The position numbers and the translations under genes are program-made. From the NCBI GenBank assembly GCA_947493255.1, contig CANLQK010000003.1:186001-250000 (forward strand): 64,000 bases of DNA, written 5' to 3'. This document shows, one piece after another, positions 1 to 64,000 of the stretch. A model generated the notes under the pieces. It saw only the letters and a program-made list of their open reading frames with translations, had not been told where the DNA came from and did not search any database. Source of the stretch: an uncultured Paracoccaceae bacterium (lineage in GTDB: Bacteria > Pseudomonadota > Alphaproteobacteria > Rhodobacterales > Rhodobacteraceae). Numbering within the stretch: position 1 is the stretch's first letter; the number at the start of each line of letters is the position of its first letter.

Positions 1-626
1 AGTTTTATAGCGGCGGCAAAGGCCAAAAGACCGCCTGCAGAGACGTCATGACCGCGCAGAAGCAACACCATGCTGCCAAGGATCATCGCATTGACCACGA
101 CCTGTGGTTGCCCCAGCAAAAAGGCGAGAACGAAGGCGATGCTGTAAATACTAAGGCCCACACACATGAGTGACCAATGCGTCAGCTGCATGTCTTCATG
201 GGCCATCAAATGATACCCCATCCAGATTATGGCAACCAAAGCCGCCGCGTTGACGGCAATAAGAATGTGGCTGGCTACCCCAAACGGCACCCAAGCGGTG
301 AAGGGCGCCATCAAAGCCGCCCAGATCGGCGGGTAAACGTAGGGTGTTACAATGTCAGATGTCGCGCCTTGGGCGGCAAATTCACGGGCGGCGCGTTCAC
401 GCCATGCATCCGGCGCAGGGTCCCAAAAGAATTCGGGTGATGGTGGGTAAATATTTGCCCAATCGGCCTGCGCGTAGAATTCAGCGGCGAAGTAGAGCGC
501 AGAAAAGTCCACCAGATAGGCGTCTTTAGCTGTCATCACCAACACCAAAGAAGGGAGCAGAGACAATGCGATTGCGCGCCAGAAGGTGCGACGCGTGTTG
601 GGGGTGTTTTGGGCGTCGGGTGTCAT
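1..626 (-). CDS. GT87/DUF2029-type membrane glycosyltransferase, C-terminal part outside window
   Basis: The reverse strand is open from an ATG at 626 to the left edge, giving about 208 residues without a stop; the rest of the gene lies outside the window. The protein starts with a short hydrophilic tail, then a membrane segment (residues ~17-30), a DFSALYFAA stretch, a YPPIWAALMAPF stretch near residue 95, and further hydrophobic helices. An aspartate-containing first periplasmic loop followed by a YPP motif is typical of DUF2029/GT87 polyprenyl-phosphate-sugar glycosyltransferases. Those enzymes work in the inner membrane and add sugars from lipid carriers. Acceptor and sugar cannot be told. 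It is divergent from aspS, and no strong ribosome site is seen before this ATG. Confidence 0.75.
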   Translation of the reverse strand, partial: MTPDAQNTPNTRRTFWRAIALSLLPSLVLVMTAKDAYLVDFSALYFAAEFYAQADWANIYPPSPEFFWDPAPDAWRERAAREFAAQGATSDIVTPYVYPPIWAALMAPFTAWVPFGVASHILIAVNAAALVAIIWMGYHLMAHEDMQLTHWSLMCVGLSIYSIAFVLAFLLGQPQVVVNAMILGSMVLLLRGHDVSAGGLLAFAAAIK

Positions 627-803
627 TGCTGGCGTCCGGTTTGGTCATCCTTGGCTATGGTTTGACATATTTCTCTGGGATAGACCAAGCGTGAAACGCC
701 CCTTCGCGGCATGATCCGCCGCTAATTCGGGTCTGTGACTTGACTTTGTCAGCTAAGGCAGGTGTATCGGCACGACTTAGTTATCCGCATCGAAGGACAT
801 ACC

Positions 804-2657
804 ATGCACGCCTATCGCAGCCACACTTGTGTTGATCTGACCAAGGAAAACGTGGGCGACACTGTTCGCCTATCCGGTTGGGTGCATCGCGTCCGCGATC
901 ACGGCGGCATTCTGTTCATCGATTTACGCGACCATTATGGCATCACACAAGTGATGGCCGATTCTGACAGCCCTGTGTTTGCAGAGATCGAAAAGGTCCG
1001 CTCCGAGTGGTGTATCCGTATTGATGGCACTGTTATGGCGCGCGACGAAAGCTTGGTGAACGACAAGCTTCCGACAGGCGAAATCGAAGTGTTTATTCGC
1101 GACATCGAAGTGTTGGGCGCATCCGAAGAATTGCCACTGATGGTGTTTGGCGATCAGGAATACCCTGAAGAGACACGTTTGAAGTATCGCTATCTGGATC
1201 TGCGTCGCGAGAAGATGCAAGAAAACATGAAGCTGCGATCTGATGTTGTTGCCTCTATGCGCAAACGCATGTGGGACGGTGGTTTCCGCGAGTATCAAAC
1301 GCCGATTATCACAGCGTCTTCGCCTGAAGGTGCGCGGGACTTCTTGGTGCCTTCGCGTTTGCACCCAGGTAAATTCTACGCGTTGCCGCAGGCGCCGCAG
1401 CAGTTCAAGCAGCTGATCATGGTTTCCGGCTACGACAAGTATTTCCAGATTGCGCCGTGTTTCCGTGACGAAGACCCACGTGCCGACCGTTCGCCGACGG
1501 ATTTCTACCAGTTGGATTTGGAAATGTCGTTTGTTGAGCAGCAGGATATCTTCGACACGATCCAGCCTGTAATTACGGGAATTTTCGAAGAGTTTGGCAA
1601 GGGCCGTAAGGTAGACCAGACGTGGGAACAGATTTCTTATCGTGATGCGGCAAAATGGTACGGCAGCGACAAGCCTGACTTGCGCAACCCGATCAAGATG
1701 CAGGACGTGTCTGAGCATTTCCGCGGGTCTGGCTTTGCGATTTTCGCGAAACTGCTGGAACAAGAAGGCACCGAAGTGCGCGCAATTCCGGCGCCAACAG
1801 GTGGTGGCCGCAAGTTCTGTGACCGGATGAATTCCTTCGCGCAAAAAGAAGGCCTGCCCGGCATGGGGTATATCTTCTGGCGTAAAGAAAGCGCTGACAG
1901 CATCGCGCAAGAACGCGGGATCACCGTGAAAGAAGTTAACGCGCTGATTAAAGCGGGTGAGATTACGTTGGGCGAAGAGGCCGCTGGCCCATTGGCCAAG
2001 AACATCGGCCCAGAGCGGACAGAAGCCATTCGTCAACAGCTTGGGCTGGGCGTAGGCGATGCGGCATTCTTCTTGGGCGGCAAGCCGAAAGCGTTTGAAA
2101 GCGTTGCGGGTAAGGCACGTGATGTGATCGGTAAAGAGCTTGGCCTGACGGACCTGAACCGGTTCGCATTTGCATGGATTGTTGATTTCCCGATCTATGA
2201 ACGCGACGAGGAAACAGGGAAAATTGATTTCGAACACAACCCGTTTTCGATGCCACAAGGCGGCATGGCGGCGTTGGATGGCAACCCAGAAGATGTTTTG
2301 GGTTACCAGTACGATTTGGCCTGTAACGGTTATGAATTGGTGTCCGGCGCGATCCGGAACCACAAGCCAGAGATCATGTTTAAGGCGTTCGAAATTGCGG
2401 GTTACGGCAAAGACGAAGTCGAAAAGCGGTTTGGCGGCATGGTTAACGCGTTCCAATACGGTGCCCCACCTCACGGCGGTTGTGCGGCCGGTGTGGACCG
2501 GATTGTGATGTTGTTGGCCGATGCTGACAACCTGCGTGACGTGATGATGTTCCCGATGAACCAGCGCGCCGAAGATTTGATGATGGATGCGCCATCGGCC
2601 CCAGAAAACGAACAGCTGCGCGAGTTGCGGTTGCGGGTTCTGCCACCGGAAGATTAA
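804..2657 (+). CDS. aspS: Aspartate--tRNA ligase (class II)
   Basis: This enzyme charges tRNA with aspartate in the cytoplasm. The 617-residue product has an N-terminal anticodon-binding OB fold (residues ~1-110, including the [15 protein letters not shown] stretch), a class II catalytic core with motif 2 ([10 protein letters not shown]) and motif 3 (GVDRIVMLL near the C terminus), and the bacterial GAD insertion in between. An in-frame ATG lies 42 bases upstream (762), but the ATG at 804 has a GAAGGA site six bases ahead and begins MHAYRSHTC, as expected for the family. In alphaproteobacteria this enzyme is often non-discriminating and works with GatCAB; the sequence alone does not settle that here. 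A hairpin terminator follows at 2687. Confidence 0.97.
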
Positions 2658-2686
2658 GGCTAGCTAAGCGGTCAAAAGAAAATTCG

Positions 2687-2720
2687 AAATGGGCGGGGCA
2701 AAACCTCGCCCATTTTCGTT
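2687..2720 (+). terminator. Rho-independent terminator after aspS
   Basis: A 12-bp stem (AAATGGGCGGGG at 2687-2698 with CCTCGCCCATTT at 2704-2715, one G-U pair) encloses a five-base CAAAA loop and runs into a T-rich tail. It lies 30 bases after the aspS stop and before the next gene. Confidence 0.8.
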
Positions 2721-2790
2721 TCGACTTGGGGAAAGACCTTGTGTGCTGGGCGAAACTGCCCACATTGGTTGGCAGAGGAGACCAAACACC

Positions 2791-4170
2791 ATGCCATTCG
2801 ACCCGATCCTTGCATCTATACGATTTGGCTGCGGGTTATCGCCTGATGTGCAAACGCAGACCTCAATAGATGACATGTTGGCACTGCTGGATGGCCCAGA
2901 CATGGCGGCGCAGCAGTTCCCGATTCAGTCTTATGACACCGTTCGTCCGTCACGATTGGATTTTCGCATTGCTGGCGGTGCCGTTGCGGAGGCTGAAAAC
3001 GAGGCCGCGCGCGATGCTGCACAGCAAGCGGTGAGGCAAATACGTGCCGAGGCGAGTGATGTTTGGAAAACATCGACGGCATTACAATTGTCCCGCGAGA
3101 TAACAACTGCGGATGGGTTTCGCGAACGGCTGACACGGTTTTGGGCCGATCATTTCACAGCGCCACCGACCAACGGACAATGGCGGTACCTCGTATATCC
3201 CTACATTGAACAAGACATACGGGCACATGTGAACGGGCAGTTCGTAGACATGTTGCGTGCGGCGGTAATGAGCCCGTTGTTGATTCAGTACCTAAGCCAA
3301 AACCGGTCTGTCGGCCCAAACAGTGACAACGGTATTCGGACAGGGCGCGGTTTGAATGAAAACCTGGCGCGCGAGATTTTGGAACTCCACACCTTAGGGG
3401 TTGGGGGTGCATACACACAGACAGATGTGCGTGAATTTGCGGAACTTCTAACTGGAATCTCAACCAACGTTAAACAAGGCGCATTTTTCGAACCAAATCG
3501 TGCTGAACCGGGCGCTGAAACTGTTTTAGGGCGAACCTATGGCGGAGATGTAGAAAGTTTGGATCACATCATGGCGGCGTTGGGGGATTTGGCGCGTCAT
3601 CCAGATACGGGACGTCATCTTTCCGCCAAACTGGTTGAACACTTCATCGGCCCAGAGCCGCACCCAGATTTGGTCGCTGCAATGGCGCGGACATATGATC
3701 AGACGGATGGAAACCTGATGGCGGTCTATGACGTGATGTTGCGCGATGAAGGTGCATGGTCCCCAGAGCTACGAAAGGTCAAACAGCCTTTCGGGTTTGT
3801 GTCATCTTCGATGCGCGCGCTTGCAGTTTCTACCGATGATTTGATGGATTTGTCTTATAGCGACGTTGCACGGATGGTGTTCCGCCCGCTTACGTATATG
3901 GGGCAAACGATACATGAACCCGTTGGGCCGGATGGATGGGCCGAAGACGACGAGGCATGGATTACGCCGCAAGGAATGGCGGGCCGGATTACGTGGGCTA
4001 TGCAAATGCCTGAGCGTTTGTTGGACCCTTTGCCCGATCCACGCGAGTTTATATATCACGCCCTTGGGCCAACACCGCCAGATGCCGTCGTTTTCGCAGC
4101 AGGTGCAGCGGAAACGGCCAGTGATGGCGTTGGTATTGTCCTAGCATCTGCCGCGTTTCAAAGGAGATAA
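2791..4170 (+). CDS. DUF1800 family protein
   Basis: A 459-residue member of the DUF1800 family, whose function is not established. Family features seen are the N-terminal RFGCGLSP stretch, FRERLTRFWADHFT near residue 115, and NENLAREILELHTLGV near residue 190, followed by an EFAELLTG segment. The start at 2791 is chosen because an AGAGGAG site lies about ten bases upstream; an in-frame ATG at 2689 would run through the aspS terminator. It is followed after two bases by a DUF1501 gene, and the two families are commonly paired, so they probably work together on an exported product or complex. No clear signal peptide is visible on this protein. Confidence 0.9.
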   Translation: MPFDPILASIRFGCGLSPDVQTQTSIDDMLALLDGPDMAAQQFPIQSYDTVRPSRLDFRIAGGAVAEAENEAARDAAQQAVRQIRAEASDVWKTSTALQLSREITTADGFRERLTRFWADHFTAPPTNGQWRYLVYPYIEQDIRAHVNGQFVDMLRAAVMSPLLIQYLSQNRSVGPNSDNGIRTGRGLNENLAREILELHTLGVGGAYTQTDVREFAELLTGISTNVKQGAFFEPNRAEPGAETVLGRTYGGDVESLDHIMAALGDLARHPDTGRHLSAKLVEHFIGPEPHPDLVAAMARTYDQTDGNLMAVYDVMLRDEGAWSPELRKVKQPFGFVSSSMRALAVSTDDLMDLSYSDVARMVFRPLTYMGQTIHEPVGPDGWAEDDEAWITPQGMAGRITWAMQMPERLLDPLPDPREFIYHALGPTPPDAVVFAAGAAETASDGVGIVLASAAFQRR

Positions 4171-4172
4171 CC

Positions 4173-5390
4173 ATGGATCGCAGACAGTTTATAACACGAA
4201 GCGCGATGTTGGGGTGTTCTGCAGCTGCGGCGCCGTTTGTGACACCCGTTGCCATGGCTGCAGCACCTTGGGACACGCGGTTGGTGGTTATTATTTTGCG
4301 CGGTGCAATGGATGGGGTGGATGTTATTCAGCCCTACGGGGATCCGGCATTGGCGGCGTTGCGGCCCAATTTACCGGCTGGCGAACAGGGGAATGCGCTT
4401 GATTTAAATGGTTTTTATTCGCTGAATCCACATTTTTCGGCGCTAAAACCGCTGTATGATACCGGTGAATTCGGTGCCGTTCATGCGGTTTCGACACCAT
4501 ACCGGGACAGACGAAGCCATTTCGATGGGCAAGATATCTTGGAAGCGGGTTTGCCTACGCTTGATGGCGGTGGGTTGCGAGATGGTTGGTTGAACCGGAT
4601 GCTACAAGTCGTGCCGGGTTTGGAACCTGAAGTCGCTTATTCCATTGGACGCGAACAGATGTTGGTTCTAAGCGGTGAGGCGCCTGCATCCCGTTGGGCA
4701 CCAGAAACGAAATTGCAAATCTCGCCTAACGCGCGCGCGCTTTTGGATGTTGTCTATCATGATGATCCGCTGTTTCGGGATGCGTCTTCGGATGCGATTG
4801 CGATTGCGGAACAGATTTCACTGGATGCCGCGGTCGCCGAGGAAACGACAGACCTGATGGCCGGGGCGTCGATGATGGATGGGGTGCCGTTGAACGGGCA
4901 ACACGTTGAGGTCGCAGAGTTTGCAGCTACGCGGTTGCGTGGCGAGACGCGGATTGCATCGTTTTCGATAAACGGGTGGGATACACACGCCCAACAATCG
5001 CGCAGCTTAAGGCAGCGCGGGACGGTCTTGAGCGATACAATTTTGGCTTTGCGGGCGGGGCTTGGGCCGGTTTGGGGCAAAACGGCCGTGCTGTGCCTGA
5101 CAGAGTTCGGGCGTACTGCGCGTGAAAATGGCAGTGCAGGAACGGATCATGGCACGGGTAGCGCTATGTTGTATGCGGGGGGTGCGCTGCGGGGCGGGCA
5201 GGTGATTGCCGACTGGCCCGGATTGGGTGACGGCGACCTTTATGCCGGTCGCGATCTGTTGCCGACCCGCGATGTGCGGGCCTATGCAGCCTGGGTCATG
5301 CACGACTTGATCGGATTGGACCGAAACACGTTGGAGCAGGCCGTTTTCCCTGGATTGGAATTGGGGCCGAACCCAGGATTGGTGCTTTAG
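4173..5390 (+). CDS. DUF1501 family protein with Tat signal
   Basis: A 405-residue DUF1501 protein, related to the alkaline-phosphatase/sulfatase fold. The N terminus has a twin-arginine signal (DRRQFITRSAML, then a hydrophobic stretch ending near AMAA, residue ~30), so export to the periplasm in folded form is likely. Internal family stretches include LRGAMDGVD near residue 45 and SHFDGQDILE near residue 115, then NGWDTHAQQ near residue 270 and LTEFGRTARENGSAGTDHG near residue 310. These His/Asp-rich segments suggest a metal site, but the substrate is unknown. The start codon lies two bases after the DUF1800 stop, so the pair is translationally coupled. Its stop overlaps the end of the convergent pilin gene. 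Confidence 0.92.
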   Translation: MDRRQFITRSAMLGCSAAAAPFVTPVAMAAAPWDTRLVVIILRGAMDGVDVIQPYGDPALAALRPNLPAGEQGNALDLNGFYSLNPHFSALKPLYDTGEFGAVHAVSTPYRDRRSHFDGQDILEAGLPTLDGGGLRDGWLNRMLQVVPGLEPEVAYSIGREQMLVLSGEAPASRWAPETKLQISPNARALLDVVYHDDPLFRDASSDAIAIAEQISLDAAVAEETTDLMAGASMMDGVPLNGQHVEVAEFAATRLRGETRIASFSINGWDTHAQQSRSLRQRGTVLSDTILALRAGLGPVWGKTAVLCLTEFGRTARENGSAGTDHGTGSAMLYAGGALRGGQVIADWPGLGDGDLYAGRDLLPTRDVRAYAAWVMHDLIGLDRNTLEQAVFPGLELGPNPGLVL

Positions 5391-5575
5391 ACGCCTGTCG
5401 AAGGTTCGATTGTTTCGATCACGCTTGTTGTGTCATCGGCCAGTGCTTGTGTGTTCGGGCCGATCGATGCCATCACTGCGGCGCCTAGCAGAACCAAACC
5501 AGCGGTCAGGACCATCCAGTCGATTGTTGTGTTGCCGTCTTCTTCGGACCAGAATTTCTTAACAAACTTTTCCAT
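5387..5575 (-). CDS. Flp-type class IVb pilin-like small protein
   Basis: A 62-residue protein with an N-terminal hydrophilic leader ending in SEEDGNTTIDW, followed by a single hydrophobic helix (MVLTAGLVLLGAAVMASI, residues ~21-38) and a short polar tail. A charged leader, a Glu/Asp-Gly cut region and one helix match Flp/Fap-type pilins used in Tad pili, although this copy lacks the usual internal tyrosine pattern. An AGAGGA ribosome site precedes the start. It stands alone, with no tad/cpa genes visible nearby, so it may be exported by a Tad system elsewhere. Its 3' end overlaps the DUF1501 stop by four bases, and it is divergent from the acetyltransferase at 5689. Confidence 0.7.
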   Translation of the reverse strand: MEKFVKKFWSEEDGNTTIDWMVLTAGLVLLGAAVMASIGPNTQALADDTTSVIETIEPSTGV

Positions 5576-5688
5576 TGTCGAATTTCCTCTTGATGCCTCG
5601 TGTGCTTAGCGATCTGTATGCAGGTGAAATAAGGCGGAAACCTGCCGCGACTGCGGCGCTCGTCGGGGCATTTGGAGGAAATGTAGTG

Positions 5689-6399
5689 GTGAACGAAGCA
5701 CGTCCGATTGGGCCAAAGGTGCACCATGGCGGTGCCAAATGGCCCGAAATGCGAGCCCTCAAAGGGATTTATGTGCGGCTTGAACCGCTCGAGCCCGCGC
5801 GGCATGGGGCTGCGTTGTGGCCGCAGGTTGCTGATCACCCCTACCTTTGGGACTATTTGTTTGAAGAGCCTCCAGAAACAGAGGACGCCTTTGTAAAGAT
5901 GTTAGAAGGCGCCTGCGCAAAAGACGGGTGGAGGGGATACGCAATTTGCCTGCAAGAAGGTGCGCCTGTTGGGTATGCGTTTTACCTGAATATCGTGCCT
6001 GCGATGGGTAGCATTGAAGTCGGGAACATCAATTTCTCGCCGGCCTTGCAACGATCGCCTGCTGCGACCGAGGCCATGTATCTGATGATGAAAGAAGCAT
6101 TTGAGTTGGGTTATCGGCGTTATGAGTGGAAATGCAACGCGTTGAACATGCCGTCGCGCCGCGCGGCACAACGGTTTGGGTTTTCGTGGGAAGGCATTTT
6201 CAGGCAACATTTGATTGTAAAATCCCGCAACCGTGACACGGCGTGGTTGGCTATGACGGACCAAGACTGGCCAGCCCTGCGAACGGCCTATGAGACATGG
6301 CTGTCGCCCGAGAATTTTGATGCAAACGGAGAGCAACGCCAAAGCCTGCGTGCGTTGACAACGCCCGCGCGGGTGGCAAGTGACCCTGCCCAGATGTGA
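5689..6399 (+). CDS. GNAT family N-acetyltransferase (RimJ/RimL type)
   Basis: A protein of about 236 residues with the GNAT fold. It begins with a YVRLEPLEPARHGAAL segment, has a central beta strand (SIEVGNINFSP), and near residue 185 shows the NMPSRRAAQRFGFSWEG stretch that in RimJ/RimL-type enzymes forms the acetyl-CoA side and the last strand of the fold. These enzymes acetylate protein N termini or small amines; the acceptor here is unknown. The start is placed at a GTG (5689, with another at 5686) because a GGAGGA site lies at 5674-5679. A longer in-frame reading from 5575 has no such site and would overlap the divergent pilin promoter. Confidence 0.85.
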   Translation: MNEARPIGPKVHHGGAKWPEMRALKGIYVRLEPLEPARHGAALWPQVADHPYLWDYLFEEPPETEDAFVKMLEGACAKDGWRGYAICLQEGAPVGYAFYLNIVPAMGSIEVGNINFSPALQRSPAATEAMYLMMKEAFELGYRRYEWKCNALNMPSRRAAQRFGFSWEGIFRQHLIVKSRNRDTAWLAMTDQDWPALRTAYETWLSPENFDANGEQRQSLRALTTPARVASDPAQM

Positions 6400-6406
6400 T
6401 GTTTCG

Positions 6407-7123
6407 CTAGATCGCAGCGGTGCGTGAAATGCGGTCCTGCACCATGGCAGAAACGCGTTCGATCTGGCTGTTCACGGCGCCCCCTTTGGTTTGCATGCTG
6501 GCGAGTGTTTTGGCCTCTTGTTCGAGGTTTGCATCATCGACGCTGCGGGCGAGGCCACCTAAGAACTGGGTAACGTAACGAATAGAACGTGCGCTTGTGG
6601 CGTCTTCTAGCGCGACGGCTGCTGCAGCGAGGTCATCACGCAGGGCCACCTCGTCGGGGACGACAACATCATCGGTCATGATGCGAAGCCCTGTTGGCTG
6701 GCGGTCTTGCGGGAGGTGTTCCAGAATCTTTGACTGGAAGAATGTGATGTTGGAAATGGGTTTTTCAATGAACCCGTCAGCACCGGCCTTCATTGCCAGA
6801 CCTTCACCATCGGGGTCGCCGGAGGTGCCAAGCACGACGTCGACACGAGGTGCGGCTCGGGTCAGGTCGCGAATAAGGTCCAATCCAGACCCATCTGGCA
6901 GGCCAATGTCGATAATGACAGCGGAGGGACGATACACAGCGAGATGGCGCTGCGCGTTTAGCAAAGTGTCTGCCCGTCGGATGCGGGCCCCAGAACGTAA
7001 ACACAAAAGACGCATCGCTTCGGATGCGAACCGGCTGTCTTCGACCACCAAAACCGTGAGCCCCAACAAAGGGCGGTTGGCTGTGGGTGGGCGTGTTTGA
7101 ATAAAGTCGTCCAAGCTGTCCAT
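6407..7123 (-). CDS. Response-regulator receiver domain protein
   Basis: A 238-residue protein with one N-terminal receiver domain (residues ~20-145). The acidic pair lies in VLVVEDS, the phospho-accepting aspartate in VIIDIGLPDGSG, a serine switch in LGTSGD and the conserved lysine in GFIEKPIS. The C-terminal ~90 residues are helical and match no DNA-binding or enzymatic output domain I recognise, so it may act through protein contacts, for example as a CheY-like or Hpt-type partner. The start at 7123 has a GGGGA site; an in-frame ATG at 7165 is less likely. No sensor kinase gene is adjacent. Confidence 0.85.
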   Translation of the reverse strand: MDSLDDFIQTRPPTANRPLLGLTVLVVEDSRFASEAMRLLCLRSGARIRRADTLLNAQRHLAVYRPSAVIIDIGLPDGSGLDLIRDLTRAAPRVDVVLGTSGDPDGEGLAMKAGADGFIEKPISNITFFQSKILEHLPQDRQPTGLRIMTDDVVVPDEVALRDDLAAAAVALEDATSARSIRYVTQFLGGLARSVDDANLEQEAKTLASMQTKGGAVNSQIERVSAMVQDRISRTAAI

Positions 7124-7299
7124 GGCTATCCCCAGTTTCACTATGCACGACTCAGTTAACTGCAATGTGGTGAATCCAAGGTTAATTGGGCGGGGCGTTG
7201 GGCGTGCGACATTGCGTTACAGGCCGTCGGCGTGGCTTTATGTTGCACTGCAGCAATTCATGTCTGATAAACAGCCATCAAGTTTGGGAGGACTTATTA

Positions 7300-7704
7300 A
7301 TGATTGGACGTTTGAACCACGTCGCCATCGCGGTGCCCGACCTAGAAGCTGCTTGTGCGCAGTACAGCGGTGCATTGGGGGCCAAAGTTGGCGCGCCACA
7401 GGACGAACCTGATCATGGCGTAACTGTTGTGTTTATCGAGTTGCCCAACACCAAGATCGAATTCTTGTACCCGTTGGGGGATGACAGCCCGATCAATGGG
7501 TTCTTGGAAAAGAACCCAGCAGGCGGCATTCATCACATCTGCTATGAGGTCGACGATATTCTGGCGGCCCGTGATAAGTTGCAAGCCGAGGGCGCACGTG
7601 TTCTTGGAACGGGCGAGCCGAAAATTGGGGCACATGGCAAACCGGTTTTGTTTTTGCACCCGAAAGATTTCAACGGGTGCTTGATTGAGCTGGAAGAAGT
7701 CTAA
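7300..7704 (+). CDS. mce: Methylmalonyl-CoA epimerase
   Basis: A 134-residue single vicinal-oxygen-chelate (glyoxalase-fold) enzyme that interconverts (R)- and (S)-methylmalonyl-CoA, between propionyl-CoA carboxylase and methylmalonyl-CoA mutase. The family pattern is clear: LNHVAIAVPDLE at the N terminus, with His as first metal ligand, IEFLYPLGDDSPI, then GGIHHICYEVDDI with the second metal His, and FLHPKDFNGCLIELEEV at the end with the last Glu ligand. A GGGAGGA site sits eight bases before the ATG at 7300, which rules out the longer in-frame reading. It is followed 51 bases later by a DUF1467 gene in the same direction, a pairing I take to be an operon. Confidence 0.95.
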   Translation: MIGRLNHVAIAVPDLEAACAQYSGALGAKVGAPQDEPDHGVTVVFIELPNTKIEFLYPLGDDSPINGFLEKNPAGGIHHICYEVDDILAARDKLQAEGARVLGTGEPKIGAHGKPVLFLHPKDFNGCLIELEEV

Positions 7705-7755
7705 GTAACGGTTAGACATTGAAGACGTGGCCGTTGCGGCCGATGAAAGGACAAG

Positions 7756-8052
7756 ATGGGTATTACATCTGCGATCGTATTGTTCGCCGTGGTTTGGTTT
7801 ATGACGTTCTTTATCGTCTTGCCGTTGCGGCTGACCACGCAAGGCGAAGCCGGCGATGTTGTGCCCGGCACCCACAAATCCGCACCCGCAGATGCCCAGA
7901 TTGGGCGCAAAGCACGGATCACCACCTATTGGGCGATCCCGATTTGGGCGGTTTTGGCGACAGTGATACTGTCGGGGTGGATTTCGGTGCGCGACCTAGA
8001 TTGGTTCGACCGCATGGCGACTCCGCAAAGCATTCAAGACACATCTAACTGA
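7756..8052 (+). CDS. DUF1467 family small membrane protein
   Basis: A 98-residue protein with two predicted membrane helices (residues ~5-25 and ~60-78) separated by a loop with VVPGTHKSAPA and an IGRK segment. This arrangement (hydrophobic N-terminal helix, PLRLTTQGE, PGTHKSAP, then a second helix) is that of DUF1467, found in alphaproteobacteria downstream of methylmalonyl-CoA epimerase. The function is unknown. Its 3' end overlaps the convergent nuclease-fold gene by 19 bases. Confidence 0.85.
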   Translation: MGITSAIVLFAVVWFMTFFIVLPLRLTTQGEAGDVVPGTHKSAPADAQIGRKARITTYWAIPIWAVLATVILSGWISVRDLDWFDRMATPQSIQDTSN

Positions 8053-9068
8053 ACCCAAAGCGGGCGGTGGTCGCTGATGTGATAGTTCACGTGAGAGCGA
8101 AACGCGGAAGTGCGTTTTTTGTCGTCGGTGATGTGGGAAAGTTTGTCCCATAGCCCTGCAAAGATCGCCATGTCGAAGTCGAAAGTGTCGTAGTCTAGAA
8201 TCCGGCCTTGCATGCGGCCGGGGGCAAAGGCGATTTGGTCATAGCTTTTGTCGCCTGCAAGGTTAGAGCCGCCCACACGGGACGTGTATTTGAGCGGCTG
8301 CATTCCGTATTCGATCAGCGAACGATAGGTGCCTTGGGTCACGGTCATTGTTGGGACATTCATGTCGCCGAGCAAGATGATGTCTTGGTCATAGGTGGTG
8401 TCTTTTTTGCTGCGCCGATCTGCCCAGCGGGCGAGCGCGTGAACCTCCATCATCCGGCGGGCATAGGCGCGGCGTTTGTCCACGGTCGTCGGGTTGCCGC
8501 CCTTGCCATAGTATAGGTGGCAGTTGGCGAGGGTTAGATCCACGGCACCGCAGGCAAACGACCCAAGGTAGGGGTTTCGGTCGAAGGGCTGAAATTCGAA
8601 ATCGGTGAAGGTTTCGGATTTTGGTTTGCGGTAATAGGTGTAGTGGACGGTGACATCGCGTTTGGGGAAATCGTTTTTCCGCAAAGCCAGTTCGCCAAAC
8701 AGCCGTTTTGGTGTGACGCGGGCCGTATCATATAGATAAGCCAATCGTTCGTGGTTGCCTGCCGTGTCGGACATGATGAAGTCCCATGTCGGCCCCAACC
8801 GGTCTGCGAGTTCGGCCAATGGATGCCAGTTTTCGTTGACCTCTTGCAGGGCGATTAGGTCGAACCGGTTGCAAATGTGGGCGATCAAGTCGAGGGCGTT
8901 GTCGCTTCTGTTTTGGACGCCGAAATTTGCAATGTTCCAGCAGGCCAACATTAGGCGGTCATTGGCACGGGGCGGGACATTGCGCAGGGCGAAGTGGTCA
9001 TCCAACGCACGTTTTTCATGGGCGACGCGGAAATGAAACGGGTCGTCTGGGGCACCGTGGGGGGGCAT
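8034..9068 (-). CDS. Endonuclease/exonuclease/phosphatase family protein
   Basis: A 344-residue member of the EEP fold (DNase I, AP endonuclease and phosphodiesterase superfamily). The catalytic signatures are all visible: ACWNIANFG near residue 40, IALQEVNE near residue 73 (metal-binding Glu), ILLGDMNVPT near residue 230 (Asp-x-Asn), and ISDHRPLWVQ near the C terminus (Asp-His pair). There is no signal peptide, so it is probably cytoplasmic. Whether the substrate is DNA, RNA or a phosphoester metabolite cannot be read from the sequence. It stands as a single gene, convergent with the DUF1467 gene. Confidence 0.88.
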   Translation of the reverse strand: MPPHGAPDDPFHFRVAHEKRALDDHFALRNVPPRANDRLMLACWNIANFGVQNRSDNALDLIAHICNRFDLIALQEVNENWHPLAELADRLGPTWDFIMSDTAGNHERLAYLYDTARVTPKRLFGELALRKNDFPKRDVTVHYTYYRKPKSETFTDFEFQPFDRNPYLGSFACGAVDLTLANCHLYYGKGGNPTTVDKRRAYARRMMEVHALARWADRRSKKDTTYDQDIILLGDMNVPTMTVTQGTYRSLIEYGMQPLKYTSRVGGSNLAGDKSYDQIAFAPGRMQGRILDYDTFDFDMAIFAGLWDKLSHITDDKKRTSAFRSHVNYHISDHRPLWVQLDVS

Positions 9069-9115
9069 TGGTTAGGCTCCTGTACACGTTTAACGTGCGG
9101 AGAGGTTAGCCTGCT

Positions 9116-9808
9116 TTACGCTGTTCGGGCAATCCGGTGGTAAAAATGGGTGAAGGTCGCGGCGCCCAAAATGGGAACCAGCAAGTTCACCACAGGGATG
9201 GTCAGCGGCACGGCCATGACGATCCCTGCAAACCAAATCGCGCCCCGATGTTGTTTGCGCAATGCATTTGCACCTTCGCGCCCTTCACGGCGCAGGGCGG
9301 CGACTGTGAAATATTCGCGCCCCAACAGCCAGCCGTTGATCAGGTAGAAAACAAAGGGTGCCGCGAACCAATAAAACGGCAGGAACATAAGCGCGACAAG
9401 GTTCACACCAATCATCACGCCCAGAAAATTAACCGTATCGCGAAAGGCTTCGCCAAAGGTGATGCGCGGAGCAGGCGGCAGGTGCGGGTAATGGCGCACT
9501 TCTACAGCGTCCGCCACATCGTCGAGAAACATGGACGTGATGGCAGAGGCAACGGGGATCATCAGAAAGATAGACAACACCAACATCAACGCGATGCTGC
9601 CCCATGACAAAAGCCCACCGACAAAGGCGTTTGGACCAAGGAACGGAAGGTTGAGCGTGGCAGGGTCGAGCCAGCCTAGAAACCCCAGAAAGGCAGCGTA
9701 GATGGCGACGAGCAGGCAAATGGTTAGGCCAACGCCCATACCCAAAACACGGCGAAACCGTGGGTCACCGATTTGCCCAAGCGCCTTTGCGATGTCGGTA
9801 AAGATCAT
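9116..9808 (-). CDS. EI24/CysZ-like membrane protein
   Basis: A 230-residue integral membrane protein with about four to six hydrophobic segments (residues ~25-45, 65-90, 130-160, 195-225). The segments IASAITSMFLDDVADAVE and an NFLGVMIGVNLVALM helix correspond to the EI24 (CysZ) family. CysZ members take up sulfate in gammaproteobacteria, but alphaproteobacterial members have no proven substrate and no cys genes are nearby. Its ATG overlaps the stop of the upstream nitroreductase gene (ATGA, 9805-9808), so the two are co-translated. Confidence 0.82.
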   Translation of the reverse strand: MIFTDIAKALGQIGDPRFRRVLGMGVGLTICLLVAIYAAFLGFLGWLDPATLNLPFLGPNAFVGGLLSWGSIALMLVLSIFLMIPVASAITSMFLDDVADAVEVRHYPHLPPAPRITFGEAFRDTVNFLGVMIGVNLVALMFLPFYWFAAPFVFYLINGWLLGREYFTVAALRREGREGANALRKQHRGAIWFAGIVMAVPLTIPVVNLLVPILGAATFTHFYHRIARTA

Positions 9809-10383
9809 TCGCTAACCCATGTGACCTTTTTAGACAGGTCGGGGCGCGGGCGTTCTGGTGGGGCATTTGTTTCGGTGCCAATATGGATCAACCCTGCGAC
9901 GCGTTCATCATCGGCCAACCCCAAACCGATGCGGCAAAATTCGGGGTCATGAGACGCCCAGCCCGACAGCCAGTTTGCGCCCCAGCCCGACGCAAGGGCG
10001 GCATTGAGCAACGATAGGCACACAGCACCCGCAGAATAGGTTTGTTCAATACGGGGGAATTTGTCCGTGGGGACAGGCGCGTCGATGACAGCGATGGCAA
10101 GGTCCGCGTCGCGGTATTGTGCGACGGCCTTATCGGCCTTGTCTTGTGGGACTCCCAACGCCGCGGCACGGGTAGGGACCAAGTTGGCCAAACGGGCCAA
10201 CGCTGGTTTTTCCAAAACGATAAACCGCCAAGGCTCTAACTTTCCGTGATCTGGCGTGCGGGCGGCGGCAGTCAGGATGACCTCAAGTTCAGCGCGATCC
10301 GGCACAGGCGCGCGCAACGTCTTGGCTGGGCGCGAACGGCGTGTCAGCAGAAAATCGAGGGCGGCATCGTTGCGGTCTGGCAT
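9805..10383 (-). CDS. Nitroreductase family flavoprotein
   Basis: A 192-residue FMN-dependent oxidoreductase of the small YdjA-like nitroreductase type. The N terminus has the flavin-binding LLTRRSRPAKTL segment, followed by AARTPDHGKLEPWRFIVLE near residue 40. The second FMN stretch is SAGAVCLSLLNAALASGWGANWLSGW near residue 120, and the C terminus has GLADDERVAGLIHIGT. These enzymes use NAD(P)H to reduce quinones, nitro compounds or unknown natural substrates. It is the first gene of a two-gene unit with the EI24 protein, overlapping it by four bases. Confidence 0.88.
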   Translation of the reverse strand: MPDRNDAALDFLLTRRSRPAKTLRAPVPDRAELEVILTAAARTPDHGKLEPWRFIVLEKPALARLANLVPTRAAALGVPQDKADKAVAQYRDADLAIAVIDAPVPTDKFPRIEQTYSAGAVCLSLLNAALASGWGANWLSGWASHDPEFCRIGLGLADDERVAGLIHIGTETNAPPERPRPDLSKKVTWVSE

Positions 10384-10646
10384 GGTGTCTCCTTTTGCAA
10401 GGCTACATGTAAAGACGGGTGCGTGCGGATGCTAGGGGTTGGATCAGTGGTTTTTGGCGCTGTGGTAGATGGGGCTGTCGTGACGCGTAGTGTGGACCGC
10501 ATCCCCTTTGCGTTCCATTCAAATGTGCGGTGCGGTATGAATCAGAAACAATGGCCAAACCGAAAAGGCGTGTTTGAGAATGGTCCAGTCAGAGACAGCC
10601 AATTTGCCTATTGCATTTCGTTGCCCATACCTCGGGGGGCAGGAAA
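10384..10646 (+). other. Intergenic region between divergent nitroreductase and hydrolase genes
   Basis: About 260 bases with no convincing gene on either strand. Open frames crossing it lack ribosome sites and do not resemble known proteins. It presumably holds the promoters of the two divergent genes; no clear -10/-35 pair or hairpin was identified. Confidence 0.5.
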
Positions 10647-11537
10647 GTGCGTAAGCAACTTTTGCAAATGGTCGGATCTGCGGGGCACAAGGCAGGTTTT
10701 GCACAAGTGCGCGTTTCCAAAACCGAAGATTATGAAGGTTGGCATCTTGACCATCTGGTCTTCACGACCGCGACCGACGAAGATATCCCTGCTTTGTTCT
10801 TACGGCCACCCGACGGCCAAGAACCCGTTCCGGCGCTGATTTATGCCCATGCCCACGGCAACCGTTATGACAGGGGGTGTGCCGAGTTGATCAACGGGCG
10901 GCCTGCGTTGCAAGGCCCCTATGCGCCCGATTTGCGGCGTTTGGGTGTCGCGGCGCTTTGTTTGGATTTACCGGCCTTTGGTGCGCGGCAATCCCCGCCA
11001 GAAGATGTGCGAGCGAAGGCGTTGTTATGGCAAGGGGAAACGCTGTTTGGGCAGATGTTGGCGGAACTGCGATCTGGTGTGGATTTCTTGACCGCTAACG
11101 AAGCTATTGATCCCAACCGGATCGGGGCAATGGGATTTTCAATGGGAAGCACTTTGGCGTGGTGGTTGGCGGCACTTGATCAACGGATCTGTGCAACGTC
11201 GGCAATGTGTTCGTTCGCGGACCTAGAAGAATTGGTGCAAAGCGGCCCACATGAAAAACACGGGATCTACATGACGGTGCCTGGTTTGCTGGCCGTTGCG
11301 CGCAGTGGACAAATTGCGGGGCTGACCGCGCCACGAGCATTGCAGATTTGCGTTGGGTTGCAGGATTGGTCAACACCCAAGTGTGCATTTACCAAAGGCC
11401 GTGCAGACCTGGAAGCGGCGTTTCGCGCAGCCGACGCCATGGATAGGCTGCAGTTTCACGTCGAGCCAGACACCGGCCACCAAGAAACCCCAGCAATGCG
11501 GCAGGCGGTGATGACGTTCCTTAAGGAATTTCTGTAA
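10647..11537 (+). CDS. Alpha/beta hydrolase (dienelactone-hydrolase/acetyl-xylan-esterase-like)
   Basis: A protein of about 296 residues with the alpha/beta hydrolase fold. The oxyanion-hole stretch is ALIYAHAHGNRYDRG, the nucleophile elbow is IGAMGFSMGSTLAWWLA (Ser between Met-Gly pairs), and the catalytic His lies in PDTGHQE near the C terminus. It is probably a cytoplasmic esterase or peptidase-like hydrolase; the substrate is unknown. The start is uncertain: a GTG at 10647 follows a G-rich AGGA stretch, an ATG lies at 10668, and a TTG at 10611 is also in frame. The gene stands alone. Confidence 0.82.
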   Translation: MRKQLLQMVGSAGHKAGFAQVRVSKTEDYEGWHLDHLVFTTATDEDIPALFLRPPDGQEPVPALIYAHAHGNRYDRGCAELINGRPALQGPYAPDLRRLGVAALCLDLPAFGARQSPPEDVRAKALLWQGETLFGQMLAELRSGVDFLTANEAIDPNRIGAMGFSMGSTLAWWLAALDQRICATSAMCSFADLEELVQSGPHEKHGIYMTVPGLLAVARSGQIAGLTAPRALQICVGLQDWSTPKCAFTKGRADLEAAFRAADAMDRLQFHVEPDTGHQETPAMRQAVMTFLKEFL

Positions 11538-11574
11538 CCGTGAGCTCCAAATGTGGGGTAGCGTTCAACGCAGG

Positions 11575-12675
11575 CTAAAAGGCCTCGCGCATTTGATCCA
11601 GTTGGGTTTGTACGAACGCGTCAAACGCAGCCGACGGTTGGCGCAGCGGGAAAACCTCGGCGAAGGGGTCGGGGGCTTGGATGGTGCTGCCCGCCATTTC
11701 GGCCAAGACGTGGTGGCCGCAGAAGGGAACATAGACTTCAGAATATCCACCCTCGTGGGACATCATAAGTCGGCCGTCACATAGCTCGTCGGCCAGTTCC
11801 ATGGTTTTGCGGGTGAGGTCGCGGAAAGTTTCGGCGGTGGCCAACATGCGGCCCAGTGGGTCGATGGCGGCGGCGTCGTATCCGCAGGCCACAATGATCA
11901 CGTCCGGTTTGAAGGCACGGATTTGCAGGGCGACGATTTGGTCCATCACCGCCATATATCCTACATGCCCGACACCAGGAGGGAGAGGGATGTTCAGGTT
12001 GGCCCCCAACCCAGCGCCGGTTCCACGGTCGGCGAAATCGCCGGTGTCCATCGGGTAGTTGCGGTCTTGATGGATCGAGATGGTGAAGACATTGGGGTCA
12101 TCGTAAAAGACCGCCTCTGTGCCGTTACCGTGGTGTACGTCCCAATCCAGCACAACAATGCGGTCAGCCAGCCCGTTGGCGCGTGCGGACTGGATGGCGA
12201 TGCCAAGGTTATTGAGCAAACAAAACCCGTTTGGATAATCGGGAAGACAGTGGTGACCAGGCGGGCGGCTGAGGGCATAGGAATTGCGCAGATCGCCCCG
12301 CAACACGGCCTGCAATGCCGCGACGGACAGGCCTGCCGATAGCGTGGCCAATTCATAACCGCCGGGGCCGAACGGGGTGCGGCGACCGAGTTCGCCACCA
12401 CCTTCGTCTGATGTTTCTTTGAACGTATCAAGGTAGGATGCGGGGTGGACGCGCAATAGGTCTTCGCGGGTCGCGTTAGGGGCGCTAGATAGGGTCAGAT
12501 CGTTTGACAGACCGGTAACATCCATCAGGTTTTTCAAACGACGTTTGCTTTCGGGGGCTTCGGGTAATCCGCCATTGGTCATCGGTTGAACCAAGCCGCC
12601 GACAGGCAACATGCCTGCGTAATTGCCACCGCCGTGCCAGAAACACCGTTCGTCCCAGAAAAAACCTGTACTCAT
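11575..12675 (-). CDS. Histone deacetylase family protein (class II-like)
   Basis: A 366-residue zinc-dependent deacetylase of the arginase/HDAC fold, related to acetylpolyamine amidohydrolases and acetoin-utilisation proteins. Visible active-site features are RPPGHHCLP near residue 130 (catalytic His pair), LDWDVHHGNGTE near residue 165 (zinc Asp and His), and ACGYDAAAIDPLGRM near residue 260 (second zinc Asp). The likely substrates are acetylated small amines or protein lysines. The start at 12675 has an AAAGGGA site; a further in-frame codon at 12690 lacks one. A small conserved gene precedes it by 11 bases, and the two probably form an operon. Confidence 0.93.
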   Translation of the reverse strand: MSTGFFWDERCFWHGGGNYAGMLPVGGLVQPMTNGGLPEAPESKRRLKNLMDVTGLSNDLTLSSAPNATREDLLRVHPASYLDTFKETSDEGGGELGRRTPFGPGGYELATLSAGLSVAALQAVLRGDLRNSYALSRPPGHHCLPDYPNGFCLLNNLGIAIQSARANGLADRIVVLDWDVHHGNGTEAVFYDDPNVFTISIHQDRNYPMDTGDFADRGTGAGLGANLNIPLPPGVGHVGYMAVMDQIVALQIRAFKPDVIIVACGYDAAAIDPLGRMLATAETFRDLTRKTMELADELCDGRLMMSHEGGYSEVYVPFCGHHVLAEMAGSTIQAPDPFAEVFPLRQPSAAFDAFVQTQLDQMREAF

Positions 12676-12686
12676 AGAAGTCCCTT

Positions 12687-12938
12687 TCACGTTTGTTCCG
12701 CGTCATCGTCGCGCCGCAGGCGATAGGACCCTTCGGGCAGATCCAACGCCATCGATAGATCGCGCAGTTGCGATAGCGACAGGGTGACAGTGACAGGCAT
12801 GTCGGTGCGTGTGTCGACCTGCGTGACTGTGACGCAATCATCAAAGGCATTGATGATCACATCTTCGCGCAGGCTGATGTCGCCTTCATCGACAAGGGTG
12901 ACCACGGTCGCATCAAATTCGTGTTCGATTGTAAACAT
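12687..12938 (-). CDS. Small acidic hypothetical protein
   Basis: An 83-residue protein I do not recognise. It is acidic, with alternating short strands and turns (TIEHEFDATVVTLVDEGD at the start, VTVTQVDTRTDMPVTVTLSLSQL in the middle) and a charged C-terminal RLRRDDD tail. No membrane segment or signal is present. It lies 11 bases upstream of the deacetylase gene in the same direction, so co-expression is likely. Codon use and composition match the neighbours, which favours a real gene. Confidence 0.65.
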   Translation of the reverse strand: MFTIEHEFDATVVTLVDEGDISLREDVIINAFDDCVTVTQVDTRTDMPVTVTLSLSQLRDLSMALDLPEGSYRLRRDDDAEQT

Positions 12939-13093
12939 TTACACACTCCGGTTTGGTCACTGTTGAGGGTAGTGTGGCGATACAAACGCGCGGCTTCAAG
13001 GGCGGAGGATTGCCCAAAGTTTCGTGATAGGGGTGGTCGCCCCCGCGAACCCTGCTAAATTGCCATAAGGTAGATGTTCAAGGATCACGGCAC

Positions 13094-13816
13094 ATGCGGT
13101 TAGCAGCAGTACTCGCGGGTTTTCTTTTTGCGCTTGCGGGTTGCGAGGTTGCAGGCCCGGTGTCTCAACCAGAACAGGTGCAACCGGTAGCGGTGGCGAA
13201 ACCTGCACCAAACACCCCAAGAACCGAGCGCGCAATTGCACGCGATTTTATTCAAGCTGTTGAGCGGCTTGAGCCCGTTGCCGAACAGGAATGCCGCAGG
13301 CGGGCACCGCGCCTGAACTGTGATTTCTTGATCCTTGTGGACGATCGGCCTGAACAGCCTGCAAATGCGTTTCAGACTGTGGATGACGAAGGCCGCCCAA
13401 TCATTGCCTTTACGATCGCCCTGATCGCAGAGGCCCGAAACGAAGACGAAGTTGCGTTCATTATGGCGCATGAAGCGGCACACCATATTGAAAACCATCT
13501 GGAACAACAGCGACGCAATGCGACCATTGGGGCTGCTGTGTTCGGCCGATTGGCCGGTGCTCGTGGGGCCGGAGAAGAAGCTATTCGTACCGCACAAGAG
13601 TTTGGGGCTGCGGTTGGCGCACGCACCTATTCCAAAGATTTCGAACTTGAAGCGGACCGGCTCGGTACCATCATTGCAGCCAAAGCTGGGTATGACCCTG
13701 TGCGCGGTGCCGAATTCTTTTTCCGAATTCCTGATCCGGGTGATCAGTTCTTGGGCACACACCCACCCAACGCCGAACGTGTTCGCATTGTTCAGGAAAC
13801 TGCGGCTGGATTATAG
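13094..13816 (+). CDS. M48 family zinc metalloprotease, lipoprotein
   Basis: A 240-residue envelope protease. The N terminus is a lipoprotein signal with lipobox LAGC (Cys17), so it should be anchored in a membrane facing the periplasm. After a proline-rich linker (~residues 20-45), the M48 catalytic domain carries HEAAHHIENH near residue 130 (HExxH) and ELEADRLGTIIAAKAGYDP near residue 183 (third zinc ligand Glu). A final THPPNAERV stretch matches the end of LoiP/BepA-like single-domain proteases. The likely role is quality control of outer-membrane or periplasmic proteins. It is monocistronic and convergent with the hemolysin III gene. Confidence 0.92.
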   Translation: MRLAAVLAGFLFALAGCEVAGPVSQPEQVQPVAVAKPAPNTPRTERAIARDFIQAVERLEPVAEQECRRRAPRLNCDFLILVDDRPEQPANAFQTVDDEGRPIIAFTIALIAEARNEDEVAFIMAHEAAHHIENHLEQQRRNATIGAAVFGRLAGARGAGEEAIRTAQEFGAAVGARTYSKDFELEADRLGTIIAAKAGYDPVRGAEFFFRIPDPGDQFLGTHPPNAERVRIVQETAAGL

Positions 13817-13819
13817 GGC

Positions 13820-14467
13820 CTAAACGATTGTGCCGAGTGTGATCGCGACAAACAGGCACCCAGAGGCGACCAAGACAAAACCATGCCAAATTGCGTTCTG
13901 AAATCGTAAATCGTCGAGGCTGAAAATCACGGCTCCGATGGAATAGATCACCCCGCCGACAACCATAAAAATGATGGCGGCGATTGGCATCAGGGGCAGC
14001 AATGACGACAGAAGGGCAATGCCGACCCAACCAAGGCCGAGATATAACACTGTGCCCCAACGCCCCTGACGGCCCCAAAAGAACAATTTTGCGACGGCAC
14101 CTACCGCGGCGAGCACCCAGATGAATGCCAGAATGCTGTAAGCAAACGCAGACCCGATGAGGATGACCAAGGGCGTGTAGGTGCCTGCGATCTTAAGATA
14201 GATTGCCGCATGGTCGATACGTTGCAACAGGTGACGTGTGCGTTCCCAAGGTGTGAAATGATAGCACATTGAGGCCAAAAATGACCCGACCATGGCGACG
14301 CAATAGATGAAAACACCTGTGGCAATTCCGGCGTTGCCTTGGCCGACCGTCCACCCAATCAACAGGACGGCTCCAACCGCAGCACAGGCCAAACCGGTGC
14401 CCTGTACAAGCGCATCTGCGACCCGTTCGGCGCGAGTGTAGTTTGGGTAAGGTTCGACGGTGTTCAT
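13820..14467 (-). CDS. Hemolysin III family (PAQR-type) membrane protein
   Basis: A 215-residue protein with seven hydrophobic helices, belonging to the YqfA/hemolysin III branch of the PAQR superfamily. Conserved features are SMCYHFTPWERTRHLLQRIDHAAIYLKIAGTYTP around residues 65-100 (metal-binding His and Asp) and AIWHGFVLVASGCLFVAI near the C terminus (HxxxH-like region, here with one His). The biochemical role of bacterial members is not settled, with links to lipid and membrane homeostasis. The stop lies four bases from that of the convergent M48 gene. Confidence 0.9.
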   Translation of the reverse strand: MNTVEPYPNYTRAERVADALVQGTGLACAAVGAVLLIGWTVGQGNAGIATGVFIYCVAMVGSFLASMCYHFTPWERTRHLLQRIDHAAIYLKIAGTYTPLVILIGSAFAYSILAFIWVLAAVGAVAKLFFWGRQGRWGTVLYLGLGWVGIALLSSLLPLMPIAAIIFMVVGGVIYSIGAVIFSLDDLRFQNAIWHGFVLVASGCLFVAITLGTIV

Positions 14468-14525
14468 CGTGGGATCATACCCTACGAAACATTAAGAAAC
14501 GTTTCTGTCGTTGCGTCACAACCCG

Positions 14526-15392
14526 TTAGCGGGCGAAAACTTGCCAAGCGCCGCCTTGCCAAAGGTACATAAGACCAGACAGTTGGTGCGTCCCACCGTT
14601 GAGAATATTGTCGCGAGCGGTTTCAAGGAAACCGATCGCTTCAGCGTTGGATGCAGGCGCAAACACGACAAGGTCGCGGGCCGGAACAATCATCACAAGA
14701 TCGTCGCCCAACTGGCGGGCTATGTCTGCCCAAAGGGCTGAATCCAACACCATTGAGCTTTCATAAAACCCGTCTGTGATGACCATGAACGACCCGTTTT
14801 GCTGTTGGAACTGGGTCTCGTCCAGCTTCAGGCTCAGGTTGAGGTCGGCGGCTTGCTGCAGTTGTGTGAGCGTCACTTGCGCGTCGTCCAAATGCGACTG
14901 GGTCACATATGCCACGTGGTCGGGGTAGTCGATGGCATAGACCAAGACCATGTCGCCGATAAACGGCTGCGCATAGGGCACGGCCCCATTCCCCACATCC
15001 CCGTTCGAGGCCTGTGCGAAACTTTTGTGTCGCAAAACGGGGTACACACGGTCCAGCGGAACACCCTCTGTCGCGGGCGATTGGTTTAGCGATGTAACGA
15101 CAGTGCCAAGGAACGCGTTAAACTGGGCTTCGCGTTCGGCGCCATCATCGGTGGTTTGTAAAATGGCATGCAGGTTATCGGGGTTCAGCACCATCTGCCC
15201 ATCGGCATCCAGTGTGATGTTCTGTTCTGCCGTGTTAATTTTTGCATCGGGAAAATCGGGCCTGAGGTAGTCCAACATCAAATCGAGCGTTTCTCCAACG
15301 TTGGCGGGTTTTGGTAAGTCGGCCAAAACAGCGCGCGGTGATATGAACGTGGTCGTGGCGATAACAAACAGTAATACAAAAAACGAACGCAT
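14526..15392 (-). CDS. DUF1444 (YtpQ-like) secreted protein
   Basis: A 288-residue protein with an N-terminal signal sequence (MRSFFVLLFVIATTTFI, cut near ...AVLA, residue ~24). The rest resembles the DUF1444/YtpQ family: VYPVLRHKSF near residue 125, MVLVYAIDYPDHVAYVTQSHLDD near residue 155, DGFYESSMVLDSALW near residue 215, and a VPARDLVVFAP strand near 240. The function is unknown. YtpQ members are usually cytoplasmic, so the signal peptide is a notable difference. The start at 15392 has a GGAGGC site. It is divergent from the YigZ-type gene. Confidence 0.75.
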   Translation of the reverse strand: MRSFFVLLFVIATTTFISPRAVLADLPKPANVGETLDLMLDYLRPDFPDAKINTAEQNITLDADGQMVLNPDNLHAILQTTDDGAEREAQFNAFLGTVVTSLNQSPATEGVPLDRVYPVLRHKSFAQASNGDVGNGAVPYAQPFIGDMVLVYAIDYPDHVAYVTQSHLDDAQVTLTQLQQAADLNLSLKLDETQFQQQNGSFMVITDGFYESSMVLDSALWADIARQLGDDLVMIVPARDLVVFAPASNAEAIGFLETARDNILNGGTHQLSGLMYLWQGGAWQVFAR

Positions 15393-15483
15393 GGTGCCTC
15401 CTTGAGCTGGCTCAAGCTTAGCGGGTGTGAAAGGGCGGGCCAAGTCATTGCCTTGCTTGCCAGGATGGGCCATCACGACCCTC

Positions 15484-15834
15484 ATGATCATTCATGATGC
15501 GATTTTCACGGACCGCGGGTCGAAATACGCGGTGTCAGGCGGGCCTTGCGCCAGCGCGGCCGAGGCAAAGGCCTTTATCAAACAGCTGTGCCGCAAAAAG
15601 AAATTCGCCAAGGCCACGCACAACACATGGGGTGTCTTGTTGCCCGATGGAACACCGCTGAAGAACGACGACGGCGAGGCGGGCGCAGGCATGATCATCT
15701 TGCGGATGTTGGAACGCGAAGCGCGCGTTGGCGAGATTGTGGTCGTCACCCGCTGGTTTGGGGGCGTGCATTTGGGTGGCGATCGGTTCCGCCGCGTACA
15801 AGATGCCGTGCGGTATTATCTGGACGCTACGTAA
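15484..15834 (+). CDS. YigZ/IMPACT family protein
   Basis: A 116-residue single-domain protein matching the N-terminal domain of YigZ/IMPACT (UPF0029). Typical stretches are DRGSKYAVSGGPC at the start, THNTWGVLLPDGTPLKNDDGEAGAGMIILRML in the middle, and VVVTRWFGGVHLGGDRFRRVQDAVRYYL at the end. It is shorter than E. coli YigZ, which carries a second C-terminal domain. A role in translation or ribosome-associated regulation is suggested by the IMPACT family but unproven. The ATG at 15484 gives the best family alignment; an in-frame ATG at 15427 would add a tail unlike the family. A strong terminator follows three bases after its stop. Confidence 0.88.
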   Translation: MIIHDAIFTDRGSKYAVSGGPCASAAEAKAFIKQLCRKKKFAKATHNTWGVLLPDGTPLKNDDGEAGAGMIILRMLEREARVGEIVVVTRWFGGVHLGGDRFRRVQDAVRYYLDAT

Positions 15835-15836
15835 AT

Positions 15837-15867
15837 GGGGGAAAGTGACACTGCTTTCCCCCTTTTT
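15837..15867 (+). terminator. Rho-independent terminator after the YigZ-type gene
   Basis: A perfect 9-bp stem (GGGGGAAAG at 15837-15845, CTTTCCCCC at 15854-15862) with an 8-base loop is followed by TTTTT. It begins two bases after the stop codon. Confidence 0.9.
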
Positions 15868-15898
15868 GAGGGGCCGAGAAACCCGTATTTTTAAGGGC

Positions 15899-16048
15899 AT
15901 GTTTAAAGAGTCTCACATTCCCGTACCAGACGAGCCTGCGGCGCAAACGTCATCAGCTGAACCCGTTCTGACGGATAAGCTGTCCCGTTTCTTGAAGCGG
16001 TTGGATGATGAAACTACCCCAGCTCGGAGCGTTGACCCTGCCGAGTAA
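15899..16048 (+). CDS. Small hypothetical protein (49 aa)
   Basis: A 49-residue open frame starting at an ATG with an AAGGG site a few bases ahead. The product is soluble and rich in Pro, Ser, Glu and Asp, with a central LTDKLSRFLKRLDDE amphipathic stretch. It lies between a strong terminator and the DgkA gene, so it probably has its own promoter. I do not recognise it. The codon use looks coding, but the short length keeps confidence moderate. Confidence 0.45.
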   Translation: MFKESHIPVPDEPAAQTSSAEPVLTDKLSRFLKRLDDETTPARSVDPAE

Positions 16049-16124
16049 CACCGGCTGAACACGGTCTCATCCCCCCTTGGAGGGCTGCCGCTTTGACCCT
16101 ACGATCAAGGCGGGAGGGCGAGAC

Positions 16125-16472
16125 ATGTTGAATTTCCTACAAAGATTAAGATGGCGTGTGGTCTGGAGCTGCGCAGGGCTGTCCGATGCATGGCGGCAAG
16201 AGCATTCGTTCCGATCATGGGTCTGGGCGAATGTGGTGTCGGCGTTGTTGGCGTTCTGGTTGCTGGAGGGCGCAGAACTGGCGCTGATTTTGGCCTTGGG
16301 CGTTTTGGTGCTCGCTGCCGAGCTGTTCAATACGGCCGTGGAGCGGGTGGTGGATTTGGTGTCACTGGAGAAAAGCGAGCTGGCGAAACAAGCCAAAGAT
16401 GCAGGCAGCGCAGGGGTAATGGTCACGGCAATCGCTGTGGGTGTGGCTTGGGTTGTGGTGTTGGTGACTTAG
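16125..16472 (+). CDS. dgkA: Diacylglycerol kinase (DgkA family)
   Basis: A 115-residue inner-membrane kinase of the DgkA type with three hydrophobic helices. The family signature is complete: a hydrophilic N terminus with WRQEHSFR near residue 25 (catalytic Glu), then AELFNTAVERVVDLVS near residue 68 (ExxNTAxExxVD), and AKDAGSAGVMV near residue 92. It phosphorylates diacylglycerol, recycling lipid released during synthesis of periplasmic glucans or LPS modification, or undecaprenol in other clades. The start at 16125 has a GGAGGG site. It is followed by a GC-rich repeat. Confidence 0.93.
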   Translation: MLNFLQRLRWRVVWSCAGLSDAWRQEHSFRSWVWANVVSALLAFWLLEGAELALILALGVLVLAAELFNTAVERVVDLVSLEKSELAKQAKDAGSAGVMVTAIAVGVAWVVVLVT

Positions 16473-16536
16473 GCGGCAAGCAGGCGAACGCGCGTAAGCG
16501 TAGGGGGTGTGAACCGCTGTCATATCAACTTGCCTT

Positions 16537-16620
16537 GCGGCCGAACCGAGGGGCTGGTGCTGAAAGCGCCCGCCCCGTGGGGGCGGTTCGGGCGCTGCCC
16601 AATCGAAGATTGGGCCGGGT
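16537..16620 (+). repeat. GC-rich intergenic repeat, copy A
   Basis: The stretch 16537-16599 recurs almost base for base in reverse orientation at 54384-54447 (about 60 bases, a handful of mismatches; shared core includes GAGGGGCTGGTGCTGAAAG). It is followed here by a hairpin (GCCCAATC, GAA loop, GATTGGGC, about 16598-16616), where copy B carries a different but equally perfect hairpin. The repeat lies directly downstream of the AT-rich gene at 16623-17591, reading out of that gene. Confidence 0.85.
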
Positions 16621-16622
16621 AT

Positions 16623-17591
16623 TTACTCTGGTTTCCAGAGAAGAGCTTCGTCGCCAGCATAAGTGTCTTTCTGAACGTTGATCTCCGAAGAAACAAAACC
16701 CCGATAAATATGTGAAAATGAGCGCTTAACGCTCAGTGCTTCGGTAAAAAGGGGTCCTGAAATATATTGTTCATTCCTGACCCCATCTGTGTCTTCAGAA
16801 ACCAAGAACACGAAGGTGCTCTTTTCATCGGGAGCCACCCTCAATACTGCTTGTTCAAGAACATTTTGTGCATCAGAGGCTGTGTCGGAAATAGAATCGA
16901 AAAGAGATTTGTGGCACTCTGATAAATCTCCTATGTATTTTCGAACGAACCACTTTAGATCGAGTTTGCCGACGTTTAGTGCTTTGATTTCGTCGCGGGT
17001 AGCCCTTCGAACCTTTTGAGATACCAAGAGCTTAGCAACTGTGAAGTATGGAGCCACTGTCAACTTTCGGCGACTGGGGCTGTTAACTTTATTCCTCTCG
17101 TCACGATATCTGTTCGCTGAGTTAATTGAAAAACCTCCCAGCGGAAGCTCAGCATGTTGGGCGTAATTCCTGCAACCGTCCATGACGCGATATTCTAAAG
17201 ACTCATCGAATTTTTCTTTGAGGATTTTTTTGAAAACTTCACAGGCATCGGCAGGTAGTGATTTGCTCCCATTTAATAGTTGCGGCACTTGGTCTATGTA
17301 GCATCTCGACGCTGTCAGAAGAGTCAGAGTTCGCAAGTTTAAGCCAATCCGAAAGTCGTTCCAAAAAATTTCATTGTAGGGCGATGAATTGGCTCGAAAT
17401 TCGTATTCGATTAGAGAAGTCACCATGAATTTCTCTATTTCAAGATGACTTGCGATGATGACGTCGAAAAGTTCGCGACACTTCTGCAAATTGATAACCG
17501 TCTTGCGTAATTCAGTTAAATGAATCCACTCTTCCTTGCTGATTGAAAGGCGGCACTTACCATCAAGTTTTTGCTCAATTGTATACTTCAT
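16623..17591 (-). CDS. AT-rich hypothetical protein with HEPN-like motif
   Basis: A 322-residue protein I cannot place in a named family. Its DNA is clearly AT-richer than its neighbours. The middle contains RNYAQH (residues 141-146), which fits the RNxxxH signature of HEPN-fold ribonucleases and is followed by ELPLGG. The surrounding sequence is predicted helical (residues ~40-135), as HEPN domains are. The ATG at 17591 lies five bases after the rimO stop, so it depends on rimO translation; an in-frame GTG at 17630 would overlap rimO. Its 3' end abuts repeat copy A. A defence or RNA-cleaving role is an inference only. Confidence 0.7.
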   Translation of the reverse strand: MKYTIEQKLDGKCRLSISKEEWIHLTELRKTVINLQKCRELFDVIIASHLEIEKFMVTSLIEYEFRANSSPYNEIFWNDFRIGLNLRTLTLLTASRCYIDQVPQLLNGSKSLPADACEVFKKILKEKFDESLEYRVMDGCRNYAQHAELPLGGFSINSANRYRDERNKVNSPSRRKLTVAPYFTVAKLLVSQKVRRATRDEIKALNVGKLDLKWFVRKYIGDLSECHKSLFDSISDTASDAQNVLEQAVLRVAPDEKSTFVFLVSEDTDGVRNEQYISGPLFTEALSVKRSFSHIYRGFVSSEINVQKDTYAGDEALLWKPE

Positions 17592-17596
17592 TTCCT

Positions 17597-18997
17597 TCAA
17601 AGTGCTTGGTTGTCCGCCAAACACCCCCACAAGTCATACTCACCAGCCTCATCCACCTCGACACTCACAATCTCCCCAACCTTCAACCCATCCGTTCCCT
17701 CATCAATAAACAGGTTCCCGTCGATCTCTGGCGCATCCGCCTTCGTGCGGCAGGTGGCGATGCCGTCTTCATCGATGTCATCAATAATCACATCCATGGT
17801 CTGGCCGACTTTGGCGGCCAGTTTGGCCTCGGAAATCGTTTGGGCTTTCTCCATGAACCGGTCCCAACGCTCTTGCTTTAGCTCTGGGGCTACATGATCG
17901 GGGAGGGTCGTCGCCCGTGCACCGTCGACGTTTTCGTATTGAAAACAGCCCACGCGGTCCAATTGGGCTTCGTCCATCCAATCGAGCAGGTGCTGGAATT
18001 CTTCCTCCGTCTCCCCCGGATAGCCGACGATAAAGGTCGAGCGCAGGGTGATGTCGGGGCAGATGCCGCGCCATTCCGAAATACGGTCTAGGGTGCGTTC
18101 GGCGGCGGCGGGGCGGGCCATGCGGCGCAGGGTGTCGGGGTGGGCGTGTTGGAAAGGAATGTCCAAATACGGCAGGATCAGCCCGTCCGCCATCAGCGGG
18201 ATCAGGTCGCGCACATGGGGGTAGGGGTAGATGTAGTGCATGCGCACCCACAAATCGCGGCCTGCGCCAAGCGCCCCAAGGTCGCGCGCGAGGTCGGTGA
18301 TATGGGCGCGATGCCCACGATCCTCGGCGTGTTTGATGTCGATCCCGTAGGCGGATGTATCCTGCGAAATCACCAGCAGTTCTTTGACGCCATTATCCAC
18401 CAGCTTTTCCGCCTCGCGGATCACCGCATGGGCGGGGCGGGAGGCCAGTTTGCCGCGCATGTCGGGGATGATGCAGAACTTGCACTTGTGGTTACAGCCC
18501 TCGGAAATTTTGAGGTAGCTGTAGTGGCGCGGGGTGAGGGAGACACCGCTGGCAGGCAGCAGGTCGATGAAGGGATCGGGGCTGGGCGGCACCGCGCTGT
18601 GCACGGCATCGAGCACCTGTTCGTATTGGTGTGGGCCTGTGACAGCGAGGATATTGGGGTGATGTTCGCGGATGTAATCGGGCTCCGCGCCCAAGCAGCC
18701 GGTGACGATGACCTTGCCGTTTTCAACCAAAGCCTCGCCGATGGCATCAAGGCTTTCGGCCTTAGCACTATCAAGGAACCCGCAGGTGTTGACGATCACC
18801 GCCTCGGCGCCGGTGTAGTCCGGCGAGATCGCGTAGCCTTCGGCGCGCAGACGCGTAAGAATGCGTTCGCTGTCGACAAGCGCTTTGGGACAGCCCAAGG
18901 AGACCATGCCGATGGTGGGCTGGCCGTCGCGCTTGGGTTCGGTAAAGCGGGCTTGCGGGGCGAGGTCGGGGCGTAAGTTTGGCGGATTGCTAGACAT
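17597..18997 (-). CDS. rimO: Ribosomal protein S12 methylthiotransferase RimO
   Basis: A 466-residue radical-SAM methylthiotransferase that modifies the universally conserved aspartate of ribosomal protein S12. An N-terminal UPF0004 domain (residues ~25-145) carries the auxiliary-cluster cysteines in [25 protein letters not shown] and [10 protein letters not shown]. The radical SAM core has CNHKCKFC near residue 175 (CxxxCxxC) followed by MRGKLASRP, and a TRAM domain closes the protein. The start at 18997 begins [10 protein letters not shown]; an upstream in-frame start at 19063 is less likely because it would overlap the divergent gene. A hypothetical AT-rich gene follows after five bases. 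Confidence 0.97.
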
Positions 18998-19072
18998 GGT
19001 GGTGCTATAGGCGGGAATGGGAGCGCAGGAAAGCACATTGAAAGATCGCGGGTTCGCGACCATATCTAAACC

Positions 19073-20809
19073 ATGGTAAATGTACGCGATTTTGGGGACC
19101 TTTCTCCGCTGGAAGATGAGATGTTGGCAAAGGCGTCGACGGGCGAAGAAATTGGCCGGAGAACGTTGCCGCGCGGTGACGACGCGGAAAAGCAGGTTCG
19201 CGCTGCGCTGCTGCGCGCGCTGTTGTTGGGAGAGATTGAAGGAGTAGCGCTACACGCAAAAGGAGTGATCTTAAGCGGCGCTAATATTATCGGTGATCTT
19301 GATTTCGAAGATTGTCGTCTGTCTAGACCATTAACGCTGACCCATACAGTTCTTCAAGGGGCGTCAATTTTCAGGGACTGCCAAATACCTTCGCTTTTCA
19401 TGGGAGCATGCCAACTTGATCATCTCAATTTAGAACGCCTTAGATGCAAGGGATCTCTTCAGCTTGTAACAGGCTTCACAGCGCGGACTGGCGTCAACTT
19501 GCGTGGGGCACGGCTTGGCCATAATTTTGGTTGCGACGGTGCTATCCTAAAAAGCCGCACTGGTTACGCACTTATTGGAGATAGCCTGAAGGTCGATGGT
19601 AACGTGTTTTTCAGACACGGGTTTGAGGCCCATGGGGAGGTGACGATGCGTGGTGCCAGCATTGGCGGCCAATTCGATTGTTCTTCTGGTCACATTGAGA
19701 ACGTGAATGGCGTTGCGATGGATTGTGAAGCAATGACCGTCGGCGCAGATGTGTTCCTAAAAAATGGTTTTGTAGTGTGCGGGGATTTGATCCTAGTGCG
19801 CGCGCGGGTAGAGGGGAACCTGATAATAAGAAAGGCCGATATCACAGGTTTCGTTTCCCTTGAAACCGCGCGGGTTGAGGAAGGGCTGTTTTTTCAAGGG
19901 GTTACCGGTCCGGCAAAGGGGGTAGATCTCACCGATGCCTCAGTTGGGGTGTTGCGCGATGATTACGCAAGCTGGGAGAACGTTTTACAAAAGAGGCTTA
20001 AAGGTTTCAGATATGATAGGATTGATAGCAAGATAACCGTGGAAGAACGGATCGCGCTCTTGACCCCGCGAGCTAGCGCGATTGTCGATTTTGATCCGCA
20101 ACCCCATACGCAGCTAGCAAAGGTCATGGCGGAGCACGGGCAGCCCGCTGGTGCGGCACAGCTTCGGTTTGAACGTGAAAAACACCTACACCACGCGGTC
20201 TACTCTCGCGAAATCGAGCGGCTTGGCCCACCGTCGTGGGCGGCTTTCCGTTACACTTTTTGGGAACGAGAGCTCGCGCAGGTAAAATTCGGAATGACCA
20301 TCATTTTTCGTTGGTTGTTTGGCTACGGTCACCGGCCTGCGCGGGCGTTTTTGTTCGTTGCAGGATTGTGGCTTTTTTCGTCAATTCTTTACTGGCGGGT
20401 CTATGCGACAGGACAGATGGCCCCCAATTCGGATGTGGTGCTAACGTCTGCTGAATGGCTCGCTGCAGTACGTGATGTCACTGTATGTAATGCTGTCGAT
20501 TGGGCAACCATTGGGTGGAACGCTTTCCAGCCCGCGGTCCCCGAGGGTTGCCAGCAACCGTTGCACATTTGGTCAGACACCGCCCAAAGTGCCGTTGACT
20601 ATGAAACCTTTAACCCTCGACTCTACGCGCTTGATCTCTTTGTGCCCCTCGATGCTCTTGGCCAAGAAACATCTTGGGCGCCGTCAAAGGATCGCGGCTG
20701 GTGGGGCTGGTTCGGCTATGCCATGCGCATGCCCATCCAGATGGCGGGTTGGATTATTACCGCGGTTGGCGCGGCCGTTGTTACGGGTTTGATTGGGCGC
20801 AAAGAATAG
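19073..20809 (+). CDS. Pentapeptide-like beta-helix protein with C-terminal membrane domain
   Basis: A 578-residue protein in two parts. Residues ~55-300 show recurring short strands with a spacing of about 20 ([54 protein letters not shown]), which suggests a right-handed beta-helix related to pentapeptide repeats. After a charged helical linker (~330-415), hydrophobic segments near residues 425-440 and 550-570 flank a ~110-residue Trp-rich, cysteine-bearing region that would lie outside the membrane. There is no signal peptide, so the helix is probably cytosolic. I know no function for it. It precedes the nonulosonate genes and is divergent from rimO. Confidence 0.75.
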
Positions 20810-20842
20810 GGCATCAGGGGGCAAATCAGATAGGGGCAGCAT

Positions 20843-21541
20843 ATGATCATCGGTGAAATTGGCGCTCGTAAAGGCAGCAAGGGGGTTCCGAATAAGAATT
20901 TTCGGGACATGTGTGGCAAGCCTTTGATTGATTGGTCGCTCGATCAATTGCTCGACAGTGCGCGCATTGATGCGGTGGTTGTCAGCACCGATGACCCTGC
21001 GATTTACGAACATGCCATTGCCAAGGGGGCGCTGGATATCGGGTTGCGGCCCGCGGAATTGGCCACGGATGATGCGCCCAAGTGGGGTGTTTGGGAACAT
21101 GCGTTGGCGGCGGCGGAGGCGATCGTGGGCCCTGCCACGGGGTTCATTGATCTGGACTGCACATCGCCCTTGCGCTTGGCCGAAGACATCGACGGGGCGC
21201 TTGATCTGTTTGAACAGGGCAAAGCCGACATGGTTATGGGCTGCGCCGAGGCGGAAACGAACCCCTACTTCAACATGTTGGAGCTGGGCGAGACCGGATC
21301 ACTGGGCGTTGTCAAACCGCTCCCCGGTGGGGTTTGGGCGCGGCAGAACGCGCCGAAGGTGTATATTCACACGGGAATGTATGTGCTGAAACCAGACTAC
21401 ATTCGCACGGCCAAAACCCTGTTTGACGGCCATGTCATTCCCTATGAAATGCCTGATGATCGCGCGATGGACATTGACCGTCCGCTTGATTGGCAGATCG
21501 TTGAATTCCTCATGAAACAGCGGTTGGGACTAGACGCCTAA
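20843..21541 (+). CDS. neuA: CMP-nonulosonate (acylneuraminate) cytidylyltransferase
   Basis: A 232-residue nucleotidyltransferase that couples CTP to a sialic-acid-like sugar (N-acetylneuraminate, legionaminate or pseudaminate) and releases CMP-sugar plus pyrophosphate. The family hallmarks are the P-loop-like GARKGSKGVPNKN at the N terminus, VVSTDDPAIYEHA near residue 45, FIDLDCTSPLR near residue 105, and DDRAMDIDRPLDW near residue 215 (metal-binding Asp pair). It belongs to the nonulosonate set with the GT30 gene, neuC and neuB, although it is transcribed toward them. Its stop overlaps the end of the convergent GT30 gene by 12 bases. Confidence 0.92.
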   Translation: MIIGEIGARKGSKGVPNKNFRDMCGKPLIDWSLDQLLDSARIDAVVVSTDDPAIYEHAIAKGALDIGLRPAELATDDAPKWGVWEHALAAAEAIVGPATGFIDLDCTSPLRLAEDIDGALDLFEQGKADMVMGCAEAETNPYFNMLELGETGSLGVVKPLPGGVWARQNAPKVYIHTGMYVLKPDYIRTAKTLFDGHVIPYEMPDDRAMDIDRPLDWQIVEFLMKQRLGLDA

Positions 21542-22807
21542 CACCCGCAACAGATCGTCAGTGATACGCGACAAGCCTTGTACGGATGCGTTTTGTTCGG
21601 TGTTTGCCCTAGCTGCCATGGCCCCGATATCGGGGTCTTGAAGCGCGGCGACAACGTCTTGTGGGGTTTGGACAAGGCGCGCCGCTTCTGCAGCCCTTAG
21701 GATTGCGAAATCTGTCGAAAAATTTGCGGTCCGCGGCCCGTTCAATACTGGGCAGCGGAGGGTTACGGCCTCCCACGGGTTGTGGCCTTCAACGGCGTCA
21801 AACGTCCCCCCAATCAAGGTGGCAAAGGAAACCCGATACCACAGCCCTAGCTCGCCGAAGGTGTCGGCCATGAAATAGGGGGCATCTGCGGTGGGCAGGC
21901 CATCTGTGCCGCGTCGCGCCACGGACAACCCGTCTTGCTGCATGGCTTGGACAATAGGGTCGCCCATGGCGGGATCACGTGGCGCGATGATCAGCAACGC
22001 TGCCGGGTCCGTTTTGAGGAGAGCTTCGTGGGCTTCTATCGCAATTGCCTCATCTCCGGGGTGCGACGAGGCAAGGCACCATGTCCGGCGCCCCTGTGTG
22101 GCCGTTTTGACGGCGGCCAACGCGCTTGTGTCGCATGAGAGGGGGGATGCTGCTGCCTTGATCGAACCGGACACATGAACTCCGGCGTCCGTCGTCATCA
22201 GATTGATCAGGTTCGATTGCGTCGTGTCGTCTTGGGCGTGGATGATATCCATCAAACCGTAAAGGTCGCCGTAAGCGCGCCCAAACTTTGCGCGGGCACG
22301 CGCGCTGTCATTTGTAATGCGGGCCGCAACATAGGCCTGCGGAATGTCACTCCGTGCACAGGTTACCGCAAGGCGCGGCCAAACCTCTTGGTCCGACCAA
22401 ACGGCCAGATCGGGTTTCCAATGATCCAGAAACGCATTTACGGGGCCGGGAAAATCAAGCGGCAGGTATTGATGCTGTGTGCGGGGGGGCAAATTATGGG
22501 CAAACACCTGCGCGGATGAACGCGCCGAAGACGTTACCAGAAAGTTCAGATCAGGCTGTTTGCGCAACATGGCCTCGATCAACCCACGCAGGGCCATAAC
22601 CTCGCCGACACCGACACCGTGCAGCCAAACTAGCCGCCCCTCGGGGCGCTCTAACGTCGCGCGGCCAAGCTTTTCGTGCCACCTGTCGGGGTCTTCTTTG
22701 CCGCGCCCAAGGCGGCGTTTAAGGATCGGGGCCGCCAAAGGTGACAAAACCCCACCCATGGCAAGCACAAGGCGTAGCATCGGGCCGATCGGTTTAGTCT
22801 GTGTCAT
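21530..22807 (-). CDS. GT30-type (Kdo-transferase-like) glycosyltransferase in nonulosonate cluster
   Basis: A 425-residue enzyme of the WaaA/KdtA (GT30) family, which moves Kdo from CMP-Kdo. Conserved features are the catalytic Glu in WLHGVGVGEVMAL near residue 65, a SDQEVWPRL stretch near 140, CLASSHPGDEAI near 250, and ADTFGELGLWYR plus EGHNPWEAV in the C-terminal CMP-binding domain. An N-terminal hydrophobic stretch anchors it to the inner membrane. It overlaps neuC by 14 bases and sits among neuA/neuC/neuB, and a second GT30 gene lies at 29996. It may therefore transfer the nonulosonic acid, also a CMP-activated 2-keto-3-deoxy sugar, rather than Kdo; that is inference. Confidence 0.82.
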   Translation of the reverse strand: MTQTKPIGPMLRLVLAMGGVLSPLAAPILKRRLGRGKEDPDRWHEKLGRATLERPEGRLVWLHGVGVGEVMALRGLIEAMLRKQPDLNFLVTSSARSSAQVFAHNLPPRTQHQYLPLDFPGPVNAFLDHWKPDLAVWSDQEVWPRLAVTCARSDIPQAYVAARITNDSARARAKFGRAYGDLYGLMDIIHAQDDTTQSNLINLMTTDAGVHVSGSIKAAASPLSCDTSALAAVKTATQGRRTWCLASSHPGDEAIAIEAHEALLKTDPAALLIIAPRDPAMGDPIVQAMQQDGLSVARRGTDGLPTADAPYFMADTFGELGLWYRVSFATLIGGTFDAVEGHNPWEAVTLRCPVLNGPRTANFSTDFAILRAAEAARLVQTPQDVVAALQDPDIGAMAARANTEQNASVQGLSRITDDLLRVLGV

Positions 22808-23918
22808 GGAACCGCTTTTGCAATCCGCCTTCCCAGAAGGACGCATCGCTTACGATATCAGCAAATCGTGCTGCGGCATCGCCACGGCCAAATGCATCGT
22901 GGCGATCATACCGCTTGCCCCATTCAGCGTTCAAAAATGCACCGATACCCTCGCGGTCATTGGCGGCCACCGATTTGAGCGAAGGCGCCTGTGCGCGGTT
23001 GGTTTGACGGGTGCCAATATCCAAGGATGGCGTGCCCAAGAACGGGGCTTCGCGCACGCCCGCGCTCGAGTTCCCGACCATGATGGCCGCGTTTTTCATC
23101 AGCTCTGAGAAATGCGCGAACCGCATCGAGGGCAGGATGCGAAACCGTTCGCTGGGCAATCCATCCAAAACGTCAAAAATGTCGCTCGATCCGGGGTCGT
23201 TGTTGGGCGCGATCACAACAAAGGGCTTGCCGGTGCTTTCTAAGGTTGAAAACAGGTCGCGCGCCTGTTGCCCCATCGTGTCGGCCTCTGAGGTAACGGG
23301 GTGAAACACCACGATGCCAAATTCACCCTGTGGCAAATCATATCGTGCACGCACATCATCGATTGTGACACCTGAGGGGGCCGAATGAAAATCCAGTTCA
23401 GGGGATCCGATCACATGGATCGCGCCCTCTGGTTCGCCCATTTTCATCACACGGGCCTTGGCGGCCTGCGAAGAAACGAAATGGTGGCTCGCTAATTTCG
23501 AATTACAATGGCGGAAAATTTCGTCAATCGTACCCGACACCTCACCACCTTCGATATGGGCGGAGCGAATGTAATTGGTGGCCGCGACCAACGCGCAGGC
23601 AAGTGCCTCAATGCGGTCCCCGTGAACAACCACTAGGTCTGGCTTCAGCTCGGCTACAAACTTTGAAAACCCCATAACAGTGCGGGCCAAAATTTGATCC
23701 TGCGGATCGCCTTCGGTTTGGTTGACGAACTCATGCACGCCGACGCCCGTGGTGCGGGCAACCTCAACCTTGGTCAGCCCGTAGCGATCCATCATATGCA
23801 TTCCAGTGACCCAAAAATGCACATCATGCCCCGCATCACGCGCAGCCACCGCCAGCGGTTCCATTTTGCCGAAATCCGCACGGGTGCCGGTGACGAAGAG
23901 AAGTGTCTTTGTCGTCAT
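22794..23918 (-). CDS. neuC: UDP-N-acetylglucosamine 2-epimerase, hydrolysing (NeuC/LegG type)
   Basis: A 374-residue epimerase-hydrolase that converts a UDP-HexNAc to free ManNAc (or its di-N-acetylbacillosamine-derived analogue), the first committed step of nonulosonate synthesis. Seen are VTGTRADFGKMEPL at the N terminus, VVHGDRIEALACALVA near residue 98, AHIEGGEVSGTIDEIFRH near residue 120, and the UDP-binding MVGNSSAGVREAPFLGTPSLDIGTRQ near residue 285. These match the hydrolysing subclass. Whether it acts on UDP-GlcNAc (sialic acid) or the 2,4-diacetamido sugar (legionaminic acid) cannot be decided. It overlaps the FkbM gene by four bases (ATGA) and the GT30 gene by 14. Confidence 0.93.
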   Translation of the reverse strand: MTTKTLLFVTGTRADFGKMEPLAVAARDAGHDVHFWVTGMHMMDRYGLTKVEVARTTGVGVHEFVNQTEGDPQDQILARTVMGFSKFVAELKPDLVVVHGDRIEALACALVAATNYIRSAHIEGGEVSGTIDEIFRHCNSKLASHHFVSSQAAKARVMKMGEPEGAIHVIGSPELDFHSAPSGVTIDDVRARYDLPQGEFGIVVFHPVTSEADTMGQQARDLFSTLESTGKPFVVIAPNNDPGSSDIFDVLDGLPSERFRILPSMRFAHFSELMKNAAIMVGNSSAGVREAPFLGTPSLDIGTRQTNRAQAPSLKSVAANDREGIGAFLNAEWGKRYDRHDAFGRGDAAARFADIVSDASFWEGGLQKRFHDTD

Positions 23919-24685
23919 GATGGGCGCAAATACATTACAACCGTTCCGCCCAGAACAGACTTGGATTTTTCCAATCCATACTGCGTCAAAGCGTCATGAA
24001 TCGATTGTAATTGATCCTCTGACAGTCGATCTGGATGCAATTCCATAACAACAGCTCGTAACCCGGAAGCATCCAAAGCCGGAATAAGTTCTGCTTCACC
24101 GCCCTCAATATCGCAAAGTAGAACATTGGGTTTGAACTCTGTCACAACATCCATCAGTTGAGCTGTTGGGACAACGATCGAACCGCTGTTTTTTCTGTTG
24201 TCGTCTACGAGAAGGGAGCTGGATGCGAAGGATCCAGTCAGGTGGAATGTTCTTGTCTCGCCCGGTGCTGAATTCGGAACGAGCACGGCATGGCGGAGGT
24301 CGACATTCGTGATGTCGTGGTCCTTCAGAAAGACCATCGTGTCCGGAATCATATTTGGATTTGCTTCAAACGAAAGAACCTGACCCGATGGCGCGGCGGC
24401 GCGCCCAGCAAGTGCTGTAATTACCCCCAAACCAGAGCCCAACTCAAGAACACGGTCGCCATCCTTGACGCATTTTTGTAGGCCTCGGATTTCAGGATCC
24501 TCATAGTGCTCGCGCGCCATTGCCAATACGATCTCCGAATTCATCCCAGACCGGTTAATTGGAATCGTTAGCCCGCGGTATGAAATCGCTGATTGGGCTC
24601 CGCGAAACTTCATGAGCGAGACTTTCATCTTGCCAATCACGCGCCATATTTCACGGCGCACTTTCCAGAGTGGGGGAAAAGACAT
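23915..24685 (-). CDS. FkbM family SAM-dependent methyltransferase
   Basis: A 256-residue methyltransferase. The SAM-binding fold is shown by VLELGSGLGVITALAG near residue 75, SFEANPNMIP near residue 102, and LLCDIEGGEAELIPAL near residue 190, with the FkbM-typical DIEGGE acidic motif. Such enzymes usually O-methylate sugars of surface polysaccharides, and the position between neuC and an RgpF-like gene fits this. An N-terminal basic stretch may contact the membrane. About 110 AT-rich bases with no gene separate it from the RgpF-like gene upstream. The ribosome site is weak. Composition is somewhat AT-richer than neuC. Confidence 0.87.
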   Translation of the reverse strand: MSFPPLWKVRREIWRVIGKMKVSLMKFRGAQSAISYRGLTIPINRSGMNSEIVLAMAREHYEDPEIRGLQKCVKDGDRVLELGSGLGVITALAGRAAAPSGQVLSFEANPNMIPDTMVFLKDHDITNVDLRHAVLVPNSAPGETRTFHLTGSFASSSLLVDDNRKNSGSIVVPTAQLMDVVTEFKPNVLLCDIEGGEAELIPALDASGLRAVVMELHPDRLSEDQLQSIHDALTQYGLEKSKSVLGGTVVMYLRPS

Positions 24686-24798
24686 TATTTGTATTCCATT
24701 GTTGGCCCGCGGTTCAGTTGAAGCCGGGCATTATCTTAAAATTTTGATGACCTTAGCGAATGTTCTGGATTGGACCAATAGATTGTTGGGTGGTTCAT

Positions 24799-25938
24799 CT
24801 ATGGCGTAGTGGGTGTAGCAGATTGGCGCGCCTGAATTTCGGCCGTTATCCCGGAAAGAGGTTCTGTTAAGTCCCCAGCGGCAACAGCGCTCAGGTATTT
24901 ATTGCGCGTCTCAGCGTGTAAAGTGCCATATGTTTTCTTAAGAAAAGTACCGTTCGATTTCTTGAGCGAGCAGACCCCGAAAAGTGACATTGTCGCATAG
25001 CAGAAAGATGCATGCATGTTCCGTTTTTTTGTAACTGCCGCGACGTGAGCTATAGCTTCGGCTATCCAGTCTTCCGTTTCAGAAAAGCGGTTCAGAATAT
25101 CAACGCCCGCTGCGTTAAATTCCGCATCCGTGTATGCCGCATACTTGAGTGTTTTTTGCAAAAAGGCTGCGTCTTGCGTCTCCAGTGCTTTAAGTAGCTT
25201 AGCACGATCAACCAGCCCTTCTACCGTAAGGCCGCCGCTTCGCATCGCATCGCAAAGCGCCCGTTCTCCGCGGTAAACAGCGTTCAATTTATTCGATGAA
25301 ACGCGGTAGTCTTGCCAGTAAGTTTTGAACGCATCAGAAGAAATGGCCGCTTTGTCGAATAGGAAAAAGTAGCTTTCCAAGAAGGCTTTGCGAACCGAAA
25401 ACGTTGATCTACGTTGGATGTCCTCATGATAGACGATGCCGGTCACATTGGCGGCTTTGGATTGCAAATCATCCAACACGGTTGAGGCGCCATGCAAAGG
25501 AAACCAAATACTGTCATTTAGGATCAATAAAGCGTCCGGCGATTGTCCAATGTGGTCTAGTAAGCGGACCCCATCCCGATAACCACCAAAGTCATAACCA
25601 TAGTTCGGTCGATCTGTGACCATCCATGAAACAGGCGTTAGGACTAAACGATCTTTCTCGCTCAATGGGCAATTCGACACGATAAGCGGGGCAAACCCCT
25701 TGTCGATTAGATGGCGGCACTCGTGCAAAGTAGACTCTAGAATGCCATCTGTTTGATAGATCAAGAAAATCGCTACCTTCGAAAGGGCGGGAACCTCCCC
25801 TTGTGTGATATTCAGCTGATCTGGAAATTTTCGATCATAGGATCGTTTCACGAAACCTTCGATAGGGTATGATGCGAGGGATCTGGCCTTTTGCCCAAGT
25901 CTGTCAAGTTCGCGGCGAAGTTTCCACGCAGGGATCAT
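24799..25938 (-). CDS. RgpF-like rhamnan-synthesis family protein
   Basis: A 379-residue cytoplasmic protein. The conserved core SNCPLSEKDR, then PNYGYDFGGYRDGVRLL near residue 130 and ALLILNDSIWFPLHG near residue 155 are those of the RgpF family (rhamnose-glucose polysaccharide synthesis), a group of putative glycosyltransferases involved in O-antigen and capsule. There is no membrane segment. The C-terminal ~100 residues look divergent and rich in Lys and Ala. It overlaps neuB by four bases (ATGA at 25935-25938), which ties it to nonulosonate synthesis. The gene is visibly AT-richer than neuB, hinting at independent acquisition within the operon. Confidence 0.8.
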   Translation of the reverse strand: MIPAWKLRRELDRLGQKARSLASYPIEGFVKRSYDRKFPDQLNITQGEVPALSKVAIFLIYQTDGILESTLHECRHLIDKGFAPLIVSNCPLSEKDRLVLTPVSWMVTDRPNYGYDFGGYRDGVRLLDHIGQSPDALLILNDSIWFPLHGASTVLDDLQSKAANVTGIVYHEDIQRRSTFSVRKAFLESYFFLFDKAAISSDAFKTYWQDYRVSSNKLNAVYRGERALCDAMRSGGLTVEGLVDRAKLLKALETQDAAFLQKTLKYAAYTDAEFNAAGVDILNRFSETEDWIAEAIAHVAAVTKKRNMHASFCYATMSLFGVCSLKKSNGTFLKKTYGTLHAETRNKYLSAVAAGDLTEPLSGITAEIQARQSATPTTP

Positions 25939-26963
25939 GCTAAGTCATCCCACGTCAGTTGTTGATTGCGTGTCACCGCTACCGTCAGAGTTTTGCCGAC
26001 AACTTTGTCGAAATCATAACCTGCAATCGCACCGGAACCGGGGCGGCGGGCCCAGATGTCGGCCTCAGTAATCACATGTCCCGCAGGCAGGTCAGCATCG
26101 GCCACAACGGATGCGCGCGCGAAGCGGTAAACATCTTCTTCAGCGGCGGTGCGTTCTTTCGGATTGTGTAGGGCTGTGTGGATTTCGCCGCTGCGATCAA
26201 TCAGGTGGCGTAGTTCGGCGGGGTCCATGGAACAGGCAATATCGGGACCTTTGCGATAGCGCGTGTCGGTATAATGGCGTTCCAGTATGCACGCGCCCAA
26301 GGCGACGGATGCCAATGCCATTTCCGGCCCGATGGAGTGATCCGAAAATCCGACAACAGCATTCGGGAAGGCCGCCTTCAAATCCGTGACACCTTGCAGC
26401 GACACGATTTCAGGGGGGGATGGGTAAAGGTTCGTGCATTCCAACAACGCATATTCCACCCCCGACGCTTCCAAAATCTCTACACTCGCGCGGATACTTT
26501 CGATCGTTTGCATGCCAGTCGACATTATCACCGGTTTCCCCTTAGACGCGATGTGACGGATCAGAGGCAGGTTGTCGGCTTCGCCGGAACCGATTTTGTA
26601 AGCTGGAACGTCCAACGTTTCCAGAAAATCGCAGGCCGCGCGGGAAAACGGCGTCGAGATGAAAATCATCCCCAGCTCTTCGACGTAGGCCTTCAACGCG
26701 GTTTCATCTTCGCGTGACAGCGCACATTGCGCCATGACATCCCAAATGGACACATCAGCGTTGGGTGGGAAAATCTGTTTGGCTTCCTCGGTCATCTCGT
26801 CTTCGACGATATGCGTCTGGTGCTTCACCATTTCGCATCCTGCACCCGCGGCAAGACGGACCATTTCTTTGGCCACCTCAAGATCACCACCGTGATTGAT
26901 ACCGATCTCCGCGATAACCAGTGGCTTGTGGGCAGGACCAATTTCTCTATTTGCGATTTTCAT
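25935..26963 (-). CDS. neuB: N-acetylneuraminate/legionaminate synthase
   Basis: A 342-residue synthase that condenses phosphoenolpyruvate with a ManNAc-type sugar to make a nine-carbon nonulosonic acid. The TIM-barrel domain shows VIAEIGINHGGDLEVAKEM at the N terminus, MVKHQTHIVEDEM near residue 50, YKIGSGEADNLPL near residue 140, STGMQTIESIRAS near residue 170, and FSDHSIGPEMALASVALGACILERHYTDTR near residue 225. The last ~60 residues are the SAF antifreeze-like domain (EADIWARRPGSGAIAGYD). The start at 26963 gives the family N terminus; a longer in-frame reading adds about 54 unrelated residues. It leads the RgpF-like, FkbM, neuC and GT30 genes and is divergent from the GT2 gene. Confidence 0.95.
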   Translation of the reverse strand: MKIANREIGPAHKPLVIAEIGINHGGDLEVAKEMVRLAAGAGCEMVKHQTHIVEDEMTEEAKQIFPPNADVSIWDVMAQCALSREDETALKAYVEELGMIFISTPFSRAACDFLETLDVPAYKIGSGEADNLPLIRHIASKGKPVIMSTGMQTIESIRASVEILEASGVEYALLECTNLYPSPPEIVSLQGVTDLKAAFPNAVVGFSDHSIGPEMALASVALGACILERHYTDTRYRKGPDIACSMDPAELRHLIDRSGEIHTALHNPKERTAAEEDVYRFARASVVADADLPAGHVITEADIWARRPGSGAIAGYDFDKVVGKTLTVAVTRNQQLTWDDLA

Positions 26964-27110
26964 GAAGCTCTCCGATGTTGCGACCTGTCTGGCACGGTGT
27001 ATCGGGAATTTCCAGATCGGTTTTGTGACCGGCGCACTGCTGGTGGAAAGGTGCTTGATTTGTGTACGCCTTTTCCGGACAAACGTCCTAGCACGAAAAG
27101 GCGCATCAAG

Positions 27111-28058
27111 ATGACACGACATCACATTATGACATCGGTCAAAAATGAAGCGATCTATCTGTTAGAGTGGGTCGCCCATCATAAAGCGCTGGGTTTTGAC
27201 CAAATTTACATCGCAGCCAACGATTGCAATGATGGCACGCCAGCATTGTTGCGCAAGCTAGATGCAAATGGATTTGTGAAGTTTTGCCGCAACAAATGCC
27301 CCGCCGACAAAATCCCGCAACATGAAGGCTACAAGGTTTTACGCGAACGGTTTGATGTCGACGAATGTGATTGGCTGATGACAATAGACGTGGATGAGTT
27401 TCTCTATGTCAGTGTTGGGGACGGATCTGTTGGTGCACTGACGGGGGAGGCAGACGAGAATGTCGATATCATCGCGTTGAACAGTTTGAACTTCGGTACG
27501 GGCGACACCCCAAAGCGGGGGGATGTCGTCACCCGCCGGTTTCAACACCGCTTAGCGCGCGAACATCCGTCAAACCGAAGTATCAAGTCAATCACCCGTA
27601 ATCCAAGCCGCTTTATGGGGGCTCATAATCACAGCATGGTGCGACCGCCTGCCGATCAAGACCTTGTTGTTTTGCGTGGGGATGGCACCACGTTTGATAT
27701 CGCGGCAAATACCAAGCTTTGGACAGTTTTACGCCATCTTCCATTGGATGAGGCTTCACATAATCTGGCGCACTACAATCATTATTCTATCAAAAGTCCG
27801 GTGGAATATGCCTTACGGCAACAGCGAGGGCGAGGCGCCGTTGCCCCTGCAGACGATCTGAATATACGTCATTCGGCCGAATATTTTGGAAAACGGGCAG
27901 CGGCCAATGACCTCGATAACCGGATCGCAAAATATGATCAGGATACGGGTAGCTGGATGGAAAAGATGCTGGCAATTCCGTCGATCAAATCGGTCCAAGA
28001 CGAGGTCGAGGATAAATTCTTTGCAAAGGTTGCTGCACTGATTGAGGGTGACAAATAG
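27111..28058 (+). CDS. Glycosyltransferase family 2-like protein
   Basis: A 315-residue cytosolic glycosyltransferase of the Glyco_tranf_2_4/GT92-like type. It begins MTSVKNEAIYLLEWVAHHKALGFDQIYIAANDCNDGT, a nucleotide-sugar-binding start, then CDWLMTIDVDEFLYV near residue 85, whose DxD supplies the metal site. YNHYSIKSPVEYALRQQRGRG near residue 225 is also typical of these proteins. The ATG at 27111 precedes the conserved start; an open extension upstream would overlap neuB and is not needed. It is divergent from neuB over a 147-base gap that should carry both promoters, and its context suggests a role in the same surface glycan. Confidence 0.85.
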   Translation: MTRHHIMTSVKNEAIYLLEWVAHHKALGFDQIYIAANDCNDGTPALLRKLDANGFVKFCRNKCPADKIPQHEGYKVLRERFDVDECDWLMTIDVDEFLYVSVGDGSVGALTGEADENVDIIALNSLNFGTGDTPKRGDVVTRRFQHRLAREHPSNRSIKSITRNPSRFMGAHNHSMVRPPADQDLVVLRGDGTTFDIAANTKLWTVLRHLPLDEASHNLAHYNHYSIKSPVEYALRQQRGRGAVAPADDLNIRHSAEYFGKRAAANDLDNRIAKYDQDTGSWMEKMLAIPSIKSVQDEVEDKFFAKVAALIEGDK

Positions 28059-28070
28059 CGTGGCCTACAC

Positions 28071-28940
28071 CTAACCCCAACGTCGGTGAACCCAAAACCA
28101 CTGCGCTGGGTTTTCATTGATCCGAGTTTCCAACCTTGCTGTGATGTCTACCATCATCTTGTTTGGATCGCTCAGGGCGATTGGCGCTTCGATCGCCACT
28201 TCAAAAGACAGTCCGTCTGGTTGCCGTATCCCAAAGTAGGGCACCACCAGAGCGTCTAGTTTAAGTGCAATTTCGGCCACAGAAGTCGCGGTATGGGCTG
28301 GTTTACCCATGAACGAAATTTCTGGGAATCGTGTCGCGCGCACATCAAACAACAGTGTCCCCATGCCGCCTTGTTTCAGCATTCTAACAAACCCTGCCGT
28401 GCCTTTGCGCCCTTGGGCAAACACCTCACCGGACATGTCCAACATGTTCTTTTCGTAGTGGGCGTTGAAATAGGGGTTTGAGATGGGGCGATACAATCCG
28501 CCGATCTTATAGCCTTGATGGGTCAATGCCTGTCGAGGCGCCTCGTGGTTGCCAAAATGCGCCGTCACGAAAAGCACGGGGCGCCCCTGTTCCTTTGCCT
28601 TGGCCAAGGGCGCTAACCCGTCGCCAGCCACAGAGGCCCCCTCGATCTGGCGCGAAAAATCAGCGCCCGAATAATTCTCGATCATGGTGCGGCCGAAGTT
28701 GTTGCAAACTGCACGGGCGAGCGTTTTGCGTTCCTTTTCGGGCATGTCAGGCCAGATGAACGCCAACTGGTCTTCGGCGCGTTTGCGGTAGCCGGCCAGA
28801 GGTGCCACGAAACGTTCAACGGCGGCACCGAACCAGCGCACGCGTTTTTCGTAAGGAAGCGCAAGGGCGGTTCCAATCACTGTGCGCAAGGCACGGTCGA
28901 TGATCCAATCGGATCGGGTGGCATTTTCAAAATCGCGCAT
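28071..28940 (-). CDS. LpxL-family lauroyl acyltransferase (lipid A biosynthesis type)
   Basis: A 289-residue membrane-associated acyltransferase of the LpxL/HtrB family, which transfers acyl chains to Kdo2-lipid IVA. The catalytic HFGNHE (HxxxxE) lies near residue 135 in LFVTAHFGNHEAPRQ, followed by GGLYRPISNPYFN near residue 155, the FDVRATRFPEISFMG stretch near residue 205, and the family end motif NPAQWFWVHRRWG. The start at 28940 lacks a strong ribosome site, and longer in-frame starts up to 29000 exist. It is convergent with the GT2 gene and divergent from pirin. A GT30 gene lies one gene away, consistent with a lipid-anchor function for this region. Confidence 0.88.
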   Translation of the reverse strand: MRDFENATRSDWIIDRALRTVIGTALALPYEKRVRWFGAAVERFVAPLAGYRKRAEDQLAFIWPDMPEKERKTLARAVCNNFGRTMIENYSGADFSRQIEGASVAGDGLAPLAKAKEQGRPVLFVTAHFGNHEAPRQALTHQGYKIGGLYRPISNPYFNAHYEKNMLDMSGEVFAQGRKGTAGFVRMLKQGGMGTLLFDVRATRFPEISFMGKPAHTATSVAEIALKLDALVVPYFGIRQPDGLSFEVAIEAPIALSDPNKMMVDITARLETRINENPAQWFWVHRRWG

Positions 28941-29077
28941 TGTATGTGACGGTGTATTGGCCCCGCGTGGCCCCTGCAAGTGCTGTGCGCCTCTGCACAA
29001 GGATCGTGCTGTCGCGTCAATTGCCTGCGCGACACATCGGCCCTATGTCTGGTGTTGTAGCAAACCGGAGCAAAACG

Positions 29078-29989
29078 ATGTCTATTCGTCCCGTAATTGA
29101 AAAACGAAGCGCGGTGCCGACAATGGAAGGCGCAGGCGTGCATTTGCACCGTGCCTTCGGGTTTCAAGACCCGACAGAACTGGACCCGTTTCTACTGTTC
29201 GACGATTTTCGCAACGACATACCAGCCCATTTCGAACAGGGGTTTCCGTGGCATCCGCACCGGGGCATTGAAACCATAACTTACGTGTTGAGTGGCGAAG
29301 TCGAACACCAAGATAGCCTTGGTAATACCGGCAACCTTGGCGCGGGCGACGTTCAGTGGATGACCGCTGGGTCCGGCATCATGCACCAAGAAATGCCGCG
29401 CGGTAACGCCCAAGGCCAGATGCACGGCTTTCAATTGTGGGGGAACCTGCCCAGCAGCCAAAAGATGACAGCACCGCGCTATCAGGATGTCGCCTCGCAA
29501 GAGATCCCCGAAGTGATAGATGATGACGGTACAATTGTTCGTGTCATCACCGGTGAATTCTGGGGTAAACGCGGACCCGTCGACGGGATTGCGGCGGATC
29601 CCCAGTATTTGGATGTCTCCGTGCCTGCGGGTGTAAAAAAGACCTTCAAAATAGATACATACCGCCGTGCCTTTGCCTATGTATTCGACGGCGAAGCGGC
29701 CTTTGCAGATGCAAGTGCGCCCACGGGCGTGTTGCTGGAAAAAGAGGTTATGGGCGAAGAGGTGAATATCCGCGACCTCAGCGGGGACCGCACGTTGATC
29801 CGGTTCGGCACAGGCGATGAAGTCACCGTTCAGGCAGGGCCGACAGGTGTGCGGTTTCTGCTGATTTCAGGCGCGCCCATCGAAGAACCCGTCGCGTGGC
29901 ATGGCCCGATTGTGATGAATACCAAAGAAGAGCTGCGCCAAGCCATGCAAGACCTGCGCAACGGAACCTTTATTCAGCCTGCGCACTAA
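29078..29989 (+). CDS. Pirin family protein
   Basis: A 303-residue bicupin of the pirin family. The N-terminal cupin has FLLFDDFRNDIPAHFEQGFPWHPHRGIETITYVLSGEVEHQDS (His metal ligands around residues 55-60 and 100) and GDVQWMTAGSGIMHQEMP. The C-terminal pirin domain carries DVSVPAGVKKTF and a WHGPIVMNTKEE stretch at the end. Bacterial pirins such as YhhW act as quercetinases or redox regulators; the natural substrate here is unknown. A GGAG site lies seven bases before the ATG at 29078. The stop codon lies inside a hairpin shared with the convergent GT30 gene. Confidence 0.92.
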   Translation: MSIRPVIEKRSAVPTMEGAGVHLHRAFGFQDPTELDPFLLFDDFRNDIPAHFEQGFPWHPHRGIETITYVLSGEVEHQDSLGNTGNLGAGDVQWMTAGSGIMHQEMPRGNAQGQMHGFQLWGNLPSSQKMTAPRYQDVASQEIPEVIDDDGTIVRVITGEFWGKRGPVDGIAADPQYLDVSVPAGVKKTFKIDTYRRAFAYVFDGEAAFADASAPTGVLLEKEVMGEEVNIRDLSGDRTLIRFGTGDEVTVQAGPTGVRFLLISGAPIEEPVAWHGPIVMNTKEELRQAMQDLRNGTFIQPAH

Positions 29990-29996
29990 CGTGCGC
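29981..29996. terminator. Short shared hairpin at the convergent pirin/GT30 ends
   Basis: GCGCAC at 29981-29986 pairs with GTGCGC at 29991-29996 around a four-base loop. The hairpin includes the pirin stop and touches the stop of the convergent GT30 gene. No T-run follows, so termination is only suggested. Confidence 0.35.
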
Positions 29997-31288
29997 TAGC
30001 GGCCCAGTTCTGCTTGAATCGCTGCACAAGTCTTGAGGCTGGCACCTGAATGTGCGGCCATGAAGGCGGCCATGTCGGTTGGTGTTGTCCAGTCTGGCCC
30101 AGCCAGCAGCGCCGCCAATGCATCCGCGTTGGCCACTGATTTGGCAACTCCTGCGGTTTCGGCTTCGGTGAACGGGTACTCAATGGTGAACGTCACAGGG
30201 CCGGTCACAACGGGTTTGGCCAGCGCCAGCGGTTCGATGACGTTGTGGGCGCCAAGGGGTTGAAAGCCGCCGCCCACAACGGCTCTGTCTGAGAGGGCGA
30301 GGTAGAAATACATCTCCCCCATGCTATCGCCTAACAAAACCTGCGTTCCCGCAGGCCACTCGTGTGCAGGAATGGCCATTTCTAGGTCGTCGTTGAACAA
30401 CTCGCTACGCAAGGCAGTCGTAAAACCTTCTGCGCGCAACATCCCGGCGACCTCAGAAAACCGTTCGGGCGCACGGGGCACATAAATGAACAATGTGTTT
30501 GGGTCGGCGGCCAAAACGGCCTTCATGGCGGCGAAATAGGTGGCGTCTTCGCTTTCTACGGCGCTGGCAATTGTGACAACTGGACGCCCGGCCAATATGG
30601 GCGCTAATTCGTCAGCTGCCTGTAACAGTGCGGGGGGAATTGGTTGGTCGAACCGCAATTCACCGGTGATTTTGATATTGGAAACACCGACGCCCGCAAA
30701 CCTATCGGCTTGAAGTTGCGATTTCACAAATGCGCCTGCAAATTTCCCCATAATCCGCTGCCGAATGCGCAGACCTTTGCTATCACGAGCTATTGATTTG
30801 GATGGGTATTGCGCGTTGCACATGTACAGTGGAATGCCTCTCGCGCGGGCCGCCATGACCATGGCGGGCCATATCTCGATTTCCATTGTCAGGCCCATTT
30901 TCGGGCGGCATGCCTTAAAGAACCTGCCAAAGACCCAAAACATATCCAAAGGAACCCACACAGAGGCCACACGCCCTGCCGCAATGTCGGCTGCAAAGAC
31001 CTTATGGGCTTCGCGACGACCAGCAGGCGTGAAATGGGTGAACACAATCACTTCGCCTGCGTCTAATAGGTCACGGGCCAAAGGAACGGCAGACCGCAGT
31101 TCACCCAAGCTGACCGCATGTATCCAGATCGGATTTTGGGGGAGGTTGTGATAGCTGCCAAACCGTTCGCCCAAATGACGCGTATAATCGGGGTCGCGTC
31201 TGCCACGGTGCCATAGATAAACCATGACCAACGGCGTCAGCAGCACCCAAAGGACACGATAGGCAAAAAGAAACGCAGCCAAAATCAT
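29996..31288 (-). CDS. waaA: 3-deoxy-D-manno-octulosonic acid transferase (GT30 family)
   Basis: A 430-residue inner-membrane GT30 enzyme that adds Kdo to lipid A precursor from CMP-Kdo. Features seen are an N-terminal hydrophobic anchor (residues ~5-22), WIHAVSLGELRSAVPLA with the catalytic Glu near residue 60, LTMEIEIWPAMV near residue 125, FIYVPRAPERF near residue 255, and a C-terminal nucleotide-binding half with VLLGDSMGEMYFYLALSD and LGAHNVIEPLALAKPVV. The ASSHPGEE stretch typical of the family is replaced by ASAVESED, so it is a divergent member. It is the second GT30 gene in this window. The start at 31288 is chosen because the protein then begins at the membrane anchor. Confidence 0.85.
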   Translation of the reverse strand: MILAAFLFAYRVLWVLLTPLVMVYLWHRGRRDPDYTRHLGERFGSYHNLPQNPIWIHAVSLGELRSAVPLARDLLDAGEVIVFTHFTPAGRREAHKVFAADIAAGRVASVWVPLDMFWVFGRFFKACRPKMGLTMEIEIWPAMVMAARARGIPLYMCNAQYPSKSIARDSKGLRIRQRIMGKFAGAFVKSQLQADRFAGVGVSNIKITGELRFDQPIPPALLQAADELAPILAGRPVVTIASAVESEDATYFAAMKAVLAADPNTLFIYVPRAPERFSEVAGMLRAEGFTTALRSELFNDDLEMAIPAHEWPAGTQVLLGDSMGEMYFYLALSDRAVVGGGFQPLGAHNVIEPLALAKPVVTGPVTFTIEYPFTEAETAGVAKSVANADALAALLAGPDWTTPTDMAAFMAAHSGASLKTCAAIQAELGR

Positions 31289-31326
31289 TTGCCTGCGTTC
31301 CTGAAATACATAGTTAGCTAATCGGC

Positions 31327-31926
31327 TCAGCGACGACGGTCGCGGCGCGACGACATCGGCTGGAACGCAACACCCACGTGGGCTTCGCAATATGGTTTGC
31401 CCTGCTTAACCGGCAGACCGCAGAACCAGAACTGGTCTGTTGCGGGGTCACCGACAGGCCATTTGCAAGTCTTTTCGGTCAGCTCCATCAGGCTGATCTT
31501 CTTCGCAGTCTTTTCGACCTCGTTCACCTTGGCCAAAGCTTCTGGCGAAATTTCATTCGCGCTTGGCTGTGGTGGCAATGGTTGGCCCGCAGGAATGATG
31601 GCGCGGCGCGCTGCAGATGATTTTGGCTGCGGCGGGGGGGATGCGCTCATTGTGCGCGGTTCTTCAACCTCTGGCTCTGCGGCTTTCTTCGGCGCGGCCT
31701 TCTTGGCGGCCGGTTTTGCCGGTGCCTTGGGTTTGGCATCTGCCTTTGGTGCAGCTGTCTTGGCGTTGCCACCAGAACCGGCACGATTGGACAGGCCCAA
31801 ACGGTGCACTTTACCGATCACGGCATTGCGGGTCACACCGCCCAATTCCTTTGCGATCTGGCTGGCGGATTGGCCTTCGCCCCACATCTTTTTCAACACT
31901 TCGACGCGTTCGTCGGTCCAAGACAT
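31327..31926 (-). CDS. gcrA: GcrA cell cycle regulator
   Basis: A 199-residue alphaproteobacterial transcription regulator that works with sigma70 at promoters carrying GANTC sites methylated by CcrM. The N-terminal DNA-binding part MSWTDERVEVLKKMWGEGQSASQIAKELGG is diagnostic, followed by TRNAVIGKVHRLGLSNR. A long Ala/Lys/Pro linker (residues ~50-125) leads to the conserved C-terminal sigma-binding domain with TEKTCKWPVGDPATDQFWFCG and GKPYCEAHVGVAFQP, where Cys and His residues are conserved. The start at 31926 begins exactly at MSWTDER. It stands alone between a GT30 gene and a divergent ABC permease gene. Confidence 0.97.
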   Translation of the reverse strand: MSWTDERVEVLKKMWGEGQSASQIAKELGGVTRNAVIGKVHRLGLSNRAGSGGNAKTAAPKADAKPKAPAKPAAKKAAPKKAAEPEVEEPRTMSASPPPQPKSSAARRAIIPAGQPLPPQPSANEISPEALAKVNEVEKTAKKISLMELTEKTCKWPVGDPATDQFWFCGLPVKQGKPYCEAHVGVAFQPMSSRRDRRR

Positions 31927-32120
31927 ATCTGTTCCACTTATCTGGGCTGGGCCCCGTATGGCCGGCAAACCGGTTTCGGGGTTGAGAATTCTGCTAGGGT
32001 CCTATTCTAAGCACCCAAGCGGGGGATACAACCACCGCTGCGACAAAAACCGCGTTTGGTGTTGCTGCAGCGTCATTGAATCCGGCATTGATGGCCCTGA
32101 ATGTGAGAAAAGAGAGACCG

Positions 32121-32924
32121 ATGGCAGAAAATTTGCAAATGGGCGTACGTCGTTTTGGGGCGGTCAACTGGCTGGGCACGTGGACATTGGCGCGCCGCGA
32201 GGTGTTGCGGTTCATGAATGTGTGGTCGCAAACCATCATGGGGCCGCTTGTGAATGCGGGGCTTTTCTTACTGATCTTCACAATCGCCATCGGCCCAAAT
32301 CGGGGTGACGTGATGGGCGTGCCGTTTATGGAATTTCTGGCACCAGGTATTTTGACCATGACCGTGATCCAAAACGCGTTCGCCAATACGTCGTCGTCCA
32401 TCATCTCGGCCAAAGTCGGCGGCAACATCGTCGACACGCTCATGCCGCCTCTGTCCGCACTAGAGCTATTGATCGGCTATCTGTCGGGGGCCGTCGCGCG
32501 GGGCATGATCGTGGCCGTGGTGATCGCGCTGGGTGCAATCGTTTTTATCGGCATGCCGTTGAATAACCCGATCTGGGTTTTGACCTTTGTTATCCTTGGG
32601 TCCGTCCTGATGGGTGGCTTGGGTATGGTGGCAGCGGTGTTCGCCAATAAATTCGACCAGATGTCTGCGATCTCCAACTTCCTGATCACGCCCTTGGCGT
32701 TCCTGTCTGGCACCTTTTACTCCATCGAGGCCCTACCGCCGTTCCTGCAAACCCTGTGCCACTGGAACCCGTTCTTCTACATCATCGACGGCGTGCGCTA
32801 TGGCACCCTCGGCGTCAGCGATAGTAGCCCCCTGTTGGGCTTGGCCGTTGTGTTGGGCGCAGGGGTGGTCGTGCTAACTATCGTCTGGCGCTGGCTGCGG
32901 GATGGGTATCGGTTGAAGGCGTAG
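32121..32924 (+). CDS. ABC-2 type transporter permease
   Basis: A 267-residue integral membrane protein with six hydrophobic helices, of the ABC-2 export type. Typical stretches are the cytosolic LARREVLRFMNVWSQTIMGPLVNAGLFLLIF start, FLAPGILTMTVIQNAFANTSSS near residue 80, and NFLITPLAFLSGTFYSIEALPPFLQ near residue 200, followed by HWNPFFYIIDGVRYG. These permeases pair with an ATPase to export polysaccharides, lipids or drugs. No ATPase gene is adjacent, so its partner must be elsewhere. The start at 32121 follows an AAGAGAG site. It may serve the surface-glycan genes to its left, but nothing in the sequence proves it. Confidence 0.9.
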   Translation: MAENLQMGVRRFGAVNWLGTWTLARREVLRFMNVWSQTIMGPLVNAGLFLLIFTIAIGPNRGDVMGVPFMEFLAPGILTMTVIQNAFANTSSSIISAKVGGNIVDTLMPPLSALELLIGYLSGAVARGMIVAVVIALGAIVFIGMPLNNPIWVLTFVILGSVLMGGLGMVAAVFANKFDQMSAISNFLITPLAFLSGTFYSIEALPPFLQTLCHWNPFFYIIDGVRYGTLGVSDSSPLLGLAVVLGAGVVVLTIVWRWLRDGYRLKA

Positions 32925-32952
32925 GAAGTGGTGGGGGTAGAGCATACCTCCA

Positions 32953-33477
32953 TCATTCAGTGTCGTCATCGTTGGATATTGGTAAGTTCATGAACTGAGC
33001 AATCCACTCAGAAAACGTTTCTGCGACCATGGTAACTTCATCAAAGTCGTGATCAAAAAAGTAAATCGGAGCAGTTTCACATCGAGGCGTGCCTAGGTCT
33101 TTTTTGTCAAAGCAGAACTTGTTTCCCATGCAGTCATTGCCGATTGCTACCAAACTAAGGGGCATACCTGCACTGTGCCAACCCTTGGTTTCTTCGATTA
33201 TTTGTTCGGCAGAAAGGAGGTTTTGCAGGTCGTGGAGGTCAAATTCTGAGTCCTCGTCTTCGTGCTCATTTTCTTGCGCATCGCAAACGGCAGTTAGGAT
33301 ATTTGGTGACCATAGTGCGCCTACAGTCTTCATTTGATCAACGAACTCCGCTGGTAGCATGACTTTTAAAGTATCTTCAATTCTTGAGATATCGTTGTCG
33401 GTGAAGGGGCGGCCGAGGTCACTCGCTCGCTTACTATCTACGCCCCATTTAGCTGCAAATTGTTCTAGAAGGTACAT
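32953..33477 (-). CDS. SMI1/KNR4 (SUKH) family protein, orphan immunity-like
   Basis: A 174-residue soluble acidic protein resembling the SUKH superfamily, whose bacterial members are often immunity proteins against secreted or contact-dependent toxins. The family-like features are an N-terminal ISRIEDTLKVMLPAEFVDQMKTVG helix-turn (residues ~30-55, LPxxf..f...G) and, later, SLVAIGNDCMGNKFCFD near residue 115 (the conserved G-D strand). It ends in an Asp-rich tail. It is AT-richer than its neighbours and no toxin gene is adjacent, so it is an orphan. The start at 33477 follows a GGGAG stretch. It lies 67 bases after the EamA gene in the same direction. Confidence 0.72.
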   Translation of the reverse strand: MYLLEQFAAKWGVDSKRASDLGRPFTDNDISRIEDTLKVMLPAEFVDQMKTVGALWSPNILTAVCDAQENEHEDEDSEFDLHDLQNLLSAEQIIEETKGWHSAGMPLSLVAIGNDCMGNKFCFDKKDLGTPRCETAPIYFFDHDFDEVTMVAETFSEWIAQFMNLPISNDDDTE

Positions 33478-33544
33478 CTCAAAAATCTCCCGCCTAGGTT
33501 GTTTTGTTCTGATCTGTTCGCGGGTGTCAATATCTCTTGTACCG

Positions 33545-34432
33545 TTAATGACCTCGCGCCACCGCCTCGCGCCACGCCAATAACGCCGCGCCGGACACAA
33601 TAATCCCAGCGCCCAAGACCGACACCCAGTCGGGCACAACGGTGAAAATGGCCCAGTCATACAGGGCCGCAAAGATCAGCGTCAGATAGCTAAACGGCGT
33701 TACAAAAGATGCATCCGCGCGTGCCATTGCGTTTACAAAACAGGTCTGCGCGCTGGCCATCATCAAACCTAACACAGCCAAGACACCCCATTGGGGCAGG
33801 GTGGGCATGGCCCACACCGGCAATACGGCAACGGTGATCAACACGCAGCCAATGGCGTTGTTGATCAACAAAATCTGCAATGGCGGTTCGCGGTTCGCTA
33901 ACTTCTTGATGAAGATCAACTCAAACCCCAGCGCAAGCGCGGCCCCCAACGCCAAAAGCGCCGCCACCTGAAAACTCTCGGGGCTAGGGCGCAACAGCAC
34001 CACGGCCCCTCCAAAGGCAATTGCGGCCGCCAACCACCGCCAGCGGCCAACCTTTTCGCCCAAGAAAGGGATAGCCAACATCATCCCGAACACAGGGTTC
34101 AAAAATGAAATTGCCGTGGCATCCGATAGGGGGATGAAGGCGACGGACGCAAACATCAACGTCACACCCATGGCCCCAAAGCTTGTCCGCCCGATGTGCA
34201 ACACCCAATTGGGCGCAGAAATTTTGGGCCGCAGGGCCGCGGCGACGCCCATCAAACCGATCAGGGCAAACACAAATCGTCCTTGGCTGATCTGCAAGGG
34301 ATGCAAAGGGGCGCCCAACACATCCGTCCCCAATGCTTTGGCCGCCAACATCGTCCCCGCAATGAACAAGGTCGCAGTGACCATCAACATCACAGCCGCG
34401 GCTGGGTTTTGGGGGCGATCGGGTGTGCTCAT
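33545..34432 (-). CDS. DMT superfamily transporter (EamA domains)
   Basis: A 295-residue inner-membrane exporter with ten hydrophobic helices arranged as two EamA repeats (residues ~10-140 and ~155-290). Repeat signatures are FVFALIGLMGVAAALRP near residue 50, FIPLSDATAISFLNPVFGMMLAIPFLGEKVG near residue 105, and in the second half DASFVTPFSYLTLIFAALYDW near residue 240. Members export amino acids, nucleobases or other small metabolites; the substrate is unknown. The gene begins a two-gene unit with the SUKH-like gene and is divergent from argD over about 240 bases. Confidence 0.92.
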   Translation of the reverse strand: MSTPDRPQNPAAAVMLMVTATLFIAGTMLAAKALGTDVLGAPLHPLQISQGRFVFALIGLMGVAAALRPKISAPNWVLHIGRTSFGAMGVTLMFASVAFIPLSDATAISFLNPVFGMMLAIPFLGEKVGRWRWLAAAIAFGGAVVLLRPSPESFQVAALLALGAALALGFELIFIKKLANREPPLQILLINNAIGCVLITVAVLPVWAMPTLPQWGVLAVLGLMMASAQTCFVNAMARADASFVTPFSYLTLIFAALYDWAIFTVVPDWVSVLGAGIIVSGAALLAWREAVARGH

Positions 34433-34616
34433 GGGCCATCGGTTTCACAGCGGGCAAATCGCGGCAAGCGAAAAGGGGTTCTCAAACGGCATTCGTTAAA
34501 CTATGCCGTGTGCATGACGTATCAAAACGCAACACCACAGATTCGACGCCGACGCTGATCTAACCTGATCCGCGCGGTTCTGTTTGGCTGCATTCTTTCG
34601 TCATTTCCCAAAATCG

Positions 34617-34674
34617 TTGACTTATTGGCCATGCTGAGGCACCTCAGGGCCTTCATTTACAAAGGGTATTTCCC
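34617..34674 (+). promoter_or_regulatory. Candidate argD operator/promoter region
   Basis: A TTGACT (34617-34622) resembling a -35 box is followed by a 14-base palindrome CTGAGG-CA-CCTCAG (34634-34647) that ends 27 bases before the argD ATG. No clear -10 hexamer was seen at the right spacing. The palindrome is a plausible operator, but no known regulator is assigned. The rest of 34433-34616 holds no feature I can support. Confidence 0.35.
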
Positions 34675-35856
34675 ATGATCTCGACCGTTCTTCCTACCTA
34701 CAACCGCGCTCCTCTGGAATTCGTGGCTGGCAAAGGCACTTGGCTGGAGAACAAAGACGGCCGACGATTTCTTGATCTGGGGGCTGGCATCGCCGTGAAC
34801 GCGCTGGGCCATGCGCATCCAGAATTGGTGGATGCCCTAACCAAACAGGCCAATACCCTCTGGCATGTGTCCAACCTGTATCACATTGGGCCACAGCAAA
34901 AGCTGGCCGATCTTTTGGCCGAACATACGGCACTGGACACGGCGTTCTTTACTAACTCGGGCACCGAAGCCTGCGAGCTGGCCGTGAAAATGGCGCGCAA
35001 ATACTGGCACGACAAAGGCCAGCCAGATCGGACAGATATCATCACGTTCTCTGGGTCCTTCCACGGTCGGTCTGCTGCGGGTATCGCCGCTGCCGGGTCA
35101 GAAAAGATGACCGCAGGCATGGGGCCCTTGTTGCCCGGTTTTGTGCACCTCGAATTTGGCGATCACGATGCCCTAACAGAGGCCGCCAAATCCCCCACCG
35201 TGGGCGCGATCATGGTTGAACCTGTTCAGGGCGAGGGCGGGATCCGCACCCTGCCGGACTCATGCCTAAAGGGCTTGCGCGATCTGTGTGATGAACACGG
35301 CATCCTAATGATCTTGGACGAGGTTCAATGTGGCGTTGGCCGGACGGGCAAATTGTTTGCGCACGAATGGGCGGGCATCGCGCCTGACATCATGATGGTT
35401 GCCAAAGGCATCGGCGGGGGTTTCCCTTTGGGCGCTGTTCTGGCCACTGAAAACGCAGCCTCAGGCATGACCGCTGGCACACACGGGTCCACCTATGGCG
35501 GCAACCCATTGGCCTGTGCCGTTGGGGCAAAGGTGATGGAAATCGTCACCGAACCCGCCTTTATGGCGGATGTGAACCGCAAAGCGGGCCTGTTGCGTCA
35601 AAAGCTCGAAGGGCTTGTCGCCGCGCATCCAGATGTATTCGAGGCCGTTCGTGGCTCTGGCCTTATGCTTGGCCTCAAATGCAAAGCCACCAACATCGAT
35701 GTGGTGAATGCTGGCTATGACCATGAAGTGCTAACGGTGCCCGCCGCCGACAATGTTGTGCGCCTTCTGCCGCCTCTTACGATTTCGGACGATGAAATCG
35801 AGGACGCGGTCAAAAGGCTCGAAAAAGCCGCAACGCAGGTGACCGCGGATGGCTAA
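34675..35856 (+). CDS. argD: Acetylornithine/ornithine aminotransferase (ArgD)
   Basis: A 393-residue class III PLP-dependent aminotransferase that makes N-acetylornithine from N-acetylglutamate semialdehyde in arginine synthesis. Seen are TYNRAPLEFVAGKGTWLENKDGRRFLDLGAGIAVNALGHAHPELVDAL at the N terminus, FTNSGTEACELAVKMARKY near residue 100, MILDEVQCGVGRTGKLFAHE near residue 215, and MMVAKGIGGGFPLGAVLA near residue 240, where the Lys is the PLP Schiff-base residue. ArgD proteins can also act on succinyldiaminopimelate in lysine synthesis. It heads a probable operon: the GNAT gene overlaps it by 8 bases and argF follows 79 bases later. Confidence 0.95.
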   Translation: MISTVLPTYNRAPLEFVAGKGTWLENKDGRRFLDLGAGIAVNALGHAHPELVDALTKQANTLWHVSNLYHIGPQQKLADLLAEHTALDTAFFTNSGTEACELAVKMARKYWHDKGQPDRTDIITFSGSFHGRSAAGIAAAGSEKMTAGMGPLLPGFVHLEFGDHDALTEAAKSPTVGAIMVEPVQGEGGIRTLPDSCLKGLRDLCDEHGILMILDEVQCGVGRTGKLFAHEWAGIAPDIMMVAKGIGGGFPLGAVLATENAASGMTAGTHGSTYGGNPLACAVGAKVMEIVTEPAFMADVNRKAGLLRQKLEGLVAAHPDVFEAVRGSGLMLGLKCKATNIDVVNAGYDHEVLTVPAADNVVRLLPPLTISDDEIEDAVKRLEKAATQVTADG

Positions 35857-36331
35857 ATATACGTTTCGCAAATTCACCCGCGATGACTACCCGATGTTTG
35901 AGGGCTGGCTGAACCAGCCCCACATCGAAGGCTGGTGGGATTCTGCGGGCGTCGAGCTGCGCCTGATCGAAGAAGACATGGAAAAAGACATCGTCCAGAT
36001 GCACATCGCCCTGTGTGACGGCACACCATTTGCCTATATCCAAGACTATAACGCACACGCCTTCGACGCACCCCAATACAGCGATCAACCCGATGACGCC
36101 CGCGCCATCGACACGTTCCTTGGGGACCCTGAATTCTTGGGGAAAGGGCATGGCGCCGGATTCATCGCTGCCCGCCTGTCAGAACTACGACGACACTATC
36201 CGGCGGTGGTTGTTGACCCTGACCCCGCGAATACCCGCGCGATTGCGGCATATGCCCGTGCAGGTTTTCGACCTGTTCGGGTTTGCCCATGCGAAGACGG
36301 TGATCCGGTTCAGGTTATGATCCATCCCTAA
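35849..36331 (+). CDS. GNAT acetyltransferase (AAC(6')/IucB-like)
   Basis: A 160-residue acetyltransferase of the Acetyltransf_8 type. It starts FRKFTRDDYPMFEGWLNQPHIEGWW, then IALCDGTPFAYIQDYNAHAF near residue 60, and the acetyl-CoA loop FLGKGHGAGFIAARLSELR near residue 100 and DPDPANTRAIAAYARAGF near residue 130. This type includes aminoglycoside 6'-acetyltransferases and siderophore lysine acetyltransferases, but the arginine-operon setting suggests a metabolic or housekeeping substrate. It overlaps the end of argD by eight bases, so the two are translationally coupled. Confidence 0.85.
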   Translation: MAKYTFRKFTRDDYPMFEGWLNQPHIEGWWDSAGVELRLIEEDMEKDIVQMHIALCDGTPFAYIQDYNAHAFDAPQYSDQPDDARAIDTFLGDPEFLGKGHGAGFIAARLSELRRHYPAVVVDPDPANTRAIAAYARAGFRPVRVCPCEDGDPVQVMIHP

Positions 36332-36410
36332 CACAATCCCTTATTCTCTTTTCTCTCGGGCTTAGACACCGGAACACCGGTTTTTGCCCCTTCAAACAGA
36401 ACGAAACGCT

Positions 36411-37316
36411 ATGACTGATTTTCTCGACATCCATAAAACCTCCCCTGCTGATTTGCGGGCTATCATCGACAACGCGGGCGCGATGAAAAACGCACGCAAA
36501 GGCCTGCCCAAAGGCACGCCAGACGCAGAACTGCCCTTGGCCAATCACATGGTCGCGTTGATTTTTGAAAAACCATCCACACGGACGCGTATTTCGTTCG
36601 ACGTGGGCGTGCGCCAAATGGGCGGCCAAACCATGGTCCTGTCGGGCAGTGACATGCAATTGGGCCACGGCGAAACAATCGCCGATACCGCCCGCGTGTT
36701 GTCGCGCTACGTTGACCTGATCATGATCCGTACCTTCGAAGAACAAACGTTGCTCGAAATGGCTGAATACGCCACCGTGCCCGTGATCAATGGCCTGACA
36801 GACCGCACGCACCCCTGTCAAATCATGGCTGACATTCTGACGTTCGAAGAACACAACGGCCCCATCAAAGGCAAAAAGGTTGTCTGGTCCGGCGACGGCA
36901 ACAACGTGTTCGCGTCTTTCGCCCATGCCGCCAAACAGTTCGACTTCGACCTCACATTCACTGGCCCCGAAACCCTACAGCCAGAAACCGCGCTTGATGG
37001 GCTTTACACGACCGAACGTGACCCGAACAAAGCGGTGCAAGGCGCCGATTTGGTTGTCACAGACACATGGGTGTCCATGCACGACCCGCAATCCGCCCGC
37101 GAACGCCGCCACAACCAACTGCGCGGCTATCAGGTGAACAAAGAACTGATGGGCAACGCGAAAGACGACGCCCTGTTCATGCACTGCTTGCCAGCACACC
37201 GCGACGACGAAGCCACATCCGAAGTGATGGATGGCCCAAATTCGGTCATCTGGGACGAGGCTGAAAACCGTCTGCACGCGCAAAAGGCCATCATGCGCCA
37301 TTGTTTGGGCAAGTAA
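36411..37316 (+). CDS. argF: Ornithine carbamoyltransferase
   Basis: A 301-residue transcarbamylase that makes citrulline from ornithine and carbamoyl phosphate, a step of arginine synthesis. All signatures are present: [15 protein letters not shown] near residue 50 (carbamoyl-phosphate site), [17 protein letters not shown] near residue 128, [12 protein letters not shown] near residue 162, and [12 protein letters not shown] near residue 260 (ornithine site). The ATG at 36411 gives the family start [11 protein letters not shown]; an upstream in-frame codon at 36384 is in the leader. It belongs to the argD-GNAT-argF run. Confidence 0.96.
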
Positions 37317-37470
37317 GCTAAGCCTCTGTGCCGCGTCGCAACATCTAAGCTGGGTGCGCCCCGATTGGGCCGCCCAGCCCCTACGTTGCAGTCTATGTCG
37401 CCGCGTCACCCTTGAGTGGTGGAATTTTCAGCTTAAGTTGTTTTGATCCAATCCAACCGGTGTTCAAAAC

Positions 37471-38229
37471 ATGGCTCTATCGCACCAAAATCCCTCCATT
37501 CACCCCGCGCCAATGGGCCGTTGGGCGGCACTGTGGCATCGTATCTGGTTTTACCCGATCTTGGTGACCGTTGGCCCGTGGGTGAAGTTCAACACCATTC
37601 GTTTGCAAGAACCCAAAGGACCGCGCGAAGGGGTCGCAGGCGAAGGGCCGGACCTGCGTCTGTTGATCTTGGGGGACAGTTCTGCTGCCGGTGTTGGCGT
37701 TGCTACGCAAAGTACCGCCTTGTCGGGGCGCTTGGTCGCTGGCCTGTCCAACGGTGCGCGCGTGGATTGGCAATTGGTTGCGCGATGCGGGGACACAACC
37801 CCAAAGGCGCTGAACCGTGTGAAAGCCGCCCAACCCCGCCGTGCGGATGTGGCGGTGACGGCGCTTGGCGTGAACGACATGCTGCGCGGGACGCGGCTGC
37901 ACGTTTGGCTGGACCAACAACGTGCGTTGCTTGATCTGCTGACCGGCCCATTGGGGATGGGTCATGTTTACGTGTCTGGCATGCCTCAGGTTTGCCGGTT
38001 CCCACGCCTCCCCAACCCGCTGCGTTGGGCGCTGGGCCATCAAGCTGCACGGTTTGATCGAGGGTTGCGCGACATGCTGGAAACCTACCCAAACACGACC
38101 TTTATCGCAGCGGATATGGAACTAGATAGCAGTGTCATGGCACAAGACGGGTTTCATCCAGGGCCAGCCGTGTTTCAGCGTTGGGCTGATATCTTGGTCG
38201 ATCAACTGAAGGCCGACCGCGGAATCTGA
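37471..38229 (+). CDS. SGNH/GDSL-type hydrolase
   Basis: A 252-residue hydrolase of the SGNH superfamily. Block I is LLILGDSSAAGVGV near residue 72 (nucleophile Ser), block III is ALGVNDMLRGT near residue 133, and block V is DGFHPGPAVFQRWAD near residue 230 (catalytic Asp and His). A basic/Trp-rich N-terminal ~50 residues contain a hydrophobic stretch that could be a membrane anchor or an uncleaved signal. It is likely a lipase, esterase or carbohydrate deacetylase; the substrate is unknown. The ribosome site is weak, and a shorter start at 37513 (MGRWAAL) is possible. Confidence 0.83.
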   Translation: MALSHQNPSIHPAPMGRWAALWHRIWFYPILVTVGPWVKFNTIRLQEPKGPREGVAGEGPDLRLLILGDSSAAGVGVATQSTALSGRLVAGLSNGARVDWQLVARCGDTTPKALNRVKAAQPRRADVAVTALGVNDMLRGTRLHVWLDQQRALLDLLTGPLGMGHVYVSGMPQVCRFPRLPNPLRWALGHQAARFDRGLRDMLETYPNTTFIAADMELDSSVMAQDGFHPGPAVFQRWADILVDQLKADRGI

Positions 38230-38284
38230 CTTGTTCTCTTCCGCAGTTCGGCCTAGCTACATCTGGGATACCAGAGGAGTTCAC

Positions 38285-39694
38285 ATGACCGAAACTGCGA
38301 CATTGGGCCTATACGGCCTAGGAACCATGGGCAGCGCACTGGCGCTTAACATTCTTGATAACGGTTTTGGTTTACATGTGTCCAACCGATCCGCAGATGC
38401 GGTGGCCGATTTTCTGAAAGAAGCTGAAGGCGATGGTTTAGCCGCTAAACTGACCGGCGCCGACAGTCTTGAAGATATGGTTAAGGCAATGCCAACCCCG
38501 CGCGCGATCATCCTGATGGTGCCGTCGGGCAAACCCGTTGATGGATCGATCGAAACATTGATCCCGCTGCTGCAGGCTGGTGATACGATCATCGACGCGG
38601 GCAATTCCGATTTCCACGAAACCCGCCGCCGCACTAAATGGGTCGAAGACGCTGGGCTGACCTATATCGGTATGGGCGTTTCTGGCGGCGAAGAGGGCGC
38701 GCGCAATGGGCCATCGATCATGGTTGGCGGCACACCCGAAGCATGGGGCGCGATCCGCCCCGTGATCGAGGCGATTTCAGCGAAATTCGAAGGCGCGCCA
38801 TGCGCCGATCACCTTGGCCCAGACGGGGCGGGGCATTTCGTAAAGACAGTGCACAACGGCATCGAATACGCCGATATGCAGATGATTGCAGAAACCTATG
38901 GGTTGATGCGCTATGGTCGTGGCCAGTCACCCGCCGAGATCGGCAAAGTGTTCGAAGGCTGGGACAAAGGCCGCCTGCAAAGCTATTTGGTCGAAATCAC
39001 AGGCAAAGTGTTGCAAGCGACTGACACCGAGACTGGCAAGCCAGCGGTTGATGTCATCTTGGATGCTGCAGGCCAAAAAGGGACCGGCCGCTGGACCGCG
39101 ATCGAAGCCATCAAACTGGGCCAATCCGCAAATGTCATCGAAGGCGCCGTTGCCGCCCGCGCATGGTCTGCCGAAGGCACCGCACGAAAGACGGGCGAAG
39201 ACATTTACGGCAGCCCGCGCGGTGCTGTTGACCTTAGCGATGGCGACCTAGAGGCCGCGTTGCTGGTTGGTCGCATTGTGGCCTACGCCCAAGGCTTCCG
39301 CATTTTGGCGGCCGCGTCCGAAGAGTTTGACTGGAACATCGACCATGCCCGCGCCGCCGAAGTTTGGCGTGCAGGGTGTATCATTCGATCTGCCTTGTTA
39401 GACGATATTGCCAGCGCATTCCGCGGTAACCTGCCCGAAGGCCAGTTGATTTTTGCAGACAGTTTCGTGCCAATGATCCGCGATGCACTGCCAGCCTTGC
39501 GTCGTGTTGTTGGGGCAGCCGTTGCTGCAGGGCACGCGGTGCCTGCATTGTCTTCTGCTTTGGCGTTCCTTGACACCATGCAAACAGCACGGGGCACCAC
39601 CGATGTGGTTCAGGCCCAGCGTGATTTCTTTGGGATGCACGGGTTCGTGCGCCTTGATGGTCGCGTCCATCAGCATGGTCCGTGGTGGGACTAA
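38285..39694 (+). CDS. gnd: 6-phosphogluconate dehydrogenase, decarboxylating
   Basis: A 469-residue enzyme of the oxidative pentose phosphate pathway that converts 6-phosphogluconate to ribulose-5-phosphate with NADP+. The nucleotide-binding stretch GLYGLGTMGSALALNILDNG opens the protein. The substrate site follows with MGVSGGEEGARNGPSIMVGG near residue 125 and GAGHFVKTVHNGIEYADMQM near residue 180 (catalytic Lys, His-Asn). The C-terminal domain ends with FFGMHGFVRLDGR. The ATG at 38285 has an AGAGGAG site. The gene stands alone, followed by an unusual cluster of palindromes. Confidence 0.96.
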   Translation: MTETATLGLYGLGTMGSALALNILDNGFGLHVSNRSADAVADFLKEAEGDGLAAKLTGADSLEDMVKAMPTPRAIILMVPSGKPVDGSIETLIPLLQAGDTIIDAGNSDFHETRRRTKWVEDAGLTYIGMGVSGGEEGARNGPSIMVGGTPEAWGAIRPVIEAISAKFEGAPCADHLGPDGAGHFVKTVHNGIEYADMQMIAETYGLMRYGRGQSPAEIGKVFEGWDKGRLQSYLVEITGKVLQATDTETGKPAVDVILDAAGQKGTGRWTAIEAIKLGQSANVIEGAVAARAWSAEGTARKTGEDIYGSPRGAVDLSDGDLEAALLVGRIVAYAQGFRILAAASEEFDWNIDHARAAEVWRAGCIIRSALLDDIASAFRGNLPEGQLIFADSFVPMIRDALPALRRVVGAAVAAGHAVPALSSALAFLDTMQTARGTTDVVQAQRDFFGMHGFVRLDGRVHQHGPWWD

Positions 39695-39725
39695 GGGGCG
39701 GTTGATCTGACGATTTGCAGCTGAA

Positions 39726-39801
39726 CACGCCTTTGGCGTGACGCCTGCGGCGGGCGGGGGCCAAAATCTTTCAGATTTTGGCCAGATCTCCGTCACCGGA
39801 G
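39726..39801. repeat. Cluster of perfect palindromes between gnd and hrpB
   Basis: Three hairpins lie in a row: CACGCC-TTT-GGCGTG (39726-39740), GGCCAAAATC-TTTCA-GATTTTGGCC (39759-39783, ten perfect pairs) and CTCCG-TCAC-CGGAG (about 39788-39801). None is followed by a T-run on the plus strand, so this is not a simple terminator. It may be a repeat element or a processed RNA end of the gnd message. Confidence 0.6.
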
Positions 39802-39815
39802 CATTCGGATTTATC

Positions 39816-39843
39816 AAAAGCCGCGCATTACTTGCGCGGCTTT
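39816..39843 (-). terminator. Rho-independent terminator containing the hrpB stop codon
   Basis: AAAGCCGCGC (39817-39826) pairs perfectly with GCGCGGCTTT (39834-39843) around a seven-base loop. On the minus strand, hrpB's TAA lies inside the loop and the stem is followed by TTTTGATAAA. The gene therefore ends inside its own terminator. Confidence 0.75.
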
Positions 39844-42230
39844 GCGCGTAATGTGGGGTCCGCTTGTGTCGGGTCTTCTGGCCATGGGTGTTTTGGGTAG
39901 CTGCCACGCATGTCTTTGCGCACATCCGCGTAGGATGATGCCCAAAACCCCGGCACATCCATTGTGGTTTGGATAGGCTTGTGCCCCGGCGACAAAAACG
40001 TAACCCGCAAGGGGCGCCCTGCGACGCTGGGGTGACGTGTCGTGCCAAACATTTCCTGCAGCCGTAGGGTGATTTCCGGTGTGTCGCCGCTGTAATCAAT
40101 GGGCGTGTTGCGGCCCAGTGGTGTGGTGAACTGCCCAGGTACCTCTTTATCAAGCCGCTGCATCTGATCCCATGACAGCGTGGCCCGAAGGGCTGGCAGA
40201 ATGTCGAAGGCTTTCCAGTGCGATGTTGTTTGTACGCCCGACACGTAAGGCAGCAACCAGTCTTCAAGCGTGCCCAACAAGGCCTCGTCCGACAGGTCGG
40301 GCAGGTCCGGCTCAACGTCCCGCATCAGCGCGACACGTGCCCGAAACCGATCGGCCGCGGCAGAGGCGGAAATTCCGAAGGCACGGATGCCGTCCAACAT
40401 GGCCTTTGCGATGTCTTCATCTGGTGCGTCAGCCCAACGTTTGTCGGACAAAACAATTGCCCCAAGGCGGTCTTGGGTGCGGGCAAGGACTTTACCGTCG
40501 CGTTTGGACCACAGGCAGATGTTATCTTGCGTTATGCGGTCACCAGCCACGTCGCGCAGGGTGCTTTCGGTGATCGGCAACGCGGCGCGAATTTTCGCCT
40601 CGCGGGGGTGGCCGTCCGTATCGGTGATGACCAAAAACGGCTGCCCTGCCAGCGGGTCAGCCCCATCTAGAACTGCGCCTTTACCCCCCGACATCACGAA
40701 CCGTGGGGCGTCTCCCTTGCGGCGCATGGCAATACGGTCTGGGTAGGCGCGCGCAACGTGCACTTCGGGTGCAGCCTGCGGGGCCTGTGGGGCAATCTTG
40801 GCCAACCGTTTGGCCTCTTGTTTGACCCGCGCGAGCCCGCCTTTGTGGATGGTGTGGGGAACGCGTTCACCGGCCAGCGCCTTAATTCGCAGCCCCAAAT
40901 CAACGGGCGCGCTTTGCAAAATATCGCGGTCCGCCAGCAAGGCCGCCAATCCTGCAGCATCACGCCCGCCCAGTGTTAGCATGTGGCCCAAACGTGGGTG
41001 CAGGGGCAGGCGGGCAAGGGTGCGGCCATGGTCGGTTATGCGGTCATCATCCAATGCGCCCAGATCGCGCAACAGGCTGCGTGCCTCGGCCAACGCACCT
41101 CCTGGTGGGGGCGTCAAAAACGCCAAATCGTCGCTGCCCCAATTGGCCAGTTCCAATGCCAAGCCCGTTAAATCGGCGGCTTCGATCTCGGCGGGTGGAA
41201 ACGCCAACAACGCGCCATCCTCGGCCTTTGCCCATAATTTATATGCAGTGCCTTCTGCCACACGCCCTGCGCGGCCTGCGCGTTGTGTGGCTTCAGCGCG
41301 TGTGACCCGTTCGGTCACCAGCCGCGTCATGCCGGACCCCGCATCAAACCGCGCACGGCGTGCGCGGCCGCCATCCACCACCACGCGGATGTCTTCGATG
41401 GTCAGCGATGTTTCCGCAATCGACGTGGCCAGCACCACCTTGCGCCCCGTAGCGACAGGCGCAATGGCTGCGCGTTGTTCTGCAAATGTTAACGCACCAA
41501 AAAGGGGCCTGACTGCGCATCCCTTGGGCAACCGTCCGTCTAGCAGGCCCTGAACACGGCGGATTTCGCCCTCGCCGGGAAGGAAAACCAAAACCCCGCC
41601 GCTGGTTTCGCCAACAGCCTCGGTCACCAAATCGGCGACCGCGTTTTCGAACCGCCGTTCTTTGGGCAGTGGGCGCGGCAGCCATTTGGCCTCGACAGGA
41701 AACGCGCGGCCCTGCGACGTCACCACCGGTGCGCCAATCAGTTTGGCCACAGGCCCTGCATCCAATGTGGCCGACATAACGACCAAAGCCAGATCGTCGC
41801 GCAAAGCACCGCGCACTTCTAACACCAACGCCAACCCTAGATCGGCATTCAGGGACCGTTCGTGAAATTCATCAAAGATAACGGCACCCACACCCGGCAA
41901 TTCTGGGTCGGTTTGTAACATGCGGGTCAAAATGCCCTCGGTCACAACCTCAATCTTGCTGCCAGCAGTGCTTTCGCCACGCATCCGGTAACCGACCTGT
42001 TCGCCAACCTTTTCGCCCAACTGTTGGGCCAGCCGTTCGGCGGCGGCACGGGCGGCCAATCGACGCGGTTCCAACATCACGATCTTACCTTTGATGTCGT
42101 CCATCAAGGCAATCGGCACCCGGGTGGTCTTACCCGCACCAGGTGGTGCTTGCAGCACGGCACAGCCCGCATCGCGCACCGCAGCACGCAGATCATCAAG
42201 CACGTCATCAATGGGCAGCGCATCGGTCAT
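39828..42230 (-). CDS. hrpB: ATP-dependent helicase HrpB
   Basis: An 800-residue DEAH-family helicase. The motor shows motif [16 protein letters not shown] near residue 25, motif [11 protein letters not shown] near residue 118, motif III VMSATLD near residue 152, and motif [21 protein letters not shown] near residue 315. An HA2-like winged-helix/ratchet segment follows (~residues 390-470). The HrpB C-terminal domain carries [18 protein letters not shown] and ends with a [33 protein letters not shown] stretch that is characteristic. Bacterial HrpB has no firmly established substrate; roles in RNA processing have been proposed. It is divergent from meaB. Confidence 0.95.
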
Positions 42231-42335
42231 GCCCCCGTTTCACCCCGCCCGACGGGGGAGGTCAACCGTTGCACGCCTATGGCGACGAAAAACTCAAACT
42301 GGACATGGGGCGCATCCGCCCCGCATATAGCAAAG

Positions 42336-43319
42336 ATGGATATCGTGAAGACAGCTGAAAACATCCGCGCCGGCGACCGCCGCGCATTGGCGCGCGCAAT
42401 TACATTGGTCGAATCCACTCGTGCGCAAGACCGCGCCACAGCGGCCGACCTGCTCGCCGCCTTGGGCAACGACCGCCAAGCGCTGCGTATTGGGCTGTCT
42501 GGCACACCGGGTGTCGGAAAATCCACCTTCATCGAAAGCTTCGGTAAAATGCTTACGGGGCAGGGCAAACGCGTTGCCGTATTGGCCGTGGACCCATCGT
42601 CTACGCGATCTGGCGGGTCGATTTTGGGCGACAAAACCCGCATGGACCTGCTGTCGCGAGACCCAAATGCATTCATCCGCCCATCGCCGTCGCAAACCCA
42701 ATTGGGCGGCGTTGCGCGCCGCACCCGCGAGGCGATTGCCCTCTGCGAAGCCGCCAATTTCGACGTCATCTTGATTGAGACCGTGGGCGTTGGTCAGTCT
42801 GAAACCGCCGTAGCAGAAATGTCCGACCTGTTCTTGCTGTTGCTAGCCCCCGCCGGCGGGGATGAGCTGCAGGGCGTCAAGCGCGGTATCATGGAAACCT
42901 GCGACATGATCCTTGTAAACAAGGCCGACGGCGACCTGAAACAACAGGCAACGCGCACCTGTGCGGATTACGCCGGTGCCCTACACCTGTTGCGTAAGCG
43001 CCCCCAAGATCCCACCGATTTCCCCAAGGCAGTTGCTGTCTCTGCCCTCCACGAAGAGGGGATCGCGGCTGCGTGGGACGACATGATGACCTTAATGAAT
43101 TGGCGGCGCGACACGGGCGTCTGGGACAGACGCCGGTCTGATCAGGCGCGGTATTGGTTCCACGAAGAGGTGCGGGCAGGGTTACTCGCCCGCTTGAGCG
43201 CCGATAGCTCGGTGGCGACCAGTTTGGCAGCGCTAGAACAGGACGTTACCGAAGGCAAAGTGCCACCCGCTGCCGCTGCCGCAAGGCTGGTTTCTAAACT
43301 CTGGGGTGACCACTCGTGA
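42336..43319 (+). CDS. meaB: Methylmalonyl-CoA mutase-associated GTPase MeaB
   Basis: A 327-residue G3E-type GTPase that protects and reloads adenosylcobalamin-dependent methylmalonyl-CoA mutase. The P-loop is [12 protein letters not shown] near residue 52, a second box is [21 protein letters not shown] near residue 83, then [19 protein letters not shown] near residue 147 and [10 protein letters not shown] near residue 195. A C-terminal helical dimerisation arm completes it. The start at 42336 fits the family; an open extension upstream overlaps hrpB and looks non-coding. It connects with mce (7.3 kb) and prpE (60.4 kb) in propionate metabolism. The next gene overlaps it by four bases. Confidence 0.95.
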
Positions 43320-44107
43320 CCCCAACCCGCATTTTCGACGGGCAGCTTTTAAGGGCGCAAGTTGATGATCATATGGGGGAACGGCTGCTAGTAACTTTTG
43401 ACCACCGGCGCATGTCCCGCCCACCGGAACGGTTTCTTGAAACATCGTTCAGCGAGCGTCTGGCCAAAAAGGGAATTTCGCAGCTTCGCATTTTGACCGC
43501 TCAGAACGATTGGTACGCAAACGCGGAAACCCAAAGCCTTGAAGCTGTACTCGCTGAACATGCGGCGCAGTTCGATACGGTGCATATGTTGGGGTTCTCG
43601 ATGGGGGGGTATGGGGCCTTCCGATTTGCCAAAACCATGGGGGCGTCGACTGTTGTCGGGGTGTCGCCGCTTGCGGGGATATGGGATGATATCCGCTTGT
43701 TTGATAGGCGCTACGACGCGGATCTTGCGGGCAGTGACCGCGTTGCCGGCGAATTGGCACCGCATGCCTGCCCACAGCTTTCGGGAGTGATCGCAGTTGA
43801 TTCTACTAATTCAAAGGATCTGATGCATGCAAAGTTGCTCCAGATAATGTTCCCCAAAGTGAAACTGGCACGCATGGCCTTTGCGGGGCATCCTGCGGGA
43901 GCTGTCATTCGCGAAGGCGGGTCATTCAATGACATTGTGGTCCAGGCCACGTCACTAACCCCGTCAGCCTCAAAGCTAGTTAATAAATATAGGGCCGTAC
44001 GACGACGCAGCCCGTCTTATTTCCGGCGGCGGGCAAGCCGATTAAAGTCACGCTGGCCCGATTTAGCCAAACAGGCACGCCAAGAGAGCGAAAATTTACA
44101 GCGATGA
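43316..44107 (+). CDS. Alpha/beta-hydrolase-like hypothetical protein
   Basis: A 263-residue protein with a GTG start that overlaps the meaB stop (GTGA), so translation is coupled. Residues ~85-110 contain [18 protein letters not shown], a nucleophile elbow of the alpha/beta hydrolase fold. The rest, including [12 protein letters not shown] near residue 190, is poorly conserved. The C-terminal ~50 residues are strongly basic ([23 protein letters not shown]). A substrate cannot be given; similar proteins appear among capsule and polysaccharide genes. Its connection to methylmalonyl-CoA mutase is only by position. Confidence 0.65.
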
Positions 44108-44170
44108 CGGGTTACGCGGGTTGACTGCCGCTCGGAATCCTCCTAATTCCCGCAAACCGAATTCAGGCTT

Positions 44171-44200
44171 TTGCTGTGCAAGGGCCATTAACCGTATGAA
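44171..44200 (+). promoter_or_regulatory. Candidate sigma70-type promoter for rpmB
   Basis: TTGCTG (44171-44176) and TATGAA (44195-44200) are separated by 18 bases and lie 50 bases before the rpmB ATG. The hexamers match the consensus only partly. Confidence 0.4.
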
Positions 44201-44249
44201 ACAGGGCCTGTCGTGAAACGCGCGGCCTTCGATGGACAAGGAAAAGCTC

Positions 44250-44537
44250 ATGTCTCGCCGCTGCGAATTGACCGGAAAAGGCCCTATGACGGGCAACAAC
44301 GTTAGCCACGCTAACAACAAAACAAAACGTCGCTTCTTGCCAAACCTGCAAGACGTGTCTTTGCAGTCCGAAGTTTTGGGCCGCACATTCAAACTGCGCA
44401 TCTCTTCCGCTGCTCTGCGCACAGTTGACCACCGCGGTGGTTTGGACGCGTTCATGGCGAAAGCCAAAGATGCTGAACTGTCCGACGGCGCGTTGAAAAT
44501 CAAAAAAGAGATCAGCAAGGCGCAGGCAGCCGCCTAA
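44250..44537 (+). CDS. rpmB: 50S ribosomal protein L28
   Basis: A 95-residue ribosomal protein of the large subunit. The typical start [34 protein letters not shown] is followed by [28 protein letters not shown] and a Lys/Ala-rich tail. The start at 44250 is the family start; an in-frame ATG at 44232 would add an unusual MDKEKL leader. It is a single-gene unit between a candidate promoter and a strong terminator. Confidence 0.97.
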
Positions 44538-44560
44538 GCCCCCTGTTTCATCTGATTTTG

Positions 44561-44591
44561 AAAAGCCCGAGCTGAAACGCTCGGGCTTTTT
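44561..44591 (+). terminator. Strong Rho-independent terminator after rpmB
   Basis: A perfect 12-bp stem (AAAAGCCCGAGC at 44561-44572 with GCTCGGGCTTTT at 44579-44590), a six-base TGAAAC loop and a five-T end lie 24 bases after the rpmB stop. Confidence 0.95.
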
Positions 44592-44687
44592 GCGTTTGGA
44601 CACCTTTTTACGTCCAGATGAGCCTCCGCATCGGTCGCTCGGCGGGGCAAAGCGACCGTTGGTCGCCAGTACGCGATAGGCTGCATC

Positions 44688-45572
44688 CTAGTTTTGTTCG
44701 TCGAATTGATGAGCAAGCCATTCTCTCATGGCGTGGATTGCGCGTGTCGCTGACGTGTCTTTGGGGCGAACGAACCAATACGCGTGGCTGGCATCTAGTG
44801 ATACGGGGAAGGGGGCTATAAGCCGTCCCAAGGCGACGTCATCCGCCACAAGCCGCGACCGTCCAAGGGCAACCCCTTGACCATCGACGGCTGCTTGCAA
44901 GATCGCGCCGTCATCGCCAAGGCGTGGACCAGATGGCGGCGGTTGCATGCATCCAGCAGCTTCGAACCACGAGACCCAATCTTCTGGCAGATCCCCACAT
45001 AAGAGAGTGGCCCGATAGAGATCGTCCGGGGTGTTCAACCTATGCTGTTGGGCATAACCGGCAGAGCAAACCGGCGTTATTGTTTCCGTGCCAAGTTTGA
45101 ACGCTTCTAGATCGCCGGTCGGTGCAGGGCTGTAGCGGATCGCAGCGTCAATGCCTTCTGAAGTGAAATCCACGAGATGGCGCGACGCCGTTATCCGAAG
45201 ATCTATGTCTGGATTTGCGGCCTGAAAATCAGCCAATCGCGGCGCGAACCAACGCGTTGCGACAGAGGGAAGCATTGAGAGGGTAACAACCTGATCAGAT
45301 CGCTTCACGTCAGCTACGGCAGACCAGGTTTGAGCAAAAGTCTTTGCCAATTGACGCGCGAGGCGGTCGCCTGCCGGTGTCACACTTAGCCTTGCGCCTT
45401 TGCGCAGAAACAGTGCGACACCCAGCGTCGCCTCCAAATCGGAAACCTGACGCGACACACCGCTTTGCGTGATGCCCAGTTCTTCACCTGCGGCGGTAAA
45501 GTTGCCAAGACGCGCGGCGGCCTCGAACACCTGAAGGGATCGCAAGGGTGGTTTAGCATGAGCTGAAGACAT
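44688..45572 (-). CDS. LysR family transcriptional regulator (GcvA-like)
   Basis: A 294-residue LysR-type regulator. The N-terminal winged helix is LRSLQVFEAAARLGNFTAAGEELGITQSGVSRQVSDLE (residues ~10-50), very close to the GcvA branch. The effector domain has PDIDLRITASRHLVDFTSEGIDAAIRYSP near residue 120 and AILQAAVDGQGVALGRSRLVADD near residue 225. It is divergent from the GntP-type permease across 83 AT-rich bases, the usual layout for a LysR protein controlling the neighbouring transporter. The start at 45572 is one of two close options (GTG at 45584). Confidence 0.93.
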   Translation of the reverse strand: MSSAHAKPPLRSLQVFEAAARLGNFTAAGEELGITQSGVSRQVSDLEATLGVALFLRKGARLSVTPAGDRLARQLAKTFAQTWSAVADVKRSDQVVTLSMLPSVATRWFAPRLADFQAANPDIDLRITASRHLVDFTSEGIDAAIRYSPAPTGDLEAFKLGTETITPVCSAGYAQQHRLNTPDDLYRATLLCGDLPEDWVSWFEAAGCMQPPPSGPRLGDDGAILQAAVDGQGVALGRSRLVADDVALGRLIAPFPVSLDASHAYWFVRPKDTSATRAIHAMREWLAHQFDEQN

Positions 45573-45655
45573 GCTGGCTCTCACTTTTTCTCATTTTAAC
45601 AATTTATAACTGACATCTAACATGAGCTGAAATTATATCACAAACCGGAACCGCC

Positions 45656-46864
45656 ATGACAGATATCGCATCAACGCCACGCATGGCCTCTGATTTGAAA
45701 CGCCATGTGCCGGATTTTCCCTTGGTGATCTGGATGGTGCTTTTGACTGTTCTGCTTGGTCTGGCTGCGGGGCTCGACGCAGATCAAGTCATCGGGCAGT
45801 TCAATATCGGGTTTGGGCGCGCCCTTGGCGAATTTGCTTTAATCCTCTTGCCGTCGTTTACTTTGGCTGCGGCTTTGGCGCGGCAGAATATTGCGTCCAA
45901 TGCGGCAGGCCGGACAGTTGCCTTGGCTTCACCGATTGCCGGCGCAGGCATGATCTGCCCAGACACCGCATATGCGGCGCTTTCGCCCGCAGCAGGGCGC
46001 TACAAGATAGATACGGCATTTGGTGCCTATGCAGGGTTCAAGCTGCTGTATCCTGCTGGCCCGCTGATTGTAGCTGCGGGACTTGGTCTAACGGGTGCTC
46101 AGGGGATCGAGCCCACAATGTTATTGCTGTGCGGCGCGCTGTTGACACTGCCCGTCTGGATGACAGGCGTGATTTGGGGGCGCTTTGCCATGCCACTCGA
46201 CCGTAAGGTACAAGAAACAGACAGTGCCAAAAGTAATGGTTATTTGGTAAAGGTATTCGCGCCGTTTCTGGTCATGGCGGGGCTGTTAGTACTTGGCGGC
46301 GTGGTTGGGCCGACCGGCATCGGCGCCATTGATTTTGTTTTGCTGCCCAAAGGAGCGTTGATAATCGCAGCCGCTCTCGCTTTGATGCAAACGCCAACCG
46401 ACAAGCGGCGTGAATGTCTGGACAGCGCCGTCAGACGTACGGGATCGCTTCTTTTGGTCATCGGCGCGGCAAGTGCTTTTGGCGCAGTCTTAACTGGGCT
46501 GGCATCTCTTGAACGCCTAGTACCACATGGCGATGGCGCGCTCACCCTTATCGCCCTCTTCGCTTTGACCGTGCTTTTTAAGCTGGCCCAAGGATCATCA
46601 ATGGCGACCTTTGCCGCCATCGCGCCCGTCGCAGCCCCCATTGTCTTGGTCAGTGGAGTCAATGAGATTGCTGCCGTCTTCGCAATTTGCCTTGGTTCCT
46701 TTATCGCGATCTTACCTAATGACAGTTACTATTGGCTGGTCCGCCGGGATGCGTTGGTCGCGCAAAGCGAAGGAAGCGTCATTCGCATCATGTCTGGCGG
46801 TGCAACACTACAAGCGTTGGTTGGCATGGCTTTCCTGCTAGCCGCAGTATCCTTTTCAGCATGA
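45656..46864 (+). CDS. GntP-family permease
   Basis: A 402-residue membrane protein with about 11-12 hydrophobic helices. Family marks are MICPDTAYAALSPAAGRYKI near residue 100, LFKLAQGSSMATFAAIAPVAAPIV near residue 308, and IAILPNDSYYWLVRRDAL near residue 350, which match GntP-type gluconate/sugar-acid:proton symporters. It is a compact, divergent member, so the substrate may be another small organic acid. Its stop overlaps the acetyltransferase start (ATGA), and a divergent LysR gene sits upstream, so all three look like one regulated uptake-and-modification unit. Confidence 0.88.
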   Translation: MTDIASTPRMASDLKRHVPDFPLVIWMVLLTVLLGLAAGLDADQVIGQFNIGFGRALGEFALILLPSFTLAAALARQNIASNAAGRTVALASPIAGAGMICPDTAYAALSPAAGRYKIDTAFGAYAGFKLLYPAGPLIVAAGLGLTGAQGIEPTMLLLCGALLTLPVWMTGVIWGRFAMPLDRKVQETDSAKSNGYLVKVFAPFLVMAGLLVLGGVVGPTGIGAIDFVLLPKGALIIAAALALMQTPTDKRRECLDSAVRRTGSLLLVIGAASAFGAVLTGLASLERLVPHGDGALTLIALFALTVLFKLAQGSSMATFAAIAPVAAPIVLVSGVNEIAAVFAICLGSFIAILPNDSYYWLVRRDALVAQSEGSVIRIMSGGATLQALVGMAFLLAAVSFSA

Positions 46865-47376
46865 AGAGGTTTACGACGAGAACGCCGGTTTCTTCGGACG
46901 CCCTTGCGATAGCCAGTATCGACGCAGATGGCCTTGCAACCGGTCACGCCACGTTTCGCGATACACCACATGATTGGGAGAGCTTTAGCGCAAGTTTTCT
47001 GACTGAACATGGTCTTGCTCTGGTGGCCGAAGACAATAGTCATGTTGTCGGTTGGGCCGGTGTATCTCAGACTTCTGCACGTGCAGTCTACAGAGGTGTG
47101 GGTGAAATCTCCGTCTATGTCGCGGCGAAAGCAACCGGTCGAGGGCTAGGGAGATACCTGTTGGAAGAACTGGTACTCGCATCAGAACACGCCGGATACT
47201 GGACATTGGTTGCCCAGATCTTCCCAGAAAATAAAGCGAGCTTGTCTCTTCATAAAGCATTGGGATTCAAGGTTGTCGGCACAAGAGCAAAGCTTGGAAG
47301 AATGGACTACGGCCCATTCGCGGGCCGTTGGCGTGATGTGATCATGTTGGAAAGACGCAGTCGATCCATAGGGTGA
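46861..47376 (+). CDS. Phosphinothricin/methionine-sulfoximine N-acetyltransferase-like protein
   Basis: A 171-residue GNAT enzyme. It shows VYRGVGEISVYVAAKATGRGLGRYLLEELV near residue 80 (strand plus acetyl-CoA loop RGLGR), then VAQIFPENKASLSLHKALGFKVVGTRAKLG near residue 120 and the diagnostic C-terminal GRWRDVIMLERR. This pattern is that of the phosphinothricin (Pat/Bar) and L-methionine sulfoximine acetyltransferases, which detoxify glutamine-synthetase inhibitors. The start overlaps the permease stop, so the two are co-translated. The real substrate is unproven. Confidence 0.88.
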   Translation: MKRFTTRTPVSSDALAIASIDADGLATGHATFRDTPHDWESFSASFLTEHGLALVAEDNSHVVGWAGVSQTSARAVYRGVGEISVYVAAKATGRGLGRYLLEELVLASEHAGYWTLVAQIFPENKASLSLHKALGFKVVGTRAKLGRMDYGPFAGRWRDVIMLERRSRSIG

Positions 47377-47538
47377 CGCTCACAAAAACCGCCATTCACT
47401 CAATACACAGCATCGGTGACTCTGGGCTCAGAACTACCATTCGCCGCGCTCTTTCAGCGGGCGTGTTTTCCGATCTTAGCCACTCCTGCGACCTTTGTAC
47501 GCTTTCAACATATTAGGTTGCCTGCTATCTCGCACCCC

Positions 47539-47880
47539 ATGACCCGCCTTCTAACCCTGATCCTCGCCTTCCTCATCGCTGTCACATCACAGCAAATGGC
47601 CGTTGCGCGTGGCATGATGATGGACGCCGCAGGTCAGGTTGTTCTGTGTACGGGGCAGGGTGTGCAAACCGTCACGATCGACCATCAGGGCGATCCAATG
47701 GAAACTGTCCATATCTGCCCTGACTGTGCGATGACGTTTGCGGCTTCGTTGGATGCGCCCATTGCGTTGCAAACGCCTGTTACCCACATGCAAAGCCTCG
47801 GGCAAACGCCTGTCTGTGATTTGCAAATTGGACTTGTCCCCAATGCGCCAAACGCGCGCGGTCCCCCTCTGTCGGCCTGA
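47539..47880 (+). CDS. Secreted small DUF2946-like protein, copper-associated
   Basis: A 113-residue protein with an N-terminal signal sequence (MTRLLTLILAFLIAVTSQQMAVA, cut near residue 23). The mature part has a MMMDAAG stretch, a CTG motif, and HICPDCAMTF near residue 60 with a CPDC pair, then a further Cys near the end. Its length and Cys/Met content resemble DUF2946-type periplasmic proteins that sit beside copper genes, but family assignment is uncertain. It precedes a PCuAC copper chaperone by 50 bases on the same strand, which supports a copper role. Confidence 0.65.
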   Translation: MTRLLTLILAFLIAVTSQQMAVARGMMMDAAGQVVLCTGQGVQTVTIDHQGDPMETVHICPDCAMTFAASLDAPIALQTPVTHMQSLGQTPVCDLQIGLVPNAPNARGPPLSA

Positions 47881-47930
47881 ATTTCCACTTACATTTTTAC
47901 AACATTCAGACTGACAGACAGGAACTTCAC

Positions 47931-48413
47931 ATGTCCTTTAAAACCACGCTTCTAACCGCCATTGCTGCGGCCTCTTTCTCCGTACCGGCATTCGCTGAAA
48001 TCGAAATCCATGACCAATACGCGCGGTCCTCAAATGCTATGGCAGGCGCGGCCTTTATGGTCATCCACAATCACGGTGACACGGACGACCGCTTGGTGGG
48101 GGTTTCCTCGGACGCTGCCGCGCGCGTTGAACTCCACACCCACATCGAAGACGCCGACGGCATCATGCGTATGACGCACGTCGAAGACGGCTTAGACCTC
48201 CCCGCTGGTGGTGAAATCGCCATGGTACGCGGCTCAGATCACGTCATGTTCATGGGCCTGAATGCGCCGTTCGAACAGGACGAAGTCGTCACCATCACCT
48301 TCGAATTCGAAAACGCGGGCGAGGTTGTTGTCGAAATACCGGTCGACCAAGACCGCGCGGCGGATCATGAGGGTCACGACAAAGAAGACGACCACGCTGG
48401 CCACGATCACTAG
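47931..48413 (+). CDS. Copper chaperone PCu(A)C
   Basis: A 160-residue periplasmic copper chaperone that delivers Cu(I) to cytochrome oxidase. The signal peptide ends near AFAEIEIHD (residue ~22). The mature domain has YARSSNAMAGAAFMVIHNHGDTDDRLVGVSSDAAARVELHTH and MRMTHVEDGLDLPAGGE with the copper-binding His/Met pattern, then GSDHVMFMGL. The C-terminal tail (DHEGHDKEDDHAGHDH) is rich in His, adding metal-binding capacity. A DUF2946-like gene precedes it. Its stop overlaps the end of the convergent Sir2 gene by four bases. Confidence 0.95.
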   Translation: MSFKTTLLTAIAAASFSVPAFAEIEIHDQYARSSNAMAGAAFMVIHNHGDTDDRLVGVSSDAAARVELHTHIEDADGIMRMTHVEDGLDLPAGGEIAMVRGSDHVMFMGLNAPFEQDEVVTITFEFENAGEVVVEIPVDQDRAADHEGHDKEDDHAGHDH

Positions 48414-49090
48414 GTTAACACGTCATTAACCCACTCTGGCACGACCTGCGTTGCCGGACCAAAACGGGCGTCTGCGAAATCGGACGCCCGTTCGCTTGGG
48501 GCAAGGTTTAATTCCAGCGTGTCCGCCCCGAATTCACGTGCGGCGCGCGCGAACCCTGCCGCCGGATACACGACACCGCTGGTTCCAATCGCCACAAATA
48601 GGTCTGCCTGTTCCAACGCGGCGCCAATGCGGTCCATGTGGTAGGGGACTTCGCCAAACCACACCACGTCTGGCCGTGCCATCGCGCCACAGTCGCATTG
48701 CGTCTCTACCGACATCTCCTCTGGCGCTGGCCAACGTGCGTCGCATGCGGGGCACAACGCCACCAAATGCGTGCCATGCATATGGATCACATCACGCGAC
48801 CCCGCCCGTTCGTGTAAATCATCTACATTCTGCGTCACTAACGTGACCTCAGCGCGCGGATCCATCTGCAACGTCGCCAATGCCACATGGGCCGCATTGG
48901 GCTGACAGGCCCGTACCTTCGCCCGCCGCATATTGTAAAACGCATGCACGGCTGCGGGATCCTCGGCAAACCCCTCCGGCGTCGCCAGCTTCATAAGGTC
49001 CGCGTTTTCCCATAACCCACCTTTGTCGCGAAACGTCCCCATCCCGCTTTCCGCAGAAATGCCCGCGCCAGTTAAAATCACAATGCGCAT
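48410..49090 (-). CDS. cobB: Sir2 family NAD-dependent protein deacylase
   Basis: A 226-residue sirtuin (CobB-like) that removes acyl groups from protein lysines using NAD+. Seen are ILTGAGISAESGMGTFRDKGGLW at the N terminus, LVTQNVDDLHERAGSRDVIHMHGTH near residue 95 (catalytic His), CPACDARWPAP and QCDCGAMARPDVVWFGE (CxxC and CxC zinc ligands) and an IGTSGVVYPAAGFA NAD-binding loop. The start at 49090 gives the standard sirtuin start; an in-frame start at 49123 would overlap the divergent gene. The divergent LMW-PTP gene begins 27 bases away. Confidence 0.95.
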   Translation of the reverse strand: MRIVILTGAGISAESGMGTFRDKGGLWENADLMKLATPEGFAEDPAAVHAFYNMRRAKVRACQPNAAHVALATLQMDPRAEVTLVTQNVDDLHERAGSRDVIHMHGTHLVALCPACDARWPAPEEMSVETQCDCGAMARPDVVWFGEVPYHMDRIGAALEQADLFVAIGTSGVVYPAAGFARAAREFGADTLELNLAPSERASDFADARFGPATQVVPEWVNDVLT

Positions 49091-49117
49091 CGGCCAATCC
49101 CCCGCTATGCTGCCTCC

Positions 49118-49552
49118 ATGCAACGTATTCTATTTGTCTGTCTGGGCAACATCTGCCGCTCTCCCACAGCCGAGGCCGTGACCCGCGCCAAAGCGCCCCA
49201 CCTGTCCCTCGATAGCGCGGGCACCGCAGGCTACCACACAGGTTCGCCGCCCTATGGCCCCATGCAACAAGCCGCATCTGCGCGCGGGTACGACCTTAGC
49301 CCGCTGCGCGCCCGCCAGTTTACACCAAATGATTTCAATGACTTCGACGTCATCATCGCCATGGACGCAGAAAACGCGCAAGACATCGAGGCACAACGCC
49401 CAACCGGCGCCTATACCCCCGTCGTCCTGTTCACAGACCACATCGGCGAAGACGGAACACCCGTGCCAGACCCGTACTACACCCGCGACTTTGACGGATG
49501 TCTAGATTTAATAGAACGCTGCGCAGATGGCTTGATTAAGGGCCTGTCTTAA
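49118..49552 (+). CDS. Low-molecular-weight protein-tyrosine phosphatase
   Basis: A 144-residue phosphatase. The P-loop VCLGNICRSPTAE (CxxxxxRS) starts at residue 8, a SAGTAGYHTGSPP stretch follows, and DPYYTRDFDGC near residue 118 holds the general-acid Asp. LMW-PTPs dephosphorylate protein tyrosines, and some relatives act as arsenate reductases; the complete DPYY loop favours phosphatase. It is divergent from the Sir2 gene, and its stop overlaps the end of the convergent lipoprotein gene by four bases. Confidence 0.95.
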   Translation: MQRILFVCLGNICRSPTAEAVTRAKAPHLSLDSAGTAGYHTGSPPYGPMQQAASARGYDLSPLRARQFTPNDFNDFDVIIAMDAENAQDIEAQRPTGAYTPVVLFTDHIGEDGTPVPDPYYTRDFDGCLDLIERCADGLIKGLS

Positions 49553-49878
49553 CCGCAGGTATTACGCGCCCGCGTCACGAACACCTGATACCGACGCCAA
49601 AACGCGTCATTGGCCGTCGTGTCGCTGATGCGGATCGTGTGGGCGAACTCAGGATCTTTAAAGAACCGCTCAAGACGGCTGCGATCCGCAGAGGATAGCT
49701 CCGCATTGGCCACGCCTTGCACGCAATTGCACAACCGCGTGTTCGCGGCCGACCGGTCCGCCTCAAGGCAGGCACGGCTGATCGGCCCAGACGCACCGCG
49801 CGACGAACCAGAACTTTCAAACCGGTTGCCACAGGCCGCCAGCGACAAAATACACGTCATCAACAGAATTACCCGCAT
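49549..49878 (-). CDS. Small Rhodobacterales-type lipoprotein
   Basis: A 109-residue lipoprotein. The signal ends at a LAAC lipobox (Cys18), so it should be lipid-anchored in the envelope. The mature part has a conserved-looking SRACLEADRSAANTRLCNCVQGVAN (residues ~37-62) with three Cys residues, then FFKDPEFAHTIRISD and a final Cys. Proteins of this type in the order sometimes carry the label arginine transporter, which nothing here supports. The start at 49878 is the lipoprotein start; a further in-frame start at 49959 is unlikely. Confidence 0.75.
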   Translation of the reverse strand: MRVILLMTCILSLAACGNRFESSGSSRGASGPISRACLEADRSAANTRLCNCVQGVANAELSSADRSRLERFFKDPEFAHTIRISDTTANDAFWRRYQVFVTRARNTCG

Positions 49879-50228
49879 CACTACCACCTCATCATTGCCC
49901 GCCGATTTTTGGCTTGGGCGTTTTTTAACTGCTGGGCCCAGTATGTCTGAATTGTGCAAAGCAGGAAAGGGGGAACGAGATCACATTCGCGACGGTCCGC
50001 CGATAACGTTACACCGCTGCACGGTTTCAGGGGCAGCGCCCGCCCCTCGGCTCGGCCCCACGCTTCTTTTATATCACCTTGGAACGGCAAAGCCGGACCG
50101 CGCCCGACCCTCCCCACGGGAGGGCGCACTGCAATGGCCCGCCACAAATCCCCCACTCATATGTGGAAATGGATCGAAAGCCACAAACTCCACGGCGCGC
50201 CCACCCAGGCTCGGTCGCGGTCCTCGCG
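49879..50228. repeat. Gene-poor region with degenerate copies of the GC-rich repeat
   Basis: About 350 bases without a gene I can support. The stretch 50032-50060 (GGCAGCGCCCG ... CCCCTCGGCTCGG) matches the two ends of repeat copy B with the middle missing. The stretch 50093-50130 on the minus strand resembles its centre (GCGCCC, CCCGTGGGG, TCGGGCGC). A perfect CCCTCCC-CAC-GGGAGGG hairpin lies at 50108-50124. A 32-codon open frame (50134-50232, plus) has a GGGAGGG site but looks too short to call. Confidence 0.6.
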
Positions 50229-51656
50229 TTAGACTTGAGGTGGAGTATCCGTGAAATAGTCCATCAGCTTGCGGACCATCTTCCAAAGCCACTCGACGCG
50301 AGCCACACTCTTTTTCGCTTTGTCGATCCATAGAACAATCGTCGCCGAATAATTTGCGAACCTTGCACGAATGAAATTCCCGACCCTTTGGCCTGAAGCG
50401 ATTGCCTTACTATCTTCTTCGATGATTGCGCGCGCTTCGCCTTTGGTCTCAGCGGCGAGCGCTTCTGTGAGCTCTTTTAACTCTTCTGGGTCAATGGCTT
50501 CTGGATTCTCACGACGGTATAGCTTTGAAGCGCGTAAGCACCTCTTTCTGGCGATCTCGTCTGTTTCACATATTTCCTCCGCAGCTGAGAACGCCGCGGT
50601 TTGCAAAGCAATCAAAGCCCCATCTTCTGGGTATCGGTTTCCCAAATTTGTTTGAAACATCAAGCTTGCATCGTTGAGTAGGCCCGCGACAGCGCTAGGG
50701 TTCGCGCTTTCAAGCGCCCGTGCGATTGCGAGCGCCTCCTCGCATTCTTCGTCAAAACCGTTATTCCCACTGGCCTTCAATGCGGTTGACAGCGCACCGC
50801 CAACTCTTTCTTTGAGATAATCGAGTAACTCTGTTTCGAGCTGTTGTTCGTCATCGAGAACAAAAGCATCGTCTGCATCATTGCGAACCAAAGGGGTTGC
50901 CACTGAAGTCTTCAACCGCGCCTCGATCTTCTCAATCTCAGCCGCAACCGCCTCTATACCTTCCTGCCAAATCGATTCATCAATGTTTGCAACTTCGAAC
51001 TGGAGCTTGTTGTCCATGAGTACGCCCTCATAGGCACTGCGCATCCAGCGCCGCCAAAAATCAGTTGCGCGTAGAGCTTTGGGACGCCATTCGTTGAAGA
51101 ACTTTTCATAGTTGAGCCAATCGTACACTCTACTTTCTGTCCAAAGGCCCCTAAGAAGAAGCTGCTTGGCCCGTTCGTCTCCGATTGCTTTTGTGGAATT
51201 CGTAACGCCCTGATAGACAAAGTTAACTTCTTCAATCAGACGGTCATCCTCCGACGCATTGGTTGAAGAATTGTCAAATCCAAAGCCACCGCCTTCAGAA
51301 GTGTGGAATTCGAATGAAGATAGGCCCGACATCTCGGATTGAGTGAAAATTCGTCTCTTCCTAAAATACGCTAAGTGATAGGTATCAGGCTTGTCCAACG
51401 GTTCATATGGAGCTGAGAATATTTTTGTTTCTTTATTCTGATCTGAATAGACGGTTATCGCCAACCTCAACCAACCTAGAACAGTTTGATCAGAGCCTCG
51501 CCACAGCATTTCCTCAAGTACATCACCATCTTGCAGAGTTCTTAACATGTGACGCGTCAAGATAACCTGCCTACAATACGAGGATAGCCAGCCTAGTTTA
51601 CGTAGTGCGTCTGAAAACTCAGGGTGTTCTGAGTAATCTTCGTCATCTTCGACCAT
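50229..51656 (-). CDS. AT-rich hypothetical protein (475 aa)
   Basis: A 475-residue soluble protein I do not recognise. The N terminus is acidic ([18 protein letters not shown]). The middle (~residues 60-230) contains [43 protein letters not shown] and several charged helices. Residues ~240-420 are a helix-rich, Glu/Ala-rich region with coiled-coil character ([35 protein letters not shown]). The C terminus is basic with possible hydrophobic helices. Composition is AT-richer than lepA, from which it diverges by 35 bases. A defence or mobile-element origin is possible but unproven. Confidence 0.65.
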
Positions 51657-51691
51657 TGCCAAACCCCTTATACCACGCCATATCCACACGT

Positions 51692-53488
51692 ATGACCGAC
51701 CTAGATAAAATCCGCAATTTTTCGATCGTGGCGCACATCGACCACGGAAAATCCACGCTCGCTGATCGCCTGATCCAGTCCACCAATACGGTGGCCGAAC
51801 GGGACATGAAGGCGCAGATGCTCGACAGCATGGATATCGAACGCGAACGCGGCATCACCATCAAGGCCAACACCGTCCGCATCGACTATCATGCGAAAGA
51901 CGGCGAAACCTATGTCCTCAACCTCATCGACACACCCGGTCACGTCGATTTCGCCTACGAAGTCTCCCGCTCCATGCGCGCGGTTGAAGGCTCGTTGCTC
52001 GTCGTCGACAGCACCCAAGGCGTCGAGGCCCAGACCCTCGCCAACGTCTATCACGCCATCGAGGCCGACCACGATCTCGTTCCCGTGTTCAACAAAATCG
52101 ACCTTCCGGCCTCTGACATCGACCGAGTCGCCGAACAGGTCGAAGACGTCATCGGCATCGATGCCTCCGGCGCCATCGCTGTCTCCGCGAAAACAGGGCA
52201 GGGGATCGAAGAAACCCTCGAGGCCATCGTCACCCAGCTGCCCGCCCCAAAGGGCGACGTCGACGCGCCGCTCAAAGCGATGTTGGTCGATTCATGGTAC
52301 GATAGCTACCTCGGCGTGATCGTCCTTGTCCGCATCATCGACGGCGTCCTCAAAAAGGGCGAAAAGGTCAAATTCATCTCCAACGGGACCATCCACCACG
52401 TGGATCGCATCGGCGTCTTCCGCCCCGAAATGCAGCCCGTCGACCAACTCGGCCCCGGCGAAATCGGCTTCCTCACCGCCTCCATCAAACAGGTGCGCGA
52501 CACCCGCGTGGGCGACACGATCACCCACCAACGTTCCGAAGTTGAACCGCTCGACGGTTTCCAACCTGCGCAACCGGTGGTCTTCTGTGGCCTCTTCCCC
52601 GTGGACTCTTCCCAATTCGAAGACCTGCGCGAAAGCATCGACAAACTCGCCCTCAACGACGCGTCCTTCTCCTTTGAAATGGAAAGCTCCGCCGCCCTCG
52701 GCTTCGGCTTCCGCTGCGGCTTCCTTGGCCTGCTCCACCTTGAAGTGATCCGCGACCGGATCGAGCGTGAATTCGACATCGAACTCATCACCACCGCGCC
52801 CTCGGTCATCTATCACATCCACATGAAAGACGGCACCAAGCTCGACCTTCATAACCCCGCCGACATGCCCGACGTCACCACCGTCGACCACGTCGCCGAA
52901 CCGCGCATCAAAGCGACCATTCTGGTGCCCGACGAATACTTGGGCGAAGTCCTCAAACTCTGCCAAGACCGCCGCGGCATCCAAGAAGACCTCACCTATG
53001 CAGGCTCCCGCGCCATGGCCGTCTACGACCTGCCGCTCAACGAAGTCGTGTTCGACTTCTACGACCGCCTGAAATCCGTGACCAAGGGCTACGCGTCGTT
53101 CGACTACCAACTCACCGGCTACCGCCAAGACAACCTCGTGAAAATGTCCGTTCTGGTGAACGAAGAACCGGTCGACGCGCTCTCCATGATGGTCCACCGC
53201 GACCGCGCCGAGGCCCGTGGCCGCGCTATGGTTGAAAAATTGAAAGACCTTATCCCACGCCACATGTTCAAAATCCCGATCCAAGCGGCCATCGGCGGTA
53301 AAGTCATCGCCCGTGAAACATTGTCGGCCATGCGTAAAGACGTGACCGCGAAGTGTTACGGCGGCGATGCCAGCCGGAAGCGCAAGCTGTTGGATAAGCA
53401 GAAGGCGGGTAAGAAGAAGATGCGCCAGTTTGGTAAGGTGGATATTCCGCAAGAGGCCTTTATCTCCGCGCTAAAAATGGACGACTAG
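51692..53488 (+). CDS. lepA: Elongation factor 4 (LepA)
   Basis: A 598-residue ribosome-associated GTPase that supports ribosome assembly and translation under stress. The G domain has [15 protein letters not shown] (G1) at residue ~15, [16 protein letters not shown] (G2), [13 protein letters not shown] (G3) and [11 protein letters not shown] (G4). LepA-specific domain marks are [39 protein letters not shown] near residue 350 and the C-terminal [37 protein letters not shown]. The ATG at 51692 gives the family length. It is flanked on both sides by AT-rich accessory genes. Confidence 0.98.
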
Positions 53489-53492
53489 TCGG

Positions 53493-54356
53493 GTGGGTCC
53501 TAAATACCTGTATCGATATCGATCATTTGTTGCAGATGTTAAAACAGAAAATCTGCCGATCAGGGCTGTCGAAGAACTTCGAAATGCTCAATTGCGAAAA
53601 ACGTGGTTCTCCAAAGTTAGCGAACAGAATGATCCTTTTGATACCAACCCGTACTATCAGGATAGTTCTGTAAAGGACGTTCGCGATTTTATGATTGGGT
53701 TTCGGAAGGTCGCTGGGTCCAGAGCAAGCTTCGCCAATGATGATTTTATCGCTGAGGCAAAGGCTCGCGGTATCAAAAAAGCTCAGGCAAAAAAACATCT
53801 AACTAATTGGCCGCTGCATATCGCAACTACCCGTCATACATTTAAGGAATATCGGCGAAACACATTGATTTCCTGTTTTTCAACAGAAATCCGGAATATT
53901 TTGATGTGGAGCTACTATGGTAATTCACACACTTCCTATTGCTTGCGGTTTAAGCTTGACGAAGGGGGGAATGGTCGGTCGGCCGTAGCTGAAGTTCGTT
54001 ACCTGGAAGAGCGGCCGTATCTGAACACTATGGACATGATGCGACGCATGGCTGCGGCGAGTCGGCCAAACCAGTTTGACTATGGAGATCAAGACAATGA
54101 GCGAGTCGATAACGCTACCTTGTTGTGTAAGTCCGATCATTGGGAGCATGAGAAGGAGTGGAGAGCCATTAAAACGCCTGATCAAGGTGAAGGCTATCAT
54201 TCGATTGCTCCTTACAGACTTGATAAAATTATTCTTGGTGCGAACACCTCTAAGGCTACTGAAATAGCACTGAGAAGTTCCATAGAAGACGTCAGACTTT
54301 CAAAATGCAAACTTAGTGAAACTCACTATGAATTACAGTTTGAGAACATATTGTAG
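53493..54356 (+). CDS. DUF2971 family protein
   Basis: A 287-residue DUF2971 protein of unknown function; relatives are scattered among accessory and defence-rich regions. The family pattern is KYLYRYRSFV at the N terminus, NDPFDTNPYYQDS near residue 45, LISCFSTEIRNILMWSYYGNSHTSYCLRF near residue 130, and HWEHEKEWRAI near residue 225, followed by LDKIILGANTSK. It starts at a GTG four bases after the lepA stop, so it is likely read through lepA coupling. Its DNA is visibly AT-richer than lepA. Directly after its stop lies repeat copy B. Confidence 0.85.
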   Translation: MGPKYLYRYRSFVADVKTENLPIRAVEELRNAQLRKTWFSKVSEQNDPFDTNPYYQDSSVKDVRDFMIGFRKVAGSRASFANDDFIAEAKARGIKKAQAKKHLTNWPLHIATTRHTFKEYRRNTLISCFSTEIRNILMWSYYGNSHTSYCLRFKLDEGGNGRSAVAEVRYLEERPYLNTMDMMRRMAAASRPNQFDYGDQDNERVDNATLLCKSDHWEHEKEWRAIKTPDQGEGYHSIAPYRLDKIILGANTSKATEIALRSSIEDVRLSKCKLSETHYELQFENIL

Positions 54357-54364
54357 TTGATCTG

Positions 54365-54486
54365 CCAAACGCCCAGCGTTTGGCAGCGCCCGATCCGCCC
54401 CCACGGGGCGGGCGCTTTCAGCACCAGCCCCTCGGCTCGGGCGCAGACAGTCAATGAATGCTCCGTGTGTTTCCCCTGCGCGATCC
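54365..54486 (-). repeat. GC-rich intergenic repeat, copy B
   Basis: Positions 54384-54447 are the reverse-orientation match of copy A at 16537-16599 (about 60 bases, few mismatches). It is preceded by a perfect hairpin GCCAAACGC-CCA-GCGTTTGGC (about 54363-54384). Its outer half (54402-54486) recurs as a direct, diverged repeat at 54567-54650. It begins immediately after the DUF2971 stop. Confidence 0.85.
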
Positions 54487-54566
54487 TCGCGGATCACGCG
54501 TTCGGGCTTTCGAAGGGTCCACCGGACCCTCCGATCCGGCTTGCGCCGGACCAGCCCTCACCCCCT

Positions 54567-54650
54567 CACGGGACAGGAACTTTCAGCACCAGCCCTCGGC
54601 TCGGGCGCAACCAAGCCATTAATGTCCCGTATGTTTCCCCCGCGCGATCC
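54567..54650 (-). repeat. Direct diverged repeat of copy B (copy D)
   Basis: An ~84-base stretch with the shared blocks CTTTCAGCACCAGCC, CTCGGCTCGGGCGCA and CGCGCGATCCT in the same order as 54402-54486, with scattered substitutions and small gaps. Between the two lie further hairpins (GGGTCC-ACC-GGACCC near 54504 and CCGGC-TTGC-GCCGG near 54536). This suggests a tandem duplication of the element. Confidence 0.75.
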
Positions 54651-54722
54651 TAGCCACATACCGCGACGGAATTCCGCCTCTCCTGCGTATCACTCCCAAA
54701 AGACGCAGCGGAGGACAGGGAA

Positions 54723-54869
54723 ATGCGCAGGCCAGAATTGGACACGACAAAATCAAGCCCCCCCAAGCCGCGGTGGGCCCACCGTGTTCGCGACCTTGCC
54801 CCCTACATTTTCATTGTATGTATAGGGGCCGCGTGGCTGCTGTTGATCATCACATCCCCGGGCATCTGA
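54723..54869 (+). CDS. Small single-span membrane protein (48 aa)
   Basis: A 48-residue open frame with a strong GGAGGA site seven bases upstream (54710-54715). The product has a basic, proline-rich cytosolic N terminus (residues ~1-25, ending PRWAHRVRDL) and one membrane helix (APYIFIVCIGAAWLLLIIT, residues ~26-44). Nothing is known of its function. It shares a similar leader with the next small gene (54939): both have CGTATCACTxCCAA about 37 bases before the ATG and GGACAG just ahead of it. It lies in a repeat-rich interval behind the DUF2971 gene. Confidence 0.6.
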   Translation: MRRPELDTTKSSPPKPRWAHRVRDLAPYIFIVCIGAAWLLLIITSPGI

Positions 54870-54938
54870 TCCATCAAACGACGGAACCTTTGCGCCCGTC
54901 CGTATCACTTCCAACCATTCAGGTCAGGGGACAGCCCA

Positions 54939-55019
54939 ATGCACTATCTTCCACATTTGTTTTTGGCCCTTGCGGGCGGCGCGTCGTTGCTGGTGTTTCT
55001 GACGTCTTCGGCGTTTTGA
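54939..55019 (+). CDS. Tiny single-span membrane protein (26 aa)
   Basis: A 26-residue open frame coding for MHYLPHLFLALAGGASLLVF and a short end, essentially one membrane helix. An AGGGGA stretch lies about eight bases before the ATG. Its leader resembles that of the 48-aa gene at 54723. Proteins this size can be subunits of membrane complexes, but the partner is unknown. The convergent hydrolase gene ends 61 bases downstream. Confidence 0.5.
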   Translation: MHYLPHLFLALAGGASLLVFLTSSAF

Positions 55020-55080
55020 TACCCAGCCACAAAGCAATACCGGACCCATACCAGAGCAATACCAAAGCAATATCGGGTTT

Positions 55081-55809
55081 TTAGGCCAAAAACGTCCGCA
55101 GCGCTGCCTCGAATTCGCGTGGTTTTTGCGCGTGGAGCCAGTGCCCAGCCCCGTTCAATTTCGCGAACCGTGCGGTCGGAAATAGCGCCTTAATCCCCGC
55201 GCGGTGGTCGGGCAAAACATAGTCGCTTTCGGCCCCAGACAAGAACAATGTCGGCCCCTCAAACGCTCCTGATACTTCTGGGAAACCGATGATACTGGGC
55301 ATTTCAGCCTCCAGAACATCCAAGTTCAATTTCCACTTTTTTTCTTTCACATCAAGAGATTGCAAAAGGAAGTCCCGCACCATTGGGTCAAGGTTTTCGC
55401 CGGCTTCGGAACGTTTTTCGATCCGCGATAAATCCACCGCGCGCATGGCATCAATGTGTTGTGTTTGGCTGTGGCCATAGGTCACCGGCGCGATGTCCGC
55501 GATGACCAGTTTTTCAATCAATTCAGGGTGTTGCAATGCCAGAACCATTGCCGCTTTACCCCCCATGGAATGCCCCACAACCCGTGTCGGTCCGTCCAAC
55601 AGTTCCGCCAAATCATTCGCCATGTCGAAGTAATTATGCGTTTCAAACCAAGGGCTTGACCCGTGGTTTCGCATATCCGGGCAGATCACATGATAGGTGT
55701 CAGACAGGCGTTTCGCGATCACCCCCCAATTGCGCCCAGACCCATATAGGCCATGGGCGATCAACAATTTTGGGTTCGACGGGTCGCCATGAGTGAGGAT
55801 ATTTAGCAT
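55081..55809 (-). CDS. Alpha/beta fold hydrolase (YbfF-like esterase)
   Basis: A 242-residue cytosolic esterase. Seen are LLIAHGLYGSGRNWGVIAKRL near residue 16 (oxyanion hole), CPDMRNHGSSP near residue 45, VVGHSMGGKAAMVLALQHPE near residue 78 (nucleophile Ser), and LNGAGHWLHAQKPREF near residue 222 (catalytic His), an arrangement like YbfF. Such enzymes hydrolyse thioesters or short acyl esters; the natural substrate is unknown. It is a single gene, divergent from the 123-aa gene at 55874. Confidence 0.92.
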   Translation of the reverse strand: MLNILTHGDPSNPKLLIAHGLYGSGRNWGVIAKRLSDTYHVICPDMRNHGSSPWFETHNYFDMANDLAELLDGPTRVVGHSMGGKAAMVLALQHPELIEKLVIADIAPVTYGHSQTQHIDAMRAVDLSRIEKRSEAGENLDPMVRDFLLQSLDVKEKKWKLNLDVLEAEMPSIIGFPEVSGAFEGPTLFLSGAESDYVLPDHRAGIKALFPTARFAKLNGAGHWLHAQKPREFEAALRTFLA

Positions 55810-55873
55810 CGTTTTTGATTAGACTGACGCGCCCCGAATTGAAACCCCGACGGTGCAGGTCTAGGGTTCTGAT

Positions 55874-56245
55874 ATGACTGGGGCCCGCATTGATACATAC
55901 GCCGAAGAGGTGCGCCTTCTTATCGAGGAACGCCTTAGAATTAAGGGCAAAACCCTTGAGCGCGCAGTCGCACGTGCGGGGCGTTTGTTGCCCAAATGGG
56001 CCCGCCGAGAAGGCCGGTATGTGGCGCAGGCAACACATTTGATGGGGCATCCCAAGCTGCGTTTGATGGTCGATGAAGCCAAGGTGCGGCGTGCTCATCA
56101 GACGTTGGTGGACCACCTGCGCGCGATTGATCCGGCAGAACGACGCAAGGATCGACTGTTGAGCATCTTGGGGTCGGTCAGTTTTAGCCTGATTATGATT
56201 GCGGGCGGGGTTCTGGCATATCTGGTGTGGCGGGGCTACGTGTGA
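55874..56245 (+). CDS. Conserved-looking protein with C-terminal membrane helix (123 aa)
   Basis: A 123-residue protein with a basic helical N-terminal domain (residues ~5-90, rich in Arg and Leu, with AEEVRLLIEERLRIKGKTLERAVARAGRLLP) and one C-terminal membrane helix (ILGSVSFSLIMIAGGVLAYLVW, residues ~98-119). It would sit as a tail-anchored protein on the inner membrane with its bulk in the cytosol. I do not recognise a family. Its 3' end overlaps the convergent DUF817 gene by 53 bases. Confidence 0.75.
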   Translation: MTGARIDTYAEEVRLLIEERLRIKGKTLERAVARAGRLLPKWARREGRYVAQATHLMGHPKLRLMVDEAKVRRAHQTLVDHLRAIDPAERRKDRLLSILGSVSFSLIMIAGGVLAYLVWRGYV

Positions 56246-57056
56246 CCAAAGGCGCGCGGATCACCAGCGTGACCGTGACAAAGCTGACGTAGAGCAACAG
56301 GTACCAGCTTCCCATTTTACTTATGCTTGCCCAGTCAAATTCGGTTGATCCCGCATAAACCCATGTGCCGGTTAAAGTGCCGATGTTTTCGGCGATCCAT
56401 AAAAAGAATGATGCCAAAAAGGCGGCGAGGGGCAGGGGCATCCAGTAGGTTTTGCCGACCGTAAACGTGATCCGAGTGCGCCCAAACAAAACTACTGTCG
56501 CTGCGAACAAGCCCAATCGAATATCTATGACATAATGATGGGAAAAGAAGTTTACATAGATGGCAGTGGCAAGGACCACTGTCATCCAGAATGGTGGATA
56601 GGGTGAAAACCGCATGTCGAAAATTCGTATGACGCGGGCGATGTAACTCCCGACAGATGCATACATGAACCCGCTGAACAGCGGTACACCGGCGATCATG
56701 AAAATGGCGTCTTCGGGGTAAGCCCATGATCCGGCGGCGATCTTGAAAAATTCCATCGCCGTTCCGGTGAGGTGAAACAGTGCAATTACTTTGGCTTCTT
56801 GCCAAGTTTCCAAACGAAACAACAACATGCAGGCCTGTGTTATGACGGCGAATAAAAATAATGCGTCATATCTGTTAACCGACCAGCTATCGGCCCAGAT
56901 TGCATTTGTGAAAATGATCGCGAGTAGCATTAATCCGCCGAACAAGCAGGCCCATCCTTGTTTGAGGACAAACATTACGAATTCGGCCAGCCAAGACGGC
57001 ATTGCGTTTCGGACGTTGCGACCAAGGCCGCGTTCTAGGGTGCGTATATTTTCCAT
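56193..57056 (-). CDS. DUF817 family membrane protein
   Basis: A 287-residue integral membrane protein with about nine hydrophobic helices, of the DUF817 family. Characteristic stretches are LFRLETWQEAKVIALFHLTGTAMEFFKIAAGSWAYPE near residue 85, VPLFSGFMYASVGSYIARV near residue 125, and WIAENIGTLTGTWVYAGS near residue 220. The paired WxYPE and WVY segments are shared by carotenoid-synthesis and ceramidase-like membrane proteins, but no activity is known for this family. It is downstream of glyA with a hairpin between them, and its end overlaps a convergent gene by 53 bases. Confidence 0.88.
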   Translation of the reverse strand: MENIRTLERGLGRNVRNAMPSWLAEFVMFVLKQGWACLFGGLMLLAIIFTNAIWADSWSVNRYDALFLFAVITQACMLLFRLETWQEAKVIALFHLTGTAMEFFKIAAGSWAYPEDAIFMIAGVPLFSGFMYASVGSYIARVIRIFDMRFSPYPPFWMTVVLATAIYVNFFSHHYVIDIRLGLFAATVVLFGRTRITFTVGKTYWMPLPLAAFLASFFLWIAENIGTLTGTWVYAGSTEFDWASISKMGSWYLLLYVSFVTVTLVIRAPLVTRSPATPDMPEPRPQS

Positions 57057-57071
57057 ACCCCTAGAAACACC

Positions 57072-57101
57072 AAAGCCGCCCTGAATGACCAGAGCGGCTT
57101 T
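57072..57101 (-). terminator. Hairpin between glyA and the DUF817 gene
   Basis: AAAGCCGC (57072-57079) pairs with GCGGCTTT (57094-57101) across a 14-base loop. On the minus strand it follows the glyA stop by 22 bases and leads into TTTGGTG, so it is a moderate terminator. Confidence 0.6.
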
Positions 57102-57123
57102 GCGTAGCGTTTGTGCAGAACTC

Positions 57124-58419
57124 TTACAGGTTCGGGTACATCGGGAAGGAATCGCAAAGCGCTTCGACTTCAGCTTTTACTTTTGCCTCAACCTCTGCGT
57201 TGCCTTCGGCGCCGTTGGCAGCCAAACCATCGACAACTTCGACGATCCAGTCTGCGATCTGGCGGAATTCAACTTCGGTAAAGCCGCGCGTTGTTCCCGC
57301 AGGGGAGCCAAGACGCACACCAGATGTGACCATGGGCTTTTCAGGGTCAAACGGGATGCCGTTTTTGTTGCAGGTGATGTGGGCGCGTTCTAGGGCGCGT
57401 TCGGTTTCGTTGCCTTTGACGCCTTTGGGGCGCAGGTCAACGAGCATCACGTGGCTGTCTGTGCCGCCTGTGACGATGTCCAGGCCACCCTTCATAAGCT
57501 GATCAGCCAAGGCTTGCGCGTTTGCGACCACTTGCTTTTGGTAGTTTTTGAATTCAGGGCGCAGGGCTTCACCGAATGCAACCGCTTTACCCGCGATGAC
57601 GTGCATCAGTGGGCCGCCTTGAATGCCGGGGAAGATTGCAGAGTTGAATTTCTTGGCCAGTGCCTCGTCGTTGGTCAAGATCATGCCGCCGCGAGGACCG
57701 CGCAATGTTTTGTGGGTCGTGGTTGTTGCGACGTGTGCATAAGGGAACGGTGACGGGTAAATGCCCGCTGCGACGAGACCGGCAAAGTGTGCCATGTCGA
57801 CCAGCAGGTAGGCGCCTACGCTGTCTGCAATTTCGCGCATGCGTTTGAAATCGATGATACGTGGGATCGCGGAACCGCCTGCAACGATCATCTTTGGTTG
57901 ATGTTCGGTTGCCAGTTCTTGCACCTGATCGTAGTCCAGCATGCTGTCTTGTTTGCGCACACCGTATTGGATGGCGTTGTAGATTTTACCGGATTGGTTT
58001 GGTTTTGCACCGTGCGTCAGGTGGCCACCTGCATCCAAGGACATGCCCAAGATGGTGTCGCCAGGTTTGATCAGCGCTTGGTAAACACCTTGGTTGGCTT
58101 GTGAGCCAGAGTTCGGCTGCACGTTTACAAAGTCACAACCGAATAATTGCTTGGCGCGATCGATGGCGAGGTTTTCAGCAACGTCGACGTGTTGGCACCC
58201 GCCATAGTAGCGACGACCGGGGTAACCTTCGGCGTATTTGTTGGTCATGACTGACCCTTGGGCCTCCATGACGGCGGCAGATACGATGTTTTCTGACGCG
58301 ATCAATTCGATCTCTTTGCGCTGGCGGCCAAGCTCTGCGCCGATGGCGGCTGCCACTTCTGGGTCACGGGTGGACAGGCTTTCGGTAAAGAAGCCCGTGT
58401 CTTTGGTGGATGCATTCAT
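57124..58419 (-). CDS. glyA: Serine hydroxymethyltransferase
   Basis: A 431-residue PLP enzyme that interconverts serine and glycine with tetrahydrofolate, the main source of one-carbon units. Seen are [39 protein letters not shown] near residue 35, [19 protein letters not shown] near residue 95, [14 protein letters not shown] near residue 200, and [20 protein letters not shown] near residue 225, where the Lys binds PLP. The start at 58419 has an AAGGA site. Upstream lies a short perfect hairpin (GGCGGC-TCTT-GCCGCC near 58459-58474), in the shared leader with the divergent nadK gene. Confidence 0.97.
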
Positions 58420-58595
58420 GGCAGATTCCTTTGGTTACAAGGTTTGCGCGCTTAATAGGCGGCTCTTGCCGCCCATAAAACCCCAAAAAGGTGCATGATG
58501 ATTATGCTGTGTGCGGCACAACGACCCCGATGTGCGACTTGCGTTTCCTATGCGGGCAGGGTTCAACTGATACGAACGAAACGAAGGACGGACCG

Positions 58596-59363
58596 ATGGC
58601 CGCGCAAAAACAACTTTCCTTTGTGGCCAGCCAAGCCCCGAACGCACAAGTGGCGCTTTCCGAACTTGTTGCGGAATATGGCAATGTGCCCGTGGAAGAC
58701 GCTGAGATTATCGTCGCACTTGGGGGCGATGGATTCATGCTGGAAACCCTCCACGGTACACAACATTTGCCTGCGCCCGTTTACGGGATGAACCGTGGTA
58801 CCGTTGGTTTCTTGATGAACAGTTTTTCAACGGAAAACTTGGCGAACCGGTTGGACGCTTCAGAAGAAGAAATCATTCATCCGCTTCATATGAAAGCCGT
58901 GTGCGTCGATGGAACAATCCATAACGGACTGGCAATTAACGAAGTTTCCCTGCTACGTGCCGGTCCGCAAGCGGCGAAACTGAGCATTCATGTCGACGGT
59001 AGAACCCGTATGGACGAATTGGTTTGCGATGGTGCGTTGTTGTCGACCCCCGCCGGTTCGACCGCCTACAACTATTCCGCACACGGTCCTATCATTCCAA
59101 TTGGGTCGGATGTGTTGGCGTTGACGGCTGTAGCTGCGTTTAGGCCACGTCGATGGCGCGGGGCGTTGTTGCCCACATCTGCACGCGTCCGGTTTGAGGT
59201 GGAAGATTCTGCAAAACGGCCGGTGAACGCGGATGCGGATGGCGTGTCGGTTAAAAATGTCGCCAGCGTAGATGTCTGGTCGGCTCCGGAAATTGAACAC
59301 CGGATTTTGTTTGATCCGGGACATGGGTTGGAAGAACGATTGATCCGCGAACAATTTGCTTAA
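58596..59363 (+). CDS. nadK: NAD kinase
   Basis: A 255-residue kinase that phosphorylates NAD+ to NADP+. The family marks are IVALGGDGFMLETLH near residue 48 (GGDG catalytic Asp), VYGMNRGTVGFLMNSF near residue 73, AINEVSLLRAGPQAAKL near residue 120 (NE/D motif) and the GALLSTPAGSTAYNYSAHGPIIP stretch near residue 160. The ATG at 58596 follows GAAGGA. A lipoprotein gene begins 22 bases after its stop, so the two may be co-transcribed. Confidence 0.96.
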   Translation: MAAQKQLSFVASQAPNAQVALSELVAEYGNVPVEDAEIIVALGGDGFMLETLHGTQHLPAPVYGMNRGTVGFLMNSFSTENLANRLDASEEEIIHPLHMKAVCVDGTIHNGLAINEVSLLRAGPQAAKLSIHVDGRTRMDELVCDGALLSTPAGSTAYNYSAHGPIIPIGSDVLALTAVAAFRPRRWRGALLPTSARVRFEVEDSAKRPVNADADGVSVKNVASVDVWSAPEIEHRILFDPGHGLEERLIREQFA

Positions 59364-59385
59364 CGTGTACAAAAAGAGATTTCTT

Positions 59386-59910
59386 ATGAAGTATGTTTTC
59401 CCGTTTGTTGGGGTCGCTGCCCTGAGCGCCTGCATGACGCCCGTTGCGGTGCCCACTGGGACTATCCCTTTTTCACAGGTTTTGGCGGAAACCGCGGATC
59501 GGCCATATGAATGCGTGGACTATGAGGAGCGTACAAACAGTTGTGCGGGCTATTCCACCCACGAAGCACAGGGCGAGGGACGTTACATTGCGACTTCGGT
59601 TGTGCGGCTAAGTGAGGAAATTCCGACTATTCAGGCGACATATGTTGTCGTCGAACAAGGACTAGCGATTTGTTCAGTTGCATCCAGCACCGTGCTGCAA
59701 TTTACACGTGACGCAGGGCTGAATGCCGAGCTGCGGCTTGCCACGCTGGAACGTGAGATCCGCGAGCTTGAAGATGTATGTTATGCCTATTCAAGAACCG
59801 CGGGTGGATATCGGTCGCAGGTTGTGAGCGGGTCGGACCGTGCATTGGAAGATCCCATTTCCGACTATCGATATTTTAGTTCTCGCAAACTTCTACGTGT
59901 CGCAGAGTAG
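59386..59910 (+). CDS. Hypothetical lipoprotein (174 aa)
   Basis: A 174-residue lipoprotein. The signal MKYVFPFVGVAALSACMTP ends at a LSAC lipobox (Cys16). The mature part holds CVDYEERTNSCAGY near residue 44 with two Cys residues that could form a disulfide, a VVVEQGLAICSVASST segment, and a C-terminal charged tail. It resembles no family I know, apart from the MTP stretch after the lipid Cys, which also occurs in the lipoprotein at 62466. It follows nadK by 22 bases. A longer in-frame start at 59356 overlaps nadK and is less likely. Confidence 0.7.
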   Translation: MKYVFPFVGVAALSACMTPVAVPTGTIPFSQVLAETADRPYECVDYEERTNSCAGYSTHEAQGEGRYIATSVVRLSEEIPTIQATYVVVEQGLAICSVASSTVLQFTRDAGLNAELRLATLEREIRELEDVCYAYSRTAGGYRSQVVSGSDRALEDPISDYRYFSSRKLLRVAE

Positions 59911-59991
59911 GCGGAGGCCACTTTGCTATGCGATATGGTTGGTCGCTGCAGGAAAAGTGAATGATCACGGTTTCGTTAAGGAACCAATCGC

Positions 59992-60316
59992 GTCCTGACC
60001 CGTTGTATCCCCGAAGCCGAGCGAGGCGGTTTACCTCGCATATGTGTGAAAACACTGGAGACGTCAGGACCGAATAGCGGCATTGCCCGGACAACGCTGC
60101 CATTCGATATTCGCCAAAGTGAATTGGGCGAACTGGCCAACGATAGAAATTTTGAGCCCAAGGGTACTCTTGGGCGTTTTATCGGGAAAATCCATTTCGA
60201 ATTACGGCAGCTTTTCTGCCGCACCGAAGCGAGAAGTCTAAGACTTCGACGCCAGTCTCTCCCCCGAGACTGTTCATGGTAGGGGGGGCGGTTCTTTTTT
60301 GCGATGGAACCGCCCC
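59992..60316. ncRNA. Candidate structured RNA / hairpin-dense intergenic region
   Basis: About 325 bases hold seven or more hairpins in a row. GTCCTGAC (59992-59999) pairs with GTCAGGAC (60063-60070) to enclose two smaller stems, GCGAGG/CCTCGC (60021-60039) and GTGT-GAAA-ACAC (60044-60055, a GNRA loop). Then come an 11-bp stem with one mismatch and one G-U pair (60071-60106), GCCCAAG/CTTGGGC with a TTTT tail (60156-60180), CGGCAG/CTGCCG (60205-60221), GAAGTC/GACTTC (60233-60247), AGTCTC/GAGACT (60254-60271) and GGGGCGGTTC/GAACCGCCCC (60285-60316). The strand is unknown. No match to tmRNA, 6S, RNase P or SRP RNA signatures was seen. Confidence 0.4.
60156..60180 (+). terminator. Candidate terminator downstream of the nadK-lipoprotein pair
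   Basis: A GCCCAAG/CTTGGGC stem with a short loop is followed by GTTTTAT. It lies about 245 bases after the lipoprotein stop, so it may instead end an RNA that starts within this interval. Confidence 0.5.
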
Positions 60317-60330
60317 TTGTACCAAATCGT

Positions 60331-60368
60331 AAAATCGCACGCGTTGTCCCCGCGTGCGATTTTTGTTT
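60331..60368. terminator. Strong bidirectional terminator at the prpE 3' end
   Basis: A perfect 13-bp stem (AAAATCGCACGCG at 60331-60343 with CGCGTGCGATTTT at 60351-60363) has a seven-base loop. On the plus strand it ends in TTTTTGTTTTG, and on the minus strand it follows the prpE stop by ten bases and ends in TTTT. Confidence 0.92.
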
Positions 60369-60373
60369 TGGGT

Positions 60374-62266
60374 TTAGCTTTTTGCGTACCCGAGGGTTTT
60401 CAGTGCTACTTTGATTTCATCCAAGATCGCCGGATCATCGATTGTTGCGGGCATTTTGAATTCCTCGCTGTCAGCGATTTTCACCATTGTGCCACGGAGA
60501 ATTTTTCCGGATCGCGTTTTGGGAAGCCGATCGACAATGCAGCACAGTTTGAACGCGGCAACGGGGCCGATCTTTTCGCGCACCAACTTGATGCACCCCT
60601 TTGCTACTTCTTCGTTTGAGGTGGTTGTGCCGTTGTTGAGGCAAACGAACCCGACCGGAAGTTGGCCCTTGAGCTCATCCGTAACACCAATGACAGCGCA
60701 TTCGGCGACATCTGGGTGGGCCGCGAGCACTTCTTCCATACCACCAGTACTGAGGCGGTGCCCCGCAACGTTAATTACGTCATCTGTGCGGGCCATGATG
60801 TAGAGGTAGCCATCTTCATCAATTAAACCCGCATCACCGGTTTCATAGTAGCCAGGGAATGCTGCGAGATAGCTTTTGCGGAATCGATCTTCTGCATTCC
60901 AAAGGGTCGGCAACGTTCCTGGAGGCAACGGAAGCTCGATCACAATCGCACCAAGTTCGCCAGCGGGAAGCTCGTTGCCTTCATCATCCAGAACTTTCGT
61001 GTTGAAGCCTGGTAGCGGAACAGAGGGGCTCCCTAGTTTGGTTTCTAGCAGTTCGATCCCGACGGGATTGCAGACGCCAGGATAGCCAAGCTCTGTTTGC
61101 CACCAGTGATCGATAACTGGTTTCTTGAGTTGGTCTTGCATCCAGACGATCGTATCGGGGTCGGCACGTTCACCTGCAAGATAGACCTGATCGAGGCAGT
61201 CGAGGTTGTATTTTTTAACATAATCCCCTGCTGGATCTTCGCGTTTGACCGCGCGAAACGCGGTTGGTGCAGTGAAGAAACTTTTGACGTTGTGTTCTTC
61301 GATAACCCGCCAGAACGTACCTGCGTCTGGCGTGCCGATGGGTTTGCCTTCGAAGACGATTGTCGTGTTGCCGTGGATCAGTGGGGCGTAACAAATGTAG
61401 CTGTGCCCAACGACCCAACCCACATCTGAGGCTGCCCAAAACACATCACCGGGATCGACATTATAAATATTTTTCATCGTCCAGTTCAACGCGACCAGAT
61501 GCCCTGCCGTTGGGCGTACGACGCCCTTCGGGGCACCGGTCGTGCCGGATGTGTAGAGGATGTAAGCAGGGTGGGTGCCTTCGACGGGGACGCATGGCGC
61601 GGGGTTTGTTCCTTCTTGGAAGGCATGCCAGTCGAGGTCGCGATCCTGCGAGAGGTCGCAAGGATGCTGGTCGCGCTGCAAAATGACACAGAGGTCCGGC
61701 TTGTGGGTGGCTAATTCAATCGCGCCGTCAATCAGCGGTTTGTATTCCACAATCCTGCCCGGTTCCAAACCGCAGGACGCTGCGATGATCGCCTTTGGTG
61801 TGGCGTCGTCAATGCGCACTGCGAGTTCATTGGCGGCAAAACCACCAAAGACGACCGAGTGGATGGCACCAAGACGGGCGCACGCGAGCATGGCCTCAAG
61901 CGCTTCTGGAACCATTGGCATATAGATGATGACGCGGTCGCCTTTCGTGACGCCCTGTGCCGCCAAACCACCAGCCAGCGCTGCGACGCGGGTTTGCAAT
62001 TCGGCATATGTGATTTGCGATTTTGTCCCCGTGATGGGGCTGTCATGAATGATTGCGACCTGATCGCCGCGTCCGTTTTCAACGTGGCGATCCACAGCGT
62101 TGTAGCAGGTGTTTACTTTCGCATCACGGAACCATTCGTACAAAGGCGCATTGTCATCGAATAAGGCCTTGGTTGGCGCCTCGTCCCAGTCAATTGCTTC
62201 GGCTGCCTTGAGCCAAAATGCCTCTGGGTCGTCCTGCCAGCTTTTGTAAACGTCACGATATGCCAT
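60374..62266 (-). CDS. prpE: Propionyl-CoA synthetase
   Basis: A 630-residue AMP-forming acyl-CoA synthetase. The length and the KVNTCYNAVDRHVENGRGDQVAI stretch near residue 50 match PrpE rather than the longer acetyl-CoA synthetase. Motifs are YILYTSGTTGAPKGVVRP near residue 230 (P-loop), SDVGWVVGHSYICYAPLIHG near residue 275, DHWWQTELGYPGV near residue 380, YYETGDAGLIDEDGYLYIMARTDDVINVAGHRLSTGGMEE near residue 480, and the catalytic Lys in PKTRSGKILRGTM near residue 590. It activates propionate (acetate as a weaker substrate is possible) and fits with mce and meaB in this window. The 5' region 62267-62465 holds no gene. Confidence 0.92.
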   Translation of the reverse strand: MAYRDVYKSWQDDPEAFWLKAAEAIDWDEAPTKALFDDNAPLYEWFRDAKVNTCYNAVDRHVENGRGDQVAIIHDSPITGTKSQITYAELQTRVAALAGGLAAQGVTKGDRVIIYMPMVPEALEAMLACARLGAIHSVVFGGFAANELAVRIDDATPKAIIAASCGLEPGRIVEYKPLIDGAIELATHKPDLCVILQRDQHPCDLSQDRDLDWHAFQEGTNPAPCVPVEGTHPAYILYTSGTTGAPKGVVRPTAGHLVALNWTMKNIYNVDPGDVFWAASDVGWVVGHSYICYAPLIHGNTTIVFEGKPIGTPDAGTFWRVIEEHNVKSFFTAPTAFRAVKREDPAGDYVKKYNLDCLDQVYLAGERADPDTIVWMQDQLKKPVIDHWWQTELGYPGVCNPVGIELLETKLGSPSVPLPGFNTKVLDDEGNELPAGELGAIVIELPLPPGTLPTLWNAEDRFRKSYLAAFPGYYETGDAGLIDEDGYLYIMARTDDVINVAGHRLSTGGMEEVLAAHPDVAECAVIGVTDELKGQLPVGFVCLNNGTTTSNEEVAKGCIKLVREKIGPVAAFKLCCIVDRLPKTRSGKILRGTMVKIADSEEFKMPATIDDPAILDEIKVALKTLGYAKS

Positions 62267-62465
62267 TGTTCTCTCCCCTATAGGTTAAGAGATAGGACGT
62301 GACCGGCCCATCGGGCAAGCACGATGGCAGACCTAAGGCCATGATTTTTCGAATTTTAGCATTAATCGACGTGCGGGGTTTGCAAACCCTTATTGATTGG
62401 CAAATTTGGCAAAGTGTGGTGGCTGATCTTGCAAAGTTGTGAACTTTTGCAGCACGTTTATCGAA

Positions 62466-62858
62466 TCAAATTGGGGACAAGACACCAGAGGCGAGCCGAT
62501 CTGAAGCACTTGATCGTGTGTCATATACAGTGAAGTGCGAGCCTTCGCGGCCAATCACGATATTCCGACAATAGAACCGGTTGGTTTCGACACGACCTGC
62601 AAAGCAAAGCCCCTGTCCATCGACCCGCCATTGTGTCGTTTGGATTTCCCCGTCTGCATAGGTCAAGTCGACCCGATAATCTGGATATAATCTAATGTTC
62701 ACGGGGGTGCCGATTGAAGGATCTGTCACCGTCAAAGCCAAGTTTTGACCACTGAGCCGAGCCTCTAACGCGGCGCCCGTTAACGGGTCGCCGACCATCG
62801 GGGTCATACAGCCTGCCATAGCAAGACAAGACAACACTGATAAAAACTTGATACGCAT
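62466..62858 (-). CDS. Hypothetical lipoprotein (130 aa)
   Basis: A 130-residue lipoprotein. The signal MRIKFLSVLSCLAMAGCMTP ends at an MAGC lipobox (Cys17). The mature part is beta-rich, with NIRLYPDYRVDLTYADGEIQTTQWRVDGQGLCFAG (residues ~53-87) and FYCRNIVIGREGSHFTVYD, and two conserved-looking Cys residues. It is unassigned. The start at 62858 follows an AAGGGG site; an in-frame start at 62921 adds a non-signal extension. It lies between prpE and the malic-enzyme gene, all on the same strand. Confidence 0.78.
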   Translation of the reverse strand: MRIKFLSVLSCLAMAGCMTPMVGDPLTGAALEARLSGQNLALTVTDPSIGTPVNIRLYPDYRVDLTYADGEIQTTQWRVDGQGLCFAGRVETNRFYCRNIVIGREGSHFTVYDTRSSASDRLASGVLSPI

Positions 62859-62935
62859 ATTACCCCTTAAGTATCGAACATACGTATTAAAGGCATGCTC
62901 CAACAAGAATGTGAAGTGCACTCTTTCTCAAAGGT

Positions 62936-64000
62936 TTAGCCGTATTGTTGGACAGGTGTTCCCGCGATTGCGGCCATATTCAGTAACCCGCGTGCGGTAA
63001 TCGATGGTGTTACGATGTGTGCACGGTTCCCCATGCCCATTAGGATCGGGCCGACCTCTAGTCCGCCGCCTTTCATTTTCAAAATATTGCGAACACCGCT
63101 TGCCGCGTCGGCATGACCAAAGATAAGCACATTCGCAGCGCCTTTCAGGCGGCCACCCGGAAGAAGCCGGTCACGCAGTTCCGGGTCCAGTGCCGCATCA
63201 AGGTTCATTTCACCCTCGTAAACGAAGTCGACGCCTTGAGTGTCCAATATATTCATGGCGGCGCGTATGCGGGTGCCTGTATCGCAATTAAGGTTCCCAA
63301 ACTGAGATTGCGCACAAAATGCGATCTGTGGCGTGAGGCCAAACCGTTTGACGTGGCGCGCTGCGCCGATCGCTGTTTGTGCAATCTGCTCTGGTGTGGG
63401 TTCGGAATGCACATGGGTGTCAGCGATGAATAATGGCCCGTCTTCAAGGATCATCATGCTAAGGGCGCCTTGGACCTTATGGTTTTCACCTAGCACGTTC
63501 TCAATGTATTTCTGGTGCCAGCGGAATTGCCCAAATGTCCCGCAGATCATGCTATCAGCTTCGCCGCGTTGGACCATTACAGCGCCAATTGCCGTTGTAT
63601 TGGTGCGCATAATCGCTTTTGCCAAGTCAGGCGTAACGCCCTTGCGGGCCATCAAACCATGATACGTTTCCCAATAATCGCGATACCGCGGGTCATTTTC
63701 TGGGTTCACGATATCGAGCTTGTCGATGTCCATGTCCAGACCGGCACGCTCGGCGCGTGCGCGGATCACGTCAGGGCGGCCAATCAAGATCGGTGTTTCT
63801 GTGGTTTCTTCAAGCACGGCTTGTGAGGCGCGCAACACGCGTTCATCTTCGCCCTCTGCAAATACAATCCGTCGTGCCGCGGTTGCAGCGGCTTGGAACA
63901 CAGGACGCATCAACAACGCCGACTTGAACACGGATGCGTCAAGTTCAGCTTTGTAGCTTTCCAAATCAACAGGGCGGGTCGCGACACCTGTTTCCATTGC
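62936..64000 (-). CDS. maeB: NADP-dependent malic enzyme, C-terminal phosphotransacetylase-like domain (5' end outside window)
   Basis: About 355 residues of the C-terminal part of a MaeB-type malic enzyme; the reading frame stays open at the right edge, so the N-terminal catalytic half lies beyond 64000. The visible stretch has GVATRPVDLESYKAELD, the linker after the malic-enzyme domain, then a phosphotransacetylase-like domain with ARRIVFAEGEDERVLRASQAV, MVQRGEADSMICGTFGQFRWH and DGPLFIADTHVHSEP, ending with ANVLIFGHADAASGVRNILKM and GLLNMAAIAGTPVQQYG. In this fusion family the PTA-like domain is regulatory and not catalytic. It supplies pyruvate and NADPH from malate. Translation as a free phosphate acetyltransferase is unlikely. 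Confidence 0.9.
   Translation of the reverse strand, partial: AMETGVATRPVDLESYKAELDASVFKSALLMRPVFQAAATAARRIVFAEGEDERVLRASQAVLEETTETPILIGRPDVIRARAERAGLDMDIDKLDIVNPENDPRYRDYWETYHGLMARKGVTPDLAKAIMRTNTTAIGAVMVQRGEADSMICGTFGQFRWHQKYIENVLGENHKVQGALSMMILEDGPLFIADTHVHSEPTPEQIAQTAIGAARHVKRFGLTPQIAFCAQSQFGNLNCDTGTRIRAAMNILDTQGVDFVYEGEMNLDAALDPELRDRLLPGGRLKGAANVLIFGHADAASGVRNILKMKGGGLEVGPILMGMGNRAHIVTPSITARGLLNMAAIAGTPVQQYG

Follow-up and report, generated by a model that had tools for sequence, protein, structure and literature searches.

An integron cassette consists of one gene, apparently without a promoter of its own, and a folded attC site behind it, the core sites of which read RYYYAAC and GTTRRRY. 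REP or BIME sequences, with their RAYT transposases, are palindromic intergenic elements found at gene ends. The loci described here resemble the former in carrying a single, apparently promoterless gene followed by a folded element, and the latter in being palindromic, intergenic and placed at gene ends. With the core-gene-flanked hot spots and defence islands outlined in the E. coli map (PMC10121019), they share one address with differing accessory genes, some of which match defence candidates. Unlike those hot spots, as far as that outline goes (PMC10121019), they hold 0.5-2.2 kb, usually one gene behind lepA, and their inserts often touch the host stop codon or run across it, and often have a structured repeat as a boundary. 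Unlike integron cassettes, they lie at dispersed addresses, the element is fixed to a host gene and the attC cores are not matched. Our preferred reading, to which we give somewhat less than an even chance, is that the repeat often marks the distal edge of a single-gene dock behind a housekeeping gene, and that inserts are exchanged allelically by homologous recombination. By dock we mean the interval from a conserved housekeeping gene's stop codon to a structured element that would be inherited in place with that gene. The window (the whole stretch of DNA analysed, 64,000 nucleotides) holds two docks, with repeats located by the covariance model R1:

16537 to 16616, minus strand: repeat A (hairpin and body), 82.3 bits with R1
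16597 to 16615, minus strand: variable hairpin of repeat A, starting 7 nt past the stop of accessory gene A
16623 to 17591, minus strand: accessory gene A, 322 aa, GC 0.43, with an RNxxxH motif and no Pfam family above cut-off
17597 to 19063, minus strand: rimO, host of dock A (NCBIfam TIGR01125 above cut-off)
50029 to 50130, plus strand: probably decayed pieces of the repeat, upstream of lepA, read by eye and weak (best 17.1 bits, E 0.79)
50229 to 51689, minus strand: third low-GC gene, lying upstream of lepA (486 aa, GC 0.485), its 3' end facing the decayed repeat pieces
51695 to 53488, plus strand: lepA, host of dock B (Pfam LepA_C above cut-off)
53493 to 54356, plus strand: accessory gene B, 287 aa, DUF2971, matching the PADLOC candidate PDC-S31
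54364 to 54384, plus strand: variable hairpin of repeat B, 54364 being the point where homology to the sister genome G015 resumes
54365 to 54444, plus strand: repeat B (hairpin and body), 81.8 bits with R1
54521 to 54608, plus strand: degenerate tandem copy B' after B, a direct repeat to B, weak with R1 (18.3 bits, E 0.51), BLAST E 1.8e-7 against copy A

The first-pass annotation had described an AT-rich gene 4-5 bases behind a housekeeping gene and in the same direction at both sites, and the junctions bear this out: rimO TGA, 5 nt and ATG at dock A, lepA TAG, 4 nt and GTG at dock B, with a GC of 0.43 and 0.44 in the accessory genes versus 0.61 in rimO, 0.59 in lepA and 0.555 in the window. 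Its description of A and B as near-identical inverted copies also holds (67 nt, 94% complementary, the whole element being found by R1 at 82 bits in each). In both docks 7 nt separate the accessory stop codon from the start of the hairpin. About 80 nt long, the structured repeat combines a conserved body with a hypervariable, perfectly paired hairpin. That the hairpins differ in sequence while pairing is kept, as had been noted, is true of A and B, each perfectly paired, and extends to 157 of 185 distinct repeat copies, in which the stretch directly before the body forms a perfectly paired hairpin of 6 bp or longer (exactly 8 bp in 114). Those 157 hairpins comprise 112 different sequences, and when the test was shifted 200 nt upstream, 1 of 185 passed.

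The repeat is rare. Hundreds of copies would have spoken against the original reading; this genome holds at least three full ones (A, B and a third at parE outside the window), and copies are few in each genome, all such numbers being lower bounds. The parE copy, B' and the decayed pieces near 50029-50130 were absent from the first-pass annotation. Within the window Rfam gave 0 matches at gathering score (the best in the B region had E 0.3, all below gathering), no target-site duplications were seen by eye at A and B, and titles and abstract openings in the literature yielded no description of the repeat or of a lepA or thyX hot spot. Short, palindromic and intergenic, the element could be taken for the REP sequence of a RAYT transposase; this is most improbable and largely refuted for this genome, in which the Y1 transposase family PF01797 has no match. 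The family is also absent from 26 of 30 genomes tested (matches: G014 48, G006 24, G025 1, G086 1), and the repeat differs from REP sequences in its low copy number (lower bounds) and host-specific orientation. Two other ideas were dropped: replichore polarity, as A and B lie only 38 kb apart yet are opposite and orientation is mixed along the G027 and G117 chromosomes, and a phage or plasmid home, with 0 phage records and 3 plasmid records matched.

Across genomes, repeat copies sit beside lepA, thyX, parE, pheS, sucB and cysS, in an orientation relative to each host that is nearly constant across genera. With duplicates removed, a single orientation was found on the 3' side of lepA (35 copies at 32 loci) and at thyX (15 at 14), parE (10), pheS (5) and cysS (4), although copies at one host are orthologous and the counts therefore not independent. 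At sucB all 4 copies agree, two of them scoring below 34 bits, the level under which repeats were left out of counts. The orientation relative to the host is opposite at parE, cysS and sucB. Gene calls came from a longest-ORF script, in which small, overlapping or antisense ORFs may be wrong; at four loci, among them the lepA of the window, the script picked an antisense ORF, and these four are therefore absent from the lepA count. One exception is a reversed copy 1.5 kb behind lepA in G112 (31.6 bits), and at a second site, upstream of lepA, 3 copies have one orientation and 1 the other.

Strong conserved pairing, a position at gene ends and, at lepA, the convergence of that gene and a neighbouring hydrolase on the repeat would all suit an element that is only a terminator or mRNA 3' end, the inserted genes being irrelevant. 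We consider this very unlikely, given that T-runs are no commoner than in controls (of 174 copies, 8 have one after the 3' end and 13 on the opposite strand, against 9 in the control), that the region 53300-54800 contains no terminator-like site, and that copies also occur at pheS-pheT and cysS-citramalate synthase, where the genes on either side are co-directional. The lack of a T-run excess and the copies between co-directional genes make for a poor fit to a simple 3' end.

The sharpest evidence on the edges of a dock comes from the sister genome G015, in which homology to the lepA dock stops 2 nt past the lepA stop codon and restarts at the first base of the repeat. The repeat and its 3' flank are orthologous between the two genomes, and the inserts are unrelated; as read from these alignments, the repeat at lepA does not travel with the accessory gene. 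Because orientation follows the host and the lepA repeat is orthologous across unrelated inserts, the gene-plus-repeat cassette proposed in the first-pass annotation finds no support as a general rule. Copy A is the exception. None of the 15 further Octadecabacter genomes fetched showed a repeat at rimO, and the body of copy A is closest to lepA-dock repeats, which indicates that it moved; it is probably a recent copy of a lepA-type repeat, so that the element may also spread. A mobile cassette, in which gene and repeat insert as a unit through an attC-like folded site and a recombinase in trans, would account for copy A, for the agreement of repeat and gene orientation in 43 of 56 cases in our second set of repeats, and for the pieces of repeat that flank the insert on both sides in G080 and G117. 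We nevertheless judge it improbable: orientation is locked to the host gene, the lepA repeat and its 3' flank stay in place across different inserts, and none of 174 copies has attC cores at both edges (GTTRRRY alone in 4, RYYYAAC alone in 4; control GTTRRRY in 2 of 174).

The insertion hot spot, the other half of the original reading, stands: the 3' ends of lepA and rimO carry differing low-GC genes in many relatives. Here low GC means at least 0.07 (0.06 in one analysis) below the local median or reference. A low-GC gene lies between host stop codon and repeat in 57 of 60 copies at the lepA (34/35), thyX (13/15) and parE (10/10) docks, host genes having been sought up to 2.2 kb from the repeat, so that host-to-repeat distances cannot reveal larger inserts. 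Two sets of repeats were used, which share 6 copies, and locus L363 repeats the G004 contig; these were dropped from the per-host orientation and insert counts, and retained in the set 2 association, hairpin and outside-main-host counts. Repeats adjoined a low-GC gene in 32 of 79 cases versus 6 of 125 control gaps in set 1, and in 56 of 103 versus 9 of 159 in set 2, both counts including orthologous sites and the latter leaving out 18 copies near a locus edge, as well as loci that were too short or gene-poor. Together with the exact edges in G015, this association indicates that the repeat is often the edge of an insertion hot spot.

Behind lepA, low-GC runs of 500-2150 nt, usually of one gene, occur in 41 of 62 scorable loci (6 of 68 were too short and left out), with none longer within the 3.9 kb past lepA that the survey reached. 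As 29 of the 41 lack a copy of at least 30 bits, the repeat is not required, and it cannot alone account for the hot spot. Conversely, repeats occur without a called gene at thyX (L371), pheS (L160 and L202), cysS (4 of 4) and lepA (L374), which also speaks for the dock reading. Both the repeat-free lepA inserts of many genomes and the insert-free repeats at cysS, pheS and thyX would be expected if the ends of housekeeping genes were simply safe for palindromic repeats and acquired genes alike, the repeat contributing neither to acquisition of the gene nor to its retention. This coincidence is a possibility we take seriously, if a rather doubtful one, since the association persists when the four main hosts are set aside (37 of 129 versus 15 of 284 control gaps) and since comparison with G015 puts the end of the low-GC block precisely at the repeat.

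Homologous inserts lie at one site more often than at two, in keeping with the dock reading: they were found in 21 of 4957 within-site pairs and 3 of 4359 between-site pairs (some entries being duplicated). DUF3800 genes occur in lepA and parE docks alike. Accessory gene A, whose fixation in relatives would have contradicted the first-pass annotation, has relatives in just 4 of 295 family genomes, its own counted; it and two of its three relatives lie behind rimO. HEPN nucleases are marked by an R-x4-6-H motif and the HEPN fold. The RNxxxH of accessory gene A is invariant in 4 of 4 aligned homologs; Pfam gave no HEPN match, and no solved relative was found at E up to 1. A single-sequence structure model of the protein (pLDDT 39) was set aside. 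Repeat and accessory gene share orientation in 16 cases and oppose in 16 in set 1, versus 43 and 13 in set 2, an excess we attribute to lepA and thyX, as repeat and gene both take the host's direction there. Among inserts reading with the host, a 4-nt overlap with the host gene was seen repeatedly, at parE (3/7), thyX (3/13), pheS (2/3) and lepA (2), with starts taken from the longest ORF, which suggests that the upstream host gene is used for translation of the insert.

Under the dock reading, small accessory genes would be swapped into and out of the interval, where the insert may share a transcript with the host gene and be translationally coupled to it. The folded repeat would delimit or protect the transcript 3' end, so that genes ahead of it could be tolerated, and alleles would be exchanged through homologous recombination between two arms, one in the housekeeping gene and one in the flank on the repeat side. 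Gene transfer agents, with particles of about 4.5 kb, are a plausible vehicle and would keep inserts short and without mobility genes. RcGTA, as outlined in PMC9690577, packages about 4.5 kb, which is integrated by allelic replacement, and this fits short inserts with homologous arms; that outline describes no preferred sites, and a link to the docks is our own suggestion. Of 30 genomes, 27, this one among them, match the GTA_TIM family; the three that do not, G016, G078 and G118, all carry repeats, and the first two also lepA inserts. Near-constant orientation per host, differing low-GC genes, exact edges in one sister pair and short inserts were observed directly. Counted against the dock reading are repeat-free lepA inserts, genomes with repeats and no GTA_TIM match, the poor fit to a simple 3' end (T-runs at control level, copies between co-directional genes), the reversed copy in G112, mixed orientation upstream of lepA, the flanking pieces in G080 and G117, DUF3800 in two docks, and the orthology of copies at one host.

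Viewed across the order, the ends of a few essential genes in Rhodobacterales appear to hold different small acquired genes in each species, often with a folded repeat at the far edge. More tentatively still, Rhodobacterales might possess a dispersed, integrase-free counterpart of the integron, with fixed docks at the 3' ends of lepA, thyX, parE, rimO and pheS, expressed by the host and in many lineages closed by the repeat, in which small, largely unknown, partly defence-like genes are swapped by particle-borne homologous recombination. The repeat itself offers a natural experiment, its pairing having been maintained through more than 100 different hairpin sequences. If this picture were true, it would provide a short address list for collecting unknown small genes, some matching defence-candidate families, across a largely marine order, and the role of gene transfer agents for accessory genes would become directly testable.

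Copies A (behind rimO) and B (behind lepA) are indeed near-identical and inverted relative to each other, as the first-pass annotation had described, with 94% identity over 67 nt. They belong to an element of about 80 nt that consists of a hairpin (8 bp as a rule), a single A and a body. Within the body, base pairing of GCGCCCGAN with NTCGGGCGC encloses an inner hairpin. Across 23 aligned copies, 95% of cells are paired under this structure, compared with 28-52% after a slide of 1-3 columns; the double-sided changes (n=13) are confined to two pairs, and the remaining pairs are mostly near-invariant. The leading hairpin is the stronger pairing signal: there, at least 6 bp pair perfectly in 157/185 distinct copies, which between them have 112 different hairpin sequences, against 1/185 at a control offset, and the earlier impression of kept pairing under differing sequence thus holds well beyond this genome. 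The repeat family has no match in Rfam at gathering score and was not found in the literature searched. As a separate observation, further short palindromes, including the degenerate tandem copy B' (54521-54608), form a chain 3' of repeat B (54445-54680), and similar chains lie 3' of the lepA repeat in G008 and in the sister genome G015. By eye, a second recurrent hairpin of the GAATTGATCC-CTGGATCAATTC type adjoins repeats at loci L020 and L021 and, as a translated reading, is found behind the rimO inserts of two Octadecabacter genomes (L072, L073).

The window's genome, an Octadecabacter, has four repeat places by BLAST (A, B, B' and C, at parE) and three repeats by covariance model (E <=0.01). 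The model matched at least 13 of 19 Octadecabacter genomes and, under a stricter cut-off, at least 26 of 120 genomes of the family, with maxima per genome of 5 and 12, respectively, both lower bounds; BLAST found no match in 24 genomes from other families. An exact-pattern scan of a species-genome collection returned at least 119 stretches with the repeat, and among the 80 matches listed, 79 are placed in Rhodobacterales and one is named Alphaproteobacteria only. Three plasmid records matched and no phage record did. A Y1 transposase family has 48 matches in G014, 24 in G006 and none in nine other Octadecabacter genomes searched.

Repeats are associated with low-GC genes, which adjoin 32/79 repeats versus 6/125 other gaps in 80 fetched regions (set 1) and 56/103 versus 9/159 in the 119 stretches (set 2), the two sets having 6 copies in common and orthologous sites recurring in each. 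When lepA, thyX, parE and pheS are left out, the figures are 37/129 repeats and 15/284 control gaps. Repeat and accessory gene share orientation in 16 cases and oppose each other in 16 in set 1 (43 and 13 in set 2), and the strand of the accessory gene is not constant at lepA and parE. With duplicates removed, each main host gene has a single repeat orientation: lepA on its 3' side (35 copies at 32 loci), thyX (15 at 14), parE (10), pheS (5) and cysS (4), as well as sucB (4 copies, two weak). Here lepA was named by Pfam and the other hosts by NCBIfam, parE being a best match slightly under cut-off (714 vs 723 bits). There are exceptions: in G112, a 31.6-bit copy lying 1.5 kb behind lepA is reversed, and at a second site, on the upstream side of lepA, three copies point in one direction and one in the other. 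The order host, low-GC gene, repeat was found in 34/35 copies at lepA, 13/15 at thyX, 10/10 at parE, 2/5 at pheS and 0/4 at cysS, where all four repeats lie 19-25 nt behind the host with no low-GC gene between; at sucB the low-GC gene, if any, is on the repeat's far side (L154, L168). We call the interval from host stop codon to repeat a dock. The lepA loci of G080 and G117 (L233, L244) have repeat pieces on either side of the insert; the left piece in G117 ends within the inner hairpin, at the start of the low-GC DNA.

LepA is 98% identical between the window and G015, and homology ends 2 nt past the lepA stop and restarts at the first base of the repeat hairpin (flanks identical at 629/690 positions on the left and 245/277 on the right). 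Between these edges, the window has accessory gene B, a 287-aa DUF2971 gene, and G015 a 349-aa gene without a Pfam match, with at most 12 nt in common. The gene-plus-repeat cassette suggested by the first-pass annotation fits poorly here, as the repeat stays while the inserts differ. Across lepA loci, a low-GC run (500-2150 nt, median 1200, none longer within 3.9 kb) begins within 700 nt of the stop in 41 of 62 scorable cases. A repeat of at least 30 bits is present in only 12 of these 41 (2/21 without a run), and inserts therefore do not need the repeat. A third low-GC gene of the window lies on the other side of lepA:

50229-51689, minus strand: low-GC gene (486 aa, GC 0.485), flanked by lepA and a small lipoprotein-like gene
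50029-50130: probable decayed repeat pieces on the 3' side of the 486-aa gene

A full repeat occupies the equivalent place in O. algicola, G003 and G013, together with different minus-strand genes that are partly similar to the 486-aa gene. A further low-GC stretch at ~24000-25500 (GC 0.48-0.50) has no repeat match.

At rimO, a low-GC ORF follows the stop in 11 of 15 other Octadecabacter genomes fetched, by our own criterion (the exceptions are G016, G007, G008 and G010, the last with <0.8 kb of sequence there), and with the lepA survey this supports the proposed insertion hot spot. None of the 15 has a repeat match at the site. In other genera, G024 has the repeat's 5' half 39 nt behind rimO without an insert, and G021 a weak match in opposite orientation. 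The body of copy A scores highest against lepA-dock repeats of the window's genome, G015 and G004, and its variant recurs once, by a lepA-side hydrolase in a Yoonia MAG. Because of this affinity and the absence of a rimO repeat in the 15 genomes, A was probably copied recently out of a lepA dock, which would explain its near-identity with B. It is the best evidence for some repeat mobility.

At E <=0.01, a Pfam scan assigned a family to 17 of 40 inserts (36 of the 40 come from lepA docks); 13 inserts reached the curated cut-off, with DUF3800 (two), DUF2971, SocA-like antitoxin, HNH, 8xMP and YaaC among the families; one reverse-transcriptase match was under cut-off. PADLOC matched 3 of 10 proteins (PDC-S31 twice, one being accessory gene B, and PDC-M32A), which makes these candidate defence genes only. 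Accessory gene A (322 aa) has homologs in 4/295 family genomes, its own counted; three of these genes follow rimO and the fourth a glutamate racemase gene (slightly under the NCBIfam cut-off). The homologs are 24-29% identical to A and share an invariant RNxxxH, reminiscent of HEPN nucleases. Homologous insert pairs number 21/4957 within sites versus 3/4359 between sites, some entries being duplicates.

Genes would be swapped at docks by allelic exchange rather than cassette insertion, a reading favoured because repeats stay while genes change, edges are exact, inserts are short and homologs occupy the same site. GTA particles could be the vehicle: PMC9690577 gives about 4.5 kb as the load of an R. 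capsulatus particle, with allelic replacement on integration, and such a capacity fits the insert size limit, short of proof. GTA_TIM was found in 27 of 30 genomes tested, including the window's; G016, G078 and G118, where it was not found, all have repeats and two have lepA inserts, which means that a genome's own GTA production is not strictly required. In many cases the insert start codon lies at or overlaps the host stop, an arrangement that suggests translation coupled to the host gene. The repeat may delimit the transcript at its 3' end or protect it there; the repeat's role is the weakest step, because it shows no T-run beyond controls, the genes on both sides of it run in the same direction at pheS-pheT and cysS-citramalate synthase, and it is missing from many docks. 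Overall, the pattern is real and spans many genera, the window's two copies being samples of it, and docks are core-flanked hot spots of a variant kind, frequently bounded by this repeat family.
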